Origin: Hallerella porci
GTDB taxonomy: Bacteria > Fibrobacterota > Fibrobacteria > Fibrobacterales > Fibrobacteraceae
NCBI RefSeq assembly: GCF_003148885.1
Contig: NZ_QGHD01000007.1
Coordinates: 1-64,000 of the forward strand
Reading direction: 5' to 3'
Length of the DNA: 64,000 nucleotides
Part shown: piece after piece, positions 1 to 64,000 of the stretch
How the letters are laid out: every line of letters begins with the position of its first letter
Numbering within the stretch: the stretch's first letter is position 1
The notes under the pieces: generated by a model
What the model saw: only the letters and a program-made list of their open reading frames with translations
Told to the model about the DNA's origin: nothing
Databases searched by the model: none
Translations under genes and position numbers: made by a program

Positions 1-470
1 CCGCCGTTCTTCCTGCCGATTTTCGGGTTTCGTCCGGCTCCCTTCAGGACGTTCGAGAACAGCGATATGGTCGTGGAGTCCATCACGTACAGTTTCTGCG
101 CCCATTCATAGTCGCGACTGTCCGGTAAAAAACGGCCGAACTTTTCGTAGAGCGACTTGTAGACGGCCTCGAAGAACTTGCAGGGGCGTCTGTTGTTCGC
201 GTCGGAGAAAGTGCTCATCTTCAGCGGTCCCGTGAACCCGGCGTGCCACAGGTGCCTCGCTTCCGTGTTCACTCCCGTAAGGATTTCGCGCAGGGAGCTG
301 TAATTTTTGAATACAGCGAACAACAGCACGAGCAGGTGCTGGAACCCGTCGAACTTCTTGACATAGCGTTCCCCGCCAACGCTGCGGGATTGCCTCAGAA
401 TTTCGCCTTTAGAGAGGTATTTTGTGATTTGTGCGTATATCGGCTGTCCGGTAAAATTTCTACATTCCAT
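1..470 (-). CDS. IS4-type transposase, N-terminal part (runs off the window)
   Basis: This frame is open from an ATG at 470 down to the window edge, about 156 codons, and has no stop. The N-terminal half resembles the DUF4372 domain that precedes the DDE domain in many IS4-family transposases (reads FDGFQHLLVLLFAVFKNY, then SLREILTG). Further on, the first catalytic Asp lies in a KLYVMDSTTISLF stretch, as in IS4-type DDE enzymes. The C-terminal two thirds, with the remaining Asp and Glu, would lie left of the window. The gene points the same way as the methyltransferase gene that the element interrupts. It would cut and paste the element using the end near 590. The family is assigned by recognition, and the exact IS group is not certain. 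Confidence 0.75.
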   Translation of the reverse strand, partial: MECRNFTGQPIYAQITKYLSKGEILRQSRSVGGERYVKKFDGFQHLLVLLFAVFKNYSSLREILTGVNTEARHLWHAGFTGPLKMSTFSDANNRRPCKFFEAVYKSLYEKFGRFLPDSRDYEWAQKLYVMDSTTISLFSNVLKGAGRNPKIGRKNG

Positions 471-565
471 AGTGCTTTTGAATTTGTTTTATGTGCAAAA
501 GAAACTATAGTCAAAAGCGGCGGCTCCCGGAAACGGAAGTCGCCTTTTTTGTTAGATTTCAGGTT

Positions 566-590
566 GAATTAAAAAGTTTTACCGGACACT
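566..590 (-). repeat. Presumed terminal inverted repeat of the insertion sequence
   Basis: The minus strand reads AGTGTCCGGTAAAACTTTTT inward from about 590. It sits at the boundary between the truncated methyltransferase frame and the transposase leader. The matching repeat would be outside the window, so this is inferred from position. Confidence 0.5.
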
Positions 591-2589
591 AATAGAAATT
601 TTCAGCATCAATCAAATACCCATTAATGTTTTTTGCATCAATACATTCATCACCAGCAAATATCCTTTTTGGCTTTTTATTTTCGTCACTGCTAAAGCCC
701 ACAATCACGCAATGCACATGCGCCTTAATGCTTGCTTCGCTATCCCAGCGGAAAGTGCGGTGTGCAAAATCGATATGCACCCCATCGTCAAAAAGAGGTT
801 TCCAAAGGTTGGCAACACTCTCACCTTGACAAATCGAATTGGTTGAAACGAGTGCGGTCCTTGTATTGCTACCCTTCATTAAATCAGCCGCTTTTTTGTA
901 CCAGCACGCCACATAATCCAGGTTGCCGGCATTTTTCCAATCTTTGCCAAAAACATTTTCAAGATCCTGTTTTTGTTCCGCATTCATCAAGCGTGCCCCC
1001 ACAAATGGCGGGTTCCCGATGATATAATCGTAGTTGCGCTTTTCGTGCGATTCCTTTTCGAAGAAGGTGCCGCTCATCACTTCGGCACTGTTTTCAAAAG
1101 TCTGCCAGTCTGTTTTTAGCGCGTTGCCTTCCACGATGTGCGCGTTTGTCTTGAGCGGCAAGAAGTCTATCGCGGAGTGTATGATGCTTTCCGTCTCTTT
1201 CATCATCTGGCTTTCGGCAATCCAGAGCGCAGTCTTTGCGACGGTTACCGCAAAGTCGTTGATTTCGATTCCGTAAAATTGTTGAATTTGCACCTGAATA
1301 GGGCTGCTTACATCGTAAGCGATTTCCATTTGCCCCTTTGAAAGGGTGCTTAATACTTTATTTTCGAGCCTGCGCAAGCACAAATAGGTTTCGGTCAAAA
1401 AGTTTCCGCTGCCGCACGCGGGGTCCAAAAAAGTCAAATGCGAAAGTTTTGCCTGGAAATTTCTCAGCTCTTTTTCGGGATTGACTTTTTCTAAAATCGA
1501 TGCGAGTTCTGCCTTTAAATCGTCTAAAAATAGCGGGTCGATGACTTTGTGAATGTTTTCGATGCTCGTGTAATGCATGCCGCCCTTGCGGCGTGTTTCC
1601 GGGTTTAATGTGCTTTCGAAAACGGCTCCAAAAATCGTCGGGCTGATTTCCGACCAGTCAAAATCATCCGATGCCTTCGCCAAAAGCAGGTCGCGAATTT
1701 CGTCGGTTATCATCGGGATTTCGATATCCGCATCGCCCTTGGGCTTGGCAAAAAGTCCGCCGTTCACATAGGGGAATGCGGCGAGTGTGGGGTTTTCGTC
1801 TTTTAAGTATTCGTCGCGTTCTTCGATTTTTTGATTGAGAATGTTAAAAAGTTCAATCAAAGCGCGGCGCATTTGGGGGGCGTTAAATTGCGCGAGATAA
1901 TCGTGGAACATGCCGTGGCGGCCGAACAGCCCCGCGTCTTCGGCATACAGGCAAAAGACGATGCGCACGCAAAGCACGTTCAGGCTCTTCAAGGTCTCGG
2001 GCGATTCCGGGTTCTTGTACTGCGCCAAAAACTTCTCGTAAATTTCGCCCACGATGTCGCCTGCGGCAATGGACACTTCCATTTCGCGTTTCGTGTGCTG
2101 GTCATTTTCGTCGACTAAAAAATTCAGGCGGTAATATTCTTTGCCAAAGTCTTTTAGGTTTAATACTTCGCGCGTCTTCACGGGTTCCTTGTCTTCCATG
2201 TTGTAAATATGGAATGTTTGGAAGTTGCAGGTGACTATCCAGCGCACTTTTTCGGAATAGGGCAAGTTGTCGTTGTAGCGTTTTGCCTGTTCGTATGGCG
2301 TCAGTTCTTCGCCGTCGGACTGCCTTTCCTTTTTGTCTAGGTCAATGTCTTTGCCCTTCTGTTCGATAAGAACCTTCGTCGTTGCAATGTAGCCGTCGAT
2401 GCGGCTTGCGTTCGAAAGTTTCACGGGCTTTTCAAATTCGATGTAATGCACCGCATCTTTCACTTGAAACACGCTTTGCAGTAAATCAATCCAAAATTTT
2501 TGCGTTTCGCGATTTTCAAAACCCCGGTCTTTCCAAACTTCTAAAAATGCCTGGGCGGAAATTTGCTGAGAACTTAATTTTTTAGCCAT
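589..2589 (-). pseudogene. Type IIL/IIG DNA methyltransferase-nuclease (MmeI/YeeA-like), truncated by IS
   Basis: The product is a class I SAM-dependent adenine methyltransferase of the MmeI/YeeA type, in which one polypeptide carries nuclease, helical spacer, methyltransferase and target-recognition parts. A PD-ExK-like nuclease motif is visible near residues 65-78 (D65 and ExK in IEQKGK). The SAM-binding motif I DPACGSGNF starts at residue 389 and the catalytic NPPF is at 526-529. The frame ends after residue 666, where a TAG at 589-591 forms at the junction with the insertion sequence. Relatives are usually well over 850 residues, so the C-terminal recognition region is missing. The catalytic core is intact, but target recognition is probably lost, so the gene is likely inactive. 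No partner restriction gene is adjacent. Confidence 0.8.
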
Positions 2590-2740
2590 AAGATTTTAAT
2601 TCTCTCCATACAATAGGGCGACAAATTGGATTTCCTAATGTAAATTTAATTTTCCTCGCTGTCATCCCAATGACAATTTTTTTTATAAACATTTTTTGAA
2701 TAATCAACCTCCAAGTGCCATCGCTTGCCAACCCAAATCC

Positions 2741-3520
2741 CTTCCGCAAAATTGCATGGACCTGTTTTCAAAAACAAATGACCCTTTGCATTTGTGATTT
2801 GCCCAATTTCGCCCAACAAATATCCCACTTCAAAAGTGCAAAGCCCTGTTTCGCTCAACAAATATCCCACTTCAAAAGTGCAAAGCCCTGTTTCGCCCAA
2901 CAAATGTCCCACTTCAAAAGTGTAAAGCCCTGTTTCGCCCAACAAATGTCCCACTTCAAAAGTGCAAAGCCCTGTTTCGCTCAACAAATATCCCACTTCA
3001 AAAGTGCAAAGCCCTGTTTTGCCCAACAAATATCCCACTTCAAAAGTGCAAAGCCCTGTTTCGCTCAACAAATATCCCACTTCAAAAGTGCAAAGCCCTG
3101 TTTTGCCCAACAAATATCCCACTTCAAAAGTGCAAAGCCCTGTTTCGCTCAACAAATATCCCACTTCAAAAGTGCAAAGCCCTGTTTTGCCCAACAAATG
3201 CTCTTCGCAAAAGTGAATTGCCAGATTTGGTGGTAAAAACAGCCCTTTTCAAAAGTGAATAGCCAGATTTGGTAGTAAAAACAGCCCTTTTCAAAAGTGA
3301 ATAGCCAGATTTGGTAATAAAAATAGCCCTTCGCAAAAGTGAATTGCCTAATTTGGTAGTAAAAACAGCCCTTTTCAAAAGTGAATTGCCAGATTGGGTA
3401 ATAAAAATAGCCCTCTGCAATAATGAATAGCCTAATTGGGTAATAAAAATATCTCTCTGCAATAATGAATAGCCTGATTGGGTAATCAGAATATCATTTT
3501 GCAAAAGGGGATGAGCGTTT
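2741..3520. repeat. 42-bp tandem repeat array, two sub-families
   Basis: Nine near-identical units carry CACTTCAAAAGTG at 2826, 2868, 2910, 2952, 2994, 3036, 3078, 3120 and 3162, a strict 42-bp spacing. Two degenerate 42-bp units precede them (2741-2824). From 3201 the unit changes to a second family, starting at 3201, 3243, 3285, 3327, 3369, 3411, 3453 and 3495, still 42 bp long and sharing the CAAAAGTG core. The CACTT/AAGTG arms can form a small hairpin. The array fills the space between two divergent genes. Because 42 is a multiple of three, open frames exist on both strands. I see no spacers, so it is not CRISPR. Confidence 0.9.
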
Positions 3521-3658
3521 TGGAATGAGGTAACAGTTATCTTCACTTTTTAAACAAAAAATTACACAAATTTTTGTAACGATTGAATTTGTTTTACTTA
3601 CATTATTATCGGTGAGTGGATTTTGGGACAACACATCAACCATCCTATTGGAGGACAC

Positions 3659-4414
3659 ATGAGTCAAATCGAAAGTTACAAGTTAACTTACCTGAACAAC
3701 GCTGCACATTTTCTGTTTATGAAGGAGCTCCTTGCGCGCGCCCTTGCCGACGAAAATGTGAGCACCAAGTGCAAGGATCAAGTCGACGCTCTGCAAAAAA
3801 CGCTTAAGGCCGAAGACGATTGCTTTGCGACATCTTCGAAAAGCCTTGCGACAGACAAGATTACCCAGGCAGACAGCTTCCGCGACAAGCTTTATCTCGG
3901 CTACAAGAAGCTTGTCGAAGCCCATTTGGACGCTCCGATTCCAGAACTTGCAAACGCTGCAACGGTATTGAACCAGCATATCGTGGATTACAAAATCAAC
4001 GTTCGCGATCAAATTGACAAGGAAACGGGCTCCCTCGTAAACTTTATCCAGGATTTGGAAGGCTCGCACAAGGCGCATGTTGAAACTCTTAACCTTATGG
4101 CTATCGTAGAACGTCTGAAGCAGGCAAACGAAATGGTCCGCGAGTACACGAATACGCGCACCGACGAGCGCTCCGTCAAGACGGCGGGTGCGATGAAGCA
4201 GGCAAGGGTCGTCTGCGACAACGCCTACAGCAATTTGGTGCGTGTGGTTAACGCCCACATGATTCTCGAAGGGGACGCCGATTACGAAAATTTCGCAAGC
4301 TTCGTGAACACGCAAATCGCACAGCTCAAGATGAGCGCCCTCTATAAACGGAAGGGGAAAAGTGAAATTCAAATGGAAAACAATCAAAAGGTGGGGGAAG
4401 ATTTTAGAGCTTAG
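3659..4414 (+). CDS. DUF6261 family protein
   Basis: The product is a 251-residue soluble, largely helical protein. Its N-terminus (YKLTYLNNAAHFLFMKELLA) matches the opening pattern of the DUF6261 family, common in Bacteroidota and relatives and without known function. I chose the ATG at 3659 because a GGAGG lies at 3650-3654; an in-frame upstream codon at 3623 has no such site. There is no signal peptide or membrane segment. The 42-bp array lies directly upstream and mobile-element debris lies downstream, so it sits in an accessory region. Codon use is richer in GC than in its flanks. No function can be assigned. Confidence 0.75.
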   Translation: MSQIESYKLTYLNNAAHFLFMKELLARALADENVSTKCKDQVDALQKTLKAEDDCFATSSKSLATDKITQADSFRDKLYLGYKKLVEAHLDAPIPELANAATVLNQHIVDYKINVRDQIDKETGSLVNFIQDLEGSHKAHVETLNLMAIVERLKQANEMVREYTNTRTDERSVKTAGAMKQARVVCDNAYSNLVRVVNAHMILEGDADYENFASFVNTQIAQLKMSALYKRKGKSEIQMENNQKVGEDFRA

Positions 4415-4475
4415 AACTTAGAGTTTAGAGATTAGAGATTTCTAAGTTCAAAGCTCTTCGCTTTAAGATCTAAAA
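4405..4475. repeat. Dispersed TTAGAGC-type intergenic repeat, copy A
   Basis: This stretch of alternating TTAGA and TCTAAG words can fold on itself. Related copies lie at about 6755-6830, 21424-21490 and 21930-21990. It begins at the stop codon of the DUF6261 gene. Confidence 0.55.
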
Positions 4476-4499
4476 AAAGCGCGCCTACGGCGCATCGAA

Positions 4500-4632
4500 A
4501 ACCTGTGTTGAGCTCACCCCCAAACCATACATTTTTTCGAGGATGTTCTTGACCTTCTGCGTTGATACGCTATTCGATCGTTCGTAGGCGCTTGCTTTTA
4601 GGAACTGCTCGCACTCTAGCTTTTGCAAAACC
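4500..4632 (-). pseudogene. Remnant of an IS256-family transposase
   Basis: Read on the minus strand, this stretch keeps one open frame for about 43 codons. It contains KASAYERSNS followed at once by VSTQKVKNILEKMYGLGVSS. Both resemble conserved parts of IS256 (Mutator-like) transposases: the region around the YER motif, and the VSTRKV helix before the catalytic domain. In intact enzymes these are separated by tens of residues, so the middle seems to be deleted and the DDE domain is gone. There is no start codon or ribosome site. The 4415-4753 gap otherwise holds only a dispersed repeat and a terminator. Confidence 0.45.
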
Positions 4633-4668
4633 AAAAATAGACTGTAAAAGCTTCACTTTTTGTATTCT

Positions 4669-4691
4669 GGGCTCTAGCCGAGCCCTTTTTT
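4669..4691 (+). terminator. Rho-independent terminator
   Basis: Stem GGGCTC/GAGCCC (4669-4674 and 4680-4685) with a TAGCC loop, followed by six T. It faces the plus strand and precedes the gene at 4754. Confidence 0.6.
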
Positions 4692-4753
4692 ATGAATGAT
4701 TGATTTTACAGAATGAAATTTACATGTTCATCATTTCCAACAAAGGAATTCTT

Positions 4754-5521
4754 ATGGGAACACATGCAGCAATCGTCCGCCGATTGCCCGACAACACAAT
4801 TCAATACGGAAACATCATCAATGATGGTTTTCTAAGCTATGTAGGTATCATCTTGATGGTTTATTATGATTCCCCGAAATTGGTGGAACAATTATTTTCA
4901 CTGGGGCAGTTAGAAACTCTTGGTGCACCGGGAACAGAAAATAATCCAGCCTTGTTTGACACCGAATCAAAAACATATTGCACAAATAGATGGAAAGGGC
5001 ACCGTTCTCACAGAACTTGTGATTCTGAAATGGAAATCTGCCCAGAAGTTATGTTTACGGATTACTATTATTTTTACGACAATGAAGAATGGTTCTATGT
5101 AAAACCGGATTGTGGCTGGCAAAAGATTCCATTACATTATGTGCTAAACCGTTTATCGTATTTTTCAAAACATCCTAATGAATGTCCCCAAATAATGGGA
5201 AGAAACGAGCCCGATACTTGCGTTCGATATGAAATGGATATCGCTTATCTCAAGGAGATTCTCTTTGAATATCCTAAAGAAGACGCCGAATACAAGCAAC
5301 TGCTCGATGCAAGCGGAATCAACATCGAGGAAACATTTGAGGAACTACGAAAGACGAATTTTCCGCTTTACGAATTTCTTGAAAAACACCTTAATCTTGT
5401 GAATTATTTTGATCCGTGGAGCGTTTACATGGTTGGAGAATCGCACTTACCACCGTCAAAAGTCAAATTGCGAAAGAAATCGGAACAACATGTTGAAACA
5501 TATTTTTGGAATTTGAGCTAG
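4754..5521 (+). CDS. Hypothetical protein with MGTR-type N-terminus
   Basis: The product has 255 residues. The start MGTHAAIVRRL, followed by a short strand, NDGFLSYVGIILMVYYDSP and then LGQLETLG, follows the pattern of a widespread small family that begins MGTRS/A, has a Y-C-H-W-D-G-Y segment and continues LLEHY. The function of that family is unknown. Here the usual CHWDGY is replaced by IINDGF. I chose the ATG at 4754, which has AAAGGA at 4742-4747; an upstream in-frame ATG lies at 4724. There is no signal peptide. A hairpin terminator follows at 5545. It stands alone between mobile-element remnants, suggesting an acquired gene. Confidence 0.6.
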   Translation: MGTHAAIVRRLPDNTIQYGNIINDGFLSYVGIILMVYYDSPKLVEQLFSLGQLETLGAPGTENNPALFDTESKTYCTNRWKGHRSHRTCDSEMEICPEVMFTDYYYFYDNEEWFYVKPDCGWQKIPLHYVLNRLSYFSKHPNECPQIMGRNEPDTCVRYEMDIAYLKEILFEYPKEDAEYKQLLDASGINIEETFEELRKTNFPLYEFLEKHLNLVNYFDPWSVYMVGESHLPPSKVKLRKKSEQHVETYFWNLS

Positions 5522-5544
5522 GATGAAGTATGGGAAAAGGAAGT

Positions 5545-5571
5545 GCGGACTAAAAGTCCGCATTTTCTTTT
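5545..5571 (+). terminator. Rho-independent terminator
   Basis: Stem GCGGACT/AGTCCGC (5545-5551 and 5555-5561) with an AAA loop and a T-rich tail, directly after the gene ending at 5521. Confidence 0.75.
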
Positions 5572-5607
5572 CAATTGTGCATTGTTAATTGTTCATTATG
5601 CATTGTC
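5571..5607. repeat. Dispersed AATTGTGCATTG repeat, copy 1
   Basis: The words AATTGTGCATTGTTAATTG and TTATGCATTG lie between two convergent genes. The same words recur at about 6849-6890. Confidence 0.5.
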
Positions 5608-5620
5608 ATCAATTCCAACT

Positions 5621-5650
5621 AAAAAAGAACCGCTTTCGCGATTCTTTTTT
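5621..5650 (-). terminator. Rho-independent terminator
   Basis: On the minus strand the stem is GAATCGC/GCGGTTC with a GAAA loop (5627-5644), followed by a T run. It serves the Rpn gene. Confidence 0.65.
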
Positions 5651-6615
5651 TACAGTGCTTTGATTTCATCAATCGTGAGGCCGGTGACCTCTGCAATCGT
5701 TTCAACGGAAATGCCTTTTTTCAAAAAGCCTTTGGCGAGGGAACGCGTTTTAGCCATCATTCCTTTTTTCATTCCTTCTGCACGTCCTTCCTTACGCCCT
5801 TTGGAAATTCCTTCCGCAAGCGCCTCAGCCTTACCTGCAGCGAGCCTTTGGCGAAAGACATCGCCGGCGCTGACGAATCCGTACTTTTGTCCGATGCTTA
5901 CGAATGCCATATCTAACTCCTTGAGGATGCTTTCTCCCAAATACTCCTTCAAATATACACTAATTTTTTCGAGCAAGTTTTTCGCTTCATCGTAAGGAAT
6001 CTGCGTTAAGGCTTTTTGAAATTTGGGAAGAATTGCCAACAATTTTTTCCGGTTAAACGCATATTTCATTGCGGTTACACCCATTGCCGTTGCAACATCA
6101 TCGCAGCCGATGCAATCTTCGTCCGAAATCATTTTCATGTCGATGAAATGGCATTGAAAAGGCAACACAGGCTTAAAAAAGTAATCGGAATAATTTTTAC
6201 GCAAAAGTTTAAACGGGTCCCACGGACCTTTGCCGTTGTAAAAAATGAAAGCCCGCGTCGGCATTACGTCAACCAAATCGTTCTGCAATTTCATCACTTT
6301 ATTTACATAGCGAGAAATTTGGGCAAAGACGAATTTATCCGAGCCTGATTTATGCTCCAACAGAATCCCAACCACAGTGGGATGCCCTTTCGCAGCTTTC
6401 ACGCGAAAAGCTAAATCGGCTTCGCCCGTTTCGTCCACTTCGGAATACGAATCTGGAATCTGCTCGAGCGAATTCAAATTGATGGCTTTCAAAAACTCAG
6501 AGATTTCCGGTTTCTGCTTCGCACACAATTTCAACAACGCCCGCAAATGATTTTTATCGGCAAAAAGTCAGCGGAAGAAAGCGTCATGACTGCGACGAGA
6601 ATTTTTATTCGTCAT
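5650..6615 (-). pseudogene. Rpn-family PD-(D/E)XK nuclease/putative transposase with in-frame TGA
   Basis: Rpn proteins are recombination-promoting nucleases with a PD-(D/E)XK fold. The body shows EADLAFRVK, then GILLEHKSG (catalytic D and ExK), FYNGKGPWDP, and a charged helical C-terminus with GRKEGRAEGMKKG repeats. The true start is probably the ATG at 6613-6615, preceded by GGAG, giving MTNKNSRRSHDAFFR. The next codon is TGA (6568-6570) where relatives have Trp, and the frame then continues LFADKNHLRALL. The upstream residues match the family and stay in frame, so this is a single nonsense change (TGG to TGA) rather than a different start. The 298 residues after the stop could be made only from a non-ATG codon (TTG at 6546). 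Either a decayed gene or a sequencing error. Confidence 0.8.
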
Positions 6616-6754
6616 TTTGTTCTCCATTGGGAACGCCCCCAAAAAAGCAGATATGGACAATTTTCCCTATCTAAGAGTATAGACGCTTTAATCAGTAAAA
6701 ATGCATCAAAAGTAAAGAAGATTTTACTTAAAATCGAAAAAAGTGGAAAGAAAG

Positions 6755-6830
6755 ATCTTAGAACTTAGATTTTAGAGCTTAGAATTTCTAAGATCAAAGT
6801 TCTTAGCTCTAAGTTCTCAAAACCCCGCGC
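6755..6830. repeat. Dispersed TTAGAGC-type intergenic repeat, copy B
   Basis: It holds TTAGAGCTTAGA and TTCTTAGCTCTAAG, the two arms of the hairpin found most clearly at 21938-21979. It lies upstream of the Rpn gene. Confidence 0.6.
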
Positions 6831-6844
6831 GGCTTCGCCGCCAT

Positions 6845-6930
6845 TATTTCCAATTGTGCATTGTTAATTGTTAATTATGCATTGGATAATAATGCAGAAT
6901 TGATAATTCACAATTAACAATTATAAAGTT
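6845..6930. repeat. Dispersed AATTGTGCATTG repeat, copy 2, inverted
   Basis: AATTGTGCATTGTTAATTG and TAATTATGCATTG are followed by the near-complement ATGCAGAATTGATAATTCAC and AATTAACAATT, so the block is a long imperfect inverted repeat. The 6628-7041 gap holds this, copy B of the TTAGAGC repeat and a terminator, but no gene. Confidence 0.6.
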
Positions 6931-6980
6931 AGGCGCTTTGCGTCTACGGCGCACCAAGCTCTACACTCTTCATTCCTCAT

Positions 6981-7018
6981 AAAAAAAGTCGCACGGCAGA
7001 GCCGTACGACCTTTTTTG
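6981..7018 (-). terminator. Rho-independent terminator
   Basis: Stem GTCGCACGGC/GCCGTACGAC (6988-6997 and 7001-7010) with an AGA loop, flanked by A and T runs on both sides. It ends the esterase gene. Confidence 0.85.
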
Positions 7019-7041
7019 GTGGTGTGTTATGAACGGGAAAC

Positions 7042-8502
7042 TTAGGGCTTTGTAAATTGTTTGAGGAATTTCCAACCGATTTCTGCGCAGCCGGCGTCGT
7101 GGCCGTTTCCGCTGCAGCTTGCGCCGCCTTTATCGGTGCAAAGTCCGACTTGAACGCCGGCGCTGCAGTTTTCGTAAATGACGCAGCCGTTGCCTTGATC
7201 TTTGGGTTCGCCAGAACAACTGTTCATTTTCGCCCATTCTTTAAGGTTATTTTGTGCGCCAAGGAATGTAATCGGTTTTCCGGGAACCATCGAAGAATAA
7301 CCGCCTGCGTAAGGGACGACGCCGTCTTGAGAACCGCGGAAATTGAGAACGGAAATGGGGCGCGATGGTTTGCATTCGCCGGCATCGACGACTTCTTTTG
7401 CTAAATCAAAGGACGCGGGAGCCGTTGCGGCAAAGACATCTGCCATTTTACAAGCGACATAATTTGACATGCCGCCGCCCATCGAAAATCCTGCGGCGTA
7501 AATGCGCTTCGGATCGATGCACGCTTCGTTTTGAAGTTCTTGAATCAAGTGGCGGCTAAAGGTAATGTCATCGGCATCGGTGCAGCAAGGGCCGACATTC
7601 CACGCTTGCCCCATTCCGCCGGTTGCGCCGTCGGGATATGCGATAATTACGGCGTCAGAAAGGGTTGCTGCTTCGTAAGTTTTACTGCTTGCCCAACCTT
7701 GCGCGCTTCCCATAATCGGATGATAATCGACGAGGAGCGGGACCGCATTACTTCCGGTATAAGTATTCGGAACGTGAACAATGTATTTGCGGCCATCGAC
7801 TTCTTTCGTGTAATCGCCGGGCTTTAAAGTTTTCGTTGCGCAGTTGACCGGTTCATCGGGAATTTCTGAGGAAGATGAAATTTCTGCAGAAGAAGAACTG
7901 CTCTGACTTGAAGAAGAAATGGGCTTTGAACTTCCTTTGACTTTGAGAGTAATTTTTACGCCGACTTCTTCTTCGGCTTTCATTTGATACATCGTTTCTT
8001 CGAAGCCATCTTTTTTGAAGAAGAGAGAAGCGAGCGGATCACCGGCTTTTTTCAAAATGCCGCGATGGTCTAATGCATAAACGGAGCCTGCGCCATCGGC
8101 AGAAATTTTCAGAAAATTTTTGGAATGAGAAAGGCGACTTAAATCGAGATAGAGAGAACCGTTTGCGTTGAAAAATTCTTGCTGGAAAGTCACTTTGCCG
8201 AGCGCATCCAGCAGCGAAATTTTTAAAACGCGGACATTTACATTTTGTAATGTCGCAAATTTTCCGTCAAAGTGCACGCGCATTTCTTTGCGGGAAATCG
8301 CTTGGATAGAATTGGGATCGTTGGAAAGTTGGAAATTTCCAGAGGCATCGGATACGGCGGCAATTCCTGTATAATTAAAAGAAGAAATTTGAACATCGGG
8401 AATGCCTTCGCCCTGTTCTGTTATCACTTGCCCCGCAATGTTCCAACCGAGTGAAAGAGTTGCTCCGAAGAGCAAAATTAAAGTAGAAGTGGTGAATTTC
8501 AT
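7042..8502 (-). CDS. Secreted CE1-type esterase (feruloyl/acetylxylan esterase, PHB-depolymerase fold)
   Basis: The product has 486 residues. An N-terminal signal peptide is followed by a carboxypeptidase-regulatory-like beta domain (about 22-60), a second beta region, a poly-serine linker (about 191-212) and an alpha/beta-hydrolase domain. The nucleophile lies in GFSMGGG (Ser about 340), the acid probably in RGSQDG (Asp about 393) and the base in SGNGHDAG (His about 468). Family knowledge suggests it removes feruloyl or acetyl groups from xylan outside the cell. I chose the ATG at 8502 because GAGGAAA precedes it; an in-frame ATG at 8514 lacks such a site. Paired cysteines are frequent, as in exported enzymes. 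The exact substrate is not shown by sequence. Confidence 0.85.
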   Translation of the reverse strand: MKFTTSTLILLFGATLSLGWNIAGQVITEQGEGIPDVQISSFNYTGIAAVSDASGNFQLSNDPNSIQAISRKEMRVHFDGKFATLQNVNVRVLKISLLDALGKVTFQQEFFNANGSLYLDLSRLSHSKNFLKISADGAGSVYALDHRGILKKAGDPLASLFFKKDGFEETMYQMKAEEEVGVKITLKVKGSSKPISSSSQSSSSSAEISSSSEIPDEPVNCATKTLKPGDYTKEVDGRKYIVHVPNTYTGSNAVPLLVDYHPIMGSAQGWASSKTYEAATLSDAVIIAYPDGATGGMGQAWNVGPCCTDADDITFSRHLIQELQNEACIDPKRIYAAGFSMGGGMSNYVACKMADVFAATAPASFDLAKEVVDAGECKPSRPISVLNFRGSQDGVVPYAGGYSSMVPGKPITFLGAQNNLKEWAKMNSCSGEPKDQGNGCVIYENCSAGVQVGLCTDKGGASCSGNGHDAGCAEIGWKFLKQFTKP

Positions 8503-8603
8503 TTTTCCTCGCATTTGGATACTGATAAATTAAAAGCCCGAAGAAAAAATGCAAAGAGGGAAAAAGAAAAAAGCGTTGTTGATTTTACAACAAAAGTTTA
8601 AAC

Positions 8604-8632
8604 GAAAAAAGCCCGCCGATGGGCGAGCTTCT
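8604..8632 (-). terminator. Rho-independent terminator
   Basis: Stem AGCTCGCC/GGCGGGCT with an ATC-centred loop (8610-8629), followed on the minus strand by a T run. It ends the Ala/Pro-rich gene. Confidence 0.75.
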
Positions 8633-8652
8633 TTCATTTCTTTTTGACAAAA

Positions 8653-9324
8653 TTAGTCTTTGCCGGTGAAGATAATCACGAGAACGCTTGCGATGAATGC
8701 GGCGCTCACGATGAGGAATTCCAGCGGGTTTTCCATAATCGTTTGGCCTGCGGTGCGCGGTTCGCCACTTGCGGCTTTCGGTTCTGCCTTGGCAGAATCA
8801 GCCGGAGCTTGTGCCGAAGAATCGGCTGCGGCGACAACGGCTGCGGTATCTGCTGCGACCGGAGCGACTGCTGCGGAATCGGTCTTTGCAGAATCCACCG
8901 GAGCGGCTTTTGCTTCGAGAACTTCAGAAGAATCGGCGACAGGAGCCTTTGCGGAATCAGCCGGAGCGGCTGCGACTGCTGCGGTAGAATCGGTTGCCGG
9001 AGCTGCTTCGGCAGTTGCGGAATCGGCTACGACCGGAGCTTGGGCTTCGGCGACTGGAGCTTTTGCGGTATCAACCGGAGCGGGTGCCGGTGCGGGCACT
9101 GCTTCTGCGGCTGGTGCAGCTTCAGCTTTTTTCACGGTATCCGCGGGGGCTGCTGCTTGAGCGGGAGCTGGAGCAGGTGTCGGTTCCGCTTTAGCGGCTT
9201 CGGCTGGAGCTTCCACTTTTTTCGTGGTATCTGCAGGAACGGCTTGAGTCGGTGTTGCTGTTTCTGCGGCGAACGCAAATGCAGAAAGCATTAACGCTGC
9301 GGCGAGAGTCTTCTTGAGTTTCAT
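8653..9324 (-). CDS. Ala/Pro-rich exported protein with C-terminal membrane anchor
   Basis: The product has 223 residues. A signal peptide (MKLKKTLAAALMLSAFAFAA) is followed by about 150 residues of low-complexity sequence made of A, P, V, D, S, T, E and K with repeated ADSAK/ADTVKK-type words. A C-terminal hydrophobic helix (LEFLIVSAAFIASVLVIIF) ends in TGKD. This is a bitopic envelope protein with an extended spacer, and nothing identifies a catalytic role. I chose the ATG at 9324, with GAGGAA just upstream. Plus-strand open frames across it are shadows of the GC-rich repeat. It is monocistronic, with its own terminator. A spacer across the periplasm, TonB-like in layout, is possible but unproven. 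Confidence 0.75.
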   Translation of the reverse strand: MKLKKTLAAALMLSAFAFAAETATPTQAVPADTTKKVEAPAEAAKAEPTPAPAPAQAAAPADTVKKAEAAPAAEAVPAPAPAPVDTAKAPVAEAQAPVVADSATAEAAPATDSTAAVAAAPADSAKAPVADSSEVLEAKAAPVDSAKTDSAAVAPVAADTAAVVAAADSSAQAPADSAKAEPKAASGEPRTAGQTIMENPLEFLIVSAAFIASVLVIIFTGKD

Positions 9325-9478
9325 TATTTCCTCACTTGATAAAAAACATTTTTGGCAGATGAACCGCCAAGTGCAAGGAAAAAGATAACTCTTCAAACAG
9401 GAAAGTGGTAAATAATTTTTCTTAAAAAGGCGAAAATTCTATTTTCTAGATGATCATTTATTTGAATGAGAGGTTTCT

Positions 9479-11116
9479 ATGGCATTTCAATACGAAGCAA
9501 CAGTCCAGCACGGCAAAGATACGACTGAATATGTGAATCTCGGCAAAGACGGAATTTCCGTCGCTGAATTCGAAGGAAAGAAAATTCTGAAAGTTTCGAA
9601 AGAAGCGCTTTCTAAGCTTTCGGAAGCCGCTTTTGAAGAAGTCGAATTTTGCTTGCGCCCATCGCACACGGCAAAAGTGGCAAAAATTTTGCAAGATCCC
9701 GAAGCGAGCGATAACGATAAATTCGTCGCATTGACGATGCTCAAAAACGCAACCGTTGCCGCCAAGGGAATTCTTCCGTTCTGTCAAGATACGGGAACCG
9801 CTATTTGCGTTGCGCATAAAGGCCAGCAGGTGTGGACAGGCTTTGACGATGCCGAAGCGATTTCCGAAGGCATTTACAATGCGTACACGACGAAGAATTT
9901 GCGTTACAGTCAAATCGCTCCGCTTTCGATGTATGAAGAAAAAAATACCGCTTGCAATTTGCCGGCTCAAATCGACATTCACGCCGAAGAAGGCGCCGAA
10001 ATGAAATTCCTCTTTGTGGCAAAGGGTGGTGGATCGGCGAATAAAACTTATTACTGGCCGATGACGAAGGCGCTCCTCAACCCGAAGTCTTTGGAAAAAT
10101 TCCTCGCCGATAAGGTGAAAACCCTCGGAACGGCAGCGTGCCCGCCGTATCATTTGGCAATTGTTATCGGTGGCACAAGCGCCGAAATGAATACGCACAT
10201 GGTGAAGCTCGCAAGCTGCGGTTACTTGGATGATATTCCGACGACCGGTTCGGAAGGCGGACGCATTTTCCGCGACCTCGAAATGGAAGAAAAGGTGCTG
10301 CACATTTGCCAAAAGACTGGCATCGGCGCACAATTCGGCGGCAAATATTTTGTCCACGATGTCCGCGTTATCCGTTGCCCGCGTCATGCGGCAAGTTGCC
10401 CGGTTTCTATCGGTGTAAGCTGCTCGGCAGACCGTAACATCAAAGCGAAAATTGACGAAAACGGTCTCTGGCTCGAAAAGATGGAACATCATCCGGAAAA
10501 GTATATCCCCGCAGGCAATGTGGTGAACTTGGCTCCGGCGGTAGAAATTGATTTGGATCGCCCGATGAAAGAAGTCCTCGCCGACCTCACGAAGTATCCG
10601 GTCAAGACCCGCTTGAATTTGAAGGGAACGATGATCGTCGCCCGCGATATGGCGCACGCAAAAATCGCTGAAATTTTCGATAAGCAAGAAAGCGGCGCAG
10701 AACTTTCGGAAATGGAAAAGAAAGTTCTCGAAGTCGTAAGCAATCACCCGATTTATTATGCGGGACCGGCAAAGACTCCGGCGGGAATGCCGACAGGAAG
10801 CTTTGGCCCGACGACTGCAAACCGAATGGATCCGTATGTGATGCGTTTCCAGAGCAAGGGCGCTTCGATGATTATGGTCGCTAAGGGAAACCGCAGCCAA
10901 GAAGTCACCGACGCTTGCAAAAAGTACGGCGGATTCTTCCTCGGATCTATCGGTGGTCCGGCCGCAATTCTTGCGGAACAAAATATTCTGAGCAACGATG
11001 TCGTCGCCTTCCCAGAACTCGGCATGGAAGCCATCCGCAAAATTACCATTAAGGATTTCCCAGCGTTCATCCTCGTGGACGATAAGGGAAACAATTTCTT
11101 TGATGGTTTGATTTAA
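9479..11116 (+). CDS. fumA: Fumarate hydratase, class I (iron-sulfur)
   Basis: The product has 545 residues, close to the 548 of E. coli FumA/FumB. It interconverts fumarate and malate in the cytoplasm with an oxygen-sensitive [4Fe-4S] cluster. The N-terminal alpha domain holds PFCQDTGTA with a cluster Cys. The centre has [10 protein letters not shown] and TTGSEGGR, and the C-terminal beta domain has [19 protein letters not shown] and the IGGPAA motif. In Fibrobacter this step belongs to the reductive branch leading to succinate. A GAGAGG site precedes the ATG at 9479 and a strong terminator follows at 11132. The long minus-strand frame across it is a shadow. Confidence 0.95.
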
Positions 11117-11131
11117 GTCAAAACGAGAAAG

Positions 11132-11157
11132 TTCTGCGGAAATCCCGCAGAATTTTT
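11132..11157 (+). terminator. Rho-independent terminator
   Basis: Stem TTCTGCGG/CCGCAGAA (11132-11139 and 11145-11152) with five T after it, directly downstream of the fumarase gene. Confidence 0.85.
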
Positions 11158-11189
11158 CTTGAAAAAAATCCTCTTCAAACGAGAAGATT

Positions 11190-11816
11190 ATGGAAAATTT
11201 TATCGTCGTGGATTACAACGCAGGAAACTTAACTTCGGTGCTCAACGCTTTTGCGCATTTGGGAATTGAAGTCAAAGCATCGCGTGACCCCGCAGAAATC
11301 GCTAACGCAGACCGCTTGGTTTTCCCGGGTGTGGGCGCTGCAAAAAGTGCGATGGAAACGCTAACGAATTCGGGCATCGGGAATGCAATCGCCCAAGTGA
11401 TTGCGAATAAGCGTCCGGTTCTCGGTATTTGCATCGGCTGCCAGATTATTTTGAATTCGAGCGAAGAAAACGGCGGCGTTAAAACGTTAGGATTCATCGA
11501 CGGTAAAGCTGTCCGTTTTGAAGAAGAAGCGGGCATTAAAATTCCGCACATGGGTTGGAATCAAGTTCATTTTTTGAAAAAACATCCGCTCTTTGAAGGC
11601 ATTGCCGACGGAAGCGATTTTTACTTTGTGCATTCTTATCACCCGGCAGAAATTTCTCCGGAAAATGCGCTTTCCGAAACGACTTACGGCTCGCAGAAAT
11701 TTACATCGGCAGTTGTGAAAGAAAATTTAGTCGCGACGCAATTCCACTTGGAAAAAAGCGGCGACGTCGGATTACGCGTGCTCAAAAACTTTAGCTGTTG
11801 GAGCGGATTATGCTAA
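11190..11816 (+). CDS. hisH: Imidazole glycerol phosphate synthase, glutaminase subunit HisH
   Basis: The product has 208 residues. This class I glutamine amidotransferase supplies ammonia to HisF in histidine synthesis. The oxyanion-strand motif FPGVGA is near residue 45, the nucleophile Cys81 lies in GICIGCQ, and the His186/Glu188 pair lies in QFHLEKSG. Canonical enzymes read FHPEKS, so the Pro is replaced by Leu. The length is normal. The last codons overlap hisF by seven bases (ATGCTAA), which indicates translational coupling. Other his genes are not in the window. Confidence 0.95.
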   Translation: MENFIVVDYNAGNLTSVLNAFAHLGIEVKASRDPAEIANADRLVFPGVGAAKSAMETLTNSGIGNAIAQVIANKRPVLGICIGCQIILNSSEENGGVKTLGFIDGKAVRFEEEAGIKIPHMGWNQVHFLKKHPLFEGIADGSDFYFVHSYHPAEISPENALSETTYGSQKFTSAVVKENLVATQFHLEKSGDVGLRVLKNFSCWSGLC

Positions 11817-12601
11817 CGAAACGTTTAATCATCTGCTTGGATGTGCGCAATCGCAAAGTGACGAAAGGCGTTAAGTTCAAAGGAAATATCGACATCGGCG
11901 ATCCGGTGGAACTCGGCGCAAAGTATAGCGCAGACGGTGTGGACGAACTCGTCTTTTACGATATTACTGCGAGCGCAGAAAATCGCCCGTGCGATTTTGA
12001 AATGGTGAAAGAAATTGCAAAAAATGTTTTCATTCCATTTTCGGTCGGCGGAGGCATTCGCAATCTCGAAGATATGCACCAAGTGCTTCTCGCGGGCGCA
12101 GAAAAAGTGAGCGTGAACAGCCTCGCTGTTTTGCATCCGGAAATTATTTCTGAAGGCGCAAAAGCTTTTGGCAATCAATGCGTCGTCCTCGGGATGGACG
12201 CAAAGCGCGTCGGCGTCTCGGAAAAAATTCCTTCGGGTTATGAAATTTATATCAAGGGCGGTCGCGCAGCGACGGGGCTCGATGCTGTCGAATGGGCGAA
12301 GAAAGCGGAATCTCTCGGCGCAGGCGAAATTTGCTTAAACGCGATGGATACCGACGGCGTCCGCGATGGCTACGAACTAGAAATTACCGATAAAGTGGCA
12401 AAGGCTGTGGGCATTCCTGTCATCGCTTCGGGCGGTGCCGGGAAACCGGAACATATCGCTGACCTTTTCTGCAAAACCGCAGCCGATGCAGCGCTTGTCG
12501 CAAGCATGGTGCATTTTGGCACTTATACTGTTCCGCAAATTAAAAATGAAATGCAAAAAGCGGGAATTCCGGTGCGGAAAATTTCAAAGGTGAATTTGTA
12601 A
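11810..12601 (+). CDS. hisF: Imidazole glycerol phosphate synthase, cyclase subunit HisF
   Basis: The product is a 263-residue TIM barrel that forms the imidazole ring from PRFAR and HisH-derived ammonia, releasing IGP and AICAR. The catalytic aspartates are Asp11 (ICLDV) and Asp130 (GMDAKR), the same numbers as in well-studied HisF. Phosphate-binding loops FSVGGGIR and ASGGAG are present. I chose the ATG at 11810, overlapping the hisH stop; a start at 11798 would add four residues that the family lacks. The next gene, tldD, starts nine bases after the stop, so the run looks like one operon. Confidence 0.95.
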   Translation: MLTKRLIICLDVRNRKVTKGVKFKGNIDIGDPVELGAKYSADGVDELVFYDITASAENRPCDFEMVKEIAKNVFIPFSVGGGIRNLEDMHQVLLAGAEKVSVNSLAVLHPEIISEGAKAFGNQCVVLGMDAKRVGVSEKIPSGYEIYIKGGRAATGLDAVEWAKKAESLGAGEICLNAMDTDGVRDGYELEITDKVAKAVGIPVIASGGAGKPEHIADLFCKTAADAALVASMVHFGTYTVPQIKNEMQKAGIPVRKISKVNL

Positions 12602-12609
12602 AGAAAATT

Positions 12610-13989
12610 ATGAATCGAGATGTTGCAGAATCCATTTTAGAACTTGGAACGCAGTGCGGCGCAGATTACGTCGAAATTTACGAAGAAGAAACGCGTTCTT
12701 CGACTCTTTCGTTAAAAGACAGTAAAATTGAAACGGCGTCGGCGGGAACCGAATTCGGCATCGGCGTTCGTTTGATTTATGGAACGGAAGTGCTTTATGC
12801 GTTTACGAGCGAAGAAAGCAAAGACGCTCTTTTGCAAATGGTGAAGACCCTTGCGTTCGGGCGGGAAAAAGGAAAGTCTGCAGCGCCGAAATTTTCTGCG
12901 GAAATTTCTCGGTTTGGAAATCCTGCGAAAGATTTTTTAGATCCGGGAGTTTTAGGAAACGGCTACAAGTTGGATTTTTTGCACAGCGCAGATGCGAATG
13001 CTCGCCAAGTTTCGAATCGCATTTGCCAAGTTGTCGCAAGCATCACCGATTCCTGTTCGCACATTCATATCGTGAGTTCGAGCGGTATCAATGTCAGCGA
13101 TTTTCGGACGCATACGCGCCTAGGCATTAACGTCACCGCAGGACGCGATTCCGAAAAAATTGTTTCGCGCGAAGCGCCAGGAGCTTTGGCTGGTTATGAA
13201 TGCTTAGAAAAATTTGACGTGACGAATTTGGCAAAAATCGCAGCGGAACGTTCGCTGCGCATGCTCGATGCGGGCTACATTTCGGGCGGTGTTATGCCAG
13301 TCGTTATGGGCCCCGGATTTGGCGGTGTGATTTTCCACGAAGCGGTTGGACATCCGCTAGAAACTGAAGCGATTCGGCATCAAGCAAGTCCATTCTGCGG
13401 AAAACTCGGCAAGCAAATTGCGCAGCCTTGCTTAACGGCAATTGACGATGGAACGATCGCCGGTTCGTGGGGAAGTTGTGCCGTCGATGACGAAGGCATG
13501 AAATCCGAACGGACGGTTTTAATCGAAAACGGAATTTTGAAAAATTATATGGCGGACATGGTCGGCGCAAAAGAAGTCGGCTGTGCGCGCACTGGAAGCG
13601 GTCGCCGCGAATCGTATAAATTTGCGCCGGTAAGTCGCATGCGGAACAGTTTCATCGCACCGGGGAAAGATTCTTTTGATGCGATGATTGCAAGCGTTGA
13701 TCACGGACTGTATGCGGCAAAAATGGCGGGCGGTTCGGTGAATCCTGCGACGGGTGAATTTAATTTTGCGGTCGAAGAAGGCTACGAAATCGTCGGCGGA
13801 AAAATTGGACGACCGGTCCGCGGAGCCACTCTCATCGGAAAAGGCGATCAAGTTTTGCAAGGCATCTCGATGGTCGGAAGCGATCTTTCGATTGCAGCAG
13901 GAGTTTGCGGAGCTTCTTCGGGTTATGTGCCGGTGACTGTGGGACAGCCCACGATTAAAGTGGATTCAATTTTAGTCGGAGGAAGATAA
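12610..13989 (+). CDS. tldD: Metalloprotease TldD
   Basis: The product has 459 residues. TldD pairs with TldE (PmbA) to form a cytoplasmic zinc protease that degrades unfolded or modified peptides. The zinc motif HEAVGH is at 243-248 with the usual GFGGVIFHEAVGHPLE surroundings, followed by GSWG, GRRESYKFAPVSRM and the C-terminal GVCGASSG. The length is typical. No tldE gene is nearby, so its partner must lie elsewhere. It sits between hisF (nine-base gap) and the C25 peptidase gene (three-base gap). Its operon link to histidine genes is probably positional rather than functional. Confidence 0.9.
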   Translation: MNRDVAESILELGTQCGADYVEIYEEETRSSTLSLKDSKIETASAGTEFGIGVRLIYGTEVLYAFTSEESKDALLQMVKTLAFGREKGKSAAPKFSAEISRFGNPAKDFLDPGVLGNGYKLDFLHSADANARQVSNRICQVVASITDSCSHIHIVSSSGINVSDFRTHTRLGINVTAGRDSEKIVSREAPGALAGYECLEKFDVTNLAKIAAERSLRMLDAGYISGGVMPVVMGPGFGGVIFHEAVGHPLETEAIRHQASPFCGKLGKQIAQPCLTAIDDGTIAGSWGSCAVDDEGMKSERTVLIENGILKNYMADMVGAKEVGCARTGSGRRESYKFAPVSRMRNSFIAPGKDSFDAMIASVDHGLYAAKMAGGSVNPATGEFNFAVEEGYEIVGGKIGRPVRGATLIGKGDQVLQGISMVGSDLSIAAGVCGASSGYVPVTVGQPTIKVDSILVGGR

Positions 13990-13992
13990 GCT

Positions 13993-16900
13993 GTGAAATT
14001 TTCTGCACTCTTCACCCTGATTTTTATTTCATTCTTGTGGGCGTTCGAATCGGTCGAAGATTCGCGGACGCGTTTTGTTTTTACCGATCAGGTTGTGGAA
14101 TCGAGTGCAGAAGTTTGCGCCGACGGCGGTTCACGTTTATTACCCGAAAATGCGTTTTACAAAAAAGGTTCGCATTTACCGTATCGCACTTACCGCATAG
14201 CGATTCCTGCGAATGCCAAGCCGACGGTCACGATTTCGGATTTGGCGCGCAGCCGTTTTGAGGGAAACTGGTGCCGTTCGGATTCGCTTCAAAATGGTGC
14301 GTTAGAAATTTCGAAACCCATTTTGCGCGATGGCATTTGGACGGTTGATGTTTTTGTTCCGCTGTTACAAATTTCGGGTTCGACGATTTCGATTCGGAAA
14401 AATTTTCAGGTGAATGTTTCGTTTGCAGGAACGCCGCAAAATAAAAATCCAGGAAAGCGTGCGATTGCGATGGTACAAAATCCGAAAGGGGCTGCGTCCT
14501 TTGGAATCGCTTCTCAGACGGGACGCATTTTGCGCAAAGCTGCCGCATCGGATTTTTCGAAGATAAATTGGCTTGTGCGCTTGGCCGTAGGCGACCGCGA
14601 CAATGGAAATACAAATGAAGATGGACTTTATGCGGTGACATTTCGCCAATTTCGGGCAGCGTGCAATGAAGTCTCGCGGGCAGCAGACTGCGAAGGAATT
14701 CCGGTCGAAAAATTGCGCTTATACGGAGCGCGTCAAGATACATTAACCGAAGTCATTCAAAGTTCTGCGGAAATTGTGCCCGATCAATTATTCGAAATTC
14801 CGATCGACATTCGCGATCACAGTCCGAATTCTTTGCGCGCAGACGGCACCTTTGACGATGGCGATACACTTTTCTTTGTCGGCTACGGCACATCGATGTG
14901 GAAACGTTTCGACTTTGAAGACGCTTCGTTTACAAGCAAAGGCATGGACTATTATTATTCGTCATCGCCGTATAGTTTCTTTCAATATTTTCAACTGGGA
15001 TTTTCTTCTACCGGAAAAGGCGCTCGCGTTTCGACTTTAAATTCTCCGGCATCGGGAACAGAAATCGAAGTGCTTCGTTATGTGCGCACCGAAAAAGACG
15101 CTGCGCTTCGCGATGTTTATTTTGGCGAAAATGATGAAGCTTCGGGCAAGGAATGGTTCTGGTTTTGGAATGGAAAAAACGATTCGCTCGAAATTTCTTC
15201 GTCGAGTTTTTTCACGGCGAAAAATGATAAATTGCCGCATTTCAAAGAAAGCGGAAAAAAATTCCTCGCGGTTTCGTATGTGCCGCATTCGGCAACGGCG
15301 CAAGCCAAAATGCGATTCACGTTTACTGTAAACGGGAAAACATTTGACGGCTACGATCGCAAATTGCCGATGGGAAATTTTGAAATTGAAAATCCGCCGT
15401 TAAAATCTTCGGGAAATTCGTATGCGATGCGACTTCTCCCGAATCATTCTGTGCCCGATCGATTCGATGGTTTTACTCTCGCCTATGCGTGGAATCCGAC
15501 TTTGGAAAACGATACCGCTGAATGGATTTTGCCGGGGAAGTCGAGTGGCCGCATTCGCATTCCGATGACGTCTCATGCGCAGGTGATGAAATTCAAAAAT
15601 TTTGAACCCGTCGGACTCCTCGCTATCCAAAATGGATTTTTCACCGATAGCATTTCGTCCAAAGAAGATGTGCGTTATCTCGCTTACAATGCAGAAAATT
15701 TCCGCAAGCCCGCAGCGATTAACGGCATCCCCAATCGGATAGAAGGCATTCTCTCGGACATTTCTCGCATTTCTTCGAAAACGGAATATTTGATTATCGC
15801 ACCGGAAGCTTTCCAAGTGCCCGCCGTTGAACTTGCCAAATTCCGTTCGAGCGGAAAAGCGTTCGCGACTTATAACACGAGCGTCGTTCTCGCCGAAGAT
15901 ATTTACCGCGCTTATTCGGGCGGCTCTTTAACGCCGATTGCCATTCGCAATTATTTGGCTTATGCGCGGAGCGTTTCGCCGAATTTAACTTACGCTGTTC
16001 TCGCGGGCAATGGCAATTTCGATTACCGCGGATTCCATTCGGGATTTAAAACAAATTGGCTGCCGCCGTTTGAAAAAGAAGACGCTGCTGCCGAAGATTT
16101 CTTTGCGGTTCTCGATTCGGGCGAACAAATTCTCTCGGGAAAATACGATTTGGATTTATACGTGGGAAGACTTCCATTAGGAAGCGTCTCGGCGTTTAAT
16201 GCGTATAACGAAAAAATTGAAGAACACGAAAAAACTCTTTCGGCGGATAATTCGGCGTGGCGTAATGCGGTGATAATTTCTGCAGACGATGCGTGGACCG
16301 GCGTAGAAGTTGATCCGATTGATCACACGAGCCCAGCCGAAGATTTAGCGCGGACATTGTGGAAGCGTTCTTCGGAAAACGGATTCCATTTGGACATTCA
16401 CAAAATTTATTTGTTGGATTATACCGCCGATGCGTCGGGCCAAAAACCGGAAGCGACTTCGGATTTATTAAACCGCATCAATCAAGGCGCACTATTTACC
16501 GTTTACTTTGGACACGGCTCAATTTCGGATTGGGCGTTTGAAGGCTTGATGAAACCGTCTTATGTTTCGAATCTTTCCAATGAATCGCGTTATACGATTC
16601 TCGGCTCGTTCTCGTGTACCGTCGGACGCTTTGACAAAGGCGACGAAACTTCTCTTTCGGAAACGTTTATTCAAGCATCGAAGCGCGGTGCGATTGCCTC
16701 AATTGGCGCAACCCGTGAAACTTACGGCAGTTTAAACCGCGTCTTTGCCAAGTCGGTTTTAACGAATGCATTATTCCCGTCGGGCGGAACTCTCGGACGC
16801 GCTTACATGCAGGCAAAGGGACTTTCGGAATCCTCAAATTCGTCGCAGCGGTATAACAATGAACGTTATGCGCTTCTCGGCGAGCCCGTTGTGCCGATGC

Positions 16901-17982
16901 CGAATGCGGGGCTTTCTATTCAACTCGATCAAAAAATTGACACGATTCGCGCCCTCGACAGCATGAATTTGAGCGGAAGCGTGAAAGGCATTTCGAACGG
17001 AAAATTGCATATTTCCATTCTCGAGCAAAGTTACGAGAAAAAATTAAGCCAAGAACCTTCGGATAACGATTCCGTTTCGGTTCTTTACGATGGTTCGTTA
17101 ATTTTCAGCGAAGATACCGAAGTCAAAGACGGACGTTTTTCGATTCATTTTATCACGCCGCGGAAAATTGCGTTCGGCGATACCGCTGCCGAAATTCGTC
17201 TTTGGGCAAATGGCAATTCCACGGCGAAAATCGGGCGCAGTCTCGTTTCGGGTTTAGCGATTTCGGGAACGTCGGCGTATGCGGATTCCATTATCGCAAA
17301 CGATACATTACCGCCGTTGATTAGCATTCAAAGTTGTCTTTCTCCGGCATCGGGCACTTCATTCTCCGAAGGTGAAATGGTAACTCTTGCGTCTCCCGCA
17401 TGTTTGCAAGTAACAATCAAAGATTCGACCGCAATCAATTTCCGCGAAGAAGCCAACGAAGGCGTCGAATTTGAAGTCGATGGGCAAGTTTCTGCATCGC
17501 CGTTTCATCCGTGGCCTTATGTGGAACAGTCGAGTAAAAAAGCCGTCGCCCGCATGAATTTCGCCGAAAGTAAATATCCCGCGGGAATTTACCTTTTCAA
17601 AGTTTCGGCAACCGATATTATCGGCAACGAATCCACGCGCACGGTCAAAGTCAACATTACCGAAGGACTTTCCGAAGGGCTTTCGGATGTGTTCAATGCG
17701 CCGAATCCGATGAAGCGCAAAGGTACGACTTTTTACTTTAAAGATTTAGCGGCAGGGCGTTCATCGGACGTAACGATTTTCATTTACAATCAAAACGGAC
17801 GCATGGTGCAGCGCATTCCGCATGCGATTTCGGGAAAGACGCATTGGGATGGAAAAGATTTCTACGGACGCAAATTGGCGAATGGTTTATACCATTACAT
17901 TGTCGTTTCGAAAGTGGCGGCATCGGCCGATGCCAAAGCGAAAACTTTCCGCAAAAAACAAAAATTGGTCATTTCGAGGTAA
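13993..17982 (+). CDS. Exported C25 (gingipain-type) cysteine peptidase, PorU-like
   Basis: The product has 1329 residues. A signal peptide (MKFSALFTLIFISFLWA) leads into a long N-terminal beta region and then the peptidase C25 domain. The catalytic His841 is in YFGHGSISDW and Cys875 in GSFSCTVGRFD; the 34-residue gap matches gingipains. Beta domains follow, and the last about 90 residues (FNAPNPMKRKGT to LANGLYHYIV) resemble FlgD-like/Por-type C-terminal domains. PorU, the type IX secretion sortase, has this layout, so a sortase or surface-protease role is inferred. The start is GTG at 13993 with GGAGGA upstream, three bases after tldD. It is coupled to the membrane-protein gene two bases after its stop. 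Confidence 0.85.
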   Translation: MKFSALFTLIFISFLWAFESVEDSRTRFVFTDQVVESSAEVCADGGSRLLPENAFYKKGSHLPYRTYRIAIPANAKPTVTISDLARSRFEGNWCRSDSLQNGALEISKPILRDGIWTVDVFVPLLQISGSTISIRKNFQVNVSFAGTPQNKNPGKRAIAMVQNPKGAASFGIASQTGRILRKAAASDFSKINWLVRLAVGDRDNGNTNEDGLYAVTFRQFRAACNEVSRAADCEGIPVEKLRLYGARQDTLTEVIQSSAEIVPDQLFEIPIDIRDHSPNSLRADGTFDDGDTLFFVGYGTSMWKRFDFEDASFTSKGMDYYYSSSPYSFFQYFQLGFSSTGKGARVSTLNSPASGTEIEVLRYVRTEKDAALRDVYFGENDEASGKEWFWFWNGKNDSLEISSSSFFTAKNDKLPHFKESGKKFLAVSYVPHSATAQAKMRFTFTVNGKTFDGYDRKLPMGNFEIENPPLKSSGNSYAMRLLPNHSVPDRFDGFTLAYAWNPTLENDTAEWILPGKSSGRIRIPMTSHAQVMKFKNFEPVGLLAIQNGFFTDSISSKEDVRYLAYNAENFRKPAAINGIPNRIEGILSDISRISSKTEYLIIAPEAFQVPAVELAKFRSSGKAFATYNTSVVLAEDIYRAYSGGSLTPIAIRNYLAYARSVSPNLTYAVLAGNGNFDYRGFHSGFKTNWLPPFEKEDAAAEDFFAVLDSGEQILSGKYDLDLYVGRLPLGSVSAFNAYNEKIEEHEKTLSADNSAWRNAVIISADDAWTGVEVDPIDHTSPAEDLARTLWKRSSENGFHLDIHKIYLLDYTADASGQKPEATSDLLNRINQGALFTVYFGHGSISDWAFEGLMKPSYVSNLSNESRYTILGSFSCTVGRFDKGDETSLSETFIQASKRGAIASIGATRETYGSLNRVFAKSVLTNALFPSGGTLGRAYMQAKGLSESSNSSQRYNNERYALLGEPVVPMPNAGLSIQLDQKIDTIRALDSMNLSGSVKGISNGKLHISILEQSYEKKLSQEPSDNDSVSVLYDGSLIFSEDTEVKDGRFSIHFITPRKIAFGDTAAEIRLWANGNSTAKIGRSLVSGLAISGTSAYADSIIANDTLPPLISIQSCLSPASGTSFSEGEMVTLASPACLQVTIKDSTAINFREEANEGVEFEVDGQVSASPFHPWPYVEQSSKKAVARMNFAESKYPAGIYLFKVSATDIIGNESTRTVKVNITEGLSEGLSDVFNAPNPMKRKGTTFYFKDLAAGRSSDVTIFIYNQNGRMVQRIPHAISGKTHWDGKDFYGRKLANGLYHYIVVSKVAASADAKAKTFRKKQKLVISR

Positions 17983-17984
17983 TT

Positions 17985-18659
17985 ATGGATTTGAGAAAAA
18001 AAGCTTCTCCGCTTCAACGTTTTGGAGAATTGCTTCTCCGTTTTCGTCTGATTTTCATTTTGATTTTCGCCATTCTTTACGGTGTATTTGCCCGCGATTT
18101 TAGTGCGATTTTTTCGTATGGATTTTCGGCGGTGGAATCGGTGCTTAAACAATTTACGGCGGTGCCGCAGACATTTTCGATTGTCAAGGAAAATGCAGTG
18201 CCGATTTTTGCTTCTCTCACGGGAATTTTTCTGCTCTGCTTTTTATTCGTGCGCGTCGCAATTTTCAAAGCGTTTCTGCCGGCTCTTTTAACGGGATATT
18301 TTTGGACGGCGATTTCTCAGCAAGGACAATTTCCCGCAGAAGAATATCTCGCGTTCCTCGCGGTCAATGGACTCGGCATTTTGGCGTTTGCAATTATCGT
18401 CGGCGTTTTTCTCGGCAAAGGTTCTCCGGTCGCGGGCGCTACTGTCGGGAGCTTGACAAAGGTCTTTTTTCCCATTCTCATTTTGCACATTCTTCTCGGC
18501 GGACTCGGCGGCTACTTTTTCCAATCGACGGATCTCGTTCTCCGCATTCTTTTCCCGCTGATTTCTCTCGCCCTTTTCTTCTTCGTCGAATTTCCGTTTT
18601 TCACCTTCGCGCCGATGGGGAAAATGCGCGCCGCACAAAGAACAATGAAATTAAATTAG
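17985..18659 (+). CDS. Integral membrane protein of unknown function
   Basis: The product has 224 residues and about six hydrophobic helices. After MDLRKKASPLQRFGELL comes a first helix (RLIFILIFAILYGVFA), then a soluble loop, then helices around 63-80, 85-105, 125-145, 160-185 and 190-212. It ends in a short basic tail. There is no recognisable catalytic or transport motif. The ATG at 17985 starts two bases after the C25 peptidase stop with GAGG just before, so it is translated with that gene. The location suggests a link to envelope maturation or secretion, but nothing in the sequence confirms it. Confidence 0.75.
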   Translation: MDLRKKASPLQRFGELLLRFRLIFILIFAILYGVFARDFSAIFSYGFSAVESVLKQFTAVPQTFSIVKENAVPIFASLTGIFLLCFLFVRVAIFKAFLPALLTGYFWTAISQQGQFPAEEYLAFLAVNGLGILAFAIIVGVFLGKGSPVAGATVGSLTKVFFPILILHILLGGLGGYFFQSTDLVLRILFPLISLALFFFVEFPFFTFAPMGKMRAAQRTMKLN

Positions 18660-18699
18660 GAATGTTCACTTTTGCGTTTGCTGGTTCAACTGATCTACA

Positions 18700-18935
18700 A
18701 TCAGCTAGAGGTTGATTTTATCGCATCTAATGGAACTGAAAAATATTATATCCAGTCGGCATACGCAATTCATGATGAAGAAAAACGAATGCAAGAAATT
18801 GCATCGCTAAAAAAAATAGAAGACTCCTTTAAAAAAATTGTAATTGTAGGCGATGATATAGCGACTTATACCGACGAAAATGGATTTGTTTATATGAGTT
18901 TGTTTGATTTCTTGTTAAAGAAAAATTTCATATAA
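18700..18935 (+). pseudogene. C-terminal remnant of a DUF4143 AAA ATPase
   Basis: About 75 codons read QLEVDFIASNGTEKYYIQSA and continue to YMSLFDFLL. This matches the extreme C-terminus (a PD-(D/E)XK-like tail) of the AAA ATPases with a DUF4143 domain that are numerous in gut bacteria. The Walker motifs and the rest of the roughly 400-residue protein are absent. The sequence left of about 18700 does not match, so the boundary is a deletion joint close to the end of the membrane-protein gene. The only possible start codons are TTG and lack a ribosome site. Confidence 0.7.
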
Positions 18936-19001
18936 ATTTACTCTACTTGAAATTTACTGTAAAATTACAGGAAATTTTAAATTATGCGGTATACTAGCGA
19001 T

Positions 19002-19110
19002 GTGTCATCCTGAGCGAAGCGATATATGAAACTTGGAACTTTAGTTCCTTAGTTGAATTAAGCCCTTTGGGGTAGGATCTAGCACTTGGAACTAAAATTT
19101 CATATAGTAG
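19002..19110. repeat. Dispersed MITE-like repeat, copy 1
   Basis: It starts with GTGTCATCCTGAGCG and holds a 66-bp block (19019-19084) identical to 29133-29198. Its two flanks, TATATGAAAC at 19022 and the near-complement TTTCATATAG ending at about 19107, form a long imperfect inverted repeat. The 18936-19111 gap holds nothing else. Confidence 0.75.
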
Positions 19111-19111
19111 C

Positions 19112-19513
19112 TTACCTTGCACTCATGGTTTTTAGGTAGGCGTTTAAAAGTTTTGCGTAGGCAGGGCAGCGCATTGCAATAGCGGTTGCGATTTTTTCGT
19201 CGTAATCGTGGCTCAACAGATTGCGGTCATCGACCATATCTTGCCAGGTATCGCCTTCGTTGATTAAGCCGTTTTGTAACGCGAGTCTAAAAGAATCGCG
19301 GCTCCCGATGATACCTGACAATCCCTGGAATTCCAAGTAGTCTTTCATGCTCTTCCAGGCAAGTTCGTATGTAAATTCAAACGACTTCAAAAGCCCTTGT
19401 TGCTCGAGTTTAGAAAGCGGGCGCTCGCTTGCAAGTTCCACAGCTTCGTTCAAGTTTGAAAGAGCCTTCGCAAAGTTTTCTAAACGTTGTTTGTATCTAA
19501 TTTGCTCTTTCAT
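19112..19513 (-). CDS. Nucleotidyltransferase substrate-binding protein, HI0074 family
   Basis: The product is a 133-residue four-helix protein of the HI0074/HepT-like type. Typical words are LEQQGLLKSFEFTYELAWKS (split here over the conserved FEFTYELAWK) and RNLLSHDYDE. In the HI0073/HI0074 pair it binds next to a minimal nucleotidyltransferase, and similar MNT-HepT pairs act as toxin-antitoxin modules. The RxxxxH-like motif of HepT ribonucleases appears as RNLLSHDY. The gene overlaps the nucleotidyltransferase gene by 17 bases. Whether it is a toxin here cannot be judged from sequence. Confidence 0.85.
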   Translation of the reverse strand: MKEQIRYKQRLENFAKALSNLNEAVELASERPLSKLEQQGLLKSFEFTYELAWKSMKDYLEFQGLSGIIGSRDSFRLALQNGLINEGDTWQDMVDDRNLLSHDYDEKIATAIAMRCPAYAKLLNAYLKTMSAR

Positions 19514-19835
19514 AGATTGTCTTTCCTACAAGTTCGATGTGTTCTTTGAAATTTTCATTTTGCAGCTCGCTAAATATTAGCAAATCCACCTTGTAGGGCA
19601 GCGAAGACTCTTCAAAGGCGCGCATCATATGCAGCTTGTTTTTTATAGGAAATTCGTTATCGACAAACAAGCAGAGGTCGATGTCGCTACCTTCTTTGTA
19701 GTTTCCTTTTTCGCGACTCCCAAAAATTTTTGCATAACAAATGTGCGGCTGAGCGTTCAAAATTTGCAAAAGTATCGCCATCGATTTCTCGGAAATCCCG
19801 AGTGCAGTTGGAGTTATTTGCATTTTCGCGGTCAT
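19497..19835 (-). CDS. Minimal nucleotidyltransferase (MNT/HI0073 type)
   Basis: The product has about 112 residues. The nucleotidyltransferase motif GSREKGNYKEGSDIDL gives the GS and the two metal-binding Asp residues, with a third Asp in KVDLLIF. It has the length of the small partner in the two-gene HI0073/HI0074 and MNT-HepT modules. The start is uncertain: ATG at 19835, 19823 and 19853 are all possible, and none has a clear ribosome site. I use 19835. The gene is upstream of and overlaps its HI0074-type partner, so both are made from one transcript. Confidence 0.8.
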   Translation of the reverse strand: MTAKMQITPTALGISEKSMAILLQILNAQPHICYAKIFGSREKGNYKEGSDIDLCLFVDNEFPIKNKLHMMRAFEESSLPYKVDLLIFSELQNENFKEHIELVGKTIYERAN

Positions 19836-19966
19836 TGAAAAAAATATAATCATTATGAGGGATGCGTAGGCGAAAAGAAAGCGGTGTCACCCAGAAAGAA
19901 AAATTTCCTAGCCATTTCTGTTTTTTTTTACATTTTATTGTGAAAAGATAGCATTGGAGTAAGAAT

Positions 19967-21190
19967 ATGAAACTTCATTTGGGAATAAAATCGGCAGCGG
20001 TTGCTCTTTCTGCAGCATCGCTTTTGGCTTTCACGGCTTGCGGCGACGATAGCAATTCGTCAAAGCCCGATTCCAATTTGCCCGATGACCCGAGCTCTCG
20101 CGTCGAAGATATGGTTGTAGGGACGTTTGACAACCTTCCGGTTTGTAGCGGCACGTGCGAAGGCGTAACCGCGTATGTGAAGGATGAAAATCTTGCCTAC
20201 GTTTGCGTCAATGGTTCTTGGGTAAATGCTGTCGTTTCTTCTTCTAGCGAAGAAATTTCGTCATCGAGTTTTATTCCGAGCGATGTTGAAAATTCCAGCA
20301 GTTCTGTAAATGTTTCGTCATCAAGTGAAGAAGTAAAGTTCAGTAGCAGCGAAAAAGTTTCCTCGTCGAGTGAAATTTCAAGCAGCTCAATAAATTCCAG
20401 TAGCTCAGAAGAATCGAGTAGTTCCGTAAAATCTAGCAGCTCTATGAAAATGTCATCATCAAGTGGACAAATTTCCAGTTCAAGCATCAATACGAAACAG
20501 AGTTCTAGTTCAATAACAGGCTGGAGCTGGGATGTGCCGAAGGAAACTTTCTTGAATCCAAATATTGCTTACGGCACCATGACGGACAAACGCGATGGCA
20601 AAGTTTACAAGACGGTAAAAATCGGAGACCAGACTTGGATGGCGGAAAACTTGAATTATGCTGACAGCTCAACAACAAAGAGCTCGATTGGCAAGTCTTG
20701 GTGCTATAATAAAGATGATGAAAAATGCAAAGTAACTGGTCGCCTTTACACTTGGGCTGCTGCAATTGACTCTGTCAAGTTGGCTGCTGACGGACTTACT
20801 TGCGGATATGACGTAGAATGTGAAATGCCTAAAACGGTGCAGGGCATTTGCCCTGAAGGCTGGCACCTGCCGAGTAATGCTGAATGGAATACTTTGTTCG
20901 ATGCAGTGGGTGGGAGCTTTACGGCAGGCAAGATTCTCAAGTCTAGTACTGGTTGGTATGACTACGATGGAAAAAGTGGTAACGGAACAGACGCCTTTGG
21001 TTTGTCCGCGCTCCCCGCGGGCTACAGGTACTACAATGGCTCCTTCGGCTACGCAGGCTTCACCGCTTTCTTCTGGTCTAGTACCGAGAACAGTAGCTAC
21101 AACGCCTACGGCATGCGCTTGTTCCACGACAGCGAGAACGCGAAGCTGGACGGCTACTACAAGGACTGCGCGTTTTCTATCGTTGCCTAA
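19967..21190 (+). CDS. Lipoprotein with Fibrobacter major paralogous domain (TIGR02145), C-terminal frameshift
   Basis: The product has 407 residues. The lipobox LLAFTAC puts the lipid Cys at 25. A cysteine module (VCSGTCEG to YVCVNGSW) and a long poly-serine linker follow. The C-terminal domain then starts with MTDKRDGKVYKTVKIGDQTW, the hallmark of this hugely expanded Fibrobacter family, and carries CPEGWHLPSNAEW and FFWSSTENSS. It should be exported and surface-bound; its ligand is unknown. The product ends FSIVA, while the family normally ends F-S-[VI]-R-C. One extra base near 21181 would restore SIRCLKN, so a one-base deletion is likely. From about 21000 the codons turn GC-rich, unlike the 5' part. 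Confidence 0.85.
   Translation: MKLHLGIKSAAVALSAASLLAFTACGDDSNSSKPDSNLPDDPSSRVEDMVVGTFDNLPVCSGTCEGVTAYVKDENLAYVCVNGSWVNAVVSSSSEEISSSSFIPSDVENSSSSVNVSSSSEEVKFSSSEKVSSSSEISSSSINSSSSEESSSSVKSSSSMKMSSSSGQISSSSINTKQSSSSITGWSWDVPKETFLNPNIAYGTMTDKRDGKVYKTVKIGDQTWMAENLNYADSSTTKSSIGKSWCYNKDDEKCKVTGRLYTWAAAIDSVKLAADGLTCGYDVECEMPKTVQGICPEGWHLPSNAEWNTLFDAVGGSFTAGKILKSSTGWYDYDGKSGNGTDAFGLSALPAGYRYYNGSFGYAGFTAFFWSSTENSSYNAYGMRLFHDSENAKLDGYYKDCAFSIVA
21000..21190 (+). other. Candidate hypervariable C-terminal segment (DGR-like variable region)
   Basis: From about 21000 to the stop, nearly all exposed positions are Y, N, G, S, F, H or D, encoded by codons ending in C. The base composition changes sharply from the preceding sequence. 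The fold family is used as a retroelement-diversified ligand-binding domain elsewhere. No reverse transcriptase or template copy is in the window. Confidence 0.3.
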
Positions 21191-21267
21191 AAAATTAAGA
21201 CTAATTTCACATAACATTTTTTTGCAAGTTTTAGCCCGGCGTAAGCCCGGCAAAAACTGCCACCCCC

Positions 21268-21297
21268 CGACCCGCGAAGCGGGTCGCGAATTTTTTC
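21268..21297 (+). terminator. GC-rich hairpin followed by T run
   Basis: An eight-base stem CGACCCGC/GCGGGTCG (21268-21275, 21279-21286) with a GAA loop, then CGAA and TTTTTT. It fits a terminator for the lipoprotein gene. Confidence 0.55.
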
Positions 21298-21313
21298 AAA
21301 AATTCACTTAAAA

Positions 21314-21348
21314 AACAAGGCAGCCATTTTGGCTACCTTGTTTTTTTA
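21314..21348 (+). terminator. Second terminator after the lipoprotein gene
   Basis: Stem AACAAGG/CCTTGTT (21314-21320, 21336-21342), extended by AGCC/GGCT inside, with a seven-base T run. Confidence 0.75.
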
Positions 21349-21423
21349 TCCATTTCACTTTTAAATTAAGCTCCTCTCAAAAATGAGGGACGAGTTTCCT
21401 GTTGCGTTCGCAAAGAATGAAAT

Positions 21424-21490
21424 TTTAAAACTTAGTGCTTAGTATTTCTAAGATCAAAGTTCTCCACTCTAAGTTCTCAAAACCCGGCGC
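21424..21490. repeat. Dispersed TTAGAGC-type intergenic repeat, copy C
   Basis: It shares ATTTCTAAGATCAAAGTTCT and CTCTAAGTTCTCAAAACCC with copy B, but the left arm is diverged (TTAGTGCTTAG). Confidence 0.55.
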
Positions 21491-21520
21491 GCCATCATCT
21501 ACATTCCTCATTTAAAAAGT

Positions 21521-21880
21521 CTTCCCGCAGCGTTGCAAGAACGAATCTGACGTGTTAAATGGCTTGCCGCAGCGTTGCAAGAACGAATTTGACATGTTAA
21601 ATGCCTTCCCGCAGCGTTGCATGGACGAATTTGACATGTTAAATGCCTTCCCGCAGCGTTGCATGAACGAATTTGTCATGTTAAATGGCTTGCCGCAGCG
21701 TTGCATGGACGAATTTGACATGTTAAATGGCTTGCCGCAGCGTTGCATAGACGAATTTGACATGTTAAATGGCTTGCTGCAGCGTTGCATAGACGAATTT
21801 GACATGTTAAATGGCTTGCTGCAGCGTTGCATGGACGAATTTGACATGTTAAATGCCTTCCCGCAACGTTGCAAGAGAAA
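21521..21880. repeat. 42-bp tandem repeat array, second locus
   Basis: Units start at 21521, 21563, 21605, 21647, 21689, 21731, 21773, 21815 and a partial one at 21857, so the spacing is exactly 42 bp throughout. Units differ at a few positions only (CTTCCC/CTTGCC/CTTGCTG at the start; CAAGAA/CATGGA/CATAGA in the middle). Each carries ATTTGACATGTTAAAT, a 16-base palindrome with one mismatched pair. The sequence is unrelated to the array at 2741 although the period is identical. It lies between convergent genes. Confidence 0.9.
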
Positions 21881-21929
21881 AAATGAGGAATTAGGAATGT
21901 TATAATGGCGCGACTTTGTCGCGCGCTAT

Positions 21930-21990
21930 GCAAGATTTTAGAGCTTAGAGATTTCTAAGTTCAAAGTTCTAAGCTCTAAGTTCTTCAAAC
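21930..21990. repeat. Dispersed TTAGAGC-type intergenic repeat, copy D (best palindrome)
   Basis: TTAGAGCTTAGA at 21938-21949 is perfectly complementary to TCTAAGCTCTAA at 21968-21979. The 18 bases between them would form the loop. Confidence 0.7.
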
Positions 21991-22010
21991 TCTCCCTCCT
22001 CATTTCTCAA

Positions 22011-22040
22011 AAAAAAACGCGCCGTTTGGCGCGCTTTTTG
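22011..22040 (-). terminator. Rho-independent terminator
   Basis: Stem CGCGCC/GGCGCG (22018-22023, 22028-22033) with a GTTT loop. The minus strand then has a long T run. It ends the glycosyltransferase gene. Confidence 0.8.
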
Positions 22041-22042
22041 TC

Positions 22043-23548
22043 TTAGTTTTTCTTTGCGTCTATTAAGTTTTGGAAGTATTGGATAAAGCTTAAAGCGCCG
22101 ACGGCTAAGAAGCCGACTGCGTAGAGGGCGAGGAAAGGCCCGATGATAAATTTCTGGGCGCCGATGTAGGCGATAAGACCGAGAACGCAGTAAACGCCGA
22201 CGGCGATTTCTAAGAGAGCTAAGAAGGGGAATTTTTGACGGAAGTGAGAATATTTCTTTCCGCCGGTTTTCGGCGTGCGGACGAAGACTCCTTGCTTGCC
22301 AAAGACCGCCGAGAACCATGCGCGGGTGTTGCTAATCGCAATGCCTACGCCCATCGCCATCAGAACGGGGAGAGAAAGCATCCGCGTTTTCCAACCAGTA
22401 TAACCGGAGCAACGTTGCGCAACAAAGTAAAGAGTCGAAGGCGCAATCGCCGCGAGGAAGATAAACGCAAAGCCAATCGAGAAAAGCCAAGTCGGGAGAT
22501 TTGCAACCGGTTCAAACCAAGCGAGAAGCGGATAAGCGCAGAGCGCTGTAAAAAGCATACACGGGTGAATGGAATAATGAGTCGTGTGAAGGAAGGCACC
22601 GATTTTTTTGCGGAGCGGCACTTTTGCTTTGAAGACGAGCGGCAAATCTTTCATCGCGGTCTGGATGGAGCCCTTTGCCCAACGGAATTGCTGCGCCTTA
22701 AATGCGTTAATATCATCGGGAAGTTCTGCGGGGACAATCACATCGAAGACGAATTTCATTTTCCAACCGGCGAGCTGACTCCGATAAGAAAGGTCCATAT
22801 CTTCGGTTAATGTATCGCCTTCCCAGCCACCTGCATCGAGAATCGCTTGCTTGCGCCACACGCCTGCGGTGCCGTTAAAGTTCATAAAGAGGTCGCCCCA
22901 GCTGCGGGCCGATTGTTCTACCACAAAGTGACCGTCGATACCAATCGATTGCGCCAAAGTCAAACCGGATTCGGTGCGGTTCAAATGTCCCCAACGACCT
23001 TGCACAAGACCGATGGAAGAATCGATGACCATATATGGAACGGTTTTCAACAAGAAGTCTTTCTGCGGGACGAAGTCAGCATCGAAAATGGCGAGGAATT
23101 CACCCTTTGCGACTTCCATCCCTTCTTTGAGTGCGCCCGCCTTAAAATCTTTGCGGTTTGTGCGGTGAATGAGTTTAATGTCGTAACCTTCGGCTTGCTT
23201 TTCTTCGACTTTGCGCTTTGTTACTTCGTAGCAGTCGTCGGTCGAATCGTCGAGGACTTGAATTTCGTGTTTGTCTTTCGGATAATCGATGGCGCAGACC
23301 GCATCAATTAAGCGTTCCACGCAGTTTGCTTCATTGAAAACCGGAAGCTGCGTCGTGACCATCGGCAGTTCGTCCATCTTGTGGTCGCGGTAGAATTGGA
23401 GCAAGTTCTTGCGGTCGGCGAGGCGGACGCGGCGGCTGTTCTTGAGGAAGAGATAGATGCTCCAGTAGCAGTTGAATCCGTAGACGACAAGCCCGATTCC
23501 GGCGATGACGTACACAACAAACAGGATATCCAGTAAATATTGAGCCAT
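22043..23548 (-). CDS. Membrane glycosyltransferase family 2, cellulose-synthase-like
   Basis: The product has 501 residues. An N-terminal helix (residues 5-30) precedes a cytoplasmic GT2 domain. That domain has PVFNEANCVERL, VLDDSTDD, the metal-binding DADFVP, TEDMDLSYR (acceptor/base region) and QQFRWAKGS (QxxRW). Four to six C-terminal helices follow. This D-D-TED-QxxRW layout is that of processive beta-glycan synthases (cellulose synthase, mannan synthase CslA). It should take nucleotide-sugar in the cytoplasm and push a polymer through the membrane. The polymer cannot be named, and no PilZ domain or other polymer-export gene is adjacent. The start at 23548 has a plausible upstream AAAGG. 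Confidence 0.85.
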   Translation of the reverse strand: MAQYLLDILFVVYVIAGIGLVVYGFNCYWSIYLFLKNSRRVRLADRKNLLQFYRDHKMDELPMVTTQLPVFNEANCVERLIDAVCAIDYPKDKHEIQVLDDSTDDCYEVTKRKVEEKQAEGYDIKLIHRTNRKDFKAGALKEGMEVAKGEFLAIFDADFVPQKDFLLKTVPYMVIDSSIGLVQGRWGHLNRTESGLTLAQSIGIDGHFVVEQSARSWGDLFMNFNGTAGVWRKQAILDAGGWEGDTLTEDMDLSYRSQLAGWKMKFVFDVIVPAELPDDINAFKAQQFRWAKGSIQTAMKDLPLVFKAKVPLRKKIGAFLHTTHYSIHPCMLFTALCAYPLLAWFEPVANLPTWLFSIGFAFIFLAAIAPSTLYFVAQRCSGYTGWKTRMLSLPVLMAMGVGIAISNTRAWFSAVFGKQGVFVRTPKTGGKKYSHFRQKFPFLALLEIAVGVYCVLGLIAYIGAQKFIIGPFLALYAVGFLAVGALSFIQYFQNLIDAKKN

Positions 23549-23640
23549 GGTTAAACCTTTTGCATTTTAGATGCTTGGCGCCAAATATAGAATTTCGCAG
23601 TCGATATTGCTATATTCCTTCTGGATTTAATGACAAAAAT

Positions 23641-24189
23641 ATGACACAAAATTCCATGGAAAAGTCGCCGTTAGAAAGATGGCTCAGCGCAAATCAAGAT
23701 AGCCCGAATTTGGACAATTCTCTGCGGCTTTTGCTCGGGCACGCTTTCGTCGGCATTTTCCGCAAAACGCATCCGGATTTTGCCGTTTTTTCGCCAGAAA
23801 AGGCACTTTCTTGGGTAGAACGCCTCCCGAAAAACGCTTTTCCGTTTGATATTGGCGATTGGATTGCAAAACCTTCGGCGCATGCGCACGATTTGGTGCA
23901 TTTTTGCGAAAACGCTAACGCATTTCAATTCCCGCCGACGGTGGATTTTTCGAAGTGGACTTCGGGAGTTGTCGATTTACGCGGCGTACGTTGCCCGATG
24001 GGATCGGTGCGGGCGCGTCTTGTTCTCTCGGGGATGGAAGCGGGCGAAGAAATCACTCTCTTCGTCGATAACGGCGAACCGATTGAAAATATTCCGCGGG
24101 TCATGTTAGAAGACGGAAATCACATCGTTTCTCGAACAAGAGAAGAAAATTATTGGAAATTGACGGTGCAGAAAAATTCTGCGGACTAA
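23641..24189 (+). CDS. TusA-like sulfurtransferase-domain protein with N-terminal extension
   Basis: The product has 182 residues. The C-terminal 75 residues (VVDLRGVRCPMGSVRARLVL and on) match the TusA/SirA fold, with the sulfur-carrying Cys at 118. The usual CPxP is CPMG here, so the second Pro is lost. The N-terminal 105 residues have no domain I recognise and include HAFVGIFRKTHPDF and a Trp-rich helix. TusA proteins relay persulfide sulfur for tRNA thiolation or other sulfur transfers; whether this protein does so is uncertain given the altered motif. No clear ribosome site precedes the ATG at 23641; ATG 23656 is an alternative. It is divergent from the glycosyltransferase. Confidence 0.7.
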   Translation: MTQNSMEKSPLERWLSANQDSPNLDNSLRLLLGHAFVGIFRKTHPDFAVFSPEKALSWVERLPKNAFPFDIGDWIAKPSAHAHDLVHFCENANAFQFPPTVDFSKWTSGVVDLRGVRCPMGSVRARLVLSGMEAGEEITLFVDNGEPIENIPRVMLEDGNHIVSRTREENYWKLTVQKNSAD

Positions 24190-24301
24190 AAATTATTTGC
24201 CAAGATGCCCTTCGCATTGTGATTTATCTCACATTTTGAATTGAACTAGGCAGCTTGGTCTAGGGTTGCTTTTTTCCCTAAAAATAAAGTAGTTTAGTAA
24301 T

Positions 24302-24901
24302 GTGACTCACAGAATTCAAATCATTAGCGATGAATTGATGGGGGCCGATGCCGAAGCTGCAGAACTTTTTTCGGAAATCGTCCTCTGCGAAAATCCGACA
24401 CGTCCTGTGCAATTTGCAATTTCTTCGTCGGTGCGTTATCCGCTATCGACGGTTCTTTCTCGGGCGCCCTACGATATTTTCGGAAAACTCGCAGAACGCA
24501 TTGTTCTCGGGCTTGGCCTTCACGAATTGCGGACGGTAACCGATGCGGATGCGGTCTTTGCGTCCTATAAATTATTACTCGATGAAATTTTATCGAAGAC
24601 TGCGTCGGTGCTTTATCTGATTACGATTCCGAAGAAAGCGTTCCCCGAAGGCGAAACGGAAGTTTCGAAGTTTAACGAAAAAGTCCGCGGACTCGATGAC
24701 GGCGACCGCGTTCATGTTTTGGATTTTGATTCTCACGTCGAAAATTTTGAAAAAGCTCAACTGCTCCGCGGAAAATTTGCGCGCAGTTTATATGATTCAA
24801 ATCATAATCCCACATCGCTTTGTCATACGCTGTTGGGACTGTTTTTATCTCAGCGAATTTTTAATTCAAAAAAGGAGTTGGAAAATGGATTTCAGCGATA
24901 A
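24302..24901 (+). CDS. SGNH-hydrolase-like protein, unknown
   Basis: The product has 199 residues and no signal peptide. The pattern of a hydrophobic strand followed by GLGLHEL, a helix starting TDADAVFASYKLLLDEI, the strand SVLYLITIPK, FNEKVRGL and a last segment with LYDSNHNPT resembles the Rossmann-like core of SGNH/GDSL hydrolases. The usual GDS start is not visible, so catalysis is doubtful. The start is taken as GTG at 24302; ATG at 24338 is possible. The 3' end overlaps the next gene by 17 bases, so the two are probably coupled. Confidence 0.5.
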   Translation: MTHRIQIISDELMGADAEAAELFSEIVLCENPTRPVQFAISSSVRYPLSTVLSRAPYDIFGKLAERIVLGLGLHELRTVTDADAVFASYKLLLDEILSKTASVLYLITIPKKAFPEGETEVSKFNEKVRGLDDGDRVHVLDFDSHVENFEKAQLLRGKFARSLYDSNHNPTSLCHTLLGLFLSQRIFNSKKELENGFQR

Positions 24902-25214
24902 ATTTTATGCAAAAAATGCGGCATCTGCTAGAGCGTGGGCAGAAGCAGAACCGAAAAAGCACGAAGTGCGCGAACGCAAACATAGCGAACCGAAAATGGG
25001 AATTTGCGAAAAGTGCAAAAAAGAAGCGCTCGTGCGTCCGCATCGTTCTCGCGAAACCGACATCAAGGATGGCGCAGCGAGTTACGGCGTCGTCGTGCAT
25101 TATTACTGCGAAGATTGTTACCCGCAGAGCCGTCGCAATACGCCGACAGAACCGCCGATGAGCGCGAAGCAGGTGAAGAATCTTCTCCGTGGTGCAAAGA
25201 AAAATTTGCGATAA
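24885..25214 (+). CDS. Small protein with two CxxC pairs (zinc-ribbon-like)
   Basis: The product has 109 residues. A basic and Glu-rich N-terminal half leads to CEKCKKEALVRPH and, 30 residues on, YYCEDCYPQS, which together give a four-cysteine zinc-binding pattern. It ends in a helix AKQVKNLLRGAKKNLR. I chose the ATG at 24885, since AAAGGAGTT lies just upstream. It overlaps the end of the preceding gene and is followed by a terminator at 25219. I do not recognise the family; a nucleic-acid or protein-binding role is possible. Confidence 0.7.
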   Translation: MDFSDKFYAKNAASARAWAEAEPKKHEVRERKHSEPKMGICEKCKKEALVRPHRSRETDIKDGAASYGVVVHYYCEDCYPQSRRNTPTEPPMSAKQVKNLLRGAKKNLR

Positions 25215-25218
25215 AAAA

Positions 25219-25246
25219 ATCTGCGCTCGACGGCGCAGATTTTTTA
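25219..25246. terminator. Bidirectional terminator between convergent genes
   Basis: Stem ATCTGCGC/GCGCAGAT (25219-25226, 25233-25240) with a TCGACG loop, and A and T runs on the two sides. Confidence 0.85.
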
Positions 25247-26302
25247 TACTTCAAGAAGTTTGAACATTCGATTTCGCCCTAAGGCGCCTGGATGTTCGGC
25301 GATTACATCTTTAGCGAAGGCTTGCATTAAAAGAGCCTCCGCTTTTTCTTTTTCGATGCCGCGGCTCATCAAATAGAAAATGGATTCTTCATCGAGAGAG
25401 CCGACGGTGTTGCCGTGCGAACAGGCGACATCATCGTGGTAAATTTTTAAGGTCGGCTTCACGCAAATTTTCGAATCGTCCGAGAGAAGCATCGTGTTGA
25501 TGAGTTCCGAAGAATCGGTGCCGGGGCAATCTAAGCCCGCGGTAACGCCGCCGTCATAGCTCATGTAAGAATGATCCGAAAGTAAATTCCGCACAAATTG
25601 ATGGCTTTTGCAATTTGCTGCGTTGTGATACACGCGGACGAATCCGTTTTCACTCGCTGAATTTCCGAGCTGATTCAATTCGCGAAACGCAAATTCTGCG
25701 CCTTCGCCATTTAAGAAAGCCGAAACGCTTACGCGGCGCGTGGAATCGGTGCGGTTCAAATCCAAAATATTGACGCGGGAATTTTTTTCTTGGTGAATGC
25801 GGATACTGCGAAATTTGAGTTCGCCCGCGTGCGATTCTTCGGTCGAGAAAAGTTCAAGCTCTGCGCCTTCGTCGACGAAAAAGTCGAGGCGTTCGGCAGA
25901 AATTTCGCGGACGATTTTATTTTCCAAAATTTCGAGAGAAGCTTTGGCGTTTTTCCCTAAGCGGAAAACGGTGTGCGAAAATTCATCGTGGGCTTTGAGA
26001 ATGCCGGTTTCGTTTGCGCCTTCGGGAATTTCTTTGACGAAAGATTTTGCGCCGAGGGCGAGCGGGAGGAGCGCCGAAATATCGGTTTCTTTTTCGATTT
26101 GAAAATCGGCAGCAGAAAAATTGGATTCGGCGAGGCGTTCTACATTGCGAGCATCGCCGGCGTCGATTTTAAAATGAGCGTCATCGATAAAGGTGAGCCG
26201 TGAAATTTTCGAAAGAAGTGAAGTGGGGAAGTAGCTCCAATCTTCGGTTCGACGCGTCGGGAGTCCGAGGGCGCGGATTTTTCCGAGTGCTTCTTGTTGC
26301 AT
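25244..26302 (-). CDS. sufD: Fe-S cluster assembly protein SufD
   Basis: The product has 352 residues. SufD joins SufB and SufC in the SufBC2D scaffold that builds iron-sulfur clusters in the cytoplasm. The right-handed beta-helix core holds SYMSYDGGVTAGLDCPGTDS, then KPTLKIYHDDVACSHGNTVG, the region with the conserved His and Cys. The C-terminal helix domain reads YLMSRGIEKEKAEALLMQAF. The length is slightly below the usual 400 or so, mainly at the N-terminus. The ATG overlaps the sufC stop (TAATG), so translation is coupled. No sufB gene is next to this pair. Confidence 0.9.
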   Translation of the reverse strand: MQQEALGKIRALGLPTRRTEDWSYFPTSLLSKISRLTFIDDAHFKIDAGDARNVERLAESNFSAADFQIEKETDISALLPLALGAKSFVKEIPEGANETGILKAHDEFSHTVFRLGKNAKASLEILENKIVREISAERLDFFVDEGAELELFSTEESHAGELKFRSIRIHQEKNSRVNILDLNRTDSTRRVSVSAFLNGEGAEFAFRELNQLGNSASENGFVRVYHNAANCKSHQFVRNLLSDHSYMSYDGGVTAGLDCPGTDSSELINTMLLSDDSKICVKPTLKIYHDDVACSHGNTVGSLDEESIFYLMSRGIEKEKAEALLMQAFAKDVIAEHPGALGRNRMFKLLEV

Positions 26303-27051
26303 TAGACATTTCCCTCGAGATTTTCGTAGCCTTCTTTTTCCAATTTCTTGGCGAGTTCGGGGCCGCCGGAAAGGATGATTTTTCCGTGGATGAGAACGTG
26401 GACAAAATCGGGCTTGACGTAATCCAAAAGGCGTTCGTAATGAGTCACCAAAATCACGGCGCGGTTTTGATTGTGCAAATGATTGATGCCGTTCGAAACG
26501 ATGCGGAGCGCATCGATGTCAAGGCCAGAATCGGTTTCGTCGAGGAATGCGTATTTCGGAAGAAGCATCGCCATTTGCAAAATTTCGTTGCGCTTCTTTT
26601 CGCCGCCCGAAAATCCGTCGTTTAATCCGCGAGTGCGGTAACGTTCATCCATTTCCAAAAGTTGCATCGCTTCGTTTAAGCGGTCGTTAAATTCGGCGTC
26701 GGAAATCGGACCCATTTTTAAGTAAGCGCGTTTCGAATCGACTGCCATCCGTAAAAATTCCACATTCGGAACTCCCGGAATTTCAATCGGATATTGCGTG
26801 CTTGCAAAAAATCCTTCGTTTGCGCGGGAAGCGGGATCGAGTTCGAGTAAATTTTTGCCGTCCATTTCGACTGAGCCCGAATCGACTTTGTAAGCGGGAT
26901 GCCCGCTGATTACTTTGGCGAGAGTGCTTTTTCCAGAACCGTTCAATCCCATAATGGCGTGGATTTCGCCGGGTTTGACTTCGAGGTTAATGCCTTTGAG
27001 GATTGGAGTGCCGTCGAGAAGACTGGCTTTGAGATTTTGGATTGAAAGCAT
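26302..27051 (-). CDS. sufC: Fe-S cluster assembly ATPase SufC
   Basis: The product is a 249-residue soluble ABC-type ATPase that drives the SufBCD scaffold. Walker A is GLNGSGKST, the signature is FSGGEKKRNEI, Walker B ends in YAFLDETDSGLD (the SufC-typical ETDSGLD) and the switch His is in VTHYERLL. The length is standard. It starts 12 bases downstream of dnaG, which suggests that dnaG, sufC and sufD share a transcript. The stop overlaps the sufD start. Confidence 0.95.
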   Translation of the reverse strand: MLSIQNLKASLLDGTPILKGINLEVKPGEIHAIMGLNGSGKSTLAKVISGHPAYKVDSGSVEMDGKNLLELDPASRANEGFFASTQYPIEIPGVPNVEFLRMAVDSKRAYLKMGPISDAEFNDRLNEAMQLLEMDERYRTRGLNDGFSGGEKKRNEILQMAMLLPKYAFLDETDSGLDIDALRIVSNGINHLHNQNRAVILVTHYERLLDYVKPDFVHVLIHGKIILSGGPELAKKLEKEGYENLEGNV

Positions 27052-27063
27052 AATGACTCCAGG

Positions 27064-28950
27064 TTATAATTTGCCGCTAAACTCGATGAGTTTTTCGCGG
27101 TAATCAAGTAAGTCTTTGAAAAATGTAGCATCTTGCGAAACATCTTCGCTTTCTCGGACGCGGGCGCGAATGGTTTTGCTCGCAAATGCGTGGAGGGCGA
27201 GGCGCAGTTGCACGAGTTCTGCGGTCATCGGGCGCGATTTGAGCGAATCGCGGAAACGTTCTGCCGTGCGAATTTCAAGCTCGGCTAAGGATTCTAAAAA
27301 TTCTTTTTGCGCGGCGGCAGGTTCCCAAGTTTCTTCGCCAAAAGATTCGAGAATTTGTGCGGGGAGCGGCGAAAGCGCATCGTGCAAACGCATCAAATTG
27401 ATTTCTTTATTTTCGGTGTATTCGGCGAGGGCAGTTCCCAAAAGTTCGTCCAAAAGTTCGGACGCAAATAAACTGACTCCGGAACTTGCAAAATCCAAAT
27501 CGAAGAAAACGCTTGCGGGTTCCCAAAGGCTCGGCGATGCGATGATGAGACTAACAAATCGCAGTTCCATTTTCGGAATCGCTTGCCACGGCACTTGTTC
27601 TTCGGCGGGAATTTCGGCGGGGAGAGAGTTTCCGTCGTCGTAAAATTTTCGTTTTTCTTTTTCGGGTTGGATGCCGGCAAAGTTTGCTTCGGAACCAAAT
27701 CGTTCGGCGACTAATCGCAGATATTGATTTTGCAGTTCGCGGTCGCGGATGTGGATTAAAATCGATTTAATATGCGTGACGAATGCGGCGCGATCTTCGA
27801 CGGTTTCGGTCGGCGTAATGCGGGCGAGATAATCGAACCAATCTTCGGCGTGAGAAAGTTCGCTACGAAAATCGTCTGCGGCAGAAGCTCCGTGTTCGTT
27901 TACAAAATTATCGGGGTCAATTTTTTCGCCGTTCGGACGAGAGAGGGCGACTATTTTCGGAATGATTCCTTGCGGGAGCACAATTTCAATCGTGCGATTT
28001 GTCGCTTTGCGACCTGCTTCATCGCCATCAAAAACGAGATACGCGGACTTTGTATAACGCGAAAGAATTTCTGCGTGCTTCTCGGTGAGAGCGGTTCCCG
28101 AAACGGCGACGACATTTTTTACGCCGGCTTGGTAAAGGCTGATGAGATCGAAGTAACCTTCGACGAGGATGACGGATCCCGCTTTCGGAATTTCGCTTTT
28201 GGATTTGGAAAGTCCGTAGAGAATCTCGCCTTTTTTATAAAGCGCAGTGTCCGGACTATTTAAATATTTCGGCGCTTTCTTTTCTTTGTCTAAAATGCGC
28301 CCGCCAAATGCGACGACTTTGCCCGAGAGATTTTCGATGGCGAACATCAATCGGTCGCGGAATTTATCGGCGATGCCTCCGTTTTCGCGTTCAATCGCAA
28401 GCCCCGCTTCGACGAGCTGCCGCGGAGAAAATCCGTGCTTTGCCGCGTAACTTAAAAATCCTTCGCGTCCATCGGGAGCGTAACCGACTTTAAAAAAGTG
28501 CCGCGTATCTTCGGTCAAGTGCCTCGATGCAATGTAACCGAGAGCTTTTTCGCTTTTGGGCAACTGCTCGACGAACCAATCCGCCGCAAGATCATTGAGC
28601 TCGCGGACAAGGGTGCGCTCTTCGGTGACTTCGGGCGATTCGGGTTTCCCGAGAACTGGGAGCACAAAATTTGTGGCATTGGCGACCCATTCGACGGCGG
28701 CTTTAAAGTCGAGCTTTTCGTGCTCCATGATGAATTTGAAAACGTCCCCGCCTGCGCCACAAGCGAAGCATTTATAAATTCCCATTTGAGGATTTACGTT
28801 CATTGAGGGCGAGTGATCGTTATGAAACGGGCAACGCCCCACAAAGCGCCCTGCGCCAGAACGCTTTAACGGCACAAATTGCTGAATAATATCCGCAATA
28901 TTGGCTTGCTGTTTTAACTCTTGAATGGTTTCATCCGAATAAAATGCCAT
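27064..28950 (-). CDS. dnaG: DNA primase DnaG
   Basis: The product has 628 residues. It makes RNA primers at the replication fork. The zinc-binding domain uses Cys40, His43, Cys61 and Cys64, matching E. coli spacing. The RNA-polymerase domain holds RDRLMFAIENLSGKVVAFGGR, and the TOPRIM motifs VEGYFD and VFDGDEAGRKA follow. The C-terminal part should contact DnaB. In many bacteria dnaG sits with rpsU and rpoD; here sufCD follow instead. No clear terminator separates it from sufC. Confidence 0.95.
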   Translation of the reverse strand: MAFYSDETIQELKQQANIADIIQQFVPLKRSGAGRFVGRCPFHNDHSPSMNVNPQMGIYKCFACGAGGDVFKFIMEHEKLDFKAAVEWVANATNFVLPVLGKPESPEVTEERTLVRELNDLAADWFVEQLPKSEKALGYIASRHLTEDTRHFFKVGYAPDGREGFLSYAAKHGFSPRQLVEAGLAIERENGGIADKFRDRLMFAIENLSGKVVAFGGRILDKEKKAPKYLNSPDTALYKKGEILYGLSKSKSEIPKAGSVILVEGYFDLISLYQAGVKNVVAVSGTALTEKHAEILSRYTKSAYLVFDGDEAGRKATNRTIEIVLPQGIIPKIVALSRPNGEKIDPDNFVNEHGASAADDFRSELSHAEDWFDYLARITPTETVEDRAAFVTHIKSILIHIRDRELQNQYLRLVAERFGSEANFAGIQPEKEKRKFYDDGNSLPAEIPAEEQVPWQAIPKMELRFVSLIIASPSLWEPASVFFDLDFASSGVSLFASELLDELLGTALAEYTENKEINLMRLHDALSPLPAQILESFGEETWEPAAAQKEFLESLAELEIRTAERFRDSLKSRPMTAELVQLRLALHAFASKTIRARVRESEDVSQDATFFKDLLDYREKLIEFSGKL

Positions 28951-29071
28951 CGCGCGGCAAAAATAAATAATTTAATGAGGAGTTAGGATTGAGGAATGAG
29001 AAGTGTAGATGATGGCGCGCGGGGGATGCGAAATAGTGATCAGTGGTTAGTTGTCAGTTGTTGGAAACTGC

Positions 29072-29287
29072 GTGTCATTCTGAGCGAAGCCGTAGGCGCT
29101 GCCGTGTCATCCTGAGTGGAGCCGTAGGCGAAGCGATATATGAAACTTGGAACTTTAGTTCCTTAGTTGAATTAAGCCCTTTGGGGTAGGATCTAGCATT
29201 TTCTATTGAGTCCAAAAAAGGACTTCTTCTAATTCACAAACCAAGTGCTAGATTCTTCGCTCCATTACATTACGCTCAGAATGACAC
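29072..29287. mobile_element. MITE-like element with 15-bp terminal inverted repeats, copy 2
   Basis: GTGTCATTCTGAGCG (29072-29086) and its exact complement CGCTCAGAATGACAC (29273-29287) bound a 216-bp block without a gene. Inside are a 32-bp near-duplication of the left end (29071-29134) and the 66-bp block identical to 19019-19084. Non-autonomous miniature elements have this layout. No target duplication could be defined with confidence. The 28951-29944 gap holds this and the 42-bp array. Confidence 0.65.
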
Positions 29288-29308
29288 TACTAGATTTCCA
29301 GTGCTAAC

Positions 29309-29806
29309 ATTTCCCCCAGGCGATGAACCCGCTGGGATTTCAGTGATAACATTTCCCGGAGGAAATTTGTCCGCTAGAATTTGGCAATGGAATTTCCTGG
29401 AGGAAATTTGCCCGCTAGATTTTTGGTAATGGCATTTCCCAGGGGAAATATGTTCGCCGAATTTCTGGCAATGAGATTTCCCGGGGGAAATATGTTCGCC
29501 GGATTTTTGGCAAAGAGATTTCCCGGGGGAAATATGTTCGCTGAATTTCTGGCAATGGCATTTCCCGGGGGAAATTTGCCCGCCGGATTTCTGGAAATGA
29601 CATTTCCTGCGGGAAATTTGCCCGCTAGAATTTGGCAATGGCATTTCCCGGGGGAAATTTGCCCGCTAGATTTTTGGCAATGACATTTCCCGGAGGAAAT
29701 ATGTTCGCTGAATTTTTGGCAATGAAATTTCCCAGGGGAAATAAGTTCGCCGGATTTTTGAAAATGAGATTTCCCGGGGGAAATTTGCCCGCTAGAATTT
29801 AAAAGG
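29309..29806. repeat. 42-bp tandem repeat array, third locus
   Basis: Twelve units start at 29309, 29351, 29392, 29434, 29476, 29518, 29560, 29602, 29643, 29685, 29727 and 29769; spacing is 42 bp, with two of 41. Each begins with a 16-base palindrome of the type ATTTCCCGGGGGAAAT. The inner bases vary (CCC-GGG, CCT-AGG, CCT-GGG) and mostly preserve pairing. The rest of the unit alternates between TTTGCCCGCTAG and TATGTTCGCTG/CCG forms. It lies downstream of a MITE-like element and upstream of the dnaG start. Confidence 0.9.
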
Positions 29807-29887
29807 GAGATTTTTCGTTCAAGATGACTCCAAAAATTTTTAAACGGACAAATTTTGAATTCAAAAAATCGCGAGAGTTCTTCACAA

Positions 29888-29925
29888 AAAAAGAGCTTTG
29901 CCAAATGACAAAACTCTTTTTTTTA
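29888..29925 (-). terminator. Rho-independent terminator
   Basis: On the minus strand the stem AAGAG-TTTG/CAAA-CTCTT (29891-29918) is flanked by A and T runs. It ends the metallopeptidase-like gene. Confidence 0.65.
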
Positions 29926-29944
29926 GGGGTTGGAGAGATGAAAA

Positions 29945-32377
29945 TTATTTCGCAATCGTAATGCTTTTGGCTTCGCGGTATGCGCCACTTGTGATTTTTA
30001 CAATGTAAGTGGTCGAAGGCATTTGACGCAAATCAAAGGTAAAGGTGTGCGAGCCCGCTGATTTTTTCCCGATGAATTGATTGGAAACGAGTGCGCCGTA
30101 GCCGTTGAACAAACTGATTTTCACAAAGTCATTGCGATCCAATGTGTAATTGACTTCGAGAAGTCCTGCTTGATTGTTTAACGATAAATGCGACGCGAGT
30201 CCTTTCAATCCATAAGTTAAAGCGGTTGTGTTGCCGGCATCGGGATTTGCTTTTTCATTGGTGATTTTTACAGTCATATTGAGCAAAACCGTTTTGCCGT
30301 TATAATTAAAGCCTTGCGTAAAGCGATAAATTTCTCCGTTTTTCACGTGGTTCGGATAATGTCCAATCGCAATTTCTGCGCTTTCGATTTTTGCTTCGCC
30401 AAAGACGTAAGCGTTTTCGCCCCAATCGGTCACATTTCCTTGATTATCAAACCAGTGGCCTGGTGCTAACGCGGTATATTTTGCGGTAATATTTCCGTTC
30501 GATTCTTTCGCGATGAATGTCGCTTTCGAAATATTATCGATGCCTAATTTCTGCGCAATTTCTGCGGCGTCAAATTGTACATTCACGGCGGCGTAATTAT
30601 CATCAATCGGAAGTTCTGTAGAAATTTCGTATGTCTTGACGACGCTACCTTCGATTAAAGCGGACGAAGAACTAGACGTCATCGAAGACGAAGAAACTTT
30701 TTGGCTAGAACTCGATTTTACGCTGCTAGAAGACTTTGCAGAAGAGCTCGAAGATTGTTTGACAGAGCTCGAAGAAACATCGGGAGAATAATTGTTTCCA
30801 ATTTCAGGCCAATCATATTTTAATTGGAAATCGTTATACCATTTCGTATGCGCATCGGCGGCTCCGCTTAAACCCGAGACGAGTTTTAAGTTGTAATTAT
30901 AATGATTGGTGCGGATGTTTTCGTTTCCGGTGTATTGATAATCGGTGTTGCAAATCACTGCAAAAACGACATTGCTTTGCGGAGTTTTCGAAAGCTTTAA
31001 AGTGGTCGTGCTTTCGCTTCCGGAATTTTTGATTTGGACAGGTTCGCTGTAAACTGGCGTTCCATCGGTTGCACGGTAGCAAAGTTGAACGCTCATATTT
31101 TCGCCTAAAGCTTTAAGAGTTACACTGACTGTATTTGCGCCATTTTGAACGGTTAACGGCACAATATTTGCACCCGACCAGCCCGGAGTTGTACTGCTTT
31201 CGGGAACAAGCCATTCGCCATTTTTCGTCATCGTTTGGTAAGGCGTCATAGTCCAAGGATCAACGGTTCCATTCGACGGGGACCATTCTGCTTTGGCAAC
31301 TCCGCCAAAGTTATCGTTTAATAAGGTGCGCATATTTTCAGACCAAAGCTTCATATCTAAAAGAGCAAGGCGTGCGCGGTATTCCATGATTAAGCGGCGA
31401 GTATTTTGATCGCCCAAACCTTTGTCTAAGGCAAATGTTTCAAGCAAGTAATTTGTTTTTCCGTAAGCGTTTCCGTAAATCCAGCGGACAGCACCTTTAC
31501 CGACCCATTCGCCTAAGAAAGTGGGGAAGACGTTTCCGTATTGATAACCGCCTAAAAGATTTCGCCAGTTGCAAAGTTGAGTGCTACCATTGTAAACGCC
31601 AACGCCTGCAGCATCAGGACCGCCAAATGAACCGTCCAAAAGCCAACCCGAGTAACTTTCGATAGGGACAAATGGAGCAATCACTGCACCCGCATTTAAA
31701 AATCCCATGCCGCTATGCCAATTTCCGCTTTTATCGCGCTGCGCTGCCATTTCTTGCTGAATCCAAGTGTTTCCGCCTTCTTGGAACCAGTGGGCATTTT
31801 GTGCGCCTGGGTAAGCTTTCGTCATCGAGTGAATGCCTTCGTGCACCATCGCATCTTGCTGGGCGACTTTATCGTGATAAGGGCAACTCGGATTAAAACT
31901 ATAGACTGGGTAAAATGATGCGGCAACGGCTTCGTAATAATTACTACCCACATTGGTTTGCCATCCACCTGTCGTGTCTGTTTTTGCGCCACCTGCACAG
32001 GTGCCCGAACCATAGTAATAAACAGCGCTGTAATAGCCATTTTGTGCTCGCCTATCAGGAGCCCAGCCCATCGTATCGCGTAAAAATCCAAAATCGCGGT
32101 CGTATTTAGCGAGTAAACTGTCGATTGCTTCGTCGGTTACGCGCGGGTCGCGGTCATTTCCCCAATAAAAAGCCCACCATTTTCCCGCTTTTTGACCTGT
32201 AACGCCATCGCAGTCTGTAGAAAATTTCGTCGGCGGATTGATTACACCGATATTAGAACGCGTGTCGTAATCCAAGTCCGAACGATAACTTGGCCAGTTA
32301 TAAGCGTCACCTGTGGCGGCAATGCCAAAAGAGATGCCCCCGAGAATGCAGAAGCTCAAAAGTGATTTCACATGCAT
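29945..32377 (-). CDS. Secreted DUF6055-like putative metallopeptidase with DUF4859 and Por-type C-terminus
   Basis: The product has 810 residues. A signal peptide (CILGGISFGIAA) leads to an N-terminal domain starting WWAFYWGNDRDPRVTDEAID, resembling DUF6055 proteins of Fibrobacter. The zinc motif HEGIH is at 179-183, with Glu200 in WFQEGGNTW downstream, a gluzincin-like HExxH plus Glu layout. A poly-serine linker (about residues 530-570) precedes a region like DUF4859 (DDNYAAVNVQFDAAEIAQKL). The last about 75 residues (YTLDRNDFVKISLFNGYGAL to ITIAK) look like a type IX secretion sorting domain. It probably acts outside the cell, and the substrate is unknown. The start has AAGGATG upstream. 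Confidence 0.75.
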   Translation of the reverse strand: MHVKSLLSFCILGGISFGIAATGDAYNWPSYRSDLDYDTRSNIGVINPPTKFSTDCDGVTGQKAGKWWAFYWGNDRDPRVTDEAIDSLLAKYDRDFGFLRDTMGWAPDRRAQNGYYSAVYYYGSGTCAGGAKTDTTGGWQTNVGSNYYEAVAASFYPVYSFNPSCPYHDKVAQQDAMVHEGIHSMTKAYPGAQNAHWFQEGGNTWIQQEMAAQRDKSGNWHSGMGFLNAGAVIAPFVPIESYSGWLLDGSFGGPDAAGVGVYNGSTQLCNWRNLLGGYQYGNVFPTFLGEWVGKGAVRWIYGNAYGKTNYLLETFALDKGLGDQNTRRLIMEYRARLALLDMKLWSENMRTLLNDNFGGVAKAEWSPSNGTVDPWTMTPYQTMTKNGEWLVPESSTTPGWSGANIVPLTVQNGANTVSVTLKALGENMSVQLCYRATDGTPVYSEPVQIKNSGSESTTTLKLSKTPQSNVVFAVICNTDYQYTGNENIRTNHYNYNLKLVSGLSGAADAHTKWYNDFQLKYDWPEIGNNYSPDVSSSSVKQSSSSSAKSSSSVKSSSSQKVSSSSMTSSSSSALIEGSVVKTYEISTELPIDDNYAAVNVQFDAAEIAQKLGIDNISKATFIAKESNGNITAKYTALAPGHWFDNQGNVTDWGENAYVFGEAKIESAEIAIGHYPNHVKNGEIYRFTQGFNYNGKTVLLNMTVKITNEKANPDAGNTTALTYGLKGLASHLSLNNQAGLLEVNYTLDRNDFVKISLFNGYGALVSNQFIGKKSAGSHTFTFDLRQMPSTTYIVKITSGAYREAKSITIAK

Positions 32378-32627
32378 ACCAAACCATCCTTTTTAAAAGA
32401 AATTTTGCACAGTTTTGTTTCTGTCTGTGTAAAAATTATTCCAATTTAGAACAAATAGGATGATTTGATGTTTTATATTATAGACTTTCCGTGTTAGAAA
32501 TGTGTAAAATTATTTTGGAATGAAAAGGACGTTCTCCGCGCGGACGCGCTCAGGAATTATCGAGAGAAATTTCAAAAAACGAAAGCGCAAAACTAAATTA
32601 GATTTGAGAAAAAACGAGGCAAAAAAA

Positions 32628-33743
32628 ATGGATCCTAGAATTGTTCAGCTTGCGGAAATGCTAGTCCGCGACGCTTTAGCTCTTCAAAAAAATGAAAATA
32701 TTTTAATCGAGCTCACCGATACTCCCGATGATGTCGCAGTTGCGTTAGTGCGAGCGGTTTCTCAAGTCGGCGCAAAACCGTATGTGACGCTGCATCGCAA
32801 TGCGGTGAATCGCATCCTTTTGATGAATTCTACCGATGAACAGTTAAAACTTTCTGCCGAACACGATTTGCAATTTATGAAGCAAATGCAAGCGTATTTG
32901 GCGATTCGCGGAAGCGATAATTCGGTAGAACTTTCCGATGTTCCCGATAAACGTTCTCTGGCGAATCGCACGATTCGTAATCCGGTTTTGAATTGGCGCA
33001 TTAACAAAACGCGTTGGTGCGTTCTCCGTTGGCCGAATCCGTCGATGGCGCAAGGCGCTGGCATGAGCACCGAAGCGTTTGAAGATTTTTATTTCCAAGC
33101 GTGCCTTGCGGATTATCCAGCGATGCGTCGCGCAGCCCAAGGCCTCATCGACTTGATGAATAAAACGGATAAAGTGCATCTCAAAGCGCCGGGAACGGAT
33201 TTGACTTTCAGCATCCGCGGAATTCCGGCAGTGCCGTGCTGCGGAACGATGAACATTCCCGATGGCGAAGTTTATACCGCACCGGTCCGCGATAGCGTCA
33301 ACGGCGTCATCACGTATAATACGCCGACTCTTTACGAAGGAAAACGCTTTGAAAATATTCGTCTTGTGTTTAAGAACGGAAAAATTGTCGAAGCGACATC
33401 GTCGAATACGAAAGCGATGAATGCGATTTTTGATACCGATGAAGGTGCGCGTTACGTCGGCGAATTTTCGTTTGGCTTCAATCCGTTTGTGCATCATCCG
33501 ATGTGCGACATTCTCTTTGACGAAAAAATTTCGGGCAGTATTCATTTTACTCCGGGGAAATGCTACGAAGATGCGCCGAACGGAAATGTTTCGGCCATTC
33601 ACTGGGATTTAGTTCTCATCATGACGCCGGAATATGGCGGCGGTGAAATTTATTTGGACGATCGCTTGGTTCGCAAAGACGGCCGCTTTGTCATCCCCGA
33701 ACTAGAACCGCTCAATCCCGAAAATTTAATGGCGAAAAAATAA
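32628..33743 (+). CDS. Aminopeptidase, M29 family
   Basis: The product has 371 residues. M29 enzymes (AmpS, PepS, aminopeptidase T) remove N-terminal residues using two metals. Visible ligand regions are MNIPDGEVYTAPV (Glu), YVGEFSFGFNP (Glu), CDILFDEKISGSIHFTPG (His) and the C-terminal IHWDLVLIM (His, Asp). It has no signal peptide, so it is cytoplasmic. I chose the ATG at 32628, with GAGG upstream; the longer frame from 32520 adds a basic stretch foreign to the family. It is somewhat shorter than the typical 410. The nitroreductase gene follows after 11 bases, probably in the same transcript. Confidence 0.9.
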   Translation: MDPRIVQLAEMLVRDALALQKNENILIELTDTPDDVAVALVRAVSQVGAKPYVTLHRNAVNRILLMNSTDEQLKLSAEHDLQFMKQMQAYLAIRGSDNSVELSDVPDKRSLANRTIRNPVLNWRINKTRWCVLRWPNPSMAQGAGMSTEAFEDFYFQACLADYPAMRRAAQGLIDLMNKTDKVHLKAPGTDLTFSIRGIPAVPCCGTMNIPDGEVYTAPVRDSVNGVITYNTPTLYEGKRFENIRLVFKNGKIVEATSSNTKAMNAIFDTDEGARYVGEFSFGFNPFVHHPMCDILFDEKISGSIHFTPGKCYEDAPNGNVSAIHWDLVLIMTPEYGGGEIYLDDRLVRKDGRFVIPELEPLNPENLMAKK

Positions 33744-33754
33744 ACGAGGATAAA

Positions 33755-34276
33755 ATGAACTTTTTAGACTTAGCGAAAAGCCGATTCAGCTGCCGTGCAT
33801 TTTCTGCGACTCCCGTTGAAGAAGAAAAATTGCAACTCGTTTTAGAAGCGGGAAGAATTGCGCCGACGGCAACGAATTCGCAGCCGGTGCGCGTTTTCGT
33901 TTTAGAAAGCGAAGGCGCGATTGCAAAAATTCGACAGGCGACGCGGATGGCGTATAACGCTCCCGTTGTCTTGATGGTTTGCTACGATTCTGCGGTGAGC
34001 TATAAAGCGATTAATCATCATGACGATCACGATTGCGGATTCGAAGACGCGAGCATTGTCACGACGCATATGATGCTCGAAGCGAAATCTCTCGGGCTCG
34101 ATACGCTTTGGGCGCGGGGCTTTAACGCGCAAGAAATCGCAAACGCATTTGCGCTTCCCGAAAATTTGAAACTCGTCTGCTTATTGGATTTAGGCTACGC
34201 TGATCCTGAAAACGGCAAACCGAGTCCGCGGCATTCTCTCAGAAATCCGCTCGAAATTTTTGCGAAAAAAATTTGA
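33755..34276 (+). CDS. Nitroreductase-family flavoprotein
   Basis: The product has 173 residues. It is an FMN-binding oxidoreductase of the nitroreductase fold, probably using NAD(P)H. Visible are the FMN-binding SRFSCRAFS at the N-terminus, RIAPTATNSQPVRVFV, the central DASIVTTHMMLEAKSLGLDTLWARGF and the C-terminal LGYADPENGKPSPRH. The natural substrate is not evident; members reduce quinones, flavins or nitro compounds. It lies 11 bases after the M29 peptidase gene and is followed by a strong bidirectional terminator. Confidence 0.9.
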   Translation: MNFLDLAKSRFSCRAFSATPVEEEKLQLVLEAGRIAPTATNSQPVRVFVLESEGAIAKIRQATRMAYNAPVVLMVCYDSAVSYKAINHHDDHDCGFEDASIVTTHMMLEAKSLGLDTLWARGFNAQEIANAFALPENLKLVCLLDLGYADPENGKPSPRHSLRNPLEIFAKKI

Positions 34277-34290
34277 GTTTTCTGCAAACA

Positions 34291-34320
34291 AAAAAAGTCC
34301 GCTTTCGCGGACTTTTTTTA
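34291..34320. terminator. Bidirectional terminator
   Basis: Stem GTCCGC/GCGGAC (34297-34302, 34307-34312) with a TTTC loop, and A and T runs on both sides, between convergent genes. Confidence 0.9.
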
Positions 34321-34332
34321 TATCATAATTTT

Positions 34333-37170
34333 TTAGCCGATTAACATTTTGACCAATTTTGCAAAGACGCGGTCTGCAAGCGGGTTCGTTTCCAAGCCTT
34401 CAAAAAGGTTCAGCTGATTGAAGACGATGCGACCTTTGCCAAATGGAATAATCTGCAAATCGACGCCGGTTTTGATTTCGCCGTTCACGATAGAAACCGA
34501 GCGGGCGAGAACTTTTGCTTCGGGCAATTCGGTGAGCGAGATATTTGGAATTACCGACGATGCGAGATCATCTAAAATTTGATGGTTCGCAAATTCCGGA
34601 AGGAGTTCGGAATTGTTCATCAAGTAATGCACCGAGATGCCGTTCGCACCGGTTGTAAAATGCGAATCAATCGTCTGCGCAAAATGATGGCTCGAATTGA
34701 ACGCTTCAATATCTTCTGGATTCAAATCCGAGAGGAAAAGCGTTTTGCCGCTGTCGCGGGTGAGTTCTACGATACGGTTCAAAACATCATCATTCCAAGA
34801 ACTTAAGCTCGCGGTAAAGATGATTTTTTCGGGACCTGCGAGAGCCGCTTTGGCGTCGTCCGAAGTTTCGCCGCTGTTATCGAGGAAGCAAACTTGCGAT
34901 ATCGCTTTTTGCACATCAGCGTCTTCGAGAACGAGAAGATTTTCGCTGCTTACGCTCACGACTTCGCCAAGAGCAGAAAGTGTGAACATCAATTTGTAAT
35001 CGCCAGCTGTTTTCGGCGCTACAATGGTAAAGGTTCCGAGCGGAGTTAAACTCGTCTGGCCCTTTGCCTTTTGCACTTGCGAGGAAACTTTTTTCCCGTT
35101 CGCATCGACGATTGCCATTTCAATTTCCACATCTTCTAAACGCGCTTGGTTTAAAAGGGCGAGTTGGAAAGAAATTTCGGATTGCGGAGCGCAAACCGGT
35201 TCGTATCCGGTGACGAGAAGACGCGTCGGCGTTGTCGCTGCTTGCATAAAGGCATCGAATCCTTTGCTGTTGCGATTTTCATCGACGAGTCCGCAGAAGT
35301 CCGTGCCAAAATCTGCCCATTGATCGAGCATAAATCCCGAAACGAGCGGATTACTTTGGATGGCGTTAATCTGCGTCAATTTGCTCTGCAGCGCAAGACG
35401 ATTTGTGTCTGCGGTAAACGATTTGACATCGCGCCAAATGGAAAGTTTCTTGTCGGCGACGAAAGTTTCTAATTGCTTGTAAAGCGTCTTGACCGCCTTA
35501 TCATTTTTCGCACTGCGCGAACCTTTAATCGAAGGCGCCGAAGCCGGAAGCAATGTGTGATTTTTTAACGTCACCAAAATTTTTCCGTTGGTGTCGTTCA
35601 CGAATTCCGCATATTCATCTTGGAATTGCGAATTGCCAAGAGTTGTATCCGGAATGGAAATTTCTTCTTCGTCTTCGACCGAAGCCTTGTCGCAGTAATG
35701 GGCGAGGAAGTCCGTGAGCGCTGCATTCGGGCTCATGCGCAAATGCAAACGGTGCGACGAATACAGACGAATTTTTTCGTCGGTAACGCCCATGAGTTTT
35801 CCGGTATCTTTGTGGAATTCTTCTTCGTTCGAAAGATAAACGCAGTTCAAGTTACTGATAATCGGACGGCACTTGTCGTAGTCATCGACCGCATTCAATA
35901 ATTTGTTTCCGTTTTCGAGAACGAGCGGACCATTTTCCGAACCGAGAATCCACGCTGCGATGCACGGGTGATGTTTTTGTTCCATCACAATTTCTTCGAT
36001 GAGCTTGTAAACTTCTTCGAGTCCGCGCGGCGTAGAACGCATCGTGTAAATGGGGAATTCTTGGAAGACGAGAAGTCCCAGTTCGTCGCAAATATCAAGT
36101 GCAGCGGTCGTGAGCGGTGCACCGTTCGAACGAATCGTGTTAAATCCCGCTTTCTTAATCGCTTCCAAATCTTTGCGGAGTTTTTTCGTATCCGCAGTCC
36201 AAAGACCGCCTTCGCTAAAGTGCTGCGTATAGGTGACGCCTTGGATTTTGATAATGGAATCGTTCAAATAGAAGTCGCCTTTAATGCAATCGAATTTGCG
36301 GAATGCAAAATTCTTCACCACCGAGAAAGAATAATCCGGTTCGCCTTTGCCTTTGCCCTTGGCTTCTAATTGAATTTCAATCGCAAAAAGTTTCGGCGAT
36401 GCGGGCGTCCAAACGCACTTTTTAAAATTGTTGATTTTGAGGACGAAACGGCTCGAAGTATTTTCTTTTTCGAGTTTCAAATTTTCCTTCAAAAGTTCGC
36501 CCACTTCGCCCTGCGGATTTCGCATTAAAATGCGGAGGTTTGCGTTGAAGCCGCGCGGATTGTTAAAAGCGACATCGACAGCGATGCGTTCTTCGTCTAA
36601 GTCCGGTTCTAATTGAACTCCGGTAATGAAAGCGGCACCGCCGAGAATCAAATCGACATTGCCGTAAATTCCTCCGAACGGATATTCGCTCCACGGAAGA
36701 CCGACGGGCATTTCGGTCGGGCGCACGAAACGGTCGTCTGCCCCTTCTTTGCTTTCGCGGCCGAGGTCGATGCGGCTATTGGCAGAGCCCATATTGGCAA
36801 CGCGGACGCAGAGCACATTATCTTCGCCCGGTTTAATCGCCTTCGAAAGATCGAGAATGCAAGGAGTGTAAGCACCGAAATGCGAACCGAGATATTTTCC
36901 GTTGAGCCAGAAAGTCGCATGCATCGAAATGCGTTCAAACCGTAAGAAAATACGCTTAGAAATCTGTTTGGCATCGACTGTAAAATGCTTGAAATAGAAA
37001 GCGGCATCTTGGGAAATCGAAACCTTGCTAAAATATTTTTCCCAAACGCTTGGCACTTGAATTTTTTGCGTGCCCGATGGATATGTTGCATACCAGCGGT
37101 TGACAATTCCCGTGTCCTCTGTATCGAACAGAAGTTCCCAGTTGCCATTCAGGCTTACAATAGAGTTCAT
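34333..37170 (-). CDS. Glycoside hydrolase family 2-like protein
   Basis: The product has 945 residues. The jelly-roll sugar-binding domain is visible in FLRFERISMHATFWLNGKYL and HFGAYTPCILDLSK, followed by an immunoglobulin-like domain and a TIM barrel. The barrel carries the TIRSNGAP segment, WILGSENG (general acid near Glu412) and GFMLDQWADF. GH2 enzymes are beta-galactosidases, mannosidases or glucuronidases; the substrate is not clear. The C-terminal 250 residues include a glutamine-amidotransferase-like region. No signal peptide is seen, so it appears cytoplasmic. The ATG at 37170 has AAGGA upstream and starts MNSIVSLNGNWELLFD; the longer frame to 37410 is rejected. Confidence 0.75.
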   Translation of the reverse strand: MNSIVSLNGNWELLFDTEDTGIVNRWYATYPSGTQKIQVPSVWEKYFSKVSISQDAAFYFKHFTVDAKQISKRIFLRFERISMHATFWLNGKYLGSHFGAYTPCILDLSKAIKPGEDNVLCVRVANMGSANSRIDLGRESKEGADDRFVRPTEMPVGLPWSEYPFGGIYGNVDLILGGAAFITGVQLEPDLDEERIAVDVAFNNPRGFNANLRILMRNPQGEVGELLKENLKLEKENTSSRFVLKINNFKKCVWTPASPKLFAIEIQLEAKGKGKGEPDYSFSVVKNFAFRKFDCIKGDFYLNDSIIKIQGVTYTQHFSEGGLWTADTKKLRKDLEAIKKAGFNTIRSNGAPLTTAALDICDELGLLVFQEFPIYTMRSTPRGLEEVYKLIEEIVMEQKHHPCIAAWILGSENGPLVLENGNKLLNAVDDYDKCRPIISNLNCVYLSNEEEFHKDTGKLMGVTDEKIRLYSSHRLHLRMSPNAALTDFLAHYCDKASVEDEEEISIPDTTLGNSQFQDEYAEFVNDTNGKILVTLKNHTLLPASAPSIKGSRSAKNDKAVKTLYKQLETFVADKKLSIWRDVKSFTADTNRLALQSKLTQINAIQSNPLVSGFMLDQWADFGTDFCGLVDENRNSKGFDAFMQAATTPTRLLVTGYEPVCAPQSEISFQLALLNQARLEDVEIEMAIVDANGKKVSSQVQKAKGQTSLTPLGTFTIVAPKTAGDYKLMFTLSALGEVVSVSSENLLVLEDADVQKAISQVCFLDNSGETSDDAKAALAGPEKIIFTASLSSWNDDVLNRIVELTRDSGKTLFLSDLNPEDIEAFNSSHHFAQTIDSHFTTGANGISVHYLMNNSELLPEFANHQILDDLASSVIPNISLTELPEAKVLARSVSIVNGEIKTGVDLQIIPFGKGRIVFNQLNLFEGLETNPLADRVFAKLVKMLIG

Positions 37171-37429
37171 TCGCATTCCTTGTGAAAACCAAACATGTTT
37201 TTTTAAAAGATAAAAAAAATAGACTTTACGGTCAGCCGAAGAATGTTCAGCGGGGAAATTTTGCGGACTTTTTAACTCTTTGAGGGCAATTTTTGCTAAA
37301 ATGAATGTAACAACGGAATTCTTTCGCAAAAATTTTTGAAAAAAATGAAAAAGTTTCTCGTTTGGCTTCCATTTTTCAAAATGTTTTCTATATTTGGGAG
37401 CCCACAGCAAACCTAAAAAAAGGAATATT

Positions 37430-37918
37430 ATGTATTCTATTGTTGAAACAGGTGGTTTCCAGTATAAAGTCGAAGTCGGTAAGACTTACAAAGTTCCGAG
37501 CCTCGACGCTGCTGTCGGTTCTACTCTGGAGCTCAAGTCCGTCCTTCTTTTCTCCAACGGAAAAGAAGTTAAGGTCGGCACCCCTGTCCTGAATGATGCT
37601 TCTGTCAAGGTCGAAATTCTCGCCCAAGATAAGTACGATACAATCATCGTCTTCAAGAAGAAGCGTCGTACCCGTTACGTTCGTCGCAACGGTCATCGTC
37701 AGGACTATACGGAAGTGCTCGTCACGGAACTCCATGCCGGTGCAGAATCCGAAGTTGTCGATCAGAAGATTGTTGAACGCAACCGCGCTCGCATCAAGGC
37801 TCTTGCCGCTCAGAAGGTGCAGAACGTACCGCTGACTCGCAAAGAAAAGATCGCACAAGGTCTTCCGAAGCCCGCTAAGGTCAAGAAGAATTCCATCCGC
37901 AAGTCGAAGGAGGCTTAA
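37430..37918 (+). CDS. rplU: Ribosomal protein L21 with C-terminal extension
   Basis: The product has 162 residues. The first 100 match L21: [20 protein letters not shown] and [20 protein letters not shown]. The rest is a basic, helical tail rich in K, R and A that most L21 proteins (about 103 residues) lack. L21 binds 23S rRNA in the large subunit. The ATG at 37430 has AAAAAAGGA upstream. A TATATT at 37389-37394 could be the -10 box. rpmA starts three bases after the stop, the common rplU-rpmA pairing. Confidence 0.95.
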
Positions 37919-37920
37919 TA

Positions 37921-38175
37921 ATGGCTCACAAGAAAGGTCAAGGCTCCGTTCGTAACGGCCGCGATTCCAACGCCCAATATCTCGGCGTGAAAAAGTTCGC
38001 AGGTGAAGAAATCAAGGCTGGCGGCATCATCGTTCGTCAGCGTGGTTCCCACTTCCATCCGGGTGCAAACGTCGGCATGGGCAAGGATTTCACCTTGTTC
38101 GCTCTCGTTGACGGAAAGGTCAAGTTCGAACAGAATGCTGGTGCGCAGAAGGTTTCGGTCTATCCGGAATCGTAA
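37921..38175 (+). CDS. rpmA: Ribosomal protein L27
   Basis: The product has 84 residues, the normal length. The N-terminus [19 protein letters not shown] reaches the peptidyl transferase centre. The body has [21 protein letters not shown], the L27 signature. AAGGAGG just before the start lies within the end of rplU. A hairpin terminator at 38199 closes the pair. Confidence 0.97.
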
Positions 38176-38198
38176 GCGTTAATAAAAGCGTTTCAAAA

Positions 38199-38226
38199 CA
38201 GTCGGCTTTGCAGTCGGCTGTTTTTG
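38199..38226 (+). terminator. Rho-independent terminator after rpmA
   Basis: CAGTCGGCT (38199-38207) pairs with AGTCGGCTG (38212-38220) over nine pairs including two G-U, with a TTGC loop and five T after it. It works as RNA on the plus strand only. Confidence 0.75.
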
Positions 38227-38338
38227 TTTTAAAATGTGATATTTCTCGCAGTGCGGCGGTAACGCATTAAATTTTTCGCACTTTTGTCCGATTTAATGTA
38301 TTTTTATGTAAACAGCCTTTTACAAAAGGAACGAACAG

Positions 38339-39076
38339 ATGAAAAATTCTTCGAAAATGAGCGGTAAATGGATGCGTTTTGCGCTGACTTCGGCTGCGGC
38401 TCTCGCCTGGATGGCTTGCAGCGATTCCTCGAGTTCTAGTAAGCCGGAAGCGAATTTTGATGAAGTCGAAACCCGAGAAGATTTAAGCATTTGCTCGAAA
38501 AATTTTGACGGGGATTCTGTTTTCATTAAAAAGGAAAGTCGCTTTTATCTTTGTAAAAATGGATCGTGGAATATCACGATTCGCCATGTGGATGAAACGA
38601 AAAATTTGGATTCTTGCGATGCGGCTTCGTTAGGCGATAGCGTCTTTGTCGAAAGCGAAGCGCGGCGTTACCGCTGTGAAGAATCGGGTTGGAAAAAATT
38701 GCGGAAAGAAGTGCCTTCGATTTATGCGCTGGAAAAATGCGGAAAGGAAAATCAAGGCGAAATCGTTTGGGTAACTCAAGAAAAAGAAGATTATGTCTGC
38801 GCGGATGACTGGGAAAAAGTTTCTGCAAAGAGCAGCTCGAGCCGCGGCGATAACAATTCTTCGGCAAAGGAAAGTTCTTCAAGCGTAAGTTCTTCGAGTG
38901 AGATGAGTTCTAGTAGCGCTGCGATTTCTTCGTCGAGCGCAGCCGTTCCAAAAGTGGAAAGCGCTGATAAATTAGGCGTTTGCAACGCGACCAAAAATCG
39001 TTTTATCGTTTTCGTCGAAGATGAAAATGCACTTTATATGTGTAATGGTTCTTCTTGGGGAAAATTATCGGATTAA
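38339..39076 (+). CDS. Lipoprotein with repeated cysteine modules and poly-serine linker
   Basis: The product has 245 residues. The lipobox ALAWMAC places the lipid Cys at 27. Four copies of a module of about 40 residues follow. Each has the pattern L-x-x-C, then V-F/V-x-x-E, then Y-x-C-x-x-x-x-W: SICSKNF to LCKNGSW, DSCDAAS to RCEESGW, EKCGKEN to VCADDW, and after the serine linker GVCNATK to MCNGSSW. The same module occurs once in the lipoprotein at 19967. It should sit on the cell envelope; the role is unknown. AAAGGA lies eight bases before the ATG. The secreted jelly-roll gene follows after 45 bases. Confidence 0.8.
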   Translation: MKNSSKMSGKWMRFALTSAAALAWMACSDSSSSSKPEANFDEVETREDLSICSKNFDGDSVFIKKESRFYLCKNGSWNITIRHVDETKNLDSCDAASLGDSVFVESEARRYRCEESGWKKLRKEVPSIYALEKCGKENQGEIVWVTQEKEDYVCADDWEKVSAKSSSSRGDNNSSAKESSSSVSSSSEMSSSSAAISSSSAAVPKVESADKLGVCNATKNRFIVFVEDENALYMCNGSSWGKLSD

Positions 39077-39121
39077 AATTCGAGTTGCGAAAATGAATTG
39101 AATTTCGGGAGAATTTTTTGC

Positions 39122-40111
39122 ATGAAGAAATTCGTTGCGCTATTTCTTGGTCTTTCATCGGTTTTATTTGCCGAAACGACTTATGATTCTTTCGGGTTTC
39201 AAGAAATGTACCCGACGAAAGCGGGCTCTGTCGAATGGAATTCGGCGCATTGGGCGAATGGAAAAGCCCGCCAAGTAGAATGGGACGGCGATTCGGATGA
39301 TCCGCTCGATTGGACGGAAAGTCATAGCGCTGGCGATGGCTCTTTTGACATCGACGGAAAAGGCGTCATGCAGATGAATTGGAATGACGGTCCGCGTTTT
39401 CACATTAACAGTTTACGCGGTTCGCAGACTCAATTCTTTTTGAATGTCGAATTCACGGGTTACTTTATGCGTAATGCTCTCGGCGGGAAAGATTACGGCG
39501 GAATGATTGTGGGATTGCGTTCCGGTCCTCTTGGACATGCGTCGAGCGGGGGAGATGATTGCGACGCGACGACTTATTACGCTCGCTTTCGCAATGATGG
39601 TAAATGGGATTTTGAAAAAGAATGGAAACATCCCGAAAGTTACTATCGCACCACTTCGGGAGTGGGAAATCAAGACCCGCTTTGGAATGGCGACGTTTTG
39701 CCTGTTGGAAAATGGATTGGGATGAAATATGTCGCAAGGAATAAAGACGCGAGTACGGTGCGTTTAGAATTGTGGATTGATTCCACGTCAAATGCAACGC
39801 CTCCGGGAAAGTGGGAATTTGTCGGCGCTGTGGAAGATGCGGGAATCGATTTCCGCGGAGCGAGTTCCGAAGCCATTTCCGGCTGTTCTTATACCGATGC
39901 TTATGCTCCGATTTTAAAAGGCGGCGGCACCGTTTTGATGCGCTCGGACAATGATCATCCTTATTATCAATTCGTAACGATTCGTGAAATTGACCCGAAT
40001 GCTAGCAGCACTTCTCCGGAAGCAATTCAAAAAATGCCGAAGAAATTTCAAATGAAATCTTCGGCAAAAAGTTTTGATTTGTTGGGCAGATGCGCTTCAC
40101 CGTTACGGTAA
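39122..40111 (+). CDS. Secreted beta-sandwich protein, possible polysaccharide lyase or lectin
   Basis: The product has 329 residues. A signal peptide (FVALFLGLSSVLFA) leads to a beta-rich domain with DDCDATTYYARFRNDGKWDF, WIGMKYVARNKDASTVRLEL and GKWEFVGAVEDAG. This pattern recalls concanavalin-A-like lectin/lyase folds, but I cannot name the family. The C-terminus reads SAKSFDLLGRCASPLR; Fibrobacter secreted proteins often end in a longer domain beginning FDLLGR, so the tail may be cut short. The ATG at 39122 has GGGAG upstream. It ends four bases from the convergent MTHFR-like gene. Confidence 0.6.
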   Translation: MKKFVALFLGLSSVLFAETTYDSFGFQEMYPTKAGSVEWNSAHWANGKARQVEWDGDSDDPLDWTESHSAGDGSFDIDGKGVMQMNWNDGPRFHINSLRGSQTQFFLNVEFTGYFMRNALGGKDYGGMIVGLRSGPLGHASSGGDDCDATTYYARFRNDGKWDFEKEWKHPESYYRTTSGVGNQDPLWNGDVLPVGKWIGMKYVARNKDASTVRLELWIDSTSNATPPGKWEFVGAVEDAGIDFRGASSEAISGCSYTDAYAPILKGGGTVLMRSDNDHPYYQFVTIREIDPNASSTSPEAIQKMPKKFQMKSSAKSFDLLGRCASPLR

Positions 40112-40115
40112 AACG

Positions 40116-40886
40116 TTAGCAATCAAAAAGATTCTGCAAATATTCGATGGCACCGTTTGCGACGGGCATTAAATAGGCGCGTTGTTGTGTTTCGGAAATC
40201 GTGACCAAAAGTTGGCGGGCGAGACGCGTGTTAAAATTTTTGTCAAAGCTAAAATTCGGCGGGAAAACGACGTTGTTCACCCGTTCCCAATAATTTTTGG
40301 AACGCTCGGTGTAAACGGGCGCAATGCCAAACCAAATTTCGGCTTCGGGAAGTTGTTCAAGCCAAAGTTCGAGCATCCCGATGGAGAAAAACGGCTGCGT
40401 ATAAAATCCGTCACAGCCCGCTTCGCGTTTGGCGAAGGCATAATCCAATTCTTCGCGGAAAGAACTGCGATACGGATCTAAGCCCGCGTAAATTTTGAGT
40501 CCCGGAAATTCGCGCTTGACCGCTTGAATGGCGCTTAAAGTCGTTAATCCCGAAGGCACAAAATTCGGATCATCGTGCGCAGGATCGCCGCCGATGAGAA
40601 GCACTTGCTTTAAACCCGCTTCGACGAGAGCAGAAATTTTTTGCAGCAAATCTTTTTCGGTGCGGTCGATTAAACGAAAATGCGGCGTTGTGTCGATGTT
40701 CGATTGCAAAAGCAACTGCGACGGTTCAAAGGACTTAATCGGCAAACGGCGAATTTCGGGCACGTTAACGGAAGTGACAAACGGAAAGGTCGCAAGCGAT
40801 TGCTTTGCTTCGGCGAGGATGCCGTCGAGCGAACGCGGAACCAATTCCAAGGCAATATCTTTTGGCTTTCTAAAACTCATGCGCAT
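40116..40886 (-). CDS. Methylenetetrahydrofolate reductase-like protein
   Basis: The product is a 256-residue TIM-barrel protein of the MTHFR superfamily, cytoplasmic. Supporting segments are ALELVPRSLDGILAEAKQ, PHFRLIDRTEKDLLQKI, VLLIGGDPAHDD and GCDGFYTQPFFS. The usual MetF has 290 residues or so and reduces methylene-THF with FAD. This version is shorter and the N-terminal catalytic Glu region is rewritten (LELVP), so it may be a paralogue with another role. No ribosome site precedes 40886 clearly; the in-frame ATG at 40880 is equally possible. Confidence 0.7.
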   Translation of the reverse strand: MRMSFRKPKDIALELVPRSLDGILAEAKQSLATFPFVTSVNVPEIRRLPIKSFEPSQLLLQSNIDTTPHFRLIDRTEKDLLQKISALVEAGLKQVLLIGGDPAHDDPNFVPSGLTTLSAIQAVKREFPGLKIYAGLDPYRSSFREELDYAFAKREAGCDGFYTQPFFSIGMLELWLEQLPEAEIWFGIAPVYTERSKNYWERVNNVVFPPNFSFDKNFNTRLARQLLVTISETQQRAYLMPVANGAIEYLQNLFDC

Positions 40887-41087
40887 AATATAATAAAAAA
40901 AGGTCGAAAATTGAATGCATAGATGTGAATTTTTGCATAAAAGATTTTAAACGGGCGAATTTTTGTCATACAGTTGATACATTTTTCGCTGAGTTTACAA
41001 AAGAATCCAAAAAATGGAAAAAAGAAAATTCCAAGGCGAAAAATTTTTCTGTATATTAGAGAAAGTTCCACTTCGCTGAGGATTTTT

Positions 41088-42845
41088 ATGAATTTTCTCA
41101 AATTTGCTTTTTTCTGTTTTGCGGCATCTGTTTTTGCTGGACCTCTTTTAATCAATCAGTTGGGCTTTAATCCAGAATCCGAAAAGTTCGCGCTTGTGCC
41201 CGGAAGCGATGCCAATGATGCAGAAATCCGCGATATGGACGGCAAAACTATTTTAAAGATTAAAGCGCCGTTAGTTTACGATTGGAATTATAGTGGCGAA
41301 GAAGTGCAGACTTACGATTTTTCGTCGATTAAAACTCCCGGCGTTTACCGCTTATACCGCGGCGGCGAATATTTAGGAAACCCGATTATCATCGATAATC
41401 ACGCATACGAAAATTTGACAAAAGCTGCGTTAAAGTGGTTTTATTTTCAGCGCGTCAGCGCACCTGTGGATTATCAATACGGCGGAAAATGGATGCGTGC
41501 TTCCGGACATCCCGACGATAAAGTCATCGTTTACGGAACCGATGAAAGTACGAAAAAAGGCTACGAAGAAGCGACTGGGAAAAAAGCGCCTAAAGAATTG
41601 AAAGTGATAAGTTCGCCGAAAGGTTGGTACGACGCCGGCGATTATGGCAAATACATTGTGAATTCGGGCATTACCGTTTTTACTTTGCTTGAACTTTACG
41701 AAAATTTCTCGAGTTATATGGATACGCTTTCGTGGAATATTCCGCGCGAGTATAAAAATTATCCCGCGATTTTAGAAGAAGTGCGCTACAATTTAGATTG
41801 GATGCTTTCGGTGCAAGATAATGACGGCGGAGTTTATCATAAGGTAACGACTTTAGCGTTTGGCGGCCCCGTTATGCCCGAAAAAGATGGGGCGCCGCGT
41901 TATGCGATTCTGAAAAGTTTAACGGCGACTTTAGATTTTGCTGCGACGATGGCGCAAGCTTCTGTCGTTTATAAAAAATTTGACAAAGCTTATGCGGAAA
42001 AGTGTTTGAAGGCTTCGGAACTGGCGTATGCGTGGGCAAAGAAAAATCCCAAAGCGTTATACAAGCAACCGAGCGATGTGGAAACTGGAAATTACACGCA
42101 TAGTGGCGAAGATGCAAAAGATGAGTTCCGGTGGGCTTCGGCAGAACTTTACCGCGCGACGAAAAAAGCGAATTATTTAAAAGAGCTGAAAGAAAATCCT
42201 TTTACAAATAATGGCGCTTGGTGGGGCGATGTCAATATGCTTGCCGTATTTCGCGTAGCATTAGACGAAGCTTTCCCCAAAGATGTAAAAGATGCCGCTA
42301 AAAAAGTGATGATGAACGAAGCGAATAATTTGCGCGCCGTGGGCGATTCGAGCGGTTATCATTTGCCGGCTTTTGATTGGAGTTGGAATTGGGGAAGTAA
42401 CAGTGCGATGGCGAATAATGCGATGGTTTTATTGCACGCTTACCTTTTAACAAAAGACAAAAGTTACGTCGATGGCGCTCAGCAAGTTTTAGATTATTTG
42501 ATCGGAAAAAATCCGATGGAAATTTCATACGTAACAGGATTTGGATTTAGAAGTCCAAGAAAGCCGCATCATCGCCCGAGTCAATGCGATTTGGTGGATG
42601 ATCCTGTCCCCGGAATGCTTGTAGGCGGTCCGCATTTAGGAAAGCAAGACATCAACTTAGACGGAAAAGATGCGTGGAAATGTCCGAATTATGCTTCGTC
42701 CGAAAAACCGGCTTTGGCCTATTTAGATGATGAATGCAGTTATGCGACGAACGAAGTCGCGATTAACTGGAATGCGCCTTTGGCTTATGTGGCGGGCGCA
42801 TTGCAAGCGATTTATCAAGGCATTTCGCCGAGCGTAAAAAAATAA
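41088..42845 (+). CDS. Secreted glycoside hydrolase family 9 (endoglucanase)
   Basis: The product has 585 residues. A signal peptide (FAFFCFAASVFA) is followed by an N-terminal immunoglobulin-like domain (INQLGFNPESEKFALV) and the (alpha/alpha)6 GH9 domain. The catalytic base pair lies in WYDAGDYG (Asp182, Asp185), the substrate His in PHHRPSQ (494-495), and the acid Glu556 in NEVAINWNAP. GH9 enzymes cleave cellulose beta-1,4 bonds by inversion. No carbohydrate-binding module or sorting domain is seen at the C-terminus. The ATG at 41088 has GAGG upstream; a possible -10 TATATT lies at 41052. A terminator follows at 42858. Confidence 0.93.
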   Translation: MNFLKFAFFCFAASVFAGPLLINQLGFNPESEKFALVPGSDANDAEIRDMDGKTILKIKAPLVYDWNYSGEEVQTYDFSSIKTPGVYRLYRGGEYLGNPIIIDNHAYENLTKAALKWFYFQRVSAPVDYQYGGKWMRASGHPDDKVIVYGTDESTKKGYEEATGKKAPKELKVISSPKGWYDAGDYGKYIVNSGITVFTLLELYENFSSYMDTLSWNIPREYKNYPAILEEVRYNLDWMLSVQDNDGGVYHKVTTLAFGGPVMPEKDGAPRYAILKSLTATLDFAATMAQASVVYKKFDKAYAEKCLKASELAYAWAKKNPKALYKQPSDVETGNYTHSGEDAKDEFRWASAELYRATKKANYLKELKENPFTNNGAWWGDVNMLAVFRVALDEAFPKDVKDAAKKVMMNEANNLRAVGDSSGYHLPAFDWSWNWGSNSAMANNAMVLLHAYLLTKDKSYVDGAQQVLDYLIGKNPMEISYVTGFGFRSPRKPHHRPSQCDLVDDPVPGMLVGGPHLGKQDINLDGKDAWKCPNYASSEKPALAYLDDECSYATNEVAINWNAPLAYVAGALQAIYQGISPSVKK

Positions 42846-42857
42846 AATGCGAACAGA

Positions 42858-42886
42858 AACTTCTCGAATTGCGGAGAAGTTTTTTG
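42858..42886 (+). terminator. Rho-independent terminator after the GH9 gene
   Basis: Stem AACTTCTC/GAGAAGTT (42858-42865, 42874-42881) followed by T residues. Confidence 0.8.
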
Positions 42887-42942
42887 CTTTCAAAATGGAT
42901 TCTCCGAAGTTTACTATTTTTAAATAAACTTTTGAGGATTCG

Positions 42943-43800
42943 ATGAATCGTTTATTTTTCGTTTGGATTTTTTGCTTTACCACATTTCTGTTTGCGGGAG
43001 AAAAATTGACAGTCGCAGTGACTCTTGCGCCTTACGCAAATATTGTGCGGGCAATCGCTGGCGATAAAATGGACGTGCTCACTCTCGTTCCGTCTAATGC
43101 AAATCCGCATACTTTTGAGCCGAAGCCTGCGGTGCTCAAAAAATTTGCCGAAGCTTCGGTTTATTTTAGCGATGGATCGGGAATGGATAAAGCGTGGATG
43201 CCGCGCTTCAAAGGGGTAAATCCGAAGATTCGCATTGCAGAACTTTCGGCGGGTATTTCTTGGTTATACGAAGAACACGAGGATCATGAAGGTCATGAAG
43301 ACGGTCCGGAATTGGATCCGCATCTTTGGAATTCGCCGCGTCAAGTGATTTTAATTTCTTCGAATATTTGCAGCACTCTCGTCGAAATGGATCCGGCGAA
43401 TGCGGGATTTTATCGCACGAATTTAGAAGCGTTCAACAAAAAAATGACGCAGTTGGATTTGGAATTTTCAAATCGCATAAATGCGCTCCCGGTGGAAAAG
43501 CGGACGTTCATCGTTTTTCATCCGTCTTACGGTTACCTCGCCCGCGATTACGGTTTAACGCAAATCGCCGTGGAAATGGACGGCAAAGAACCGAAGCCAC
43601 GAGATTTAGCCAATCTTGTCCGCGAAGCCAAAGAACATCATGTTTCGACGGTTTTTGTGCAACCGCAATTTAGCCGTCGCGCAGCCGAATCGCTTTCACG
43701 AGAAATTAAAGCGAAAATTGTTTCGATCGATCCGCTCGCTTACGATTTTGAAGCGAACTTAAAATTCTTCTTGAAAACTCTTGCGGGAGAAGCGAAGTGA
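42943..43800 (+). CDS. znuA: Zinc ABC transporter substrate-binding protein
   Basis: The product has 285 residues. It binds zinc (or manganese) in the periplasm and hands it to the membrane transporter. A signal peptide ends near FLFAGEK. Metal ligands are suggested by NPHTFEP (His56) and DPHLWNSP (His127), HPSYGYLARDYGL and the late IDPLAYDFE. The acidic His-rich loop EEHEDHEGHED at 110-120 is typical of ZnuA. GAGG precedes the ATG. The stop overlaps the znuC GTG by four bases. Confidence 0.9.
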   Translation: MNRLFFVWIFCFTTFLFAGEKLTVAVTLAPYANIVRAIAGDKMDVLTLVPSNANPHTFEPKPAVLKKFAEASVYFSDGSGMDKAWMPRFKGVNPKIRIAELSAGISWLYEEHEDHEGHEDGPELDPHLWNSPRQVILISSNICSTLVEMDPANAGFYRTNLEAFNKKMTQLDLEFSNRINALPVEKRTFIVFHPSYGYLARDYGLTQIAVEMDGKEPKPRDLANLVREAKEHHVSTVFVQPQFSRRAAESLSREIKAKIVSIDPLAYDFEANLKFFLKTLAGEAK

Positions 43801-44534
43801 ATCCGTTCCCAGCGATAGAAGTCCGCGGAGTCAGTTTTTTTTACGACAAAACGCCGGTGCTTTCGGACGTTTCTTTCTCGGTTTCTGCGGGGGATTTTTT
43901 AGCGATTATCGGACCGAACGGCGGCGGAAAAAGTACGCTTATGAAATTGATTGTCGGGCTACTCAAACCGTCCGCGGGCGATATCCGTTTATTTGGCGAA
44001 AAAGTTCCGACAAAAAAAATCTCGGTCGGTTATGTGCCGCAGAATACCAATCGCAATTTGGAATTTCCGATTACGGTTGCCGAAACGGTGGCGACGGGAC
44101 TTCCTCAGTATAAACCGAATCCAGAAAAAGTTGCGCAAGCGTTAGAAACGGTGAAAATGGAATCGTTTGCTAACAGACGTCTTGGAGAACTTTCGGGCGG
44201 AGAACGGCAGCGGGTTTTAATTGCGCGGGCGTTAGCTGCGGATCCGCAAATTTTATTTCTCGATGAACCGTCGAGCAATATCGATGCCCGCGGGCAAGAA
44301 GATTTATACGGACTTCTCGCCAAATTGAATGAGAAAATGACGATTGTCATCGTCAGCCACGATTTGATGGTGCTTTCAAATCATGTGAAAAGCGTCGCTT
44401 GCGTGAACCGCGAAGTGCATTTTCATTCGGGCGCTCAAATCACTCCGGAAATGGTGCAGGGAATGTACGGCTGCGAAGTGGATTTAATCGCTCACGGAAT
44501 TCCGCACCGCGTTCTCGGAAGACACACGCATTAA
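43797..44534 (+). CDS. znuC: Zinc ABC transporter ATP-binding protein
   Basis: The product has 245 residues. Walker A is GPNGGGKST, the Q-loop is in VPQNTNR, the signature is LSGGERQR, Walker B ends LFLDEPSSNID and the switch His is in VSHDLMVLS. It powers uptake with ZnuA and a permease. The His-rich C-terminus (HGIPHRVLGRHTH) is common in ZnuC. The start is GTG at 43797, overlapping the znuA stop. The expected permease gene znuB does not follow; a terminator does. Confidence 0.9.
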   Translation: MNPFPAIEVRGVSFFYDKTPVLSDVSFSVSAGDFLAIIGPNGGGKSTLMKLIVGLLKPSAGDIRLFGEKVPTKKISVGYVPQNTNRNLEFPITVAETVATGLPQYKPNPEKVAQALETVKMESFANRRLGELSGGERQRVLIARALAADPQILFLDEPSSNIDARGQEDLYGLLAKLNEKMTIVIVSHDLMVLSNHVKSVACVNREVHFHSGAQITPEMVQGMYGCEVDLIAHGIPHRVLGRHTH

Positions 44535-44557
44535 ATTTTTCAAAATGGGAACTGTGA

Positions 44558-44592
44558 AGAGCGCGCCTTCGGCGCGCTCTCTTGCTTTTTTC
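44558..44592 (+). terminator. Rho-independent terminator after znuC
   Basis: Stem AGAGCGCGCC/GGCGCGCTCT (44558-44567, 44571-44580) with a TTC loop, then CTTGC and T residues. Confidence 0.85.
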
Positions 44593-44601
44593 CAAAAATT
44601 G

Positions 44602-44607
44602 TATAGT
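44602..44607 (+). promoter_or_regulatory. Possible -10 box next to the start of the MgtC-like gene
   Basis: TATAGT lies ten bases before the ATG at 44617, between the znuC terminator and the gene, and no Shine-Dalgarno sequence is present. A -35 element is not clear. Confidence 0.3.
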
Positions 44608-44616
44608 TTCTTTTGT

Positions 44617-45891
44617 ATGGAATTTAGTTCATTTTATCGACTAGCTTGTGCGCTCGCAATCGGACTGATTATCGGTTTACAGCGAGAAGGTGCGTTTAAA
44701 AATCAGGCGGATGTGCATCCGGCTGGGATTCGCACGTTTTCGATTACGGGGCTTTTGGGCGCGATTGCGGCACTCCTTTCGATGCAGATGGGAACTGCGG
44801 TGCCGTTTATCGGCGTGCTAGTTGTGCTCGGGCTTATTCTTGCGGTTTCGCATGCGACATTTTTACGCAAATCGGAAGAAAGTATTTTGGCGGCGGGGCT
44901 TACGACGACGGTCGCCATGCTTGCCGTTTTTTTGATGGGCGGACTTTGTTATTACGGAAAAATTCTTGAAAGTGTCGCGACGGCGATTGCTGTTCTCGGG
45001 CTCTTGACTCTCAAAGATCCGCTGCATTCTTTTGCGCATCGCGTTTCGCGCGAAGACATTGTGGCGACTCTTAAATTTGCGCTTATTTCGGCGGTGATTC
45101 TTCCGATTCTTCCAAAAACCGCTTACGGTCCACCCGGATTAGAAGTCATTTCTCCGTATAAAATTTGGCTTTTTGTCTGCTTTATTTCGGGAATTTCTTT
45201 TATCGGTTATGTGCTTATCAAATGGATTGGCCCGGGAAAAGGCATCGGCTTAACAGGACTTTTTGGCGGGCTTGCTTCAAGTACAGCGTTAACACTCAGC
45301 CTTTCGGGGCGCAGTAAAGATAATCCAGAATTTTCGGGTTCATTAACGACAGGAATTGTCATCGCTTGGTCGGTCATGTATCTGCGGGTTTATTTAATCT
45401 GCATTCTCTTTGTGCCCGCGACAGCGAAAGGACTTGCTCTCGCTCTTTTAATTCCGCCAATTCCCGGACTCATTTACGCTTACTTTTTACATCGTCGCAA
45501 TCAACTTTTGCATCCGACGCAAAATGAAAATTTTACGAATCCGTTTAATTTGCTCCCGTCGATTAAGTTTGGATTTATTTTCGCCGTGGTTCTTTTTGTG
45601 GCGAATGCGACGCAGAAATATTTCGGAAGTGATGCGCTTTTGCTTTCGAGTTTTATCACCGGCCTTGCGGATATGGATGCGATTACGCTTTCGGTTTTGG
45701 ATATGACAAAGTCGAATACGGTGCTTGTGTCGGCGGCGTGCAAAGCGATTGCGCTCGCGGCTTTGGCGAATACTCTTTGCAAAGGCGTTCTCGCTTGTGT
45801 CATCGGCGATAAAAATATGCGGCGGGCGATTTTACCGGCGATGGGAATTATCGCGGTTGCGTCGTTTTTAATGATTCTTCTTTTCGTGTAA
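44617..45891 (+). CDS. MgtC/SapB family membrane protein with DUF4010
   Basis: The product has 424 residues and about 12 hydrophobic helices. The N-terminal third matches MgtC/SapB (ALAIGLIIGLQREG, HPAGIRTFSITGLLGAI). The C-terminal two thirds match DUF4010 (GLTGLFGGLASSTALTLSLS, GLADMDAITLSV). Such fusions are common; a role in ion balance has been proposed for MgtC, but DUF4010 is undefined. I chose the ATG at 44617. No ribosome site lies upstream, but TATAGT occurs at 44602-44607, so a nearly leaderless transcript is possible. A terminator lies after it at 46007. Confidence 0.85.
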   Translation: MEFSSFYRLACALAIGLIIGLQREGAFKNQADVHPAGIRTFSITGLLGAIAALLSMQMGTAVPFIGVLVVLGLILAVSHATFLRKSEESILAAGLTTTVAMLAVFLMGGLCYYGKILESVATAIAVLGLLTLKDPLHSFAHRVSREDIVATLKFALISAVILPILPKTAYGPPGLEVISPYKIWLFVCFISGISFIGYVLIKWIGPGKGIGLTGLFGGLASSTALTLSLSGRSKDNPEFSGSLTTGIVIAWSVMYLRVYLICILFVPATAKGLALALLIPPIPGLIYAYFLHRRNQLLHPTQNENFTNPFNLLPSIKFGFIFAVVLFVANATQKYFGSDALLLSSFITGLADMDAITLSVLDMTKSNTVLVSAACKAIALAALANTLCKGVLACVIGDKNMRRAILPAMGIIAVASFLMILLFV

Positions 45892-46006
45892 TTGTTGTAA
45901 AAGACTACAACGCTTTCTGCGGAAAAAGACTTCACATTTTTAGGGAATGCTTTTAGATTTGTGGCTAGAAAAACAACAAACATCCTAGACCACACTCACA
46001 AAAAAC

Positions 46007-46040
46007 AACTCCACTTCCGAACGGCTGTGGAGTTTTTTTT
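46007..46040 (+). terminator. Rho-independent terminator
   Basis: Stem AACTCCAC/GTGGAGTT (46007-46014, 46027-46034) with a T run after it, downstream of the MgtC-like gene. Between it and that gene (45892-46006) I see nothing else. Confidence 0.75.
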
Positions 46041-46099
46041 ATCTAATTTTTATCGAAAATTTTTGTCGAATTGACGGCTTTTCAAAAATTCAAACCACA

Positions 46100-46130
46100 A
46101 AAAAAGCCCCGCATTGCGGGGCTTTTTTGA
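46100..46130. terminator. Bidirectional terminator, mainly for aspS
   Basis: Stem GCCCCGC/GCGGGGC (46106-46112, 46116-46122) with an ATT loop, and A and T runs on both sides. Confidence 0.9.
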
Positions 46131-46139
46131 CAAATGGAC

Positions 46140-47918
46140 TTAGTCGATTTTGTTGATCGAAATATGCAAATCGTTCAACTGAGCGACATCGACTTCGCTC
46201 GGGCAGTTGTCCATCGGGCTCGAAGCACTTGTGTTCTTCGGGAAGGCGATGAAATCGCGGATGGAATCTTGACCTTCCATCGTGGCGACGACACGGTCCA
46301 AACCAAAGGCGAGACCGCCGTGCGGAGGAGCGCCGAACTTGAACGCATCCACGAAGAAGCCGAACTTATCGCGGACTTGTTCTTCGGAAAGACCGAGAAG
46401 ACGGAAGACTTTTTCTTGGACTTTCGGATCGTGAATACGAATCGAACCGCCACCGATTTCGACACCGTTCAAAACGAGGTCGTAAGCTTCGGCGTTGCAA
46501 TCCTTCAAATTGCCCGAGAGCATCATTTCGAGATGTTCCGGAAGCGGATTGGTGAACGGGTGATGCATCGCCATGTAGCGGCCTTCCGTTTCGCTGTATT
46601 CGAACATCGGGAATTCGGTAATCCAAACAAATTCGCGTTTCTTCGGATCGCGGAGACCTTTGATGCGGGCGACTTCCAAACGGAGCTGACCCATTGCGGT
46701 AGCGGCTACTTTTTCCGGACCTGCGATGAAGAACATCATGTCGCCGTTTTTAGCGCCGACTTCGTCGCGAAGAGCGTTTAATTGTTCGGTGGTGAAGAAT
46801 TTACCAACCTGCGTTTCGACGACATCGTTTTCTTTGACGCGCATCCACACAAGACCCTTTGCTCCGTACTTGGCGACATAAGCGGTCAAGTCATCGATTT
46901 GCTTGCGGGTAAAATCAACGCAACCCTTGGCAGCGATGCCACGGACTTTTCCGCCGGCTGCGACGACGTTTTTGAAAACGCCGAAATTCGATGTCGCTGC
47001 AATTTCAGAAACATCGTGAATTTCCAAGTCGAAGCGAAGGTCCGGTTTATCCGAACCGTATTTGAGCATCGCTTCGTGCCACTTCATCCGACGAATGTGA
47101 CGCGGCGGTTCAAAGTTCCAAACTTTGCCGAGAACTTCGGTCACGAATTTGTCGAACATTTCCATGACTTCGTCTTGATTGACGAAAGACATTTCCACGT
47201 CAATCTGCGTAAATTCGGGCTGACGGTCTGCGCGGAGGTCTTCATCGCGGAAGCACTTCGCAATTTGGAAGTAGCGGTCAAAGCCTGCAATCATCAACAA
47301 CTGCTTGTATTGTTGCGGAGATTGCGGAAGAGCGTAAAATTCGCCCGGGTTCACGCGCGACGGGACGAGATAGTCGCGGGCACCTTCCGGCGTCGATTTG
47401 CAAAGCACCGGCGTTTCGATATTTTCAAAACCGTTTGCGTAGAAGAAATCATAAACCGCTTTGAGGAAACGGCTCTTGAGCAAAAGATTTTTCTGAATCC
47501 ACGGACGGCGCAAGTCCAAGTAGCGATACTTCAAACGGAAGTCATCGTTTTCTTTGCTTTCTTCTTTGGCGTTGTTGATTTCAATCGGCGAAGTTTGTGC
47601 TTCGTTCAAAATTTCGAGCTTGTCCACTTTGACGTCAACAGCACCAGTGGCGAGCTTATCGTTTTCCATGCCTTCGGGACGAGCCTGGACTTCACCGGTA
47701 ATGTAAATGACGAATTCATTGCGGAGGTTATCTGCCAGTTTGTGAACTTCGGCGTTGCGTTCCGGATTGAAGACGACCTGAGTTTTTCCGTATTTGTCGC
47801 GGAGATCGACGAAAATAACGCCGCCCAAATCGCGACGGCGGTCAACCCAGCCTGCGAGAGAAACGGTTTTACCGATGTCTTCTTTGCGGAGTTCGCCGCA
47901 GTTGTGTGTACGTTTCAT
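46140..47918 (-). CDS. aspS: Aspartyl-tRNA synthetase
   Basis: The product has 592 residues, the bacterial length. The anticodon-binding OB fold is at the N-terminus (SLAGWVDRRRDLGGVIFVDLRD). Class II motif 2 is FRDEDLRADRQPEFTQID, and the bacterial GAD insertion covers about residues 300-400. Motif 3 is GLAFGLDRVV near the C-terminus. It charges tRNA-Asp; whether it also charges tRNA-Asn cannot be told here. The 408-codon plus-strand frame across its 5' part is a shadow. Confidence 0.97.
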   Translation of the reverse strand: MKRTHNCGELRKEDIGKTVSLAGWVDRRRDLGGVIFVDLRDKYGKTQVVFNPERNAEVHKLADNLRNEFVIYITGEVQARPEGMENDKLATGAVDVKVDKLEILNEAQTSPIEINNAKEESKENDDFRLKYRYLDLRRPWIQKNLLLKSRFLKAVYDFFYANGFENIETPVLCKSTPEGARDYLVPSRVNPGEFYALPQSPQQYKQLLMIAGFDRYFQIAKCFRDEDLRADRQPEFTQIDVEMSFVNQDEVMEMFDKFVTEVLGKVWNFEPPRHIRRMKWHEAMLKYGSDKPDLRFDLEIHDVSEIAATSNFGVFKNVVAAGGKVRGIAAKGCVDFTRKQIDDLTAYVAKYGAKGLVWMRVKENDVVETQVGKFFTTEQLNALRDEVGAKNGDMMFFIAGPEKVAATAMGQLRLEVARIKGLRDPKKREFVWITEFPMFEYSETEGRYMAMHHPFTNPLPEHLEMMLSGNLKDCNAEAYDLVLNGVEIGGGSIRIHDPKVQEKVFRLLGLSEEQVRDKFGFFVDAFKFGAPPHGGLAFGLDRVVATMEGQDSIRDFIAFPKNTSASSPMDNCPSEVDVAQLNDLHISINKID

Positions 47919-48004
47919 AAAGTGAACTTCCTTGATTGGAATTTAAGCGCTAAAAAGATAGAAAGTTTTCGGCTTTTGGTTTTGGATTTTTATTTTTTTA
48001 CAAA

Positions 48005-48520
48005 TTGAAACGAAAAGTTAAATATCTGCTTTGCCTCATTCTCGTCGGCGGAACGGGGCTTCTTCTGTGGGATCTTTTGGTTTATCCTGAATCGTTGCAT
48101 GTGCCTTCGGCGATTTCATTTGACCACGAAAAACACGGCGAAAATATCGGAGTCGATTGCGCCAAGTGTCATGGGGGAGCAGAAACGGGAATGCGCGCGT
48201 TAATGCCTGCGAAATCGGACTGTATGGATTGTCATAATTTGCCGCTCACCGGCACCGCAGAAGATGAAAAATTGCAAGAAGCGCTCAAAAATGCCTCGGA
48301 TTTTCCGTTTCGTTTTACAAGTCTTTTGCCGGCGAATGTGATTTTCCCGCATGGATTACATACGAAAGCAGGAGTAACTTGCGAAACGTGTCACGGTTCT
48401 GCAAAAGAAATTAACGCGGGAAAGCGTCCGATTGTTCGGATGGAAGATTGTATGGATTGTCATCGCGGAAATCGCGGATTTCCCAAAGCTTCCACGGATT
48501 GTGCGAGGTGTCATCGATGA
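48005..48520 (+). CDS. Pentaheme c-type cytochrome
   Basis: The product has 171 residues. An N-terminal helix (YLLCLILVGGTGLLLWDLLV) anchors or exports it. Five CxxCH heme sites stand at 52-56, 73-77, 126-130, 149-153 and 166-170. Extra His residues in FDHEKHG and FPHGLHT can serve as second axial ligands, as in cytochrome c3/c7 and in the ActA/QrcA/NrfB electron carriers. It should pass electrons in the periplasm. The only start that keeps the helix is TTG at 48005, without a clear ribosome site. The stop overlaps the next start (ATGA), so it is the first gene of a coupled four-gene run. Confidence 0.85.
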   Translation: MKRKVKYLLCLILVGGTGLLLWDLLVYPESLHVPSAISFDHEKHGENIGVDCAKCHGGAETGMRALMPAKSDCMDCHNLPLTGTAEDEKLQEALKNASDFPFRFTSLLPANVIFPHGLHTKAGVTCETCHGSAKEINAGKRPIVRMEDCMDCHRGNRGFPKASTDCARCHR

Positions 48521-49395
48521 AAATTTCGCGGGCGACTTTTCTCAAATTGATGGCGGGAATGTCTGCGCTTTTTTCGCTCGTAAGCTGCCGACGCATGCGT
48601 CCGATTCCCGAAAATTTTCACCGCGTTTCGGTCAAGCCCGATTTAAAACTTTTCGAAGAAGAAATCGCAATCGCCAGCAAGAATACGCCGACGAATGAAA
48701 ATTTAGTGCGCATCTCGCGGCCGGGAGCGCATCCCAAATTTCCGCATGCCGATGTGCGATTTGGCATGGCGATTGATTTGGAAAAATGCAATGGCTGCGG
48801 AAAATGTGCGCTCGCTTGCATGGTTGAAAATAATGTGCCGCGGGTAAACGAAGACGAATCGAAGCGCGGACGCTTTATGCATTGGCTTGAAATGCGCGGC
48901 GATATTCCTGTGATGTGTGCGCATTGTGGCGATGCGCCGTGTGAAAAAGTTTGCCCGACGGGAGCTGCCGTTGCAAGCCCAGACGGATTTTCGGCAATGG
49001 TTTATCCGCGTTGCATTGGGACGCGTTTCTGCGGGGCGAATTGTCCATTGCACGCGCGAAAATTCAATTATACAAGCGCCGAAGAAAATGGATTCGCTTA
49101 TAAATTCAATGCCGAAGTTCCGTTACGTCCGCAAGGCGTGATGGAAAAATGTTCGCTTTGCATTCAGCGTTTACAAAATGCGAGAATTCGTGCGAAAACT
49201 TGGGGCGAAAATTGGGACGGTTCTGGAGTTAAAACCGCTTGTGCAGAAGCGTGTCCGAATCGAGCGATTATTTGCGGAAATTGGTTGGATGCAGATTCGG
49301 AACTCGTGCGTGCAACGCGTGGACGAATTCTGTATGCGCCGAAAGCGATTGCGGATTTTTCGCCCGCTGTCGTTTATCTTTTGGGGAAACTATGA
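48517..49395 (+). CDS. Periplasmic four-cluster ferredoxin lipoprotein (NrfC/PsrB/ActB-like)
   Basis: The product has 292 residues. The N-terminus SRATFLKLMAGMSALFSLVSC looks like a Tat-type export signal with a lipobox Cys24. Four [4Fe-4S] motif groups are visible: CNGCGKCALAC (91-101), CAHCGDAPCEKVCP (134-147), CIGTRFCGANCP (166-177) and CSLC (212-215) with the late CAEACP. This is the layout of the electron-transfer subunit of the DMSO reductase/NrfC/PsrB/ActB group. It should link the pentaheme cytochrome to the membrane subunit. It overlaps both neighbours by four bases (ATGA). GAGG precedes the ATG at 48517. No molybdopterin catalytic subunit is adjacent. Confidence 0.88.
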   Translation: MKISRATFLKLMAGMSALFSLVSCRRMRPIPENFHRVSVKPDLKLFEEEIAIASKNTPTNENLVRISRPGAHPKFPHADVRFGMAIDLEKCNGCGKCALACMVENNVPRVNEDESKRGRFMHWLEMRGDIPVMCAHCGDAPCEKVCPTGAAVASPDGFSAMVYPRCIGTRFCGANCPLHARKFNYTSAEENGFAYKFNAEVPLRPQGVMEKCSLCIQRLQNARIRAKTWGENWDGSGVKTACAEACPNRAIICGNWLDADSELVRATRGRILYAPKAIADFSPAVVYLLGKL

Positions 49396-51032
49396 ATCGG
49401 TATTTGTTGATTTTTGGAATTATCCTTTTGATTCCGGGACTCATCGCTGTGGATTTTGCGCTTGCGTTCGGGCCTGCGTCTTGGGCGATTTCGCAAAAAG
49501 AATTTTGGGGAACGCCGATTTCTAATTTTGTCTTTTGGATTGGACTTGCGCATGCGGGAACTTTTTTCTCGGCGATTCTTCTCGTATTGGGCGCACGCTT
49601 TCAGCATCGCATTGCGTTAATCGCAGAATTTTCCACCTTAGCATCTCTCGTTATCGCGGGCACTTTCCCGCTGATTCATTTGGGAATTCCGAGTCGCTTT
49701 GATGCGATGATTCCCTTTGGCAATGTGCGCACATTTTTAATCAATCCCGAATCTCCGCTCACGTGGGATTTTGTCGCCATCCTCGCTTACACGACGGCTT
49801 CGACTCTTTTTCTTTTGTTGCATCTTTTGAAAACGAAATTTTCAACTCTCGAAAGTTTTCGAAGACCGATGGCGTGGATACTTTTTCCGCTTGTGCTTTG
49901 GGTGCATACGATTGTCTCTCTCGATTTTGCGGTGACATTTGTCCCCGAATGGCAAGGCGCATATTTTCCGCTTTATTTTATTAGCGGCGCGCTTTTCTCG
50001 GGAATTGCGCTGGTGCAAATTTTATTAGAACTTTTGAAACGCCGCGTTCGTCGCATCGAAAGTTTGCTCATCACTTTTTCGTGGGCGATGCTTTCTTTTT
50101 GGATTTGGGAAGCGTTAACAAAAAATATTTGGCATCCAGAAATTCTCGTTTTCGGATTTTTAATTCCGCAGTTGCTTTGGATTCCTTCGTTGCGGGAACG
50201 CTCGATGGTGCGGGCGTCGGCGGCGCTTGCCGTCATCATTTCTCTTTGGTGGGAACGCATTCTTTTGGTGCAAAAAAATCCGCTCGATTGGACTTGGGTG
50301 GACATCGGACTTTTATCATTTGGCATCGGACTTTTTTGCGTTTTATTTGCGCTCCTCCGAATTTTTACGCAGAAATTTTTTGCCAAAGCATTGGACGAAG
50401 AATCGGCAGAAGAATTGCCGAAAAATTTATTTGCAAAACGACCGTTTTTCTTTTCGATTCTTCTCGGCGTTTTCTGCGCCGCAGGATTTGCAACTTACTT
50501 TATCTGTAATGCTTCGGCATTTCCAATTCTTCGCATCGTACCGTTTTTGCTTCCGATTGCAGCGCTTGTCGCTATAGTGAGTTTATCTGGAATCGCAGCG
50601 TGGAAAATTTTTTCCAAGTCAAAAGTTATCGTTTCTTTTATCGCTATTTTTTGCGCTCTCGTTTCGGCTAGTGCATGGATTTACCGCGGGCATGAAACCG
50701 CATATGACGAAGATTACATTCAAGTGAAAGCCGAAAAAACGCAGACGGTGCGCAGCGAACGCGAAGCCGAAAAATTATTCAACGCACGCTGCGCTTCTTG
50801 CCACGGAAAAGATGGAAAGTTCAACAAAAAATTTGTTCGCGAATATTATCCGTTACCGCAAAAACTTTCGCGCGAACGAATCGATTCTCTCGGCGTCGAT
50901 TCGCTTTCGCAAGTCATTTTAAACGGCCGAAATTATATGCAAGCTTTTCGCGGACGCGTTTCGGAATCCGAAGCAAATGCGCTCGTCATGCATTTGAAAA
51001 AATTAGCTGAAAAAAATGCGGAGGCAAAATGA
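49392..51032 (+). CDS. NrfD/PsrC-type quinol-interacting membrane subunit fused to a cytochrome c domain
   Basis: The product has 546 residues. Residues 1-410 form about ten to eleven hydrophobic helices, with the NrfD-like features WGTPISNFVFWIGLAHAG and VHTIVSLDFAVTFVPEWQG. After another helix near 420-440 comes a periplasmic cytochrome c domain with CASCH at 467-471 and a likely Met ligand at 516 (NGRNYMQAF). NrfD subunits exchange electrons or protons with the quinone pool. The fused heme domain recalls ActE of alternative complex III, but as a C-terminal fusion. It starts at ATG 49392, overlapping the ferredoxin gene (ATGA), and overlaps the next gene likewise. Confidence 0.85.
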   Translation: MNRYLLIFGIILLIPGLIAVDFALAFGPASWAISQKEFWGTPISNFVFWIGLAHAGTFFSAILLVLGARFQHRIALIAEFSTLASLVIAGTFPLIHLGIPSRFDAMIPFGNVRTFLINPESPLTWDFVAILAYTTASTLFLLLHLLKTKFSTLESFRRPMAWILFPLVLWVHTIVSLDFAVTFVPEWQGAYFPLYFISGALFSGIALVQILLELLKRRVRRIESLLITFSWAMLSFWIWEALTKNIWHPEILVFGFLIPQLLWIPSLRERSMVRASAALAVIISLWWERILLVQKNPLDWTWVDIGLLSFGIGLFCVLFALLRIFTQKFFAKALDEESAEELPKNLFAKRPFFFSILLGVFCAAGFATYFICNASAFPILRIVPFLLPIAALVAIVSLSGIAAWKIFSKSKVIVSFIAIFCALVSASAWIYRGHETAYDEDYIQVKAEKTQTVRSEREAEKLFNARCASCHGKDGKFNKKFVREYYPLPQKLSRERIDSLGVDSLSQVILNGRNYMQAFRGRVSESEANALVMHLKKLAEKNAEAK

Positions 51033-51490
51033 GTTCTTTTTCGTATATGCTCGCCGCTCTTTTTGCGATGATTCCTGCGCCCTTTTTATTCCGCGGAAAA
51101 TTGCCGTTAGAATTACGCGGTGCTTCGATTGCGATGGTGCTTTTGGCGGCGGAGTTTTTTATTTACTTTGTCGCTTCGCCCACTTATCCGCAATATGAAA
51201 TTTTACCCTTTCGAATGCTCGCATTAACCCTTTGCATTTCCTCATTATTTTTAGAAATGCGGCGACGCCTTTTTGGAATTCTCGCATCTTTACTTTGGAT
51301 GTGGATTGAATTTTTTGGAATGCTTTCGCTTTCGTATCGCGGCGAAGAATTTCATCCGGCGACGTTAATTATTTTAGCTTCGACATTTCTTCCGATTTAT
51401 TTTTTGCATCCGTATAAACGCGAATCGCGATTTATTCTCGCGGTCTTGTGGGTCGCGGCTTGGATTTTTTCTTACGAAGTGCGATTTTAA
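51029..51490 (+). CDS. Small membrane protein, last gene of the redox operon
   Basis: The product has 153 residues and four or five hydrophobic helices covering nearly its whole length (4-22, 32-50, 62-78, 86-105, 108-125, 130-148). It has no cysteines, no heme site and no family that I recognise. It starts at ATG 51029, overlapping the NrfD-cytochrome stop (ATGA), so its synthesis is tied to the complex. By position it could be an extra membrane subunit like ActF or an assembly factor. This is inference only. Confidence 0.75.
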   Translation: MSSFSYMLAALFAMIPAPFLFRGKLPLELRGASIAMVLLAAEFFIYFVASPTYPQYEILPFRMLALTLCISSLFLEMRRRLFGILASLLWMWIEFFGMLSLSYRGEEFHPATLIILASTFLPIYFLHPYKRESRFILAVLWVAAWIFSYEVRF

Positions 51491-51497
51491 TTTGAAA

Positions 51498-52097
51498 TTA
51501 TTCTTCGGGAAGTAAATCGCCACGGATAATTTCAATGGAATCGCCGACGAGGCTGATGATATTTGTCGGCTTAATTTCAATCGGTCCGCAGTCGATCATC
51601 ATATCGACTTTATGTTCGAAAAGTTTCCACAAATCATCGGGCTCGGTGAAAACTTCATCGTCCGAAATTTTTGCCGCTGTGCTCAAAATCGGTTTGTCGT
51701 AAATGCGGAAAAGTTCTTTGAAAAAAGGATGCTCGGGCATCCGGAAGCCGACTTCGGGACGTTTGACATCGAGCTTGCGAGCGATGGAAGGATCTGCGGG
51801 GAGAATAAATGTATAAGGCCCTGGCACGCGATGCTTCATAATTTGAAAAGCGAAATTGCTCACGTGAGCGTATTCCGAAGCTTTCCGAATATCGGGCAAA
51901 ATAATCGCCATCACAAATTTTTTCATCGGCTTTTTCAACTGATACAAGCGATGAATTGCCCGCGAAGATTCGGCGGAACATCCGATGGCATAGCCCGATT
52001 CCGTCGGGTATAAAACGAGACCGTCTTTGTCTAAAATGTCGGCGGCTTGTTTGACGAAACGAGCCTGCGGATTTAAGGGATGAACTTCTAAACGCAT
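51498..52097 (-). CDS. YrdC/YciO/Sua5 family protein
   Basis: The product has 199 residues. The YrdC fold is recognised by LYPTESGYAIGC, KPMKKFVMAIIL, GPYTFILPAD, VGFRMPEHPF and the late STAAKISDDEV. Sua5/YrdC makes threonylcarbamoyl-AMP for the t6A base of tRNAs. YciO paralogues of this length share the fold but may not. The SxTxK/R core is changed to LKKPMKK here, a YciO-like feature. It converges on the redox operon eight bases away and has its own start 37 bases downstream of the yraN-like gene. Confidence 0.82.
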   Translation of the reverse strand: MRLEVHPLNPQARFVKQAADILDKDGLVLYPTESGYAIGCSAESSRAIHRLYQLKKPMKKFVMAIILPDIRKASEYAHVSNFAFQIMKHRVPGPYTFILPADPSIARKLDVKRPEVGFRMPEHPFFKELFRIYDKPILSTAAKISDDEVFTEPDDLWKLFEHKVDMMIDCGPIEIKPTNIISLVGDSIEIIRGDLLPEE

Positions 52098-52134
52098 AGA
52101 AAAAAAATAGTAAAGCGAAAAAGGGAAGCGAAAA

Positions 52135-52533
52135 TTAGCAACGCGGAATGACTTGGTTTGCGACGAAGGCGTCTTCGTAATGCGTGAGTTTCGGCGTTCC
52201 TTGACTCATGTCCACGCAGACGACATCAAATCGCGATTTCTGATCGAGGCCTCCGTGAAAATGCAAAAAGTGCACTGCGGTTTTCCAAACTTGAAATTGC
52301 TTTTTGGAATTGACGCGGCTTGCGGGCGTCCCTTTGTCGGATTTCCAAACGGATTTTACTTCGACAAAAAGAATGGTGCCGTCGGGCGCTTGGGCGACGA
52401 TATCTAATTCGCCGTTGAGATAGCGATAATTGCGGGCGAGAATGCGACAATTTTTTCGGCAAAGAAATGCGGTCGCTTGCAATTCGGCGAAGCGTCCTTT
52501 CTTTTTATTCGCACTTTTCCCTGCGTCGATCAT
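52135..52533 (-). CDS. YraN family (UPF0102) nuclease-like protein
   Basis: The product has 132 residues. The family pattern is clear: GRFAELQATAFLCRKNCRIL, NYRYLNGELDIVAQ and ILFVEVKSV, the last two giving the D and ExK of a PD-(D/E)XK fold. YraN proteins resemble Holliday-junction resolvases, but their role is unproven. The ATG overlaps the kinase stop by four bases (ATGA), so it is translated with the kinase. A start at 52533 gives a short basic N-terminus. Confidence 0.88.
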   Translation of the reverse strand: MIDAGKSANKKKGRFAELQATAFLCRKNCRILARNYRYLNGELDIVAQAPDGTILFVEVKSVWKSDKGTPASRVNSKKQFQVWKTAVHFLHFHGGLDQKSRFDVVCVDMSQGTPKLTHYEDAFVANQVIPRC

Positions 52534-54017
52534 TGCGCTAAAAGCCCGAGAATACGGATTTCAGAAATCGCTAAATCTTTCGATGGATCGGTAACGTAAG
52601 CTTCATCTAAAAAGACTTGAATCTCGGTCGTTTCCATCGCTTTGATTTGCGGATACTGAACGCCTTTAATGTCTTCGAGCTGAATCGTTTGACGAAATCC
52701 TTCGCGGGTTAAAAGCGAAAGAGTTTTCGGTTTATTAAAAACTAAAAAGCGATCGCCAAATTCATCGTCAACGGATTTTTGAAAACCCGAAGCGAATCCG
52801 ATTTGTGTAATGATTGTCGGCGAACTAAAATCGAGAATGAAAATGGGAGAACGCGAATTTTCTTGTAACGGAAGAAGCCATGCGCTGCGCAAATTTTTAT
52901 CGAATAAATTGGACGGTTCATAATCGCCATCGCCTTCGACATTTTTTTCTTCGTAGGCGGCGCGAATATCAACGCTTGAAACTTCTTGCAAAGTTTTGGG
53001 CGGTTTATAAGTTAAGAGAAACGCTAAAATTAAAAGGATTAAAAGCGGGAAAAGGGCAATCGCAAAAAGCAGCACATGCTTGTTGGTAAATTTTCGCACA
53101 TTGTCCGTGACTTTATTGGAAATCAGCGGACGATTTTTGATGAGTTTACGAATGCTCATCGTATCGTGTCCGTGATGCTGTTCACCCGGATGTAACGGCG
53201 CAAAAACAATGTCGAGCGCATCCAAAAATTCTTGCATATTTTTGAAGCGATCCGAAACATTTTTCTTCAAGCATTTTAAGATGAGCTTCGCTAAACCCTT
53301 CGGCATATCGGGACGGAAATTTTCGGGATTTGGCGGTTCTTCTTGAACGTGCTTCATCGCAATTTCGATGGGCTTGGAACCGGTGAAGGGAAGGCGTCCG
53401 CAAGTCATTTCAAATAAGATGACGCCTAAACTGTAAATGTCCGAGCCGATGGTAACTTCGTCGCCGTGACATTGTTCGGGCGACATATATTCGGGAGTGC
53501 CCATCGTCATGCCGGTGAGAGTCAGACGTTCCGCAGATTGAATGTGCGAAATGCCGAAGTCCATCAAATACACGCGGTTATCGTGCGTAATCATGATGTT
53601 CGAAGGTTTCACATCGCGGTGCACAATTCCTTTGCTGTGTGCATATAAAAGCCCGCGGGCAACTTGCTTCGTAATGATTTCAATCGCATCAAAATCTAAA
53701 CGGCGGCGGTGCTCCAAAAGTTCTGAAAGCGTACTGCCGCGGACGTATGTCATCGAAATGAAAAGCTGATTTCCTTGACGACCGAAGTCAAAAACTTGCA
53801 CCAAATTTTGGTGGTCCAATTCCTTCATCGCTTGCGCTTCCATGTAGAATCTTTCAATCGATTCTTTGTCCGAAGAAGCGTCGAGAACTTTTAAAGCGAC
53901 TTCGCGTTTTAAATTTTTTTGCAGGGCTTTGTAAACGTAGCCCATACCGCCTTTGCCGAGGACGCCGAGAAGTTCATAGTTTTCGTTGAACGGTCTTGGA
54001 AATTTTTCTGCTGTCAT
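52530..54017 (-). CDS. Membrane Ser/Thr protein kinase with extracytoplasmic discoidin-like domain
   Basis: The product has 495 residues. The kinase domain covers residues 13-275 with GKGGMG (21-26), Lys43, the catalytic HRDVKPSN (133-140), DFG (153-155) and APE-like PEYMSPEQ. A cytoplasmic linker leads to one helix (about 314-337). Outside is a domain of 150 residues resembling F5/8C (discoidin) or NADase-type glycan-binding modules (SNLFDKNLRSAWL, ILDFSSPTIITQIGFASG). It may sense a ligand outside and phosphorylate inside. It overlaps the FHA-ABC transporter gene upstream and the yraN-like gene downstream by four bases each. Confidence 0.88.
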   Translation of the reverse strand: MTAEKFPRPFNENYELLGVLGKGGMGYVYKALQKNLKREVALKVLDASSDKESIERFYMEAQAMKELDHQNLVQVFDFGRQGNQLFISMTYVRGSTLSELLEHRRRLDFDAIEIITKQVARGLLYAHSKGIVHRDVKPSNIMITHDNRVYLMDFGISHIQSAERLTLTGMTMGTPEYMSPEQCHGDEVTIGSDIYSLGVILFEMTCGRLPFTGSKPIEIAMKHVQEEPPNPENFRPDMPKGLAKLILKCLKKNVSDRFKNMQEFLDALDIVFAPLHPGEQHHGHDTMSIRKLIKNRPLISNKVTDNVRKFTNKHVLLFAIALFPLLILLILAFLLTYKPPKTLQEVSSVDIRAAYEEKNVEGDGDYEPSNLFDKNLRSAWLLPLQENSRSPIFILDFSSPTIITQIGFASGFQKSVDDEFGDRFLVFNKPKTLSLLTREGFRQTIQLEDIKGVQYPQIKAMETTEIQVFLDEAYVTDPSKDLAISEIRILGLLAQ

Positions 54018-56095
54018 TTTGCGTTCTTCATGATTTTTAGAGCGAGAATGGATATAATATAAATTAAGAGAGCGATTCCCGCGGGAATGAAAATGTCGAA
54101 ATGTTCCGGATTTAGCCCGGTAAAGAGAGCTTTGAGCGCAGACTGATTATAACTTGTCCAAATGAGATGCGAAAGAAATTGCGCAATGCTCGAAGTTTGA
54201 TCAAAGGGAACGAGAGCGCCCGAAAGTGCAATCTGCGGTAAAATGACGAGCGGAAGAAATGCGTTTGCTTGTCCCGGATTTTTCGCAAAAGTGCTGAGGA
54301 AAATTCCTGCGGAAGCGGCGGGAAGAACGCTGCAAAAAAGAATGACGAATAATAAAATGCTCGGAAAAACTGCGATGTTTTTGGCGATGAACGCATAGAC
54401 AATTCCGGTTTCAAGAAAGGCAAAAAATGCGGTGAAAATAAGCTTCGTCGTGATGACGGCAAAGGGCGATGCGCCGCGGCGAAATTCGTCTAAAAGTAAA
54501 TTTTTTTCTTGGACGATTTCGCGCACCGAAAGAGAAAGAGCAAACCAGTTCGCGCATAAAATCAAAGCGAAAGCTGCGACCCAAAGCGATGACGAATTCG
54601 AAAAAATCATCGAAAGCAAAGCGCCGATAATTAACGGCTGCAAAATGAGAGAAAATAATTTTCCGAAGTCGCGGAACCACTGCCGAAATAAAACGGGGAA
54701 AAAAGAAAAGAAAAAATTTTTGTGTGAAACTTTTGGAAAATAACTGCGCGCGGATTCGGGAAAATCCACTGCGGTTTCTAATTTGGAATCGCGCCAATTT
54801 TCTGCGGTTTTATCGGAAAGAGTTTCGAGAATGCCTTCGGGATCTTCGGCGTTGAAATAATGAAACGCATCTTCTGGCGTCCCGTAAAATCCCACTTTTC
54901 CTTGATGAATGAGTAGGACTTTATCCGAAATTTGTAACGCTTCGTAACTGTGCGTTGTGAGAATGACCGTATGGCCTTTGGCAGCGAGTTCTTTTAAATG
55001 ACCGCAAAGACGTTTCGCATTCAGCGGATCCAAACCCGAAAGCGGTTCATCGAGAAGAATAATTCCCGGTGCGCTCATCAGTTGCGTCGCAATCGCTATG
55101 CGGCGGCGTTCTCCGCCCGAAAGGACAGCGATGCGGCTATCGGCTAACGCAGAAATATGCAACAACTGAAGCAATTTGCAGGCGCGTTTTTCGGTTTCTT
55201 TTTTCGTGTAATCTTTCGGAAGAGAAATGCGGGCGGCGAGTTTTAACGTCTCCATGACCGTGAGCGCATTTCGCAAAAGCGGTTCTTGTGGTAAGTAAGC
55301 GATTTCGCGGCGAATGTTCGTTTGTTCGTAATCGATGCCATCTAAAAAAATGGAACCGTTTTGGCGTTTGACTTTTCCTGCGAGAAGTTCTAAGAGTGTG
55401 CTTTTTCCTTGTCCGCTTAATCCGATAATCGAAAGAATTTTCCCGGCGGGCAAAGAAAATCGAATGTCTTCTAAAATATTTTTTTTCGAAAGATGAACGG
55501 AAACATCGTGGACGGTTAACGAAAATCCGATGTCTTTTTGATGCAGAAAAATATTGCCATCGCGAAATTCCAAAAGACACCACGGCAATTTTAAGGTTTC
55601 GTGATTTTCTAAAAATTGTACGCGATGAAAATGCGATTGTAAAAAAATGAGCTTTAAACGTTTTCCGCACAAAGTCGCTTGCGCCAATTTTTTCGGACAA
55701 GCGGGATGCAAAATGGTTCCCGGAATATCGTCGTCTTCACCGCGCCCGAGGAAAATCGGAGAATCTTTGGAAAGCGGAATCGCGGGCACATCTTCGAGAG
55801 AACGCACATGAGAAAGCGTAAGCTCATTTTGTTTTAACGCAAAACGAAGTTGTTGCAAACCGAGCAAGAAAATATCGCCGTCTTCAATTTCTTTTTGTTC
55901 AATATTTTTCCCGGCGAAAAGAGTTCCCGAAGTTTGACTTAAATTGGTGAAAATCCAACGTCCATTTTGAAATTCAATTTTTGCATGCATGCGCGAAACG
56001 GAAGCATCGTGAAGTTCAAAATTCACATTTTTTCCGCGCCCGATGAAAAATGGTTCATCCGGAGAAATTTTTTGCACCAAAAAAGTAGAAGCCAT
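54014..56095 (-). CDS. FHA domain-ABC ATPase-permease fusion (ABCG-like)
   Basis: The product has 693 residues. An FHA domain at about 15-75 (FFIGRGKN, SRMHAKIEF) recognises phosphothreonine, and a second, degenerate FHA-like stretch starts near 113 (PIFLGRGEDDD). The ABC ATPase has Walker A GLSGQGKST at 225-233, signature LSGGERRR from 325, Walker B IILLDEPLSGLD and switch His in TTHSYEAL. The C-terminal 220 residues form about six helices of the ABC-2 type. The order ATPase then membrane domain is that of ABCG half-transporters, so it probably dimerises. It overlaps the kinase gene by four bases, so kinase control through the FHA domain is likely. The substrate is unknown. Confidence 0.88.
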   Translation of the reverse strand: MASTFLVQKISPDEPFFIGRGKNVNFELHDASVSRMHAKIEFQNGRWIFTNLSQTSGTLFAGKNIEQKEIEDGDIFLLGLQQLRFALKQNELTLSHVRSLEDVPAIPLSKDSPIFLGRGEDDDIPGTILHPACPKKLAQATLCGKRLKLIFLQSHFHRVQFLENHETLKLPWCLLEFRDGNIFLHQKDIGFSLTVHDVSVHLSKKNILEDIRFSLPAGKILSIIGLSGQGKSTLLELLAGKVKRQNGSIFLDGIDYEQTNIRREIAYLPQEPLLRNALTVMETLKLAARISLPKDYTKKETEKRACKLLQLLHISALADSRIAVLSGGERRRIAIATQLMSAPGIILLDEPLSGLDPLNAKRLCGHLKELAAKGHTVILTTHSYEALQISDKVLLIHQGKVGFYGTPEDAFHYFNAEDPEGILETLSDKTAENWRDSKLETAVDFPESARSYFPKVSHKNFFFSFFPVLFRQWFRDFGKLFSLILQPLIIGALLSMIFSNSSSLWVAAFALILCANWFALSLSVREIVQEKNLLLDEFRRGASPFAVITTKLIFTAFFAFLETGIVYAFIAKNIAVFPSILLFVILFCSVLPAASAGIFLSTFAKNPGQANAFLPLVILPQIALSGALVPFDQTSSIAQFLSHLIWTSYNQSALKALFTGLNPEHFDIFIPAGIALLIYIISILALKIMKNAK

Positions 56096-56098
56096 AAA

Positions 56099-57298
56099 TT
56101 ATTGCAGCTGAGCAATTCCTTTGGCGAAGCGTTCTGCGGCAGCGGCGAGAGTTTCCATCGACGCAGCATACGAGAATCGCACATAGCCTTCGCGGCCGAA
56201 TGCACTTCCCGGCACAATTGCGAGTCCTTCTTTTTCGAGAAGATAAGTGCAGAATGTGACGGAATCCGAAATCACTTTGCCGTCCGGAGATTTTTTCCCG
56301 AAAAGTGCGCTCACATTTGCGAACAAATAAAATGCGCCTTGCGGAAGTCTTGCAGAAACTCCGGGAATCGCAGAAATTTTTTGAAAGAGAAAATCGCGGC
56401 GGCGTTTAAATTCATCGCGCATTTTGTAAACATTGTTGAGTGGCATTTGAAGCGCTTTTTCGGCTGCGTATTGCGCAATATTCGACGGGTGATGCGTCGT
56501 TTGTCCTTGCGCTTTGGCGATGAGTTTTGCGATTTCTTTCGGGGCGGCGACGTAGCCGATTCTCCAACCGGTCATGCAATGCGATTTTGAAAGTCCGTTG
56601 ATGATGAGAGTGCGCTCTGCCATTTGCGGGAACGCGGCGAGACTTTTAAAATGAAAACTTTCGCTGTAGGAAAAATGCTCGTAAATTTCGTCGGAGACCG
56701 CATACAAATCGTGTTTGACGATGAGCTTTGCAATTTCTCCGAGAACATTTTCCGTGTAAAGAGTTCCCGTCGGATTTGTCGGATTATTTAAAATCACCGC
56801 TTTCGTTTTTGCGGTAATTGCCGCTTCCAATTCTTGCGGACTCATTTGAAAATCATCTTCGGCTTTCGTGTGCACAATGACAGGAATACCGCCCAATAAT
56901 TTCACGAGTTCGGGATAAGTCACCCAATACGGTTCTGGAATAATGACTTCGTCGCCGGGGTTAATGAGCGCGAGAAGAGAATTGAAAACCGCGTGCTTTG
57001 CACCGCTCGTTAAAATGATTTGCTCCGGCGCATAATCTAAACCGTTTTCATTTTTCAATTTTTTTGCAACCGCTTCGCGGACGCTTAAAATTCCTTGCGG
57101 TGCTGTGTAACGTGTTTTCTTTTCATCGATTGCGGATTTTGCGGCTTCGCAAATTTCTTCGGGAGTATCCCAATCGGGTTCGCCAGCGCCGAGAGAAACG
57201 ATGTCCTTTCCTTCGGCTTTTAATTTTTTAGCGAGAGAGTCCACGGCAACGGTGAGCGATGGCGCAATATTTTGAATGCGGATAGAAAGATTTTTCAT
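56099..57298 (-). CDS. Aspartate aminotransferase-type PLP enzyme (class I)
   Basis: The product has 399 residues. It is a fold-type I aminotransferase that moves amino groups between aspartate and 2-oxoglutarate or related pairs. Visible are LGAGEPDWDTPEEI, TSGAKHAVFN, NNPTNPTGTLY, the DEIYEHFSY segment, the PLP lysine in NGLSKSHCMTGWRIGY and the carboxylate-binding Arg in VRFSYAAS. The length is typical. The ATG overlaps the stop of the upstream MMPL exporter gene by four bases. The FHA-ABC gene starts three bases after its stop, so MMPL-aminotransferase-transporter-kinase-yraN may form one long transcript. Confidence 0.92.
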   Translation of the reverse strand: MKNLSIRIQNIAPSLTVAVDSLAKKLKAEGKDIVSLGAGEPDWDTPEEICEAAKSAIDEKKTRYTAPQGILSVREAVAKKLKNENGLDYAPEQIILTSGAKHAVFNSLLALINPGDEVIIPEPYWVTYPELVKLLGGIPVIVHTKAEDDFQMSPQELEAAITAKTKAVILNNPTNPTGTLYTENVLGEIAKLIVKHDLYAVSDEIYEHFSYSESFHFKSLAAFPQMAERTLIINGLSKSHCMTGWRIGYVAAPKEIAKLIAKAQGQTTHHPSNIAQYAAEKALQMPLNNVYKMRDEFKRRRDFLFQKISAIPGVSARLPQGAFYLFANVSALFGKKSPDGKVISDSVTFCTYLLEKEGLAIVPGSAFGREGYVRFSYAASMETLAAAAERFAKGIAQLQ

Positions 57299-59694
57299 GG
57301 AAGATTTCTCCTGCGGATTCGCCGACGATCAATGGCTCCGGCGAGAAGCGGAAAAACGAAAAGGTGAGAAAGCATAAGACAGAAAAGTCCGAGAATCGAG
57401 ATGAGTCCGATTTCGTGAATGCCTGGATGCGAAGAAGCAAAAAGTCCGCAAAGGACGATGAGGGTTAAAAATTCTGCGAAAAGACAAGTGATTCCCGTGG
57501 TGCGGAAAACGTAGTGAATGCTTCCGGTGGAATTTTCAAAATACGAATTCCAAAGTTGAATGGAACCGTCGAGGCTCATCCCGATTAAAATGGGGAAGGC
57601 GAGCGCGCTGTACGCCGAAATGGAAATATCGAAAAGGCGTAATAATCCGAGAAGCCAGAAGAAAGCGATGATGGGTGGCGTAATTGTAAGAAGTGAAAAG
57701 GAAATTTTTTTGTAGAAGAGGAGGGTGAGAAGAAGGACGCCTGCGATGCCCGCGAGAATTGTCTTGTGAAAATGTGGAAGAGTCCGATTTAAAAGGTCGG
57801 CGCGGACGAGAGCAGTTCCCGTCATCGGGTAATGATAGGGCTCTAATTCTTTTGCTAAACGGCGACAAGCGAGTCCATCGTTCGGATCAAAATTGGGAAA
57901 GATAAATGCGTATTCGATAGAACCTTTTGCGTTTTCCCCAAAAATGCGGCGCAGATTTTGCGGCAAATCGCGGTAGAGAACGGGCGAAATTTTCATCGCA
58001 TTTAAACGGTTGAATCGTTCGGAATCGGCGGGGCTAATTTGCTTGAGCATTTCCAAATCGATTTCGTTTCGGATATCGTTGAGGATGGAAATTTTTTCTT
58101 GCTGATTTGACGGAATTAAATTTTGAAAAATCGTAACGGCGCGAATTCCGGTTTCGGGATTTTGCTTTTGTTCGCGGCTAATGCGATTGTAAAAGGCGCG
58201 CGCTTCTTTTGCATCGGGAAGAATGACGACGATTGGATCGTAGCGCAAGTAAGCGGTTTCGCGGAGAAGAGAATCGGCGATTGCTGTATTCGGGTTGTAA
58301 AGAGTGTGCGAAAAATCGTAATCGAATTTGGGATAAATTCCGCGGCAAGGAAGAATAAGAGAAATGAGAATGACAGGAATTAACGCTTTCTTAAATCCGA
58401 TGAATGGACGCTCTTTAAAATCGTGCATCCGACTTTGAATTTTTCCAAAGACGAGGAATGGGCGGTAATGACCGGTGAGTTCGATGAGAGCGGGGAAGAC
58501 GAGGCTCGAAAGCGACCAGTTGAGAATTGAACCGACAGCCCCGAGAATTCCGAGTTCTTGCATTCCGGTGAGCGGCACAAAATAAAGTCCGAGGAATGCG
58601 ATGGCGAAAGAAAATGTGGAAACTGCAATCGTCGGGCCGATTCCCAAAAGCGCACTTTCTAAGCTCAATTCGTAACCGAGACCTTTGCGTTGTTCTTCGG
58701 CGTAACGCGTCATCAAATGCACAATTTCGCGGCAAGAAATTCCGGGAAGAATGACCGCGAGAATGAGCGAATATAAATTGATGCGCCCGAAGAAAAGCCA
58801 CGCTGCGGCAAGAGTCCACACAAAAACGAGCGCAATCGGAATGACGGAAAGAATAAAAACGGTCGGCTGTTTTGCAAAGCGGAATAAGAAAAAGATGGAG
58901 AGAAGAATGGCTAAAACGATTCCGGTAAATCGCGCTTCGGGGAGAATTTTCCAGCCTTCGCGAGCGGTATCGTAAACATTGCCGGTGAGGTAAAGACTTG
59001 CGTTATCGCTTTCGGGAAGACTTTCAAAAGCGCCTTCGACGATGCGGGTAAGTTTCCTAGATGCGGCGAGATCCGAAACGCGTTCCTTTGGAAATACGCT
59101 GACGATGCGCACGGTTCCGTCGGCATTCGAATACATATTCCGCAATTTCGCCAGGTAATCGTTTTCGGTTTTAAAAAGAGTTAACGAATCGGTAATTTCT
59201 TTTGCAATGGAATCGCGGACAATTTTTACTGATGAATCGCCGACTTGCAAATCCACATATAACGGATTCTGTTCAAATTTATACCGCGATTGGATTTCGG
59301 CAATGCGGCTGCGAATTTTTTTCAAATCCGACGTGTGCGCATACAGCAAGCGATTCTTTTCAAAAAAATCCGCTTCGGATTGATACTCGATAAAATTGAC
59401 AAATCGATTTTCTTCGAGTTCGTGCACAAGCCCTTGGACAAGGCGATCGTTGCGCGCGCTATCGGGCGAAGTAATGACCGCGATGAGAGAACCGAAGCCT
59501 CCGAAATTTTCTTCGACAATGGAATTGGTTTGCTTTACCGCCGATGTTTTGGGGAGCATGTCGATAGTTCTCAAATCCCATTTTAAATTCCGCACCGGAT
59601 AAATGGAAAGTAGCGTAATCGCTAGCGCTACGAAGAGAACGAGCTTCGGGTGTTTTAACGCACTGCGCAAAATTCTTTGAAGTAAAGAGAACAC
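57295..59694 (-). CDS. RND/MMPL-family exporter
   Basis: The product has 799 residues. Two halves each carry a first helix, a periplasmic loop of about 200 residues and a bundle of five more helices, twelve in total. Visible are LPKTSAVKQTNSIVEENFGG in the first loop, the helix with the conserved VILPGISCREIVHLMTRYAE, and in the second half PILIGMSLDGSIQLWNSYFE. The usual charged GxxxDY motif of proton-driven RNDs is changed (GISCREI, GMSLDGS). Members export lipids, hopanoids or drugs; the cargo here is unknown. It overlaps the aminotransferase gene start by four bases. Confidence 0.85.
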   Translation of the reverse strand: MFSLLQRILRSALKHPKLVLFVALAITLLSIYPVRNLKWDLRTIDMLPKTSAVKQTNSIVEENFGGFGSLIAVITSPDSARNDRLVQGLVHELEENRFVNFIEYQSEADFFEKNRLLYAHTSDLKKIRSRIAEIQSRYKFEQNPLYVDLQVGDSSVKIVRDSIAKEITDSLTLFKTENDYLAKLRNMYSNADGTVRIVSVFPKERVSDLAASRKLTRIVEGAFESLPESDNASLYLTGNVYDTAREGWKILPEARFTGIVLAILLSIFFLFRFAKQPTVFILSVIPIALVFVWTLAAAWLFFGRINLYSLILAVILPGISCREIVHLMTRYAEEQRKGLGYELSLESALLGIGPTIAVSTFSFAIAFLGLYFVPLTGMQELGILGAVGSILNWSLSSLVFPALIELTGHYRPFLVFGKIQSRMHDFKERPFIGFKKALIPVILISLILPCRGIYPKFDYDFSHTLYNPNTAIADSLLRETAYLRYDPIVVILPDAKEARAFYNRISREQKQNPETGIRAVTIFQNLIPSNQQEKISILNDIRNEIDLEMLKQISPADSERFNRLNAMKISPVLYRDLPQNLRRIFGENAKGSIEYAFIFPNFDPNDGLACRRLAKELEPYHYPMTGTALVRADLLNRTLPHFHKTILAGIAGVLLLTLLFYKKISFSLLTITPPIIAFFWLLGLLRLFDISISAYSALAFPILIGMSLDGSIQLWNSYFENSTGSIHYVFRTTGITCLFAEFLTLIVLCGLFASSHPGIHEIGLISILGLFCLMLSHLFVFPLLAGAIDRRRIRRRNLP

Positions 59695-59750
59695 AAAATC
59701 AAATTAGAAATTAGAAAGCGTGCGCAGATTTTTCTTTGGATAGAATCGCA

Positions 59751-59782
59751 AAAAAAAGCTCCGCGAGAGCGGAGCTTTTTGA
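59751..59782 (-). terminator. Rho-independent terminator after purF
   Basis: Stem AGCTCCGC/GCGGAGCT (59757-59764, 59769-59776) with a GAGA loop. The minus strand continues in a T run. Confidence 0.9.
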
Positions 59783-59784
59783 AA

Positions 59785-61170
59785 TTAGCCACAGCTAAAT
59801 TTTCCAGCTTCTTTCCCGATGTATTCGGGGTAGTTGCCGTCGAAGCAAGCGGCGCAATATTCTGCGGGAGCGCCGGTGCATTCTTTCATCCCGTCAATGC
59901 TCAAGTAGCCTAAGCTTTCGACTCCGAGCATTTTGGCGATTTCTTGCGGAGTCATGCTGCTAGCCGCTAAATCGCCCGCATTCGGGAAGTCCATCCCGAA
60001 ATAGCAAGCGTGTGCTACCGGAGGCGATGCAATGCGAATGTGCACTTCGGTAGCGCCGGCATCGCGAATCATCTTCGAAAGAATTTTGAGAGTCGTGCCG
60101 CGGACGATAGAATCATCGACAACGCAGACTTTGCGGTTTTTCAAAACGCCTTCGATCGGGTTGAATTTTAAGCGGACTTTTTGAGCGCGGACATTTTGTG
60201 TCGGGTCAATGAATGTGCGTCCGACGTAATGGTTGCGGAGAAGTCCGATTTCAAATTTAATGCCAGCTTCGCGAGCGTAGCCGAGAGCTGCGGTCGTCGA
60301 AGAATCCGGAACCGGAATCACGATGTCTGCGTCGACGGGGCATTCGCGGGCGAGTTGCTTTCCCATTTTACGGCGAACTTTATCGCAAATCTGTTCGAAA
60401 ATGCGAGAATCCGGACGCGCAAAATAGATGTATTCAAAAATGCAGTGGGCGAGGCGACCTTTTTTCGTAAAGGTTTCGGAATGCAAACCGTCTTGAGTAA
60501 TGGTGAGCAGTTCGCCCGGTAAAATATCGCGGACATAATTTGCGCCGAGCAAATCAAATGCGCAAGTTTCGCTTGCGACGCACCAACTATTTCCAAAACG
60601 AGCGAGCGAAAGAGGACGGAAGGCGTAGCCATCGCGGGCGACGAACATCGTGTCTTTCGTCATGATAATAATGCAAAAGCACCCGGTGAGTTTCGAAAGC
60701 GCTTTCTTAATCGCTTCTTTCACATTGGGTGCTTGAGTGCGAGCAATTTCGTGCAAGAGAATTTCGGAGTCCGAAGTCGTCTGGAAAATATGACCGGCTT
60801 CTTCCATTTCTTCGCGGAGTTCTGCAGCATTGGTGAGGTTACCATTATGCGCAATGGCGAGTTGACCCCATTTGCAGCTCACTAAAATCGGCTGCGCATT
60901 GGCGAGAGTACTAGAGCCCGTAGTGCTATAACGCACATGTCCAATTCCCGCAAAGCCCTGCAATTCGTCCACATTATATTCGCGGAGAAGGGTTGAAACC
61001 AAACCCATCGATTTGCGAACGCGGATTTTATCGCCATTGGTGATAGCAAAACCTGCGCTTTCTTGACCGCGGTGCTGCAGAGCGTAAAGCCCCATCGCAA
61101 CGTTACGTGCAACGTTTTCGCCATTGTAGATGCCGATAACGCCGCATTCTTCGTGAAGTTCTTCCAACAT
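59785..61170 (-). CDS. purF: Amidophosphoribosyltransferase
   Basis: The product has 461 residues. It starts purine synthesis by making phosphoribosylamine from PRPP and glutamine. A short propeptide MLEELHEE precedes the catalytic Cys9 of the Ntn-type glutaminase (CGVIGIY). GHVRYSTTGSS and HNGNLTNA follow. The phosphoribosyltransferase part has VCVVDDSIVRGTT (PRPP loop). Cysteines in the C-terminal region (EYCAACFDG) resemble those of Bacillus-type enzymes that bind an Fe-S cluster. The ATG at 61170 has GAGG upstream; the frame beyond it is not part of the family. Confidence 0.96.
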   Translation of the reverse strand: MLEELHEECGVIGIYNGENVARNVAMGLYALQHRGQESAGFAITNGDKIRVRKSMGLVSTLLREYNVDELQGFAGIGHVRYSTTGSSTLANAQPILVSCKWGQLAIAHNGNLTNAAELREEMEEAGHIFQTTSDSEILLHEIARTQAPNVKEAIKKALSKLTGCFCIIIMTKDTMFVARDGYAFRPLSLARFGNSWCVASETCAFDLLGANYVRDILPGELLTITQDGLHSETFTKKGRLAHCIFEYIYFARPDSRIFEQICDKVRRKMGKQLARECPVDADIVIPVPDSSTTAALGYAREAGIKFEIGLLRNHYVGRTFIDPTQNVRAQKVRLKFNPIEGVLKNRKVCVVDDSIVRGTTLKILSKMIRDAGATEVHIRIASPPVAHACYFGMDFPNAGDLAASSMTPQEIAKMLGVESLGYLSIDGMKECTGAPAEYCAACFDGNYPEYIGKEAGKFSCG

Positions 61171-61203
61171 GGAAACCTCGTTAAGTGATGTAAAATAAAA
61201 TAG

Positions 61204-61240
61204 AAAAAGTTCTACGCTCTTTGAAAACGCAGAACTTTTC
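61204..61240 (-). terminator. Rho-independent terminator after the GH10 gene
   Basis: Arms AAAAGTTCT (61205-61213) and AGAACTTTT (61231-61239) with inner GCG/CGC pairing, just downstream of the GH10 stop. Confidence 0.65.
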
Positions 61241-61246
61241 ATTCCT

Positions 61247-62914
61247 TTATTCTACACCGATGAATTGCTTTTTCCCGTCAATTGTGATTTCGTAAACGCC
61301 TTTAAATCCGCGGATTTCGGCGATGCCGTCGGCGTTTGCCGTTGCAGTGGTATCGGTCGTCCACGTTTTGTGCCAGAGATTATAAATGGTTTTTGCCGCG
61401 GGCTTTTCTCTGCCATCGCTTGCGATAATGCCACCGTTTTTAATCCAATGATGATTATCCCAGAATCCCCAAAGGAGAACGCCTGAGACCGCAGGATGAC
61501 TGAAAACCGTGCGCAAGAAAGTTTCGTATTTCTCGGCTTGCACTTCTTCGGGATCGTTCATGCCGACTTGCCAATCGCCAAAATCGAGTTCGGTTACTTC
61601 AATCGGGAGACCGAGTGCGGCGAGTTTATCCAAGCGTTCGTGGATGAGTTCGGGGACGACGGGGCGCAAGCCAAAATGGCATTGTACGCCGATGCCGTGA
61701 ATCGGAATTTTTCGTTTGAGCATTCCTTGGATGAGAGTCACATAACGGTCGGTTTCACCCGCAGCGACGACATTGTAATCGTTGATGAAAAGTTTCGCCG
61801 TCGGATCGACTTGATGCGCCCAAATAAATGCGCTGTCGAGCCAGTTCCAGCCGCACATATTAAATGTATAAGCTTCGTGGAGCGGTTCATTCCACACATC
61901 GTATTCGGCAAATTTTCCTTTGTATTCTTTTAAATCGCGTTCGATGCGGAGCTTCAAATATTTTCCAAAATCTTTGCATTCCTTGGGAGAAGTCGGATTG
62001 GAAAAATGCTTGTCATAATTGTATTGTTGAATTCCCCACATGATTGCGTGCCCGCGGAGTTTCCATTTATTTTTTTCGGCGAAGGAAATGTATTCTTGCA
62101 ATTCTTCTTTTTTGAGTTTTCCTTTTTTCGGTTCGTATTCGGGCCACTTAAATTGATTTTCGGGAACGCCGTACCAGAAATATTTTTTTGCTGCGGAGCG
62201 GAACCATTTTTCGATGCTGTCTTGTTTGCTATTGCCTTCGATTTTATAAAGCGCAAGCGCTGTGCCAAAAGGGAAGGCGTGCTTTGTGAGTTTGAAATGA
62301 ACTTGTTCATCGGGATTTGCTTTGACGGTAATTTTCGTTTTGCGGAGGCTATCGATTCGAGAGTCTGCTGCGGCATACCAATCGGAATTGAGAGATCCGA
62401 GTTTTTCGATTGCAACATCATCCATTTGCAGCCAGCCTTTTTTTAAGCCGACGTGGAAGGTGACATTATTTACTCCGTAGCCTTTTTGGTCGGCGAGGAA
62501 TGTCATCGAATACGTTTGCCATTTATCGGTGAGCTCAAAAGATGCGCTTTCTTTTTGTCGATAATCGGGAGCGCCACCTTGAACGACTGCGTTAATCGGC
62601 ATATTACCTTTGGCTTTAAAAGTCAATTTGTAATAAGCGGAATCCGCGAGGAATTTTGGCGGTTGAAGTTGTAATCCCCACCAAATTTTCGGCAGTTCTT
62701 TGACGACGAGTTTTGCGCCTTGGGAACCATCAAATCCCAGTCCCGGTTCAGCGAGTTTGAGTTCTACTTTCGCAGGACCATCGGGATTATTCCAAAGATA
62801 CCAACCGCCGTCGCCGTATTCCATATTCCCGTTGCTGAGAACATTTTGGGCAAAGTTTGTCGCGGCAAAGAGAAGAACGGCTGCCGCCGAAATTTTAAAT
62901 CGGGAAAGAAACAT
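61247..62914 (-). CDS. Secreted GH10 xylanase with N-terminal CBM4/9-like module
   Basis: The product has 555 residues. A signal peptide (ISAAAVLLFAATNFA) leads to a carbohydrate-binding module at about 25-170 (LSNGNMEYGDGGWYLWNN, WWGLQLQPP). The GH10 barrel follows. Its acid-base is Glu343 in YDVWNEP and its nucleophile Glu442 in VTELDFGD; LRGHAIMWGIQQ holds a substrate-binding His. It cleaves beta-1,4-xylan with retention, outside the cell. A short C-terminal beta tail (GVYEITIDGKKQFIGVE) remains. It works with the CE1-type esterase and GH9 enzyme in plant wall breakdown. Confidence 0.93.
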   Translation of the reverse strand: MFLSRFKISAAAVLLFAATNFAQNVLSNGNMEYGDGGWYLWNNPDGPAKVELKLAEPGLGFDGSQGAKLVVKELPKIWWGLQLQPPKFLADSAYYKLTFKAKGNMPINAVVQGGAPDYRQKESASFELTDKWQTYSMTFLADQKGYGVNNVTFHVGLKKGWLQMDDVAIEKLGSLNSDWYAAADSRIDSLRKTKITVKANPDEQVHFKLTKHAFPFGTALALYKIEGNSKQDSIEKWFRSAAKKYFWYGVPENQFKWPEYEPKKGKLKKEELQEYISFAEKNKWKLRGHAIMWGIQQYNYDKHFSNPTSPKECKDFGKYLKLRIERDLKEYKGKFAEYDVWNEPLHEAYTFNMCGWNWLDSAFIWAHQVDPTAKLFINDYNVVAAGETDRYVTLIQGMLKRKIPIHGIGVQCHFGLRPVVPELIHERLDKLAALGLPIEVTELDFGDWQVGMNDPEEVQAEKYETFLRTVFSHPAVSGVLLWGFWDNHHWIKNGGIIASDGREKPAAKTIYNLWHKTWTTDTTATANADGIAEIRGFKGVYEITIDGKKQFIGVE

Positions 62915-63054
62915 AAGCTACCTCAAAAAAGAATTTATTCTGCCAAAACAAAAATGGTAAAATTCTTTTTCAAGAAAACTAAAAAACTGTAGCAAAAGTG
63001 TTAAAAAGAAAAATATAACAATGGCGCGGCGAAGCCGCGTCAGCATTTCAACTC

Positions 63055-63984
63055 TTAATTTTCCTGGATTCTGTAAATCATCGCGTGTTCTAAAACGAGC
63101 GGTTTATTGTGGGCAAAAAATACCGTGCCCGAAACGGGCGCTTTGACGGTATCCAAAATAGAAGCGTCGTAAGGGTCTAAAATTTTGGCTAAAGCTTGAC
63201 CTTCTTCAACGGTTGCAGAAGCGCCGACTAAGCGGTAAAAAATGCCCGCGCGTCTTGCGGTGACGTTGATTAAATCGCCTTCGTCCAAAATAATCGATTC
63301 GTAGCCCGCGTTTCGAAATTTAAAACTCGTCACGCCGACTTTTTGCAAGAATCGTAAAATCGCGTCAATGGTTTGGGCGCTCGTCGCATTTTCTACATAA
63401 TTTGTTTGTCCCGCATAAATCGAGAACGCTTTCGTTTCCCAAATTTGCCAGTTGTAATTTAAAAGCGTCGTGTCAAAGGGCAAAGGCTTACGCGTTGTCA
63501 CGTAGGGCAAACCAAAAAGTTTTGCATCTTCAACATCTTCAAATCCGGTTTGAAGCATTCGAATATGCGGCACAAAATCGCCCGGCATATAAAAGCTCGC
63601 GAGCTGCATGCCGAACTTGAAATTTTTCAGCACTTCAAAAATTGCAGCAGCGATGCGTTGCGTCGTTTCGCCTTTATCGTAGCCGGGAAACATGCGGTTA
63701 ATGTCTGTATTATCCATCGCCCAAAAACGATGCGAAACATTCATCGAAAACGGATTGCACGAAGGAATGATTAAAACAGAAACATCATCAGCCAAAAGCC
63801 CGCGGCGTTCAATGTCTTTTAAAGATTCGACGAGGCGCGCACAAATATATTGTTGCTGAATTTCATCGCCGCGCATTGCGCCGACGATTGCAACAGTTTT
63901 TTCGCCTTCGCCAAACCAAAATCCTTTGATTTTAAAACTATCGCGATACGGCGATTTCATTTCGAATAAAATTTCTTCTCTCAC
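63055..63984 (-). CDS. AstE/aspartoacylase-family protein lacking canonical zinc ligands
   Basis: The product has 309 residues. The succinylglutamate desuccinylase/aspartoacylase pattern is seen in IPSCNPFSMNVSHRFWAMD and TDINRMFPGYDKGE, and in a C-terminal beta domain (VKAPVSGTVFFAHNKPLV). The first zinc motif, normally G-x-H-G-x-E, reads GAMRGDE, so the His is gone. The third-ligand DLH is replaced by QLASFYMPG. Either it is catalytically dead or it uses other residues. The start is GTG at 63984 with AGGTG upstream. The overlap GTGA suggests coupling to a gene beyond the window; in other genomes a RimK-type ligase often sits there. Confidence 0.75.
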   Translation of the reverse strand: MREEILFEMKSPYRDSFKIKGFWFGEGEKTVAIVGAMRGDEIQQQYICARLVESLKDIERRGLLADDVSVLIIPSCNPFSMNVSHRFWAMDNTDINRMFPGYDKGETTQRIAAAIFEVLKNFKFGMQLASFYMPGDFVPHIRMLQTGFEDVEDAKLFGLPYVTTRKPLPFDTTLLNYNWQIWETKAFSIYAGQTNYVENATSAQTIDAILRFLQKVGVTSFKFRNAGYESIILDEGDLINVTARRAGIFYRLVGASATVEEGQALAKILDPYDASILDTVKAPVSGTVFFAHNKPLVLEHAMIYRIQEN

Positions 63985-64000
63985 GATTCACCTACCATCA

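Follow-up and report, generated by a model that had tools for sequence, protein, structure and literature searches.

Three tandem arrays and their flanks

The window, a 64,000-nucleotide stretch of the Hallerella porci genome (2.85 Mb in 78 contigs), contains three arrays, each lying between genes: array 1 between divergent, array 2 between convergent and array 3 between tandemly oriented neighbors (Table 1). With units longer than 9 bp repeated head-to-tail in several copies, the arrays resemble minisatellites or VNTRs. The first-pass annotation had placed period-42 repeats at 2741-3520, 21521-21880 and 29309-29806, which both TRF and cyclic alignment bore out; TRF called array 3 at 29328-29800 with a period of 42, and cyclic alignment extended it to 29307-29813 and moved the start of array 2 to 21509 (21509-21876). 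The two diverged subfamilies of array 1, A0 and A1, do have the same length as claimed, sharing one 42-bp register. The description of the period as "exact" is too strict for array 3, which includes some 41-bp units (4% indels by TRF), and for relatives elsewhere with units of 41 or 43 bp.

Table 1. Coordinates of arrays, flanking modules and neighboring genes (window positions unless a locus is named)
Feature	Location	Strand	Description
Array 1, family A	2746..3523	+	18.5 units in a single continuous 42-bp register; extent from cyclic alignment
Array 1, subfamily A0	2807-3199		TRF period 42
Array 1, subfamily A1	3203-3507		TRF period 42; register common with A0
Array 1 neighbor	589-2589	-	MmeI-like DNA methyltransferase; divergent pair
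Array 1 neighbor	about 3659-4414	+	DUF6261; divergent pair
7-bp module	6753-6922
Array 2 neighbor	19967-21190	+	FISUMP-domain protein; convergent pair
Heptamer-period module	21435..21490	+	TTAGAAC/TTCTAAG type, with ccggcgcgccatcatctacatt flank; left of array 2
Array 2, family B	21521..21876	+	8.5 units of 42 bp, 0 indels; TRF
Heptamer-period module	21930..21990	+	TTAGAGC...TTCTAAG; right of array 2
Array 2 neighbor	22043-23548	-	glycosyltransferase-like; convergent pair
Array 3 neighbor	27064-28950	-	DnaG-like primase gene; array lies upstream of it; tandem pair
Inverted-repeat, MITE-like intergenic element	29105..29286	+	GTCATCCTGAG...GGATCTAGCA ... TGCTAGATTC...CTCAGAATGAC; adjoins array 3
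Array 3, family C	29307..29813	+	~12 units, mostly 42 bp, few of 41 bp; ATTTCCC..GGGAAAT core
Array 3 neighbor	29945-32377	-	array lies downstream of it; tandem pair
7-bp module	L022:6684-6748
7-bp module	L174:578-617
Intergenic arrays of sister G005 (41, 38 and 52 bp)	L168:11242-11511; L180:1938-2124; L174:472-556; L167:502-616; L178:1900-2438

Across the genome we distinguished families A (including A0 and A1), B, C, D (43 bp), E with E2 (41 bp), G, F and H (44-45 bp). Array edges at different loci had the same unit phase and were bordered by the same modules (heptamer repeats, catcatctacattt, CATTCTGAGCG..GATCTAGCA): the ccggcgcgccatcatctacatt flank of array 2 recurs with B units at other loci, and the element flanking array 3 also accompanies C-arrays at L041, L072 and L214. 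Composites with just 1.7-1.9 B units exist as well. The shared edge phase and flanks, together with these composites of fewer than two units, thus point to amplification inside dispersed composite elements.

The MITE-like element has arms of the form CATTCTGAG/CATCCTGAG...GATCTAGCA and lies beside both C- and E-arrays (also at L031:18045-18255 and at L214), while sister genome G005 carries an analogous CGTCATTGCGAG...GCAATCC element adjoining arrays of its own. The FISUMP-domain protein beside array 2 fits a Fibrobacter host. Among the other neighboring genes, the MmeI-like methyltransferase corresponds to PF20473/PF20464 and the DUF6261 gene to PF19775; a gene similar to the latter is found directly downstream of a 41-bp array (C41, below) on contig C4 (L212).

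Distribution of repeat periods in the genome

We surveyed repeat periods in 864 kb, consisting of the window and 40 stretches of 20 kb (a 30% sample of the genome), counting a locus where identity was at least 70% over 100 bp at a given lag. Sixteen loci were found at lag 42, two each at 41 and 43, and one at 44; other lags had single loci each, except the multiple at 84. Four of the 40 stretches had been chosen for family-A hits, which inflates array density and does not explain the preference for 41-43 bp. Non-coding tandem periods of 25-100 bp other than these were almost absent from the sample, and instead of many other periods with 42 not enriched, the scan gave a sharp spike at 41-43 bp. 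Families A, B and C each occupy about ten loci in the genome; contigs C8 and C26 each have a C-array at one terminus, so that copy numbers in the assembly may be underestimates.

Period-42 arrays in genuine long ORFs (L009:1208, L017:12855, L021 and L048) were set aside. Two of them encode 14-residue repeats, at L017:12855-13133 (FATLELDLTEELED) and L009:1208-1401 (DTLKIRDTLTLNKT). Longer tandem repeats were seen at L030:8115-9597 (207 bp, seven copies, a multiple of three) and L025:6532-6976 (140 bp, three copies).

Relationships among families

The window arrays had been described as unrelated, a view that sequence comparison overturned. Profile comparison linked A with A0, A1 and B at z=7-11, and the A and B consensus sequences are identical without gaps at 27 of 42 positions, a value equaled by none of 1500 shuffles; on these alignments A and B are clearly homologous. 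Because the direct comparison of the A and C consensus was borderline (22/42, P=0.026; profile z=4.1), we link these two mainly through a bridging family, I. In a search of the genus, sequence models of A (R1) and C (R2) both matched C19:45.2 kb, C1:228.9 kb and C28:17.7 kb, where the family I unit, AAAATGTTATCTCCGGAGTTCCGATGAACACATTTTGCGGGT, recurs at a spacing of about 42 bp. Its profile aligned with that of A over 25 bp (z=12) and, without gaps, with that of C over 33 bp (z=4.6). Between A and I, one block is alike at 23 of 25 positions and the other at 4 of 17, with identical total length, as if a block had been replaced and the unit length left unchanged.

Among the remaining families, C41, a 41-bp subfamily of C with 11.4 rigid units at C4:55.8 kb, matched C at z=7. 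The links C41-H, B-D and I-G reached z=3-4 with 136 pairs tested, and the ties of D, G and H are thus weak. For families F and E2 and the 41-bp arrays of the sister species G005, consensus and profile comparison yielded no demonstrable kinship to A, B or C. The three window families are, by the resemblances above, distant relatives in a single superfamily. The premise that three independent sequences had converged on 42 bp fails on this shared ancestry (A-B, A-I-C), which means that the length was largely inherited and not reinvented three times.

Unit length and turnover

Within arrays, we counted 463 substitutions and 1 indel in A, 64 and 0 in B, and 293 and 8 in C, and the spacing between units was 42 bp in 183 of 190 cases. 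Between arrays, gap openings per mismatch were 0.021 for A, 0 for B and 0.013 for C, against 0.12 for other non-coding repeats of the same genome compared by self-BLAST. Computed from the distinct substitution types in each array, the expected number of indels was about 29 for A (1 seen), 27 for C (8 seen) and 3.4 for B (0 seen). When each family was given one count, A alone stayed clearly significant (P=1e-4, indicative only, as are all the indel P values, since repeat units are not independent). The annotation's formula of a constant length with changing sequence therefore describes a real property: indels are depleted relative to the genome's other non-coding repeats, and blocks appear to be swapped at fixed length. 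As rigid relatives of 41 and 43 bp also exist, the rule is that the founder length is kept, not that it equals exactly 42.

Units of A have an identity of 0.857 at distance 1, dropping to 0.717 at distance 12 (0.723 between loci), and higher-order repeats of 84, 126 and 168 bp are present. Neighbors being most alike, and the higher-order repeats, indicate that units were duplicated locally, singly or several at a time.

Palindromes, helical phase and coding potential

Each unit had been said to hold one palindrome. It was mainly C, D, G and one A array whose hairpins clearly exceeded chance, and the remainder of the claim mostly dissolves into chance-level pairing: compared with shuffled units, the best hairpin gave P=0.27 for A0 and P=0.33 for B, versus P=0.04 for C in the window. 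Among 62 unique C units, stem covariation was not found: changes on one side of the stem numbered 45 (37, and a further 8 G-T), whereas only 4 were paired double changes. We rejected RNA hairpins as a candidate, the stems being near chance in most families and without covariation. No Rfam match at gathering score was found in the window.

Phasing of A-tracts was weak in A, B and E (P about 0.02-0.05) and not detected in C, D, G or H. This inconsistency, along with the rigid 41- and 43-bp relatives, weakens the suggestion that 42 bp matters as four helical turns, and curvature in helical phase was likewise dropped. Conserved sub-blocks are present in A (CAAAAG, ATTT and AAA) and in C (ATTTCCC/GGGAAAT). 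The parallel suggestion that 14-codon units keep reading frames open is contradicted by abundant stops and by substitutions lacking a coding pattern. In A, where several arrays have stops in every frame and the synonymous fraction is at the random level, coding was rejected; the largest synonymous excess in C falls in a frame with 69 stops. Array sites showed no preference for gene orientation (13 tandem, 6 convergent and 5 divergent, versus 161, 57 and 77 in the genome).

Related species and mobile elements

No match to A or B was found in 40 relatives, and C had just two marginal ones there (E about 3-5e-4). Model searches of five sister species gave nothing convincing (best E 0.005), and the dnaG and glycosyltransferase loci of these five are present without arrays; in L162, a weak lag-42 signal was seen downstream, in which TRF did not recover a tandem repeat. 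Sister genome G002 had no such arrays in the 400 kb sampled. By one of two genes (dnaG and glycosyltransferase) the closest sister is G005, which carries arrays of its own, with periods of 41, 41, 41, 38, 38, 46 and 52 bp and no convincing relation to A, B or C.

Spread from phages, plasmids or viruses was rejected, as A, B and C matched nothing in phages, plasmids and viral contigs. The exact pattern of A or C had no match in named genomes, a search set from which close records are possibly absent. For Y1 transposases, the host genome had a single match, apparently frameshifted and away from the arrays, which is fewer than in sisters lacking these arrays, and its reverse transcriptase count was unremarkable; with neither enriched, a Y1/RAYT transposase or reverse transcriptase was discarded as the mobilizer. 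The searchable literature yielded no description of a Fibrobacter repeat family of this kind.

Origin of the arrays and of their common length

We favor, with a probability of about 0.65, the reading that these arrays form a largely neutral or selfish superfamily of non-coding minisatellites, confined to this species within the set of genomes compared, related by common descent and unusually stable in unit length; that they are largely neutral or selfish is what we consider most likely from the observations above. The ancestor would have been a unit of roughly 42 bp that resided inside composite intergenic repeat elements and was amplified locally by tandem duplication, with entire units added by slippage or by unequal exchange, and copies of the unit-bearing composites would have reached many intergenic positions. 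The units would then have diverged into A, B, C, I and further families by substitution and by block replacement at constant length, with indel-bearing units presumably failing to amplify or vanishing in turnover. Two findings count against this reading: the indel depletion in A goes beyond neutral drift, and nearly the same length recurs, with no demonstrable kinship, in F, in E2 and in the 41-bp arrays of the sister species. The latter is what a molecular ruler would produce, in which the replication or recombination machinery prefers to duplicate segments of about 41-43 bp regardless of sequence and so generates separate satellites of equal length. Besides F, E and E2, at 41-42 bp and without proven homology, such a ruler would account for the three 41-bp and two 38-bp arrays of G005, which do not match the host families, and for the near absence of other non-coding periods of 25-100 bp; for heptamer repeats, an explanation by polymerase footprint has been put forward (cited in PMC4692102). 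We nevertheless regard the ruler as unlikely, given that common ancestry of the main families already explains the length, that G002 lacks such arrays in its sampled 400 kb, and that G005 also has arrays of 46 and 52 bp. Some weight, though well short of even odds, goes to a wider proposal, in which a putative process (DNA-binding architecture or a duplication ruler) may keep the intergenic satellite units of the lineage within 41-43 bp even as their sequence is replaced without restraint, the conserved trait being length itself. It draws on the unrelated arrays of the sister species also keeping 41 bp, and a lineage-wide preference retains weight because G005 has arrays of its own without convincing kinship to A, B or C.

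The depletion of indels in A and B could also reflect selected spacing, with each unit a putative site for a nucleoid or supercoiling protein, sites four helical turns apart and indels purged by selection. Conserved sub-blocks in A and C and the weak phasing of A, B and E are consistent with this, and spacing of binding sites is possible; the full account seems quite improbable in view of the rigid relatives at 41 bp (C41, 11 units, and E) and 43 bp (D), the unphased families C, D, G and H, the indifference to gene context, and the array-free loci of sister species with the same genes. Dispersed copies, short hairpins in some families and inverted repeats in the composite flanks recall REP/BIME-like mobile hairpins moved by a Y1 (RAYT-type) transposase, a very remote prospect that the lone frameshifted transposase match, the missing stem covariation and the ordinary reverse transcriptase count have already largely refuted. 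That the arrays encode 14-residue repeat peptides, which would account for a length divisible by three as well as for the missing indels, is scarcely credible: long open frames do cross the arrays on both strands, and genuine coding repeats of this length occur elsewhere in the genome, but the stops and random-level synonymous fraction of A and the existence of 41- and 43-bp members contradict it.

Comparison with known bacterial repeats

To our knowledge, eukaryote-like satellite superfamilies, with many arrays, diverged families, higher-order repeats, restriction to a species and fast turnover, are rare in bacterial genomes. Having both an excess of substitutions over indels and a fixed-length block replacement, the superfamily favored above offers a case in which to test whether the length of a bacterial repeat unit can be constrained independently of sequence. 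It shares intergenic tandem repeats, local duplication and higher-order repeats with bacterial VNTR/MIRU minisatellites, from which it differs in that almost every non-coding array in the genome belongs to one length class and most belong to one superfamily. REP, BIME and REPIN sequences are similarly extragenic and dispersed, with some palindromic units and sometimes short tandem arrays, whereas here we found no matching transposase, no stem covariation and up to 21 head-to-tail units. Regular spacing is also a feature of CRISPRs, but the present arrays have no unique spacers and the entire 42-bp unit repeats.

Long tandemly repeated repetitive (LTRR) sequences are known from Anabaena/Nostoc sp. 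PCC 7120 (Masepohl et al. 1996, cited in PMC2408588). Both they and the present arrays are intergenic, non-coding and dispersed tandem arrays with units of about 40 bp, some of them hairpin-forming. They are set apart by phylum and unit length (41-43 bp here versus 37 bp), as well as by the several diverged families of one length and the measured indel depletion found here. Heptanucleotide repeats (STRR; GGGAATC in Xanthomonas/Nostoc, PMC4692102) are comparable in being intergenic and in having a constant period with differing sequences; their period is 7 rather than 42, and the array units here are not visibly built of heptamers, although heptamer modules do flank the 42-bp arrays. At least four kinds of these exact 7-bp-period intergenic modules (TTAGTGA, TTAGAAC, AATTAGG/AATGAGA and AATTGAT types) were seen flanking arrays, and related heptamers are present in G005.

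Follow-up and report, generated by a model that had tools for sequence, protein, structure and literature searches.

According to a published survey, the gut fermenters of the family Fibrobacteraceae cannot respire. However, a 64,000-nucleotide stretch of the Hallerella porci genome (the window) contains a four-gene operon with the apparent components of a membrane-bound electron transfer chain, raising the question of which complex these genes may encode and what it would do in a fermenter. The four genes (A to D; Table 1) have an ATGA overlap at each joint, and their products contain six CXXCH motifs, of which five are in A and one is in C. The coordinates, the overlaps, and the six c-type hemes reported in a preliminary description of this DNA were all confirmed. 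The gene order, which that description proposed to compare among relatives, is conserved across four genera, as are the hemes and the cluster ligands. Because of this conservation, the operon pattern is far beyond chance.

Table 1. Genes of the operon at positions 48005-51490 of the window.
Gene	Position	Strand	Start codon	Length (aa)	Predicted product
A	48005..48520	+	TTG	171	Pentaheme c-type cytochrome, ActA-like, anchored in the membrane at its N-terminus
B	48517..49395	+	ATG	292	Fe-S lipoprotein; ActB B2 domain and ActB leader, without the Mo-like B1
C	49392..51032	+	ATG	546	ActC, three helices, and monoheme cytochrome c
D	51029..51490	+	ATG	153	Polytopic membrane protein; constant companion of C

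The pentaheme cytochrome encoded by gene A has the heme motifs CAKCH, CMDCH, CETCH, CMDCH, and CARCH, all invariant among 14 relatives. Its N-terminus is hydrophobic, such that both features expected of ActA, five hemes and an N-terminal membrane helix, are present. Moreover, A matches the Pfam family Cytochrome_C7 (2.4e-16) and the ActA chains 8k9e_A (1e-17) and 6f0k_A (2e-16) in PDB. Besides a lipobox cysteine (LVSC24), the B protein has 15 Fe-S cysteines, all conserved across 14 relatives, including a [3Fe-4S]-type motif (CIGTRFCGANC). Residues 67-288 of B match residues 780-1022 of 6f0k_B (5e-46; 2e-63 in a profile comparison), and a weak alignment was found between its leader and residues 54-78 of the same chain. 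The B2 domain of ActB contains one [3Fe-4S] and three [4Fe-4S] clusters (PMC5928083). With its 15 conserved cysteines and the ActB motif RCIGxRxC...C, B has the characteristics of this domain; the motifs for the four Fe-S clusters of the preliminary description were confirmed, and the cysteines fit three [4Fe-4S] and one [3Fe-4S], as predicted types, rather than four alike. In all Fibrobacteraceae loci read, B is 288-316 aa long, whereas most unsplit ActB proteins from elsewhere have 900-1,170 aa, and a query with the molybdopterin-like B1 (about 700 residues) matched no Fibrobacteraceae locus. In the B phylogeny, the Fibrobacteraceae form is a deep separate branch.

The C protein consists of an ActC part (approximately residues 1-335; 10 helices), three extra helices (residues 349-431), and a monoheme cytochrome c domain (approximately residues 451-546) with the heme motif CASCH at residues 467-471. 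Its structure model has 13 helices plus the cytochrome domain, and its charge bias is positive-inside, consistent with a heme domain located outside. C matches the ActC chain 6btm_C (1e-35; 9e-55 in a profile comparison), and a fold search also recovered ActC chains. The C-terminal domain matches the Pfam family Cytochrome_CBB3 (3e-10) and the ActE chains 6lod_E and 6f0k_E, with generic class I cytochromes scoring equally. The roles of the quinol-site residues in R. marinus ActC have been described (PMC8076601, PMC5928083). Residues H139, S164, D169, D253, and R395 of that protein correspond to H96, S121, D126, D178, and R289 of C, which are invariant in every full-length relative, meaning that all tested quinol-site residues are retained in a 10-helix NrfD-like subunit of the ActC type.

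The fourth protein, D, was encountered solely alongside C and in Fibrobacteraceae. An alignment of 25 rows has invariant residues at W90, W92, W141, W145, P60, M63, C69, G97, and G105, and the structure model has a pLDDT of 89. No family in Pfam or NCBIfam scored above the cut-off, and PDB folds gave chance matches only (none at E<=0.001). Within the searchable data, the combination with a fourth membrane gene is new, as had been suspected, and D may act as a family-specific membrane partner of C. The idea that D or the three-helix extension of C is a broken ActF was rejected (profile E of 0.5-0.8 in local and 0.07-0.95 in global comparisons; probability <1%).

These components can be compared with those of alternative complex III (ACIII) from R. 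marinus (6f0k) and F. johnsoniae (6btm). Shared features include an anchored pentaheme ActA, a B2 with the [3Fe-4S]-type motif, the quinol-site residues and gate arginine of ActC, one ActE-like monoheme, and totals of six hemes and four clusters. However, the Fibrobacteraceae cluster is without B1, ActD, and ActF, has the ActE-like domain joined to ActC through the three extra helices in C, and has protein D added. ACIII is otherwise tied to oxygen respiration, whereas no oxygen reductase was found in the H. porci genome. ActD had no match in Fibrobacteraceae loci or in the 185 kb of the H. porci genome that were searched for B1, ActD, and ActF, and ActF had no match near the operon. All three are present in canonical ACIII loci of other Fibrobacterota families and other phyla, but in no Fibrobacteraceae locus. 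Two of these canonical loci (L048 and L049) are from the same phylum and have homologous A, B2, and C, but their B includes B1 and is about 1,040 aa long, ActD, ActE, and ActF are encoded separately, and COX1 is nearby; ActD in these loci has a Pfam match, and ActE is present. In the tree, they show no specific relationship to the Fibrobacteraceae form.

At the sequence level, A, B, and C are identified as ACIII parts with conserved quinol-site, cluster, and heme ligands, and the cluster itself has no B1, ActD, or ActF. The operon therefore resembles ACIII among the three systems named in the preliminary description, for which the best solved matches of A, B, and C speak; the likeness to Nrf did not hold, and that to Qrc was below model cut-offs. 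The general reading of a quinone-type membrane subunit with an Fe-S protein and a multiheme cytochrome in a Fibrobacterota fermenter was supported, as was the statement that no catalytic subunit adjoins the operon. The absence of B1, a topological reason for the fusion, partner cytochromes, and heme-less remnants are additional to that reading.

The operon was found in 71 of 108 Fibrobacteraceae genomes; F. intestinalis ATCC 43854 is a cultured carrier. It is inherited together with the heme maturation protein CcsA, which is present in 68 of the 71 genomes with the operon and in three of the 37 without it (Fisher p 4e-21, counting genomes rather than lineages). The 37 consist of 17 heme-less genomes and 20 others. 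The lack of a maturation system had been named as an argument against the operon; the H. porci genome does encode a CcsA-type assembly protein (G000:C1:71956-72546). In addition, the operon co-occurs with two monoheme cytochromes, X and Y. Y is present in 70 of the 71 carriers, compared to none of 17 heme-less genomes. X is the first operon gene in other genera and is kept but separate in all six Hallerella genomes; in H. porci, both X and Y are encoded away from the operon. The genome-wide CXXCH pattern (160 matches vs 81 for the reversed pattern) has too much background to count all cytochromes. Two CXXCH groups, at C1:218 kb and C8:84 kb, were considered as additional cytochromes but rejected, as neither is in a cytochrome gene and the latter is in a UvrA-like ORF.

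Based on these patterns, the operon probably encodes a reduced ACIII, acting as a menaquinol:cytochrome c oxidoreductase that passes electrons to a periplasmic, surface, or extracellular acceptor. Menaquinol would be oxidized at the periplasmic side of the ActC part of C, and its electrons would enter the [3Fe-4S] cluster of B, continue along the chain of hemes in A, and reach the C-tethered heme domain. The three extra helices would turn the C-terminus of C to the periplasm, thus placing the fused cytochrome together with A and B on one side of the membrane. From this domain, electrons may pass to X and Y, matured by the CcsA-type protein, and finally to a reductase in the periplasm or at the surface, or to an oxidant outside the cell. 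Assembly of such a complex and a role for D in it are likewise predicted. ActD and ActF are parts of the proposed proton-coupling route of ACIII (PMC5928083); given their absence from the cluster, energy may be coupled differently or not at all. For the acceptor, COX1, bd oxidase, NrfA, and CCP/MauG had no match in the H. porci genome or any carrier listed. Oxygen reductases were thus rejected as acceptors, as was cytochrome c peroxidase, which had no match in Fibrobacteraceae.

Electrons may instead flow in the opposite direction, as in QrcABCD, the menaquinone reductase of sulfate reducers. Qrc is a relative with a multiheme cytochrome c, an Fe-S protein, an NrfD-type subunit, and a periplasmic-side quinone site, and sequence alone leaves the direction unset. 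Under this unlikely scenario, periplasmic electrons from a hydrogenase, a formate dehydrogenase, or an extracellular source would reduce menaquinone via cytochromes and feed the conversion of fumarate to succinate. Fibrobacter metabolism does end in menaquinone-linked fumarate reduction, F. succinogenes has been reported to carry out hydrogen-linked fumarate reduction (PMC3079729), and QrcCD functions without proton pumping. The QrcA and QrcC models also give significant scores, with 72.9 bits for A and 143 bits for B, but these scores are far under the cut-offs (180 and 400 bits, respectively), and the best solved matches are ACIII chains. Furthermore, C aligns well with ActC and matched no Qrc membrane-subunit model, A has five hemes, and the cluster has no QrcB-like Mo subunit.

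A quinol dehydrogenase module dedicated to one periplasmic reductase encoded elsewhere, similar to NrfBCD or DsrJOP, appears distinctly improbable. NrfBCD and DsrMKJOP also combine a pentaheme (NrfB) or multiheme cytochrome with an Fe-S protein and an NrfD-like membrane subunit, such modules often serve a reductase, and none adjoins this operon; moreover, B scores 128 bits against DsrO, and C scores 34 bits against DsrP. However, C has no score against Pfam NrfD and NrfA is absent from the H. porci genome and all listed family carriers, such that membership in NrfABCD was rejected, and the cluster has no DsrMKJ partner. C also has its own cytochrome domain, and both this ActE-like fusion and the separate carriers X and Y point to electrons being handed to a carrier, which is also the case in ACIII. 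It is very improbable that the operon is a decaying, functionless leftover of an aerobic ACIII. Terminal oxidases are gone, and one Fibrobacter lineage lost the hemes, the Fe-S protein, and the maturation system, but in carriers the heme, cluster, and quinol ligands are all invariant, CcsA, X, and Y are retained, and full-length relatives have pN/pS values of 0.25-0.29 in C and 0.13-0.20 in D.

In this Fibrobacter lineage, 17 genomes have lost the heme domain, CcsA, and Y, and A, B, and X are also absent in the four heme-less genomes read. A heme-less C' and D are retained under purifying selection, with the quinol-site residues lost. A tentative and somewhat doubtful extension of the reduced ACIII reading is that gut Fibrobacteraceae carry out a not yet described type of anaerobic respiration with a minimal ACIII core, for which B1, ActD, and ActF are dispensable, and that the Fibrobacter C'-D pair, having lost all redox cofactors and key quinol-site residues, is kept by selection for a new non-redox membrane function.

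The operon would represent a new form of ACIII, and D a new protein. An ACIII core kept across most Fibrobacteraceae and linked to maturation contradicts a simple fermentation-only picture and implies an as yet unnamed electron outlet in major gut fibre degraders. In addition, it provides a naturally occurring minimal ACIII with which the contributions of B1, ActD, and ActF can be studied, and the heme-less remnant provides a chance to ask what a lone NrfD-type membrane protein can do.

Re-reading of the sequence agreed with the preliminary description, which had placed four genes overlapping by ATGA at each joint (A, a pentaheme cytochrome; B, an Fe-S lipoprotein; C, there called an NrfD-cytochrome fusion; and D, a small membrane protein) at exactly the positions listed below. 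The window belongs to contig C7 of a 2.85-Mb Fibrobacteraceae genome, and A–D are flanked there by aspS and a YrdC/Sua5-like gene. The minus-strand genes adjoining the operon (51498-56095; YrdC/Sua5-like, YraN-like, serine/threonine kinase, and FHA-domain ABC transporter) form a neighborhood that is conserved in the genus of the window and at least partly in several other genera.

Coordinates of the operon genes and of the separately encoded monoheme cytochromes in the host genome (G000; C1 and C21 are contigs)
Gene	Position	Strand	Features
A	48005-48520	+	five CXXCH motifs
B	48517-49395	+	lipobox cysteine; 15 Fe-S cysteines kept in 14 relatives; 292 aa
C	49392-51032	+	one CXXCH motif
D	51029-51490	+	polytopic membrane protein, 153 aa
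X	G000:C1:239227-239583 (L169)		beside mntP-like and dehydrogenase genes in the window's genus, away from A–D
Y	G000:C21:36161-36649		second monoheme cytochrome, membrane-anchored

Among solved structures, the first matches were all subunits of alternative complex III (ACIII): ActA for A (8k9e_A, 1e-17; 6f0k_A, 2e-16), ActB residues about 780-1022 for B (6f0k_B, 5e-46), and ActC for C (6btm_C, 1e-35). Profile comparisons with ACIII were stronger than single sequences (C, 9e-55; B, 2e-63), and a fold search with the AlphaFold model of C also ranked ActC chains first. Pfam NrfD did not match C, and in NCBIfam the models for Qrc, Dsr, and Nrf all scored under their cut-offs. In the B tree, the Fibrobacteraceae form is a single clade on a very long stem and does not group specifically with canonical ACIII from other Fibrobacterota.

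Canonical ActB, as in Rhodothermus marinus (PMC5928083), joins a Mo-like domain that holds no cofactor (B1, residues 75-735) to a domain that carries the clusters (B2, residues 736-1039), whereas in B of the window an ActB-type leader runs straight into B2. Its length is about 288-316 aa over the Fibrobacteraceae loci compared (some genomes counted twice), whereas most unsplit ActB proteins in other phyla and other Fibrobacterota families have 900-1,170 aa. Queries with B1, ActD, and ActF, which covered the operon loci and 185 kb of the host genome, recovered the canonical loci and no Fibrobacteraceae locus. The B motif CIGTRFCGANC pairs in the profile alignment with CIGTRYCSNNC of R. marinus ActB, consistent with a [3Fe-4S] cluster adjoining quinol. 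The B leader aligns weakly by profile with residues 54-78 of 6f0k_B, and in other genera it carries a twin-arginine and lipobox signal (DRREFLK...LFGC). In the window's genus (48517-48590; L032, L034, and L005), SRA(T/S)FLK replaces DRREFLK, which may reflect a change in how this lipoprotein with its clusters is exported there.

The model of C starts with the ten ActC helices (to about residue 335); three further helices (349-431) link these to a cytochrome domain of class I. Lysine and arginine are richer in loops predicted inside than outside (13.4 vs. 5.9, mean of 14 aligned rows), which supports an inside N-terminus. Ten helices would leave the C-terminus in the cytoplasm, and three more would bring the heme domain to the periplasm, on the same side as A and B; such placement may be the structural reason for the extension. 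R. marinus ActC residues H139, S164, D169, D253, and R395 (roles in PMC8076601 and PMC5928083) align with H96, S121, D126, D178, and R289 of the window's C, which are invariant across all full-length C examined, as are two residues of the fused domain, its heme histidine and M516, a candidate axial methionine. In many Fibrobacter C proteins, helices 10 and 11 are separated by an acidic insert that varies among them (L043 vs. L038/L020; alignment columns 330-400), and some have a low-complexity C-terminal tail; both are absent in the window's genus.

The gene set had been proposed for a search in relatives, and full-length C was found in 71 of the 108 tabulated Fibrobacteraceae genomes, a few of these genes being interrupted at contig ends. 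The cytochrome c maturation check, also suggested earlier, revealed one CcsA-type assembly protein in the host genome. CcsA is present in 68/71 carriers of full-length C vs. 3/37 other Fibrobacteraceae genomes, these counts being of genomes rather than independent events; the exceptions are G044 and G146, which each have their own COX1, and G065, which is 65% complete. Y occurs in 70/71 carriers. X is directly upstream of A in other genera, as in G149 (mntP-like, short-chain dehydrogenase, X, A, B, C, D), and was retained after its split from A–D in 6/6 genomes of the window's genus. In the window's genome, X directly precedes a V-type ATPase operon. None of the carriers was among the genomes in which COX1, bd, CCP, or an NrfA match exceeding its cut-off was found. 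Four weak, sub-cut-off NrfA matches lie, by position, inside or adjoining gene A. Two Fibrobacter-type operon copies (L108, JAFXTB010000120.1; L111, JAFXTB010000006.1) in a MAG labelled Kiritimatiellae are probably contaminating contigs.

In 17 Fibrobacter genomes, a shortened form (C', about 415-430 aa) stops before the cytochrome domain, and none of the 17 has CcsA or Y. Four C' neighborhoods (L044-L047; G106, G060, G102, and G114) lack A, B, and X but keep the C'-D overlap, leaving an NrfD-type membrane pair without a cofactor partner. An mntP-like and ligA pair beside them also adjoins the intact operon in G104 (L043), which identifies this as one and the same locus, and because the D tree nests the heme-less lineage within Fibrobacter carriers, the heme-less state represents a loss. 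Relative to R. marinus ActC, H139 is replaced by Y and R395 by C in all four C' proteins, and S164 and D169 are lost in two. The low pN/pS (C', 0.15-0.30; D, 0.09-0.20; dS near saturation) indicates that both genes are maintained by purifying selection.

A phylum survey described Fibrobacteraceae as without major electron transport chain components, the F. succinogenes S85 genome paper does not contain the word "cytochrome", and none of the papers listed in searches of the freely accessible literature describes ACIII in Fibrobacter. Proton coupling in the Fibrobacteraceae complex is uncertain because the proposed ACIII route runs via ActD and ActF residues (PMC5928083). If the four products assemble into a complex, in which D would have a part, menaquinol would most likely be oxidized at C, and electrons would pass from C through B and A to the tethered heme of C, then to X and Y and a final acceptor. 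In Flavobacterium johnsoniae, electrons can be delivered to aa3 without ActE, and ActE may serve acceptors other than aa3 (PMC8552683), which fits the idea of an oxidase-free use of the ACIII core.
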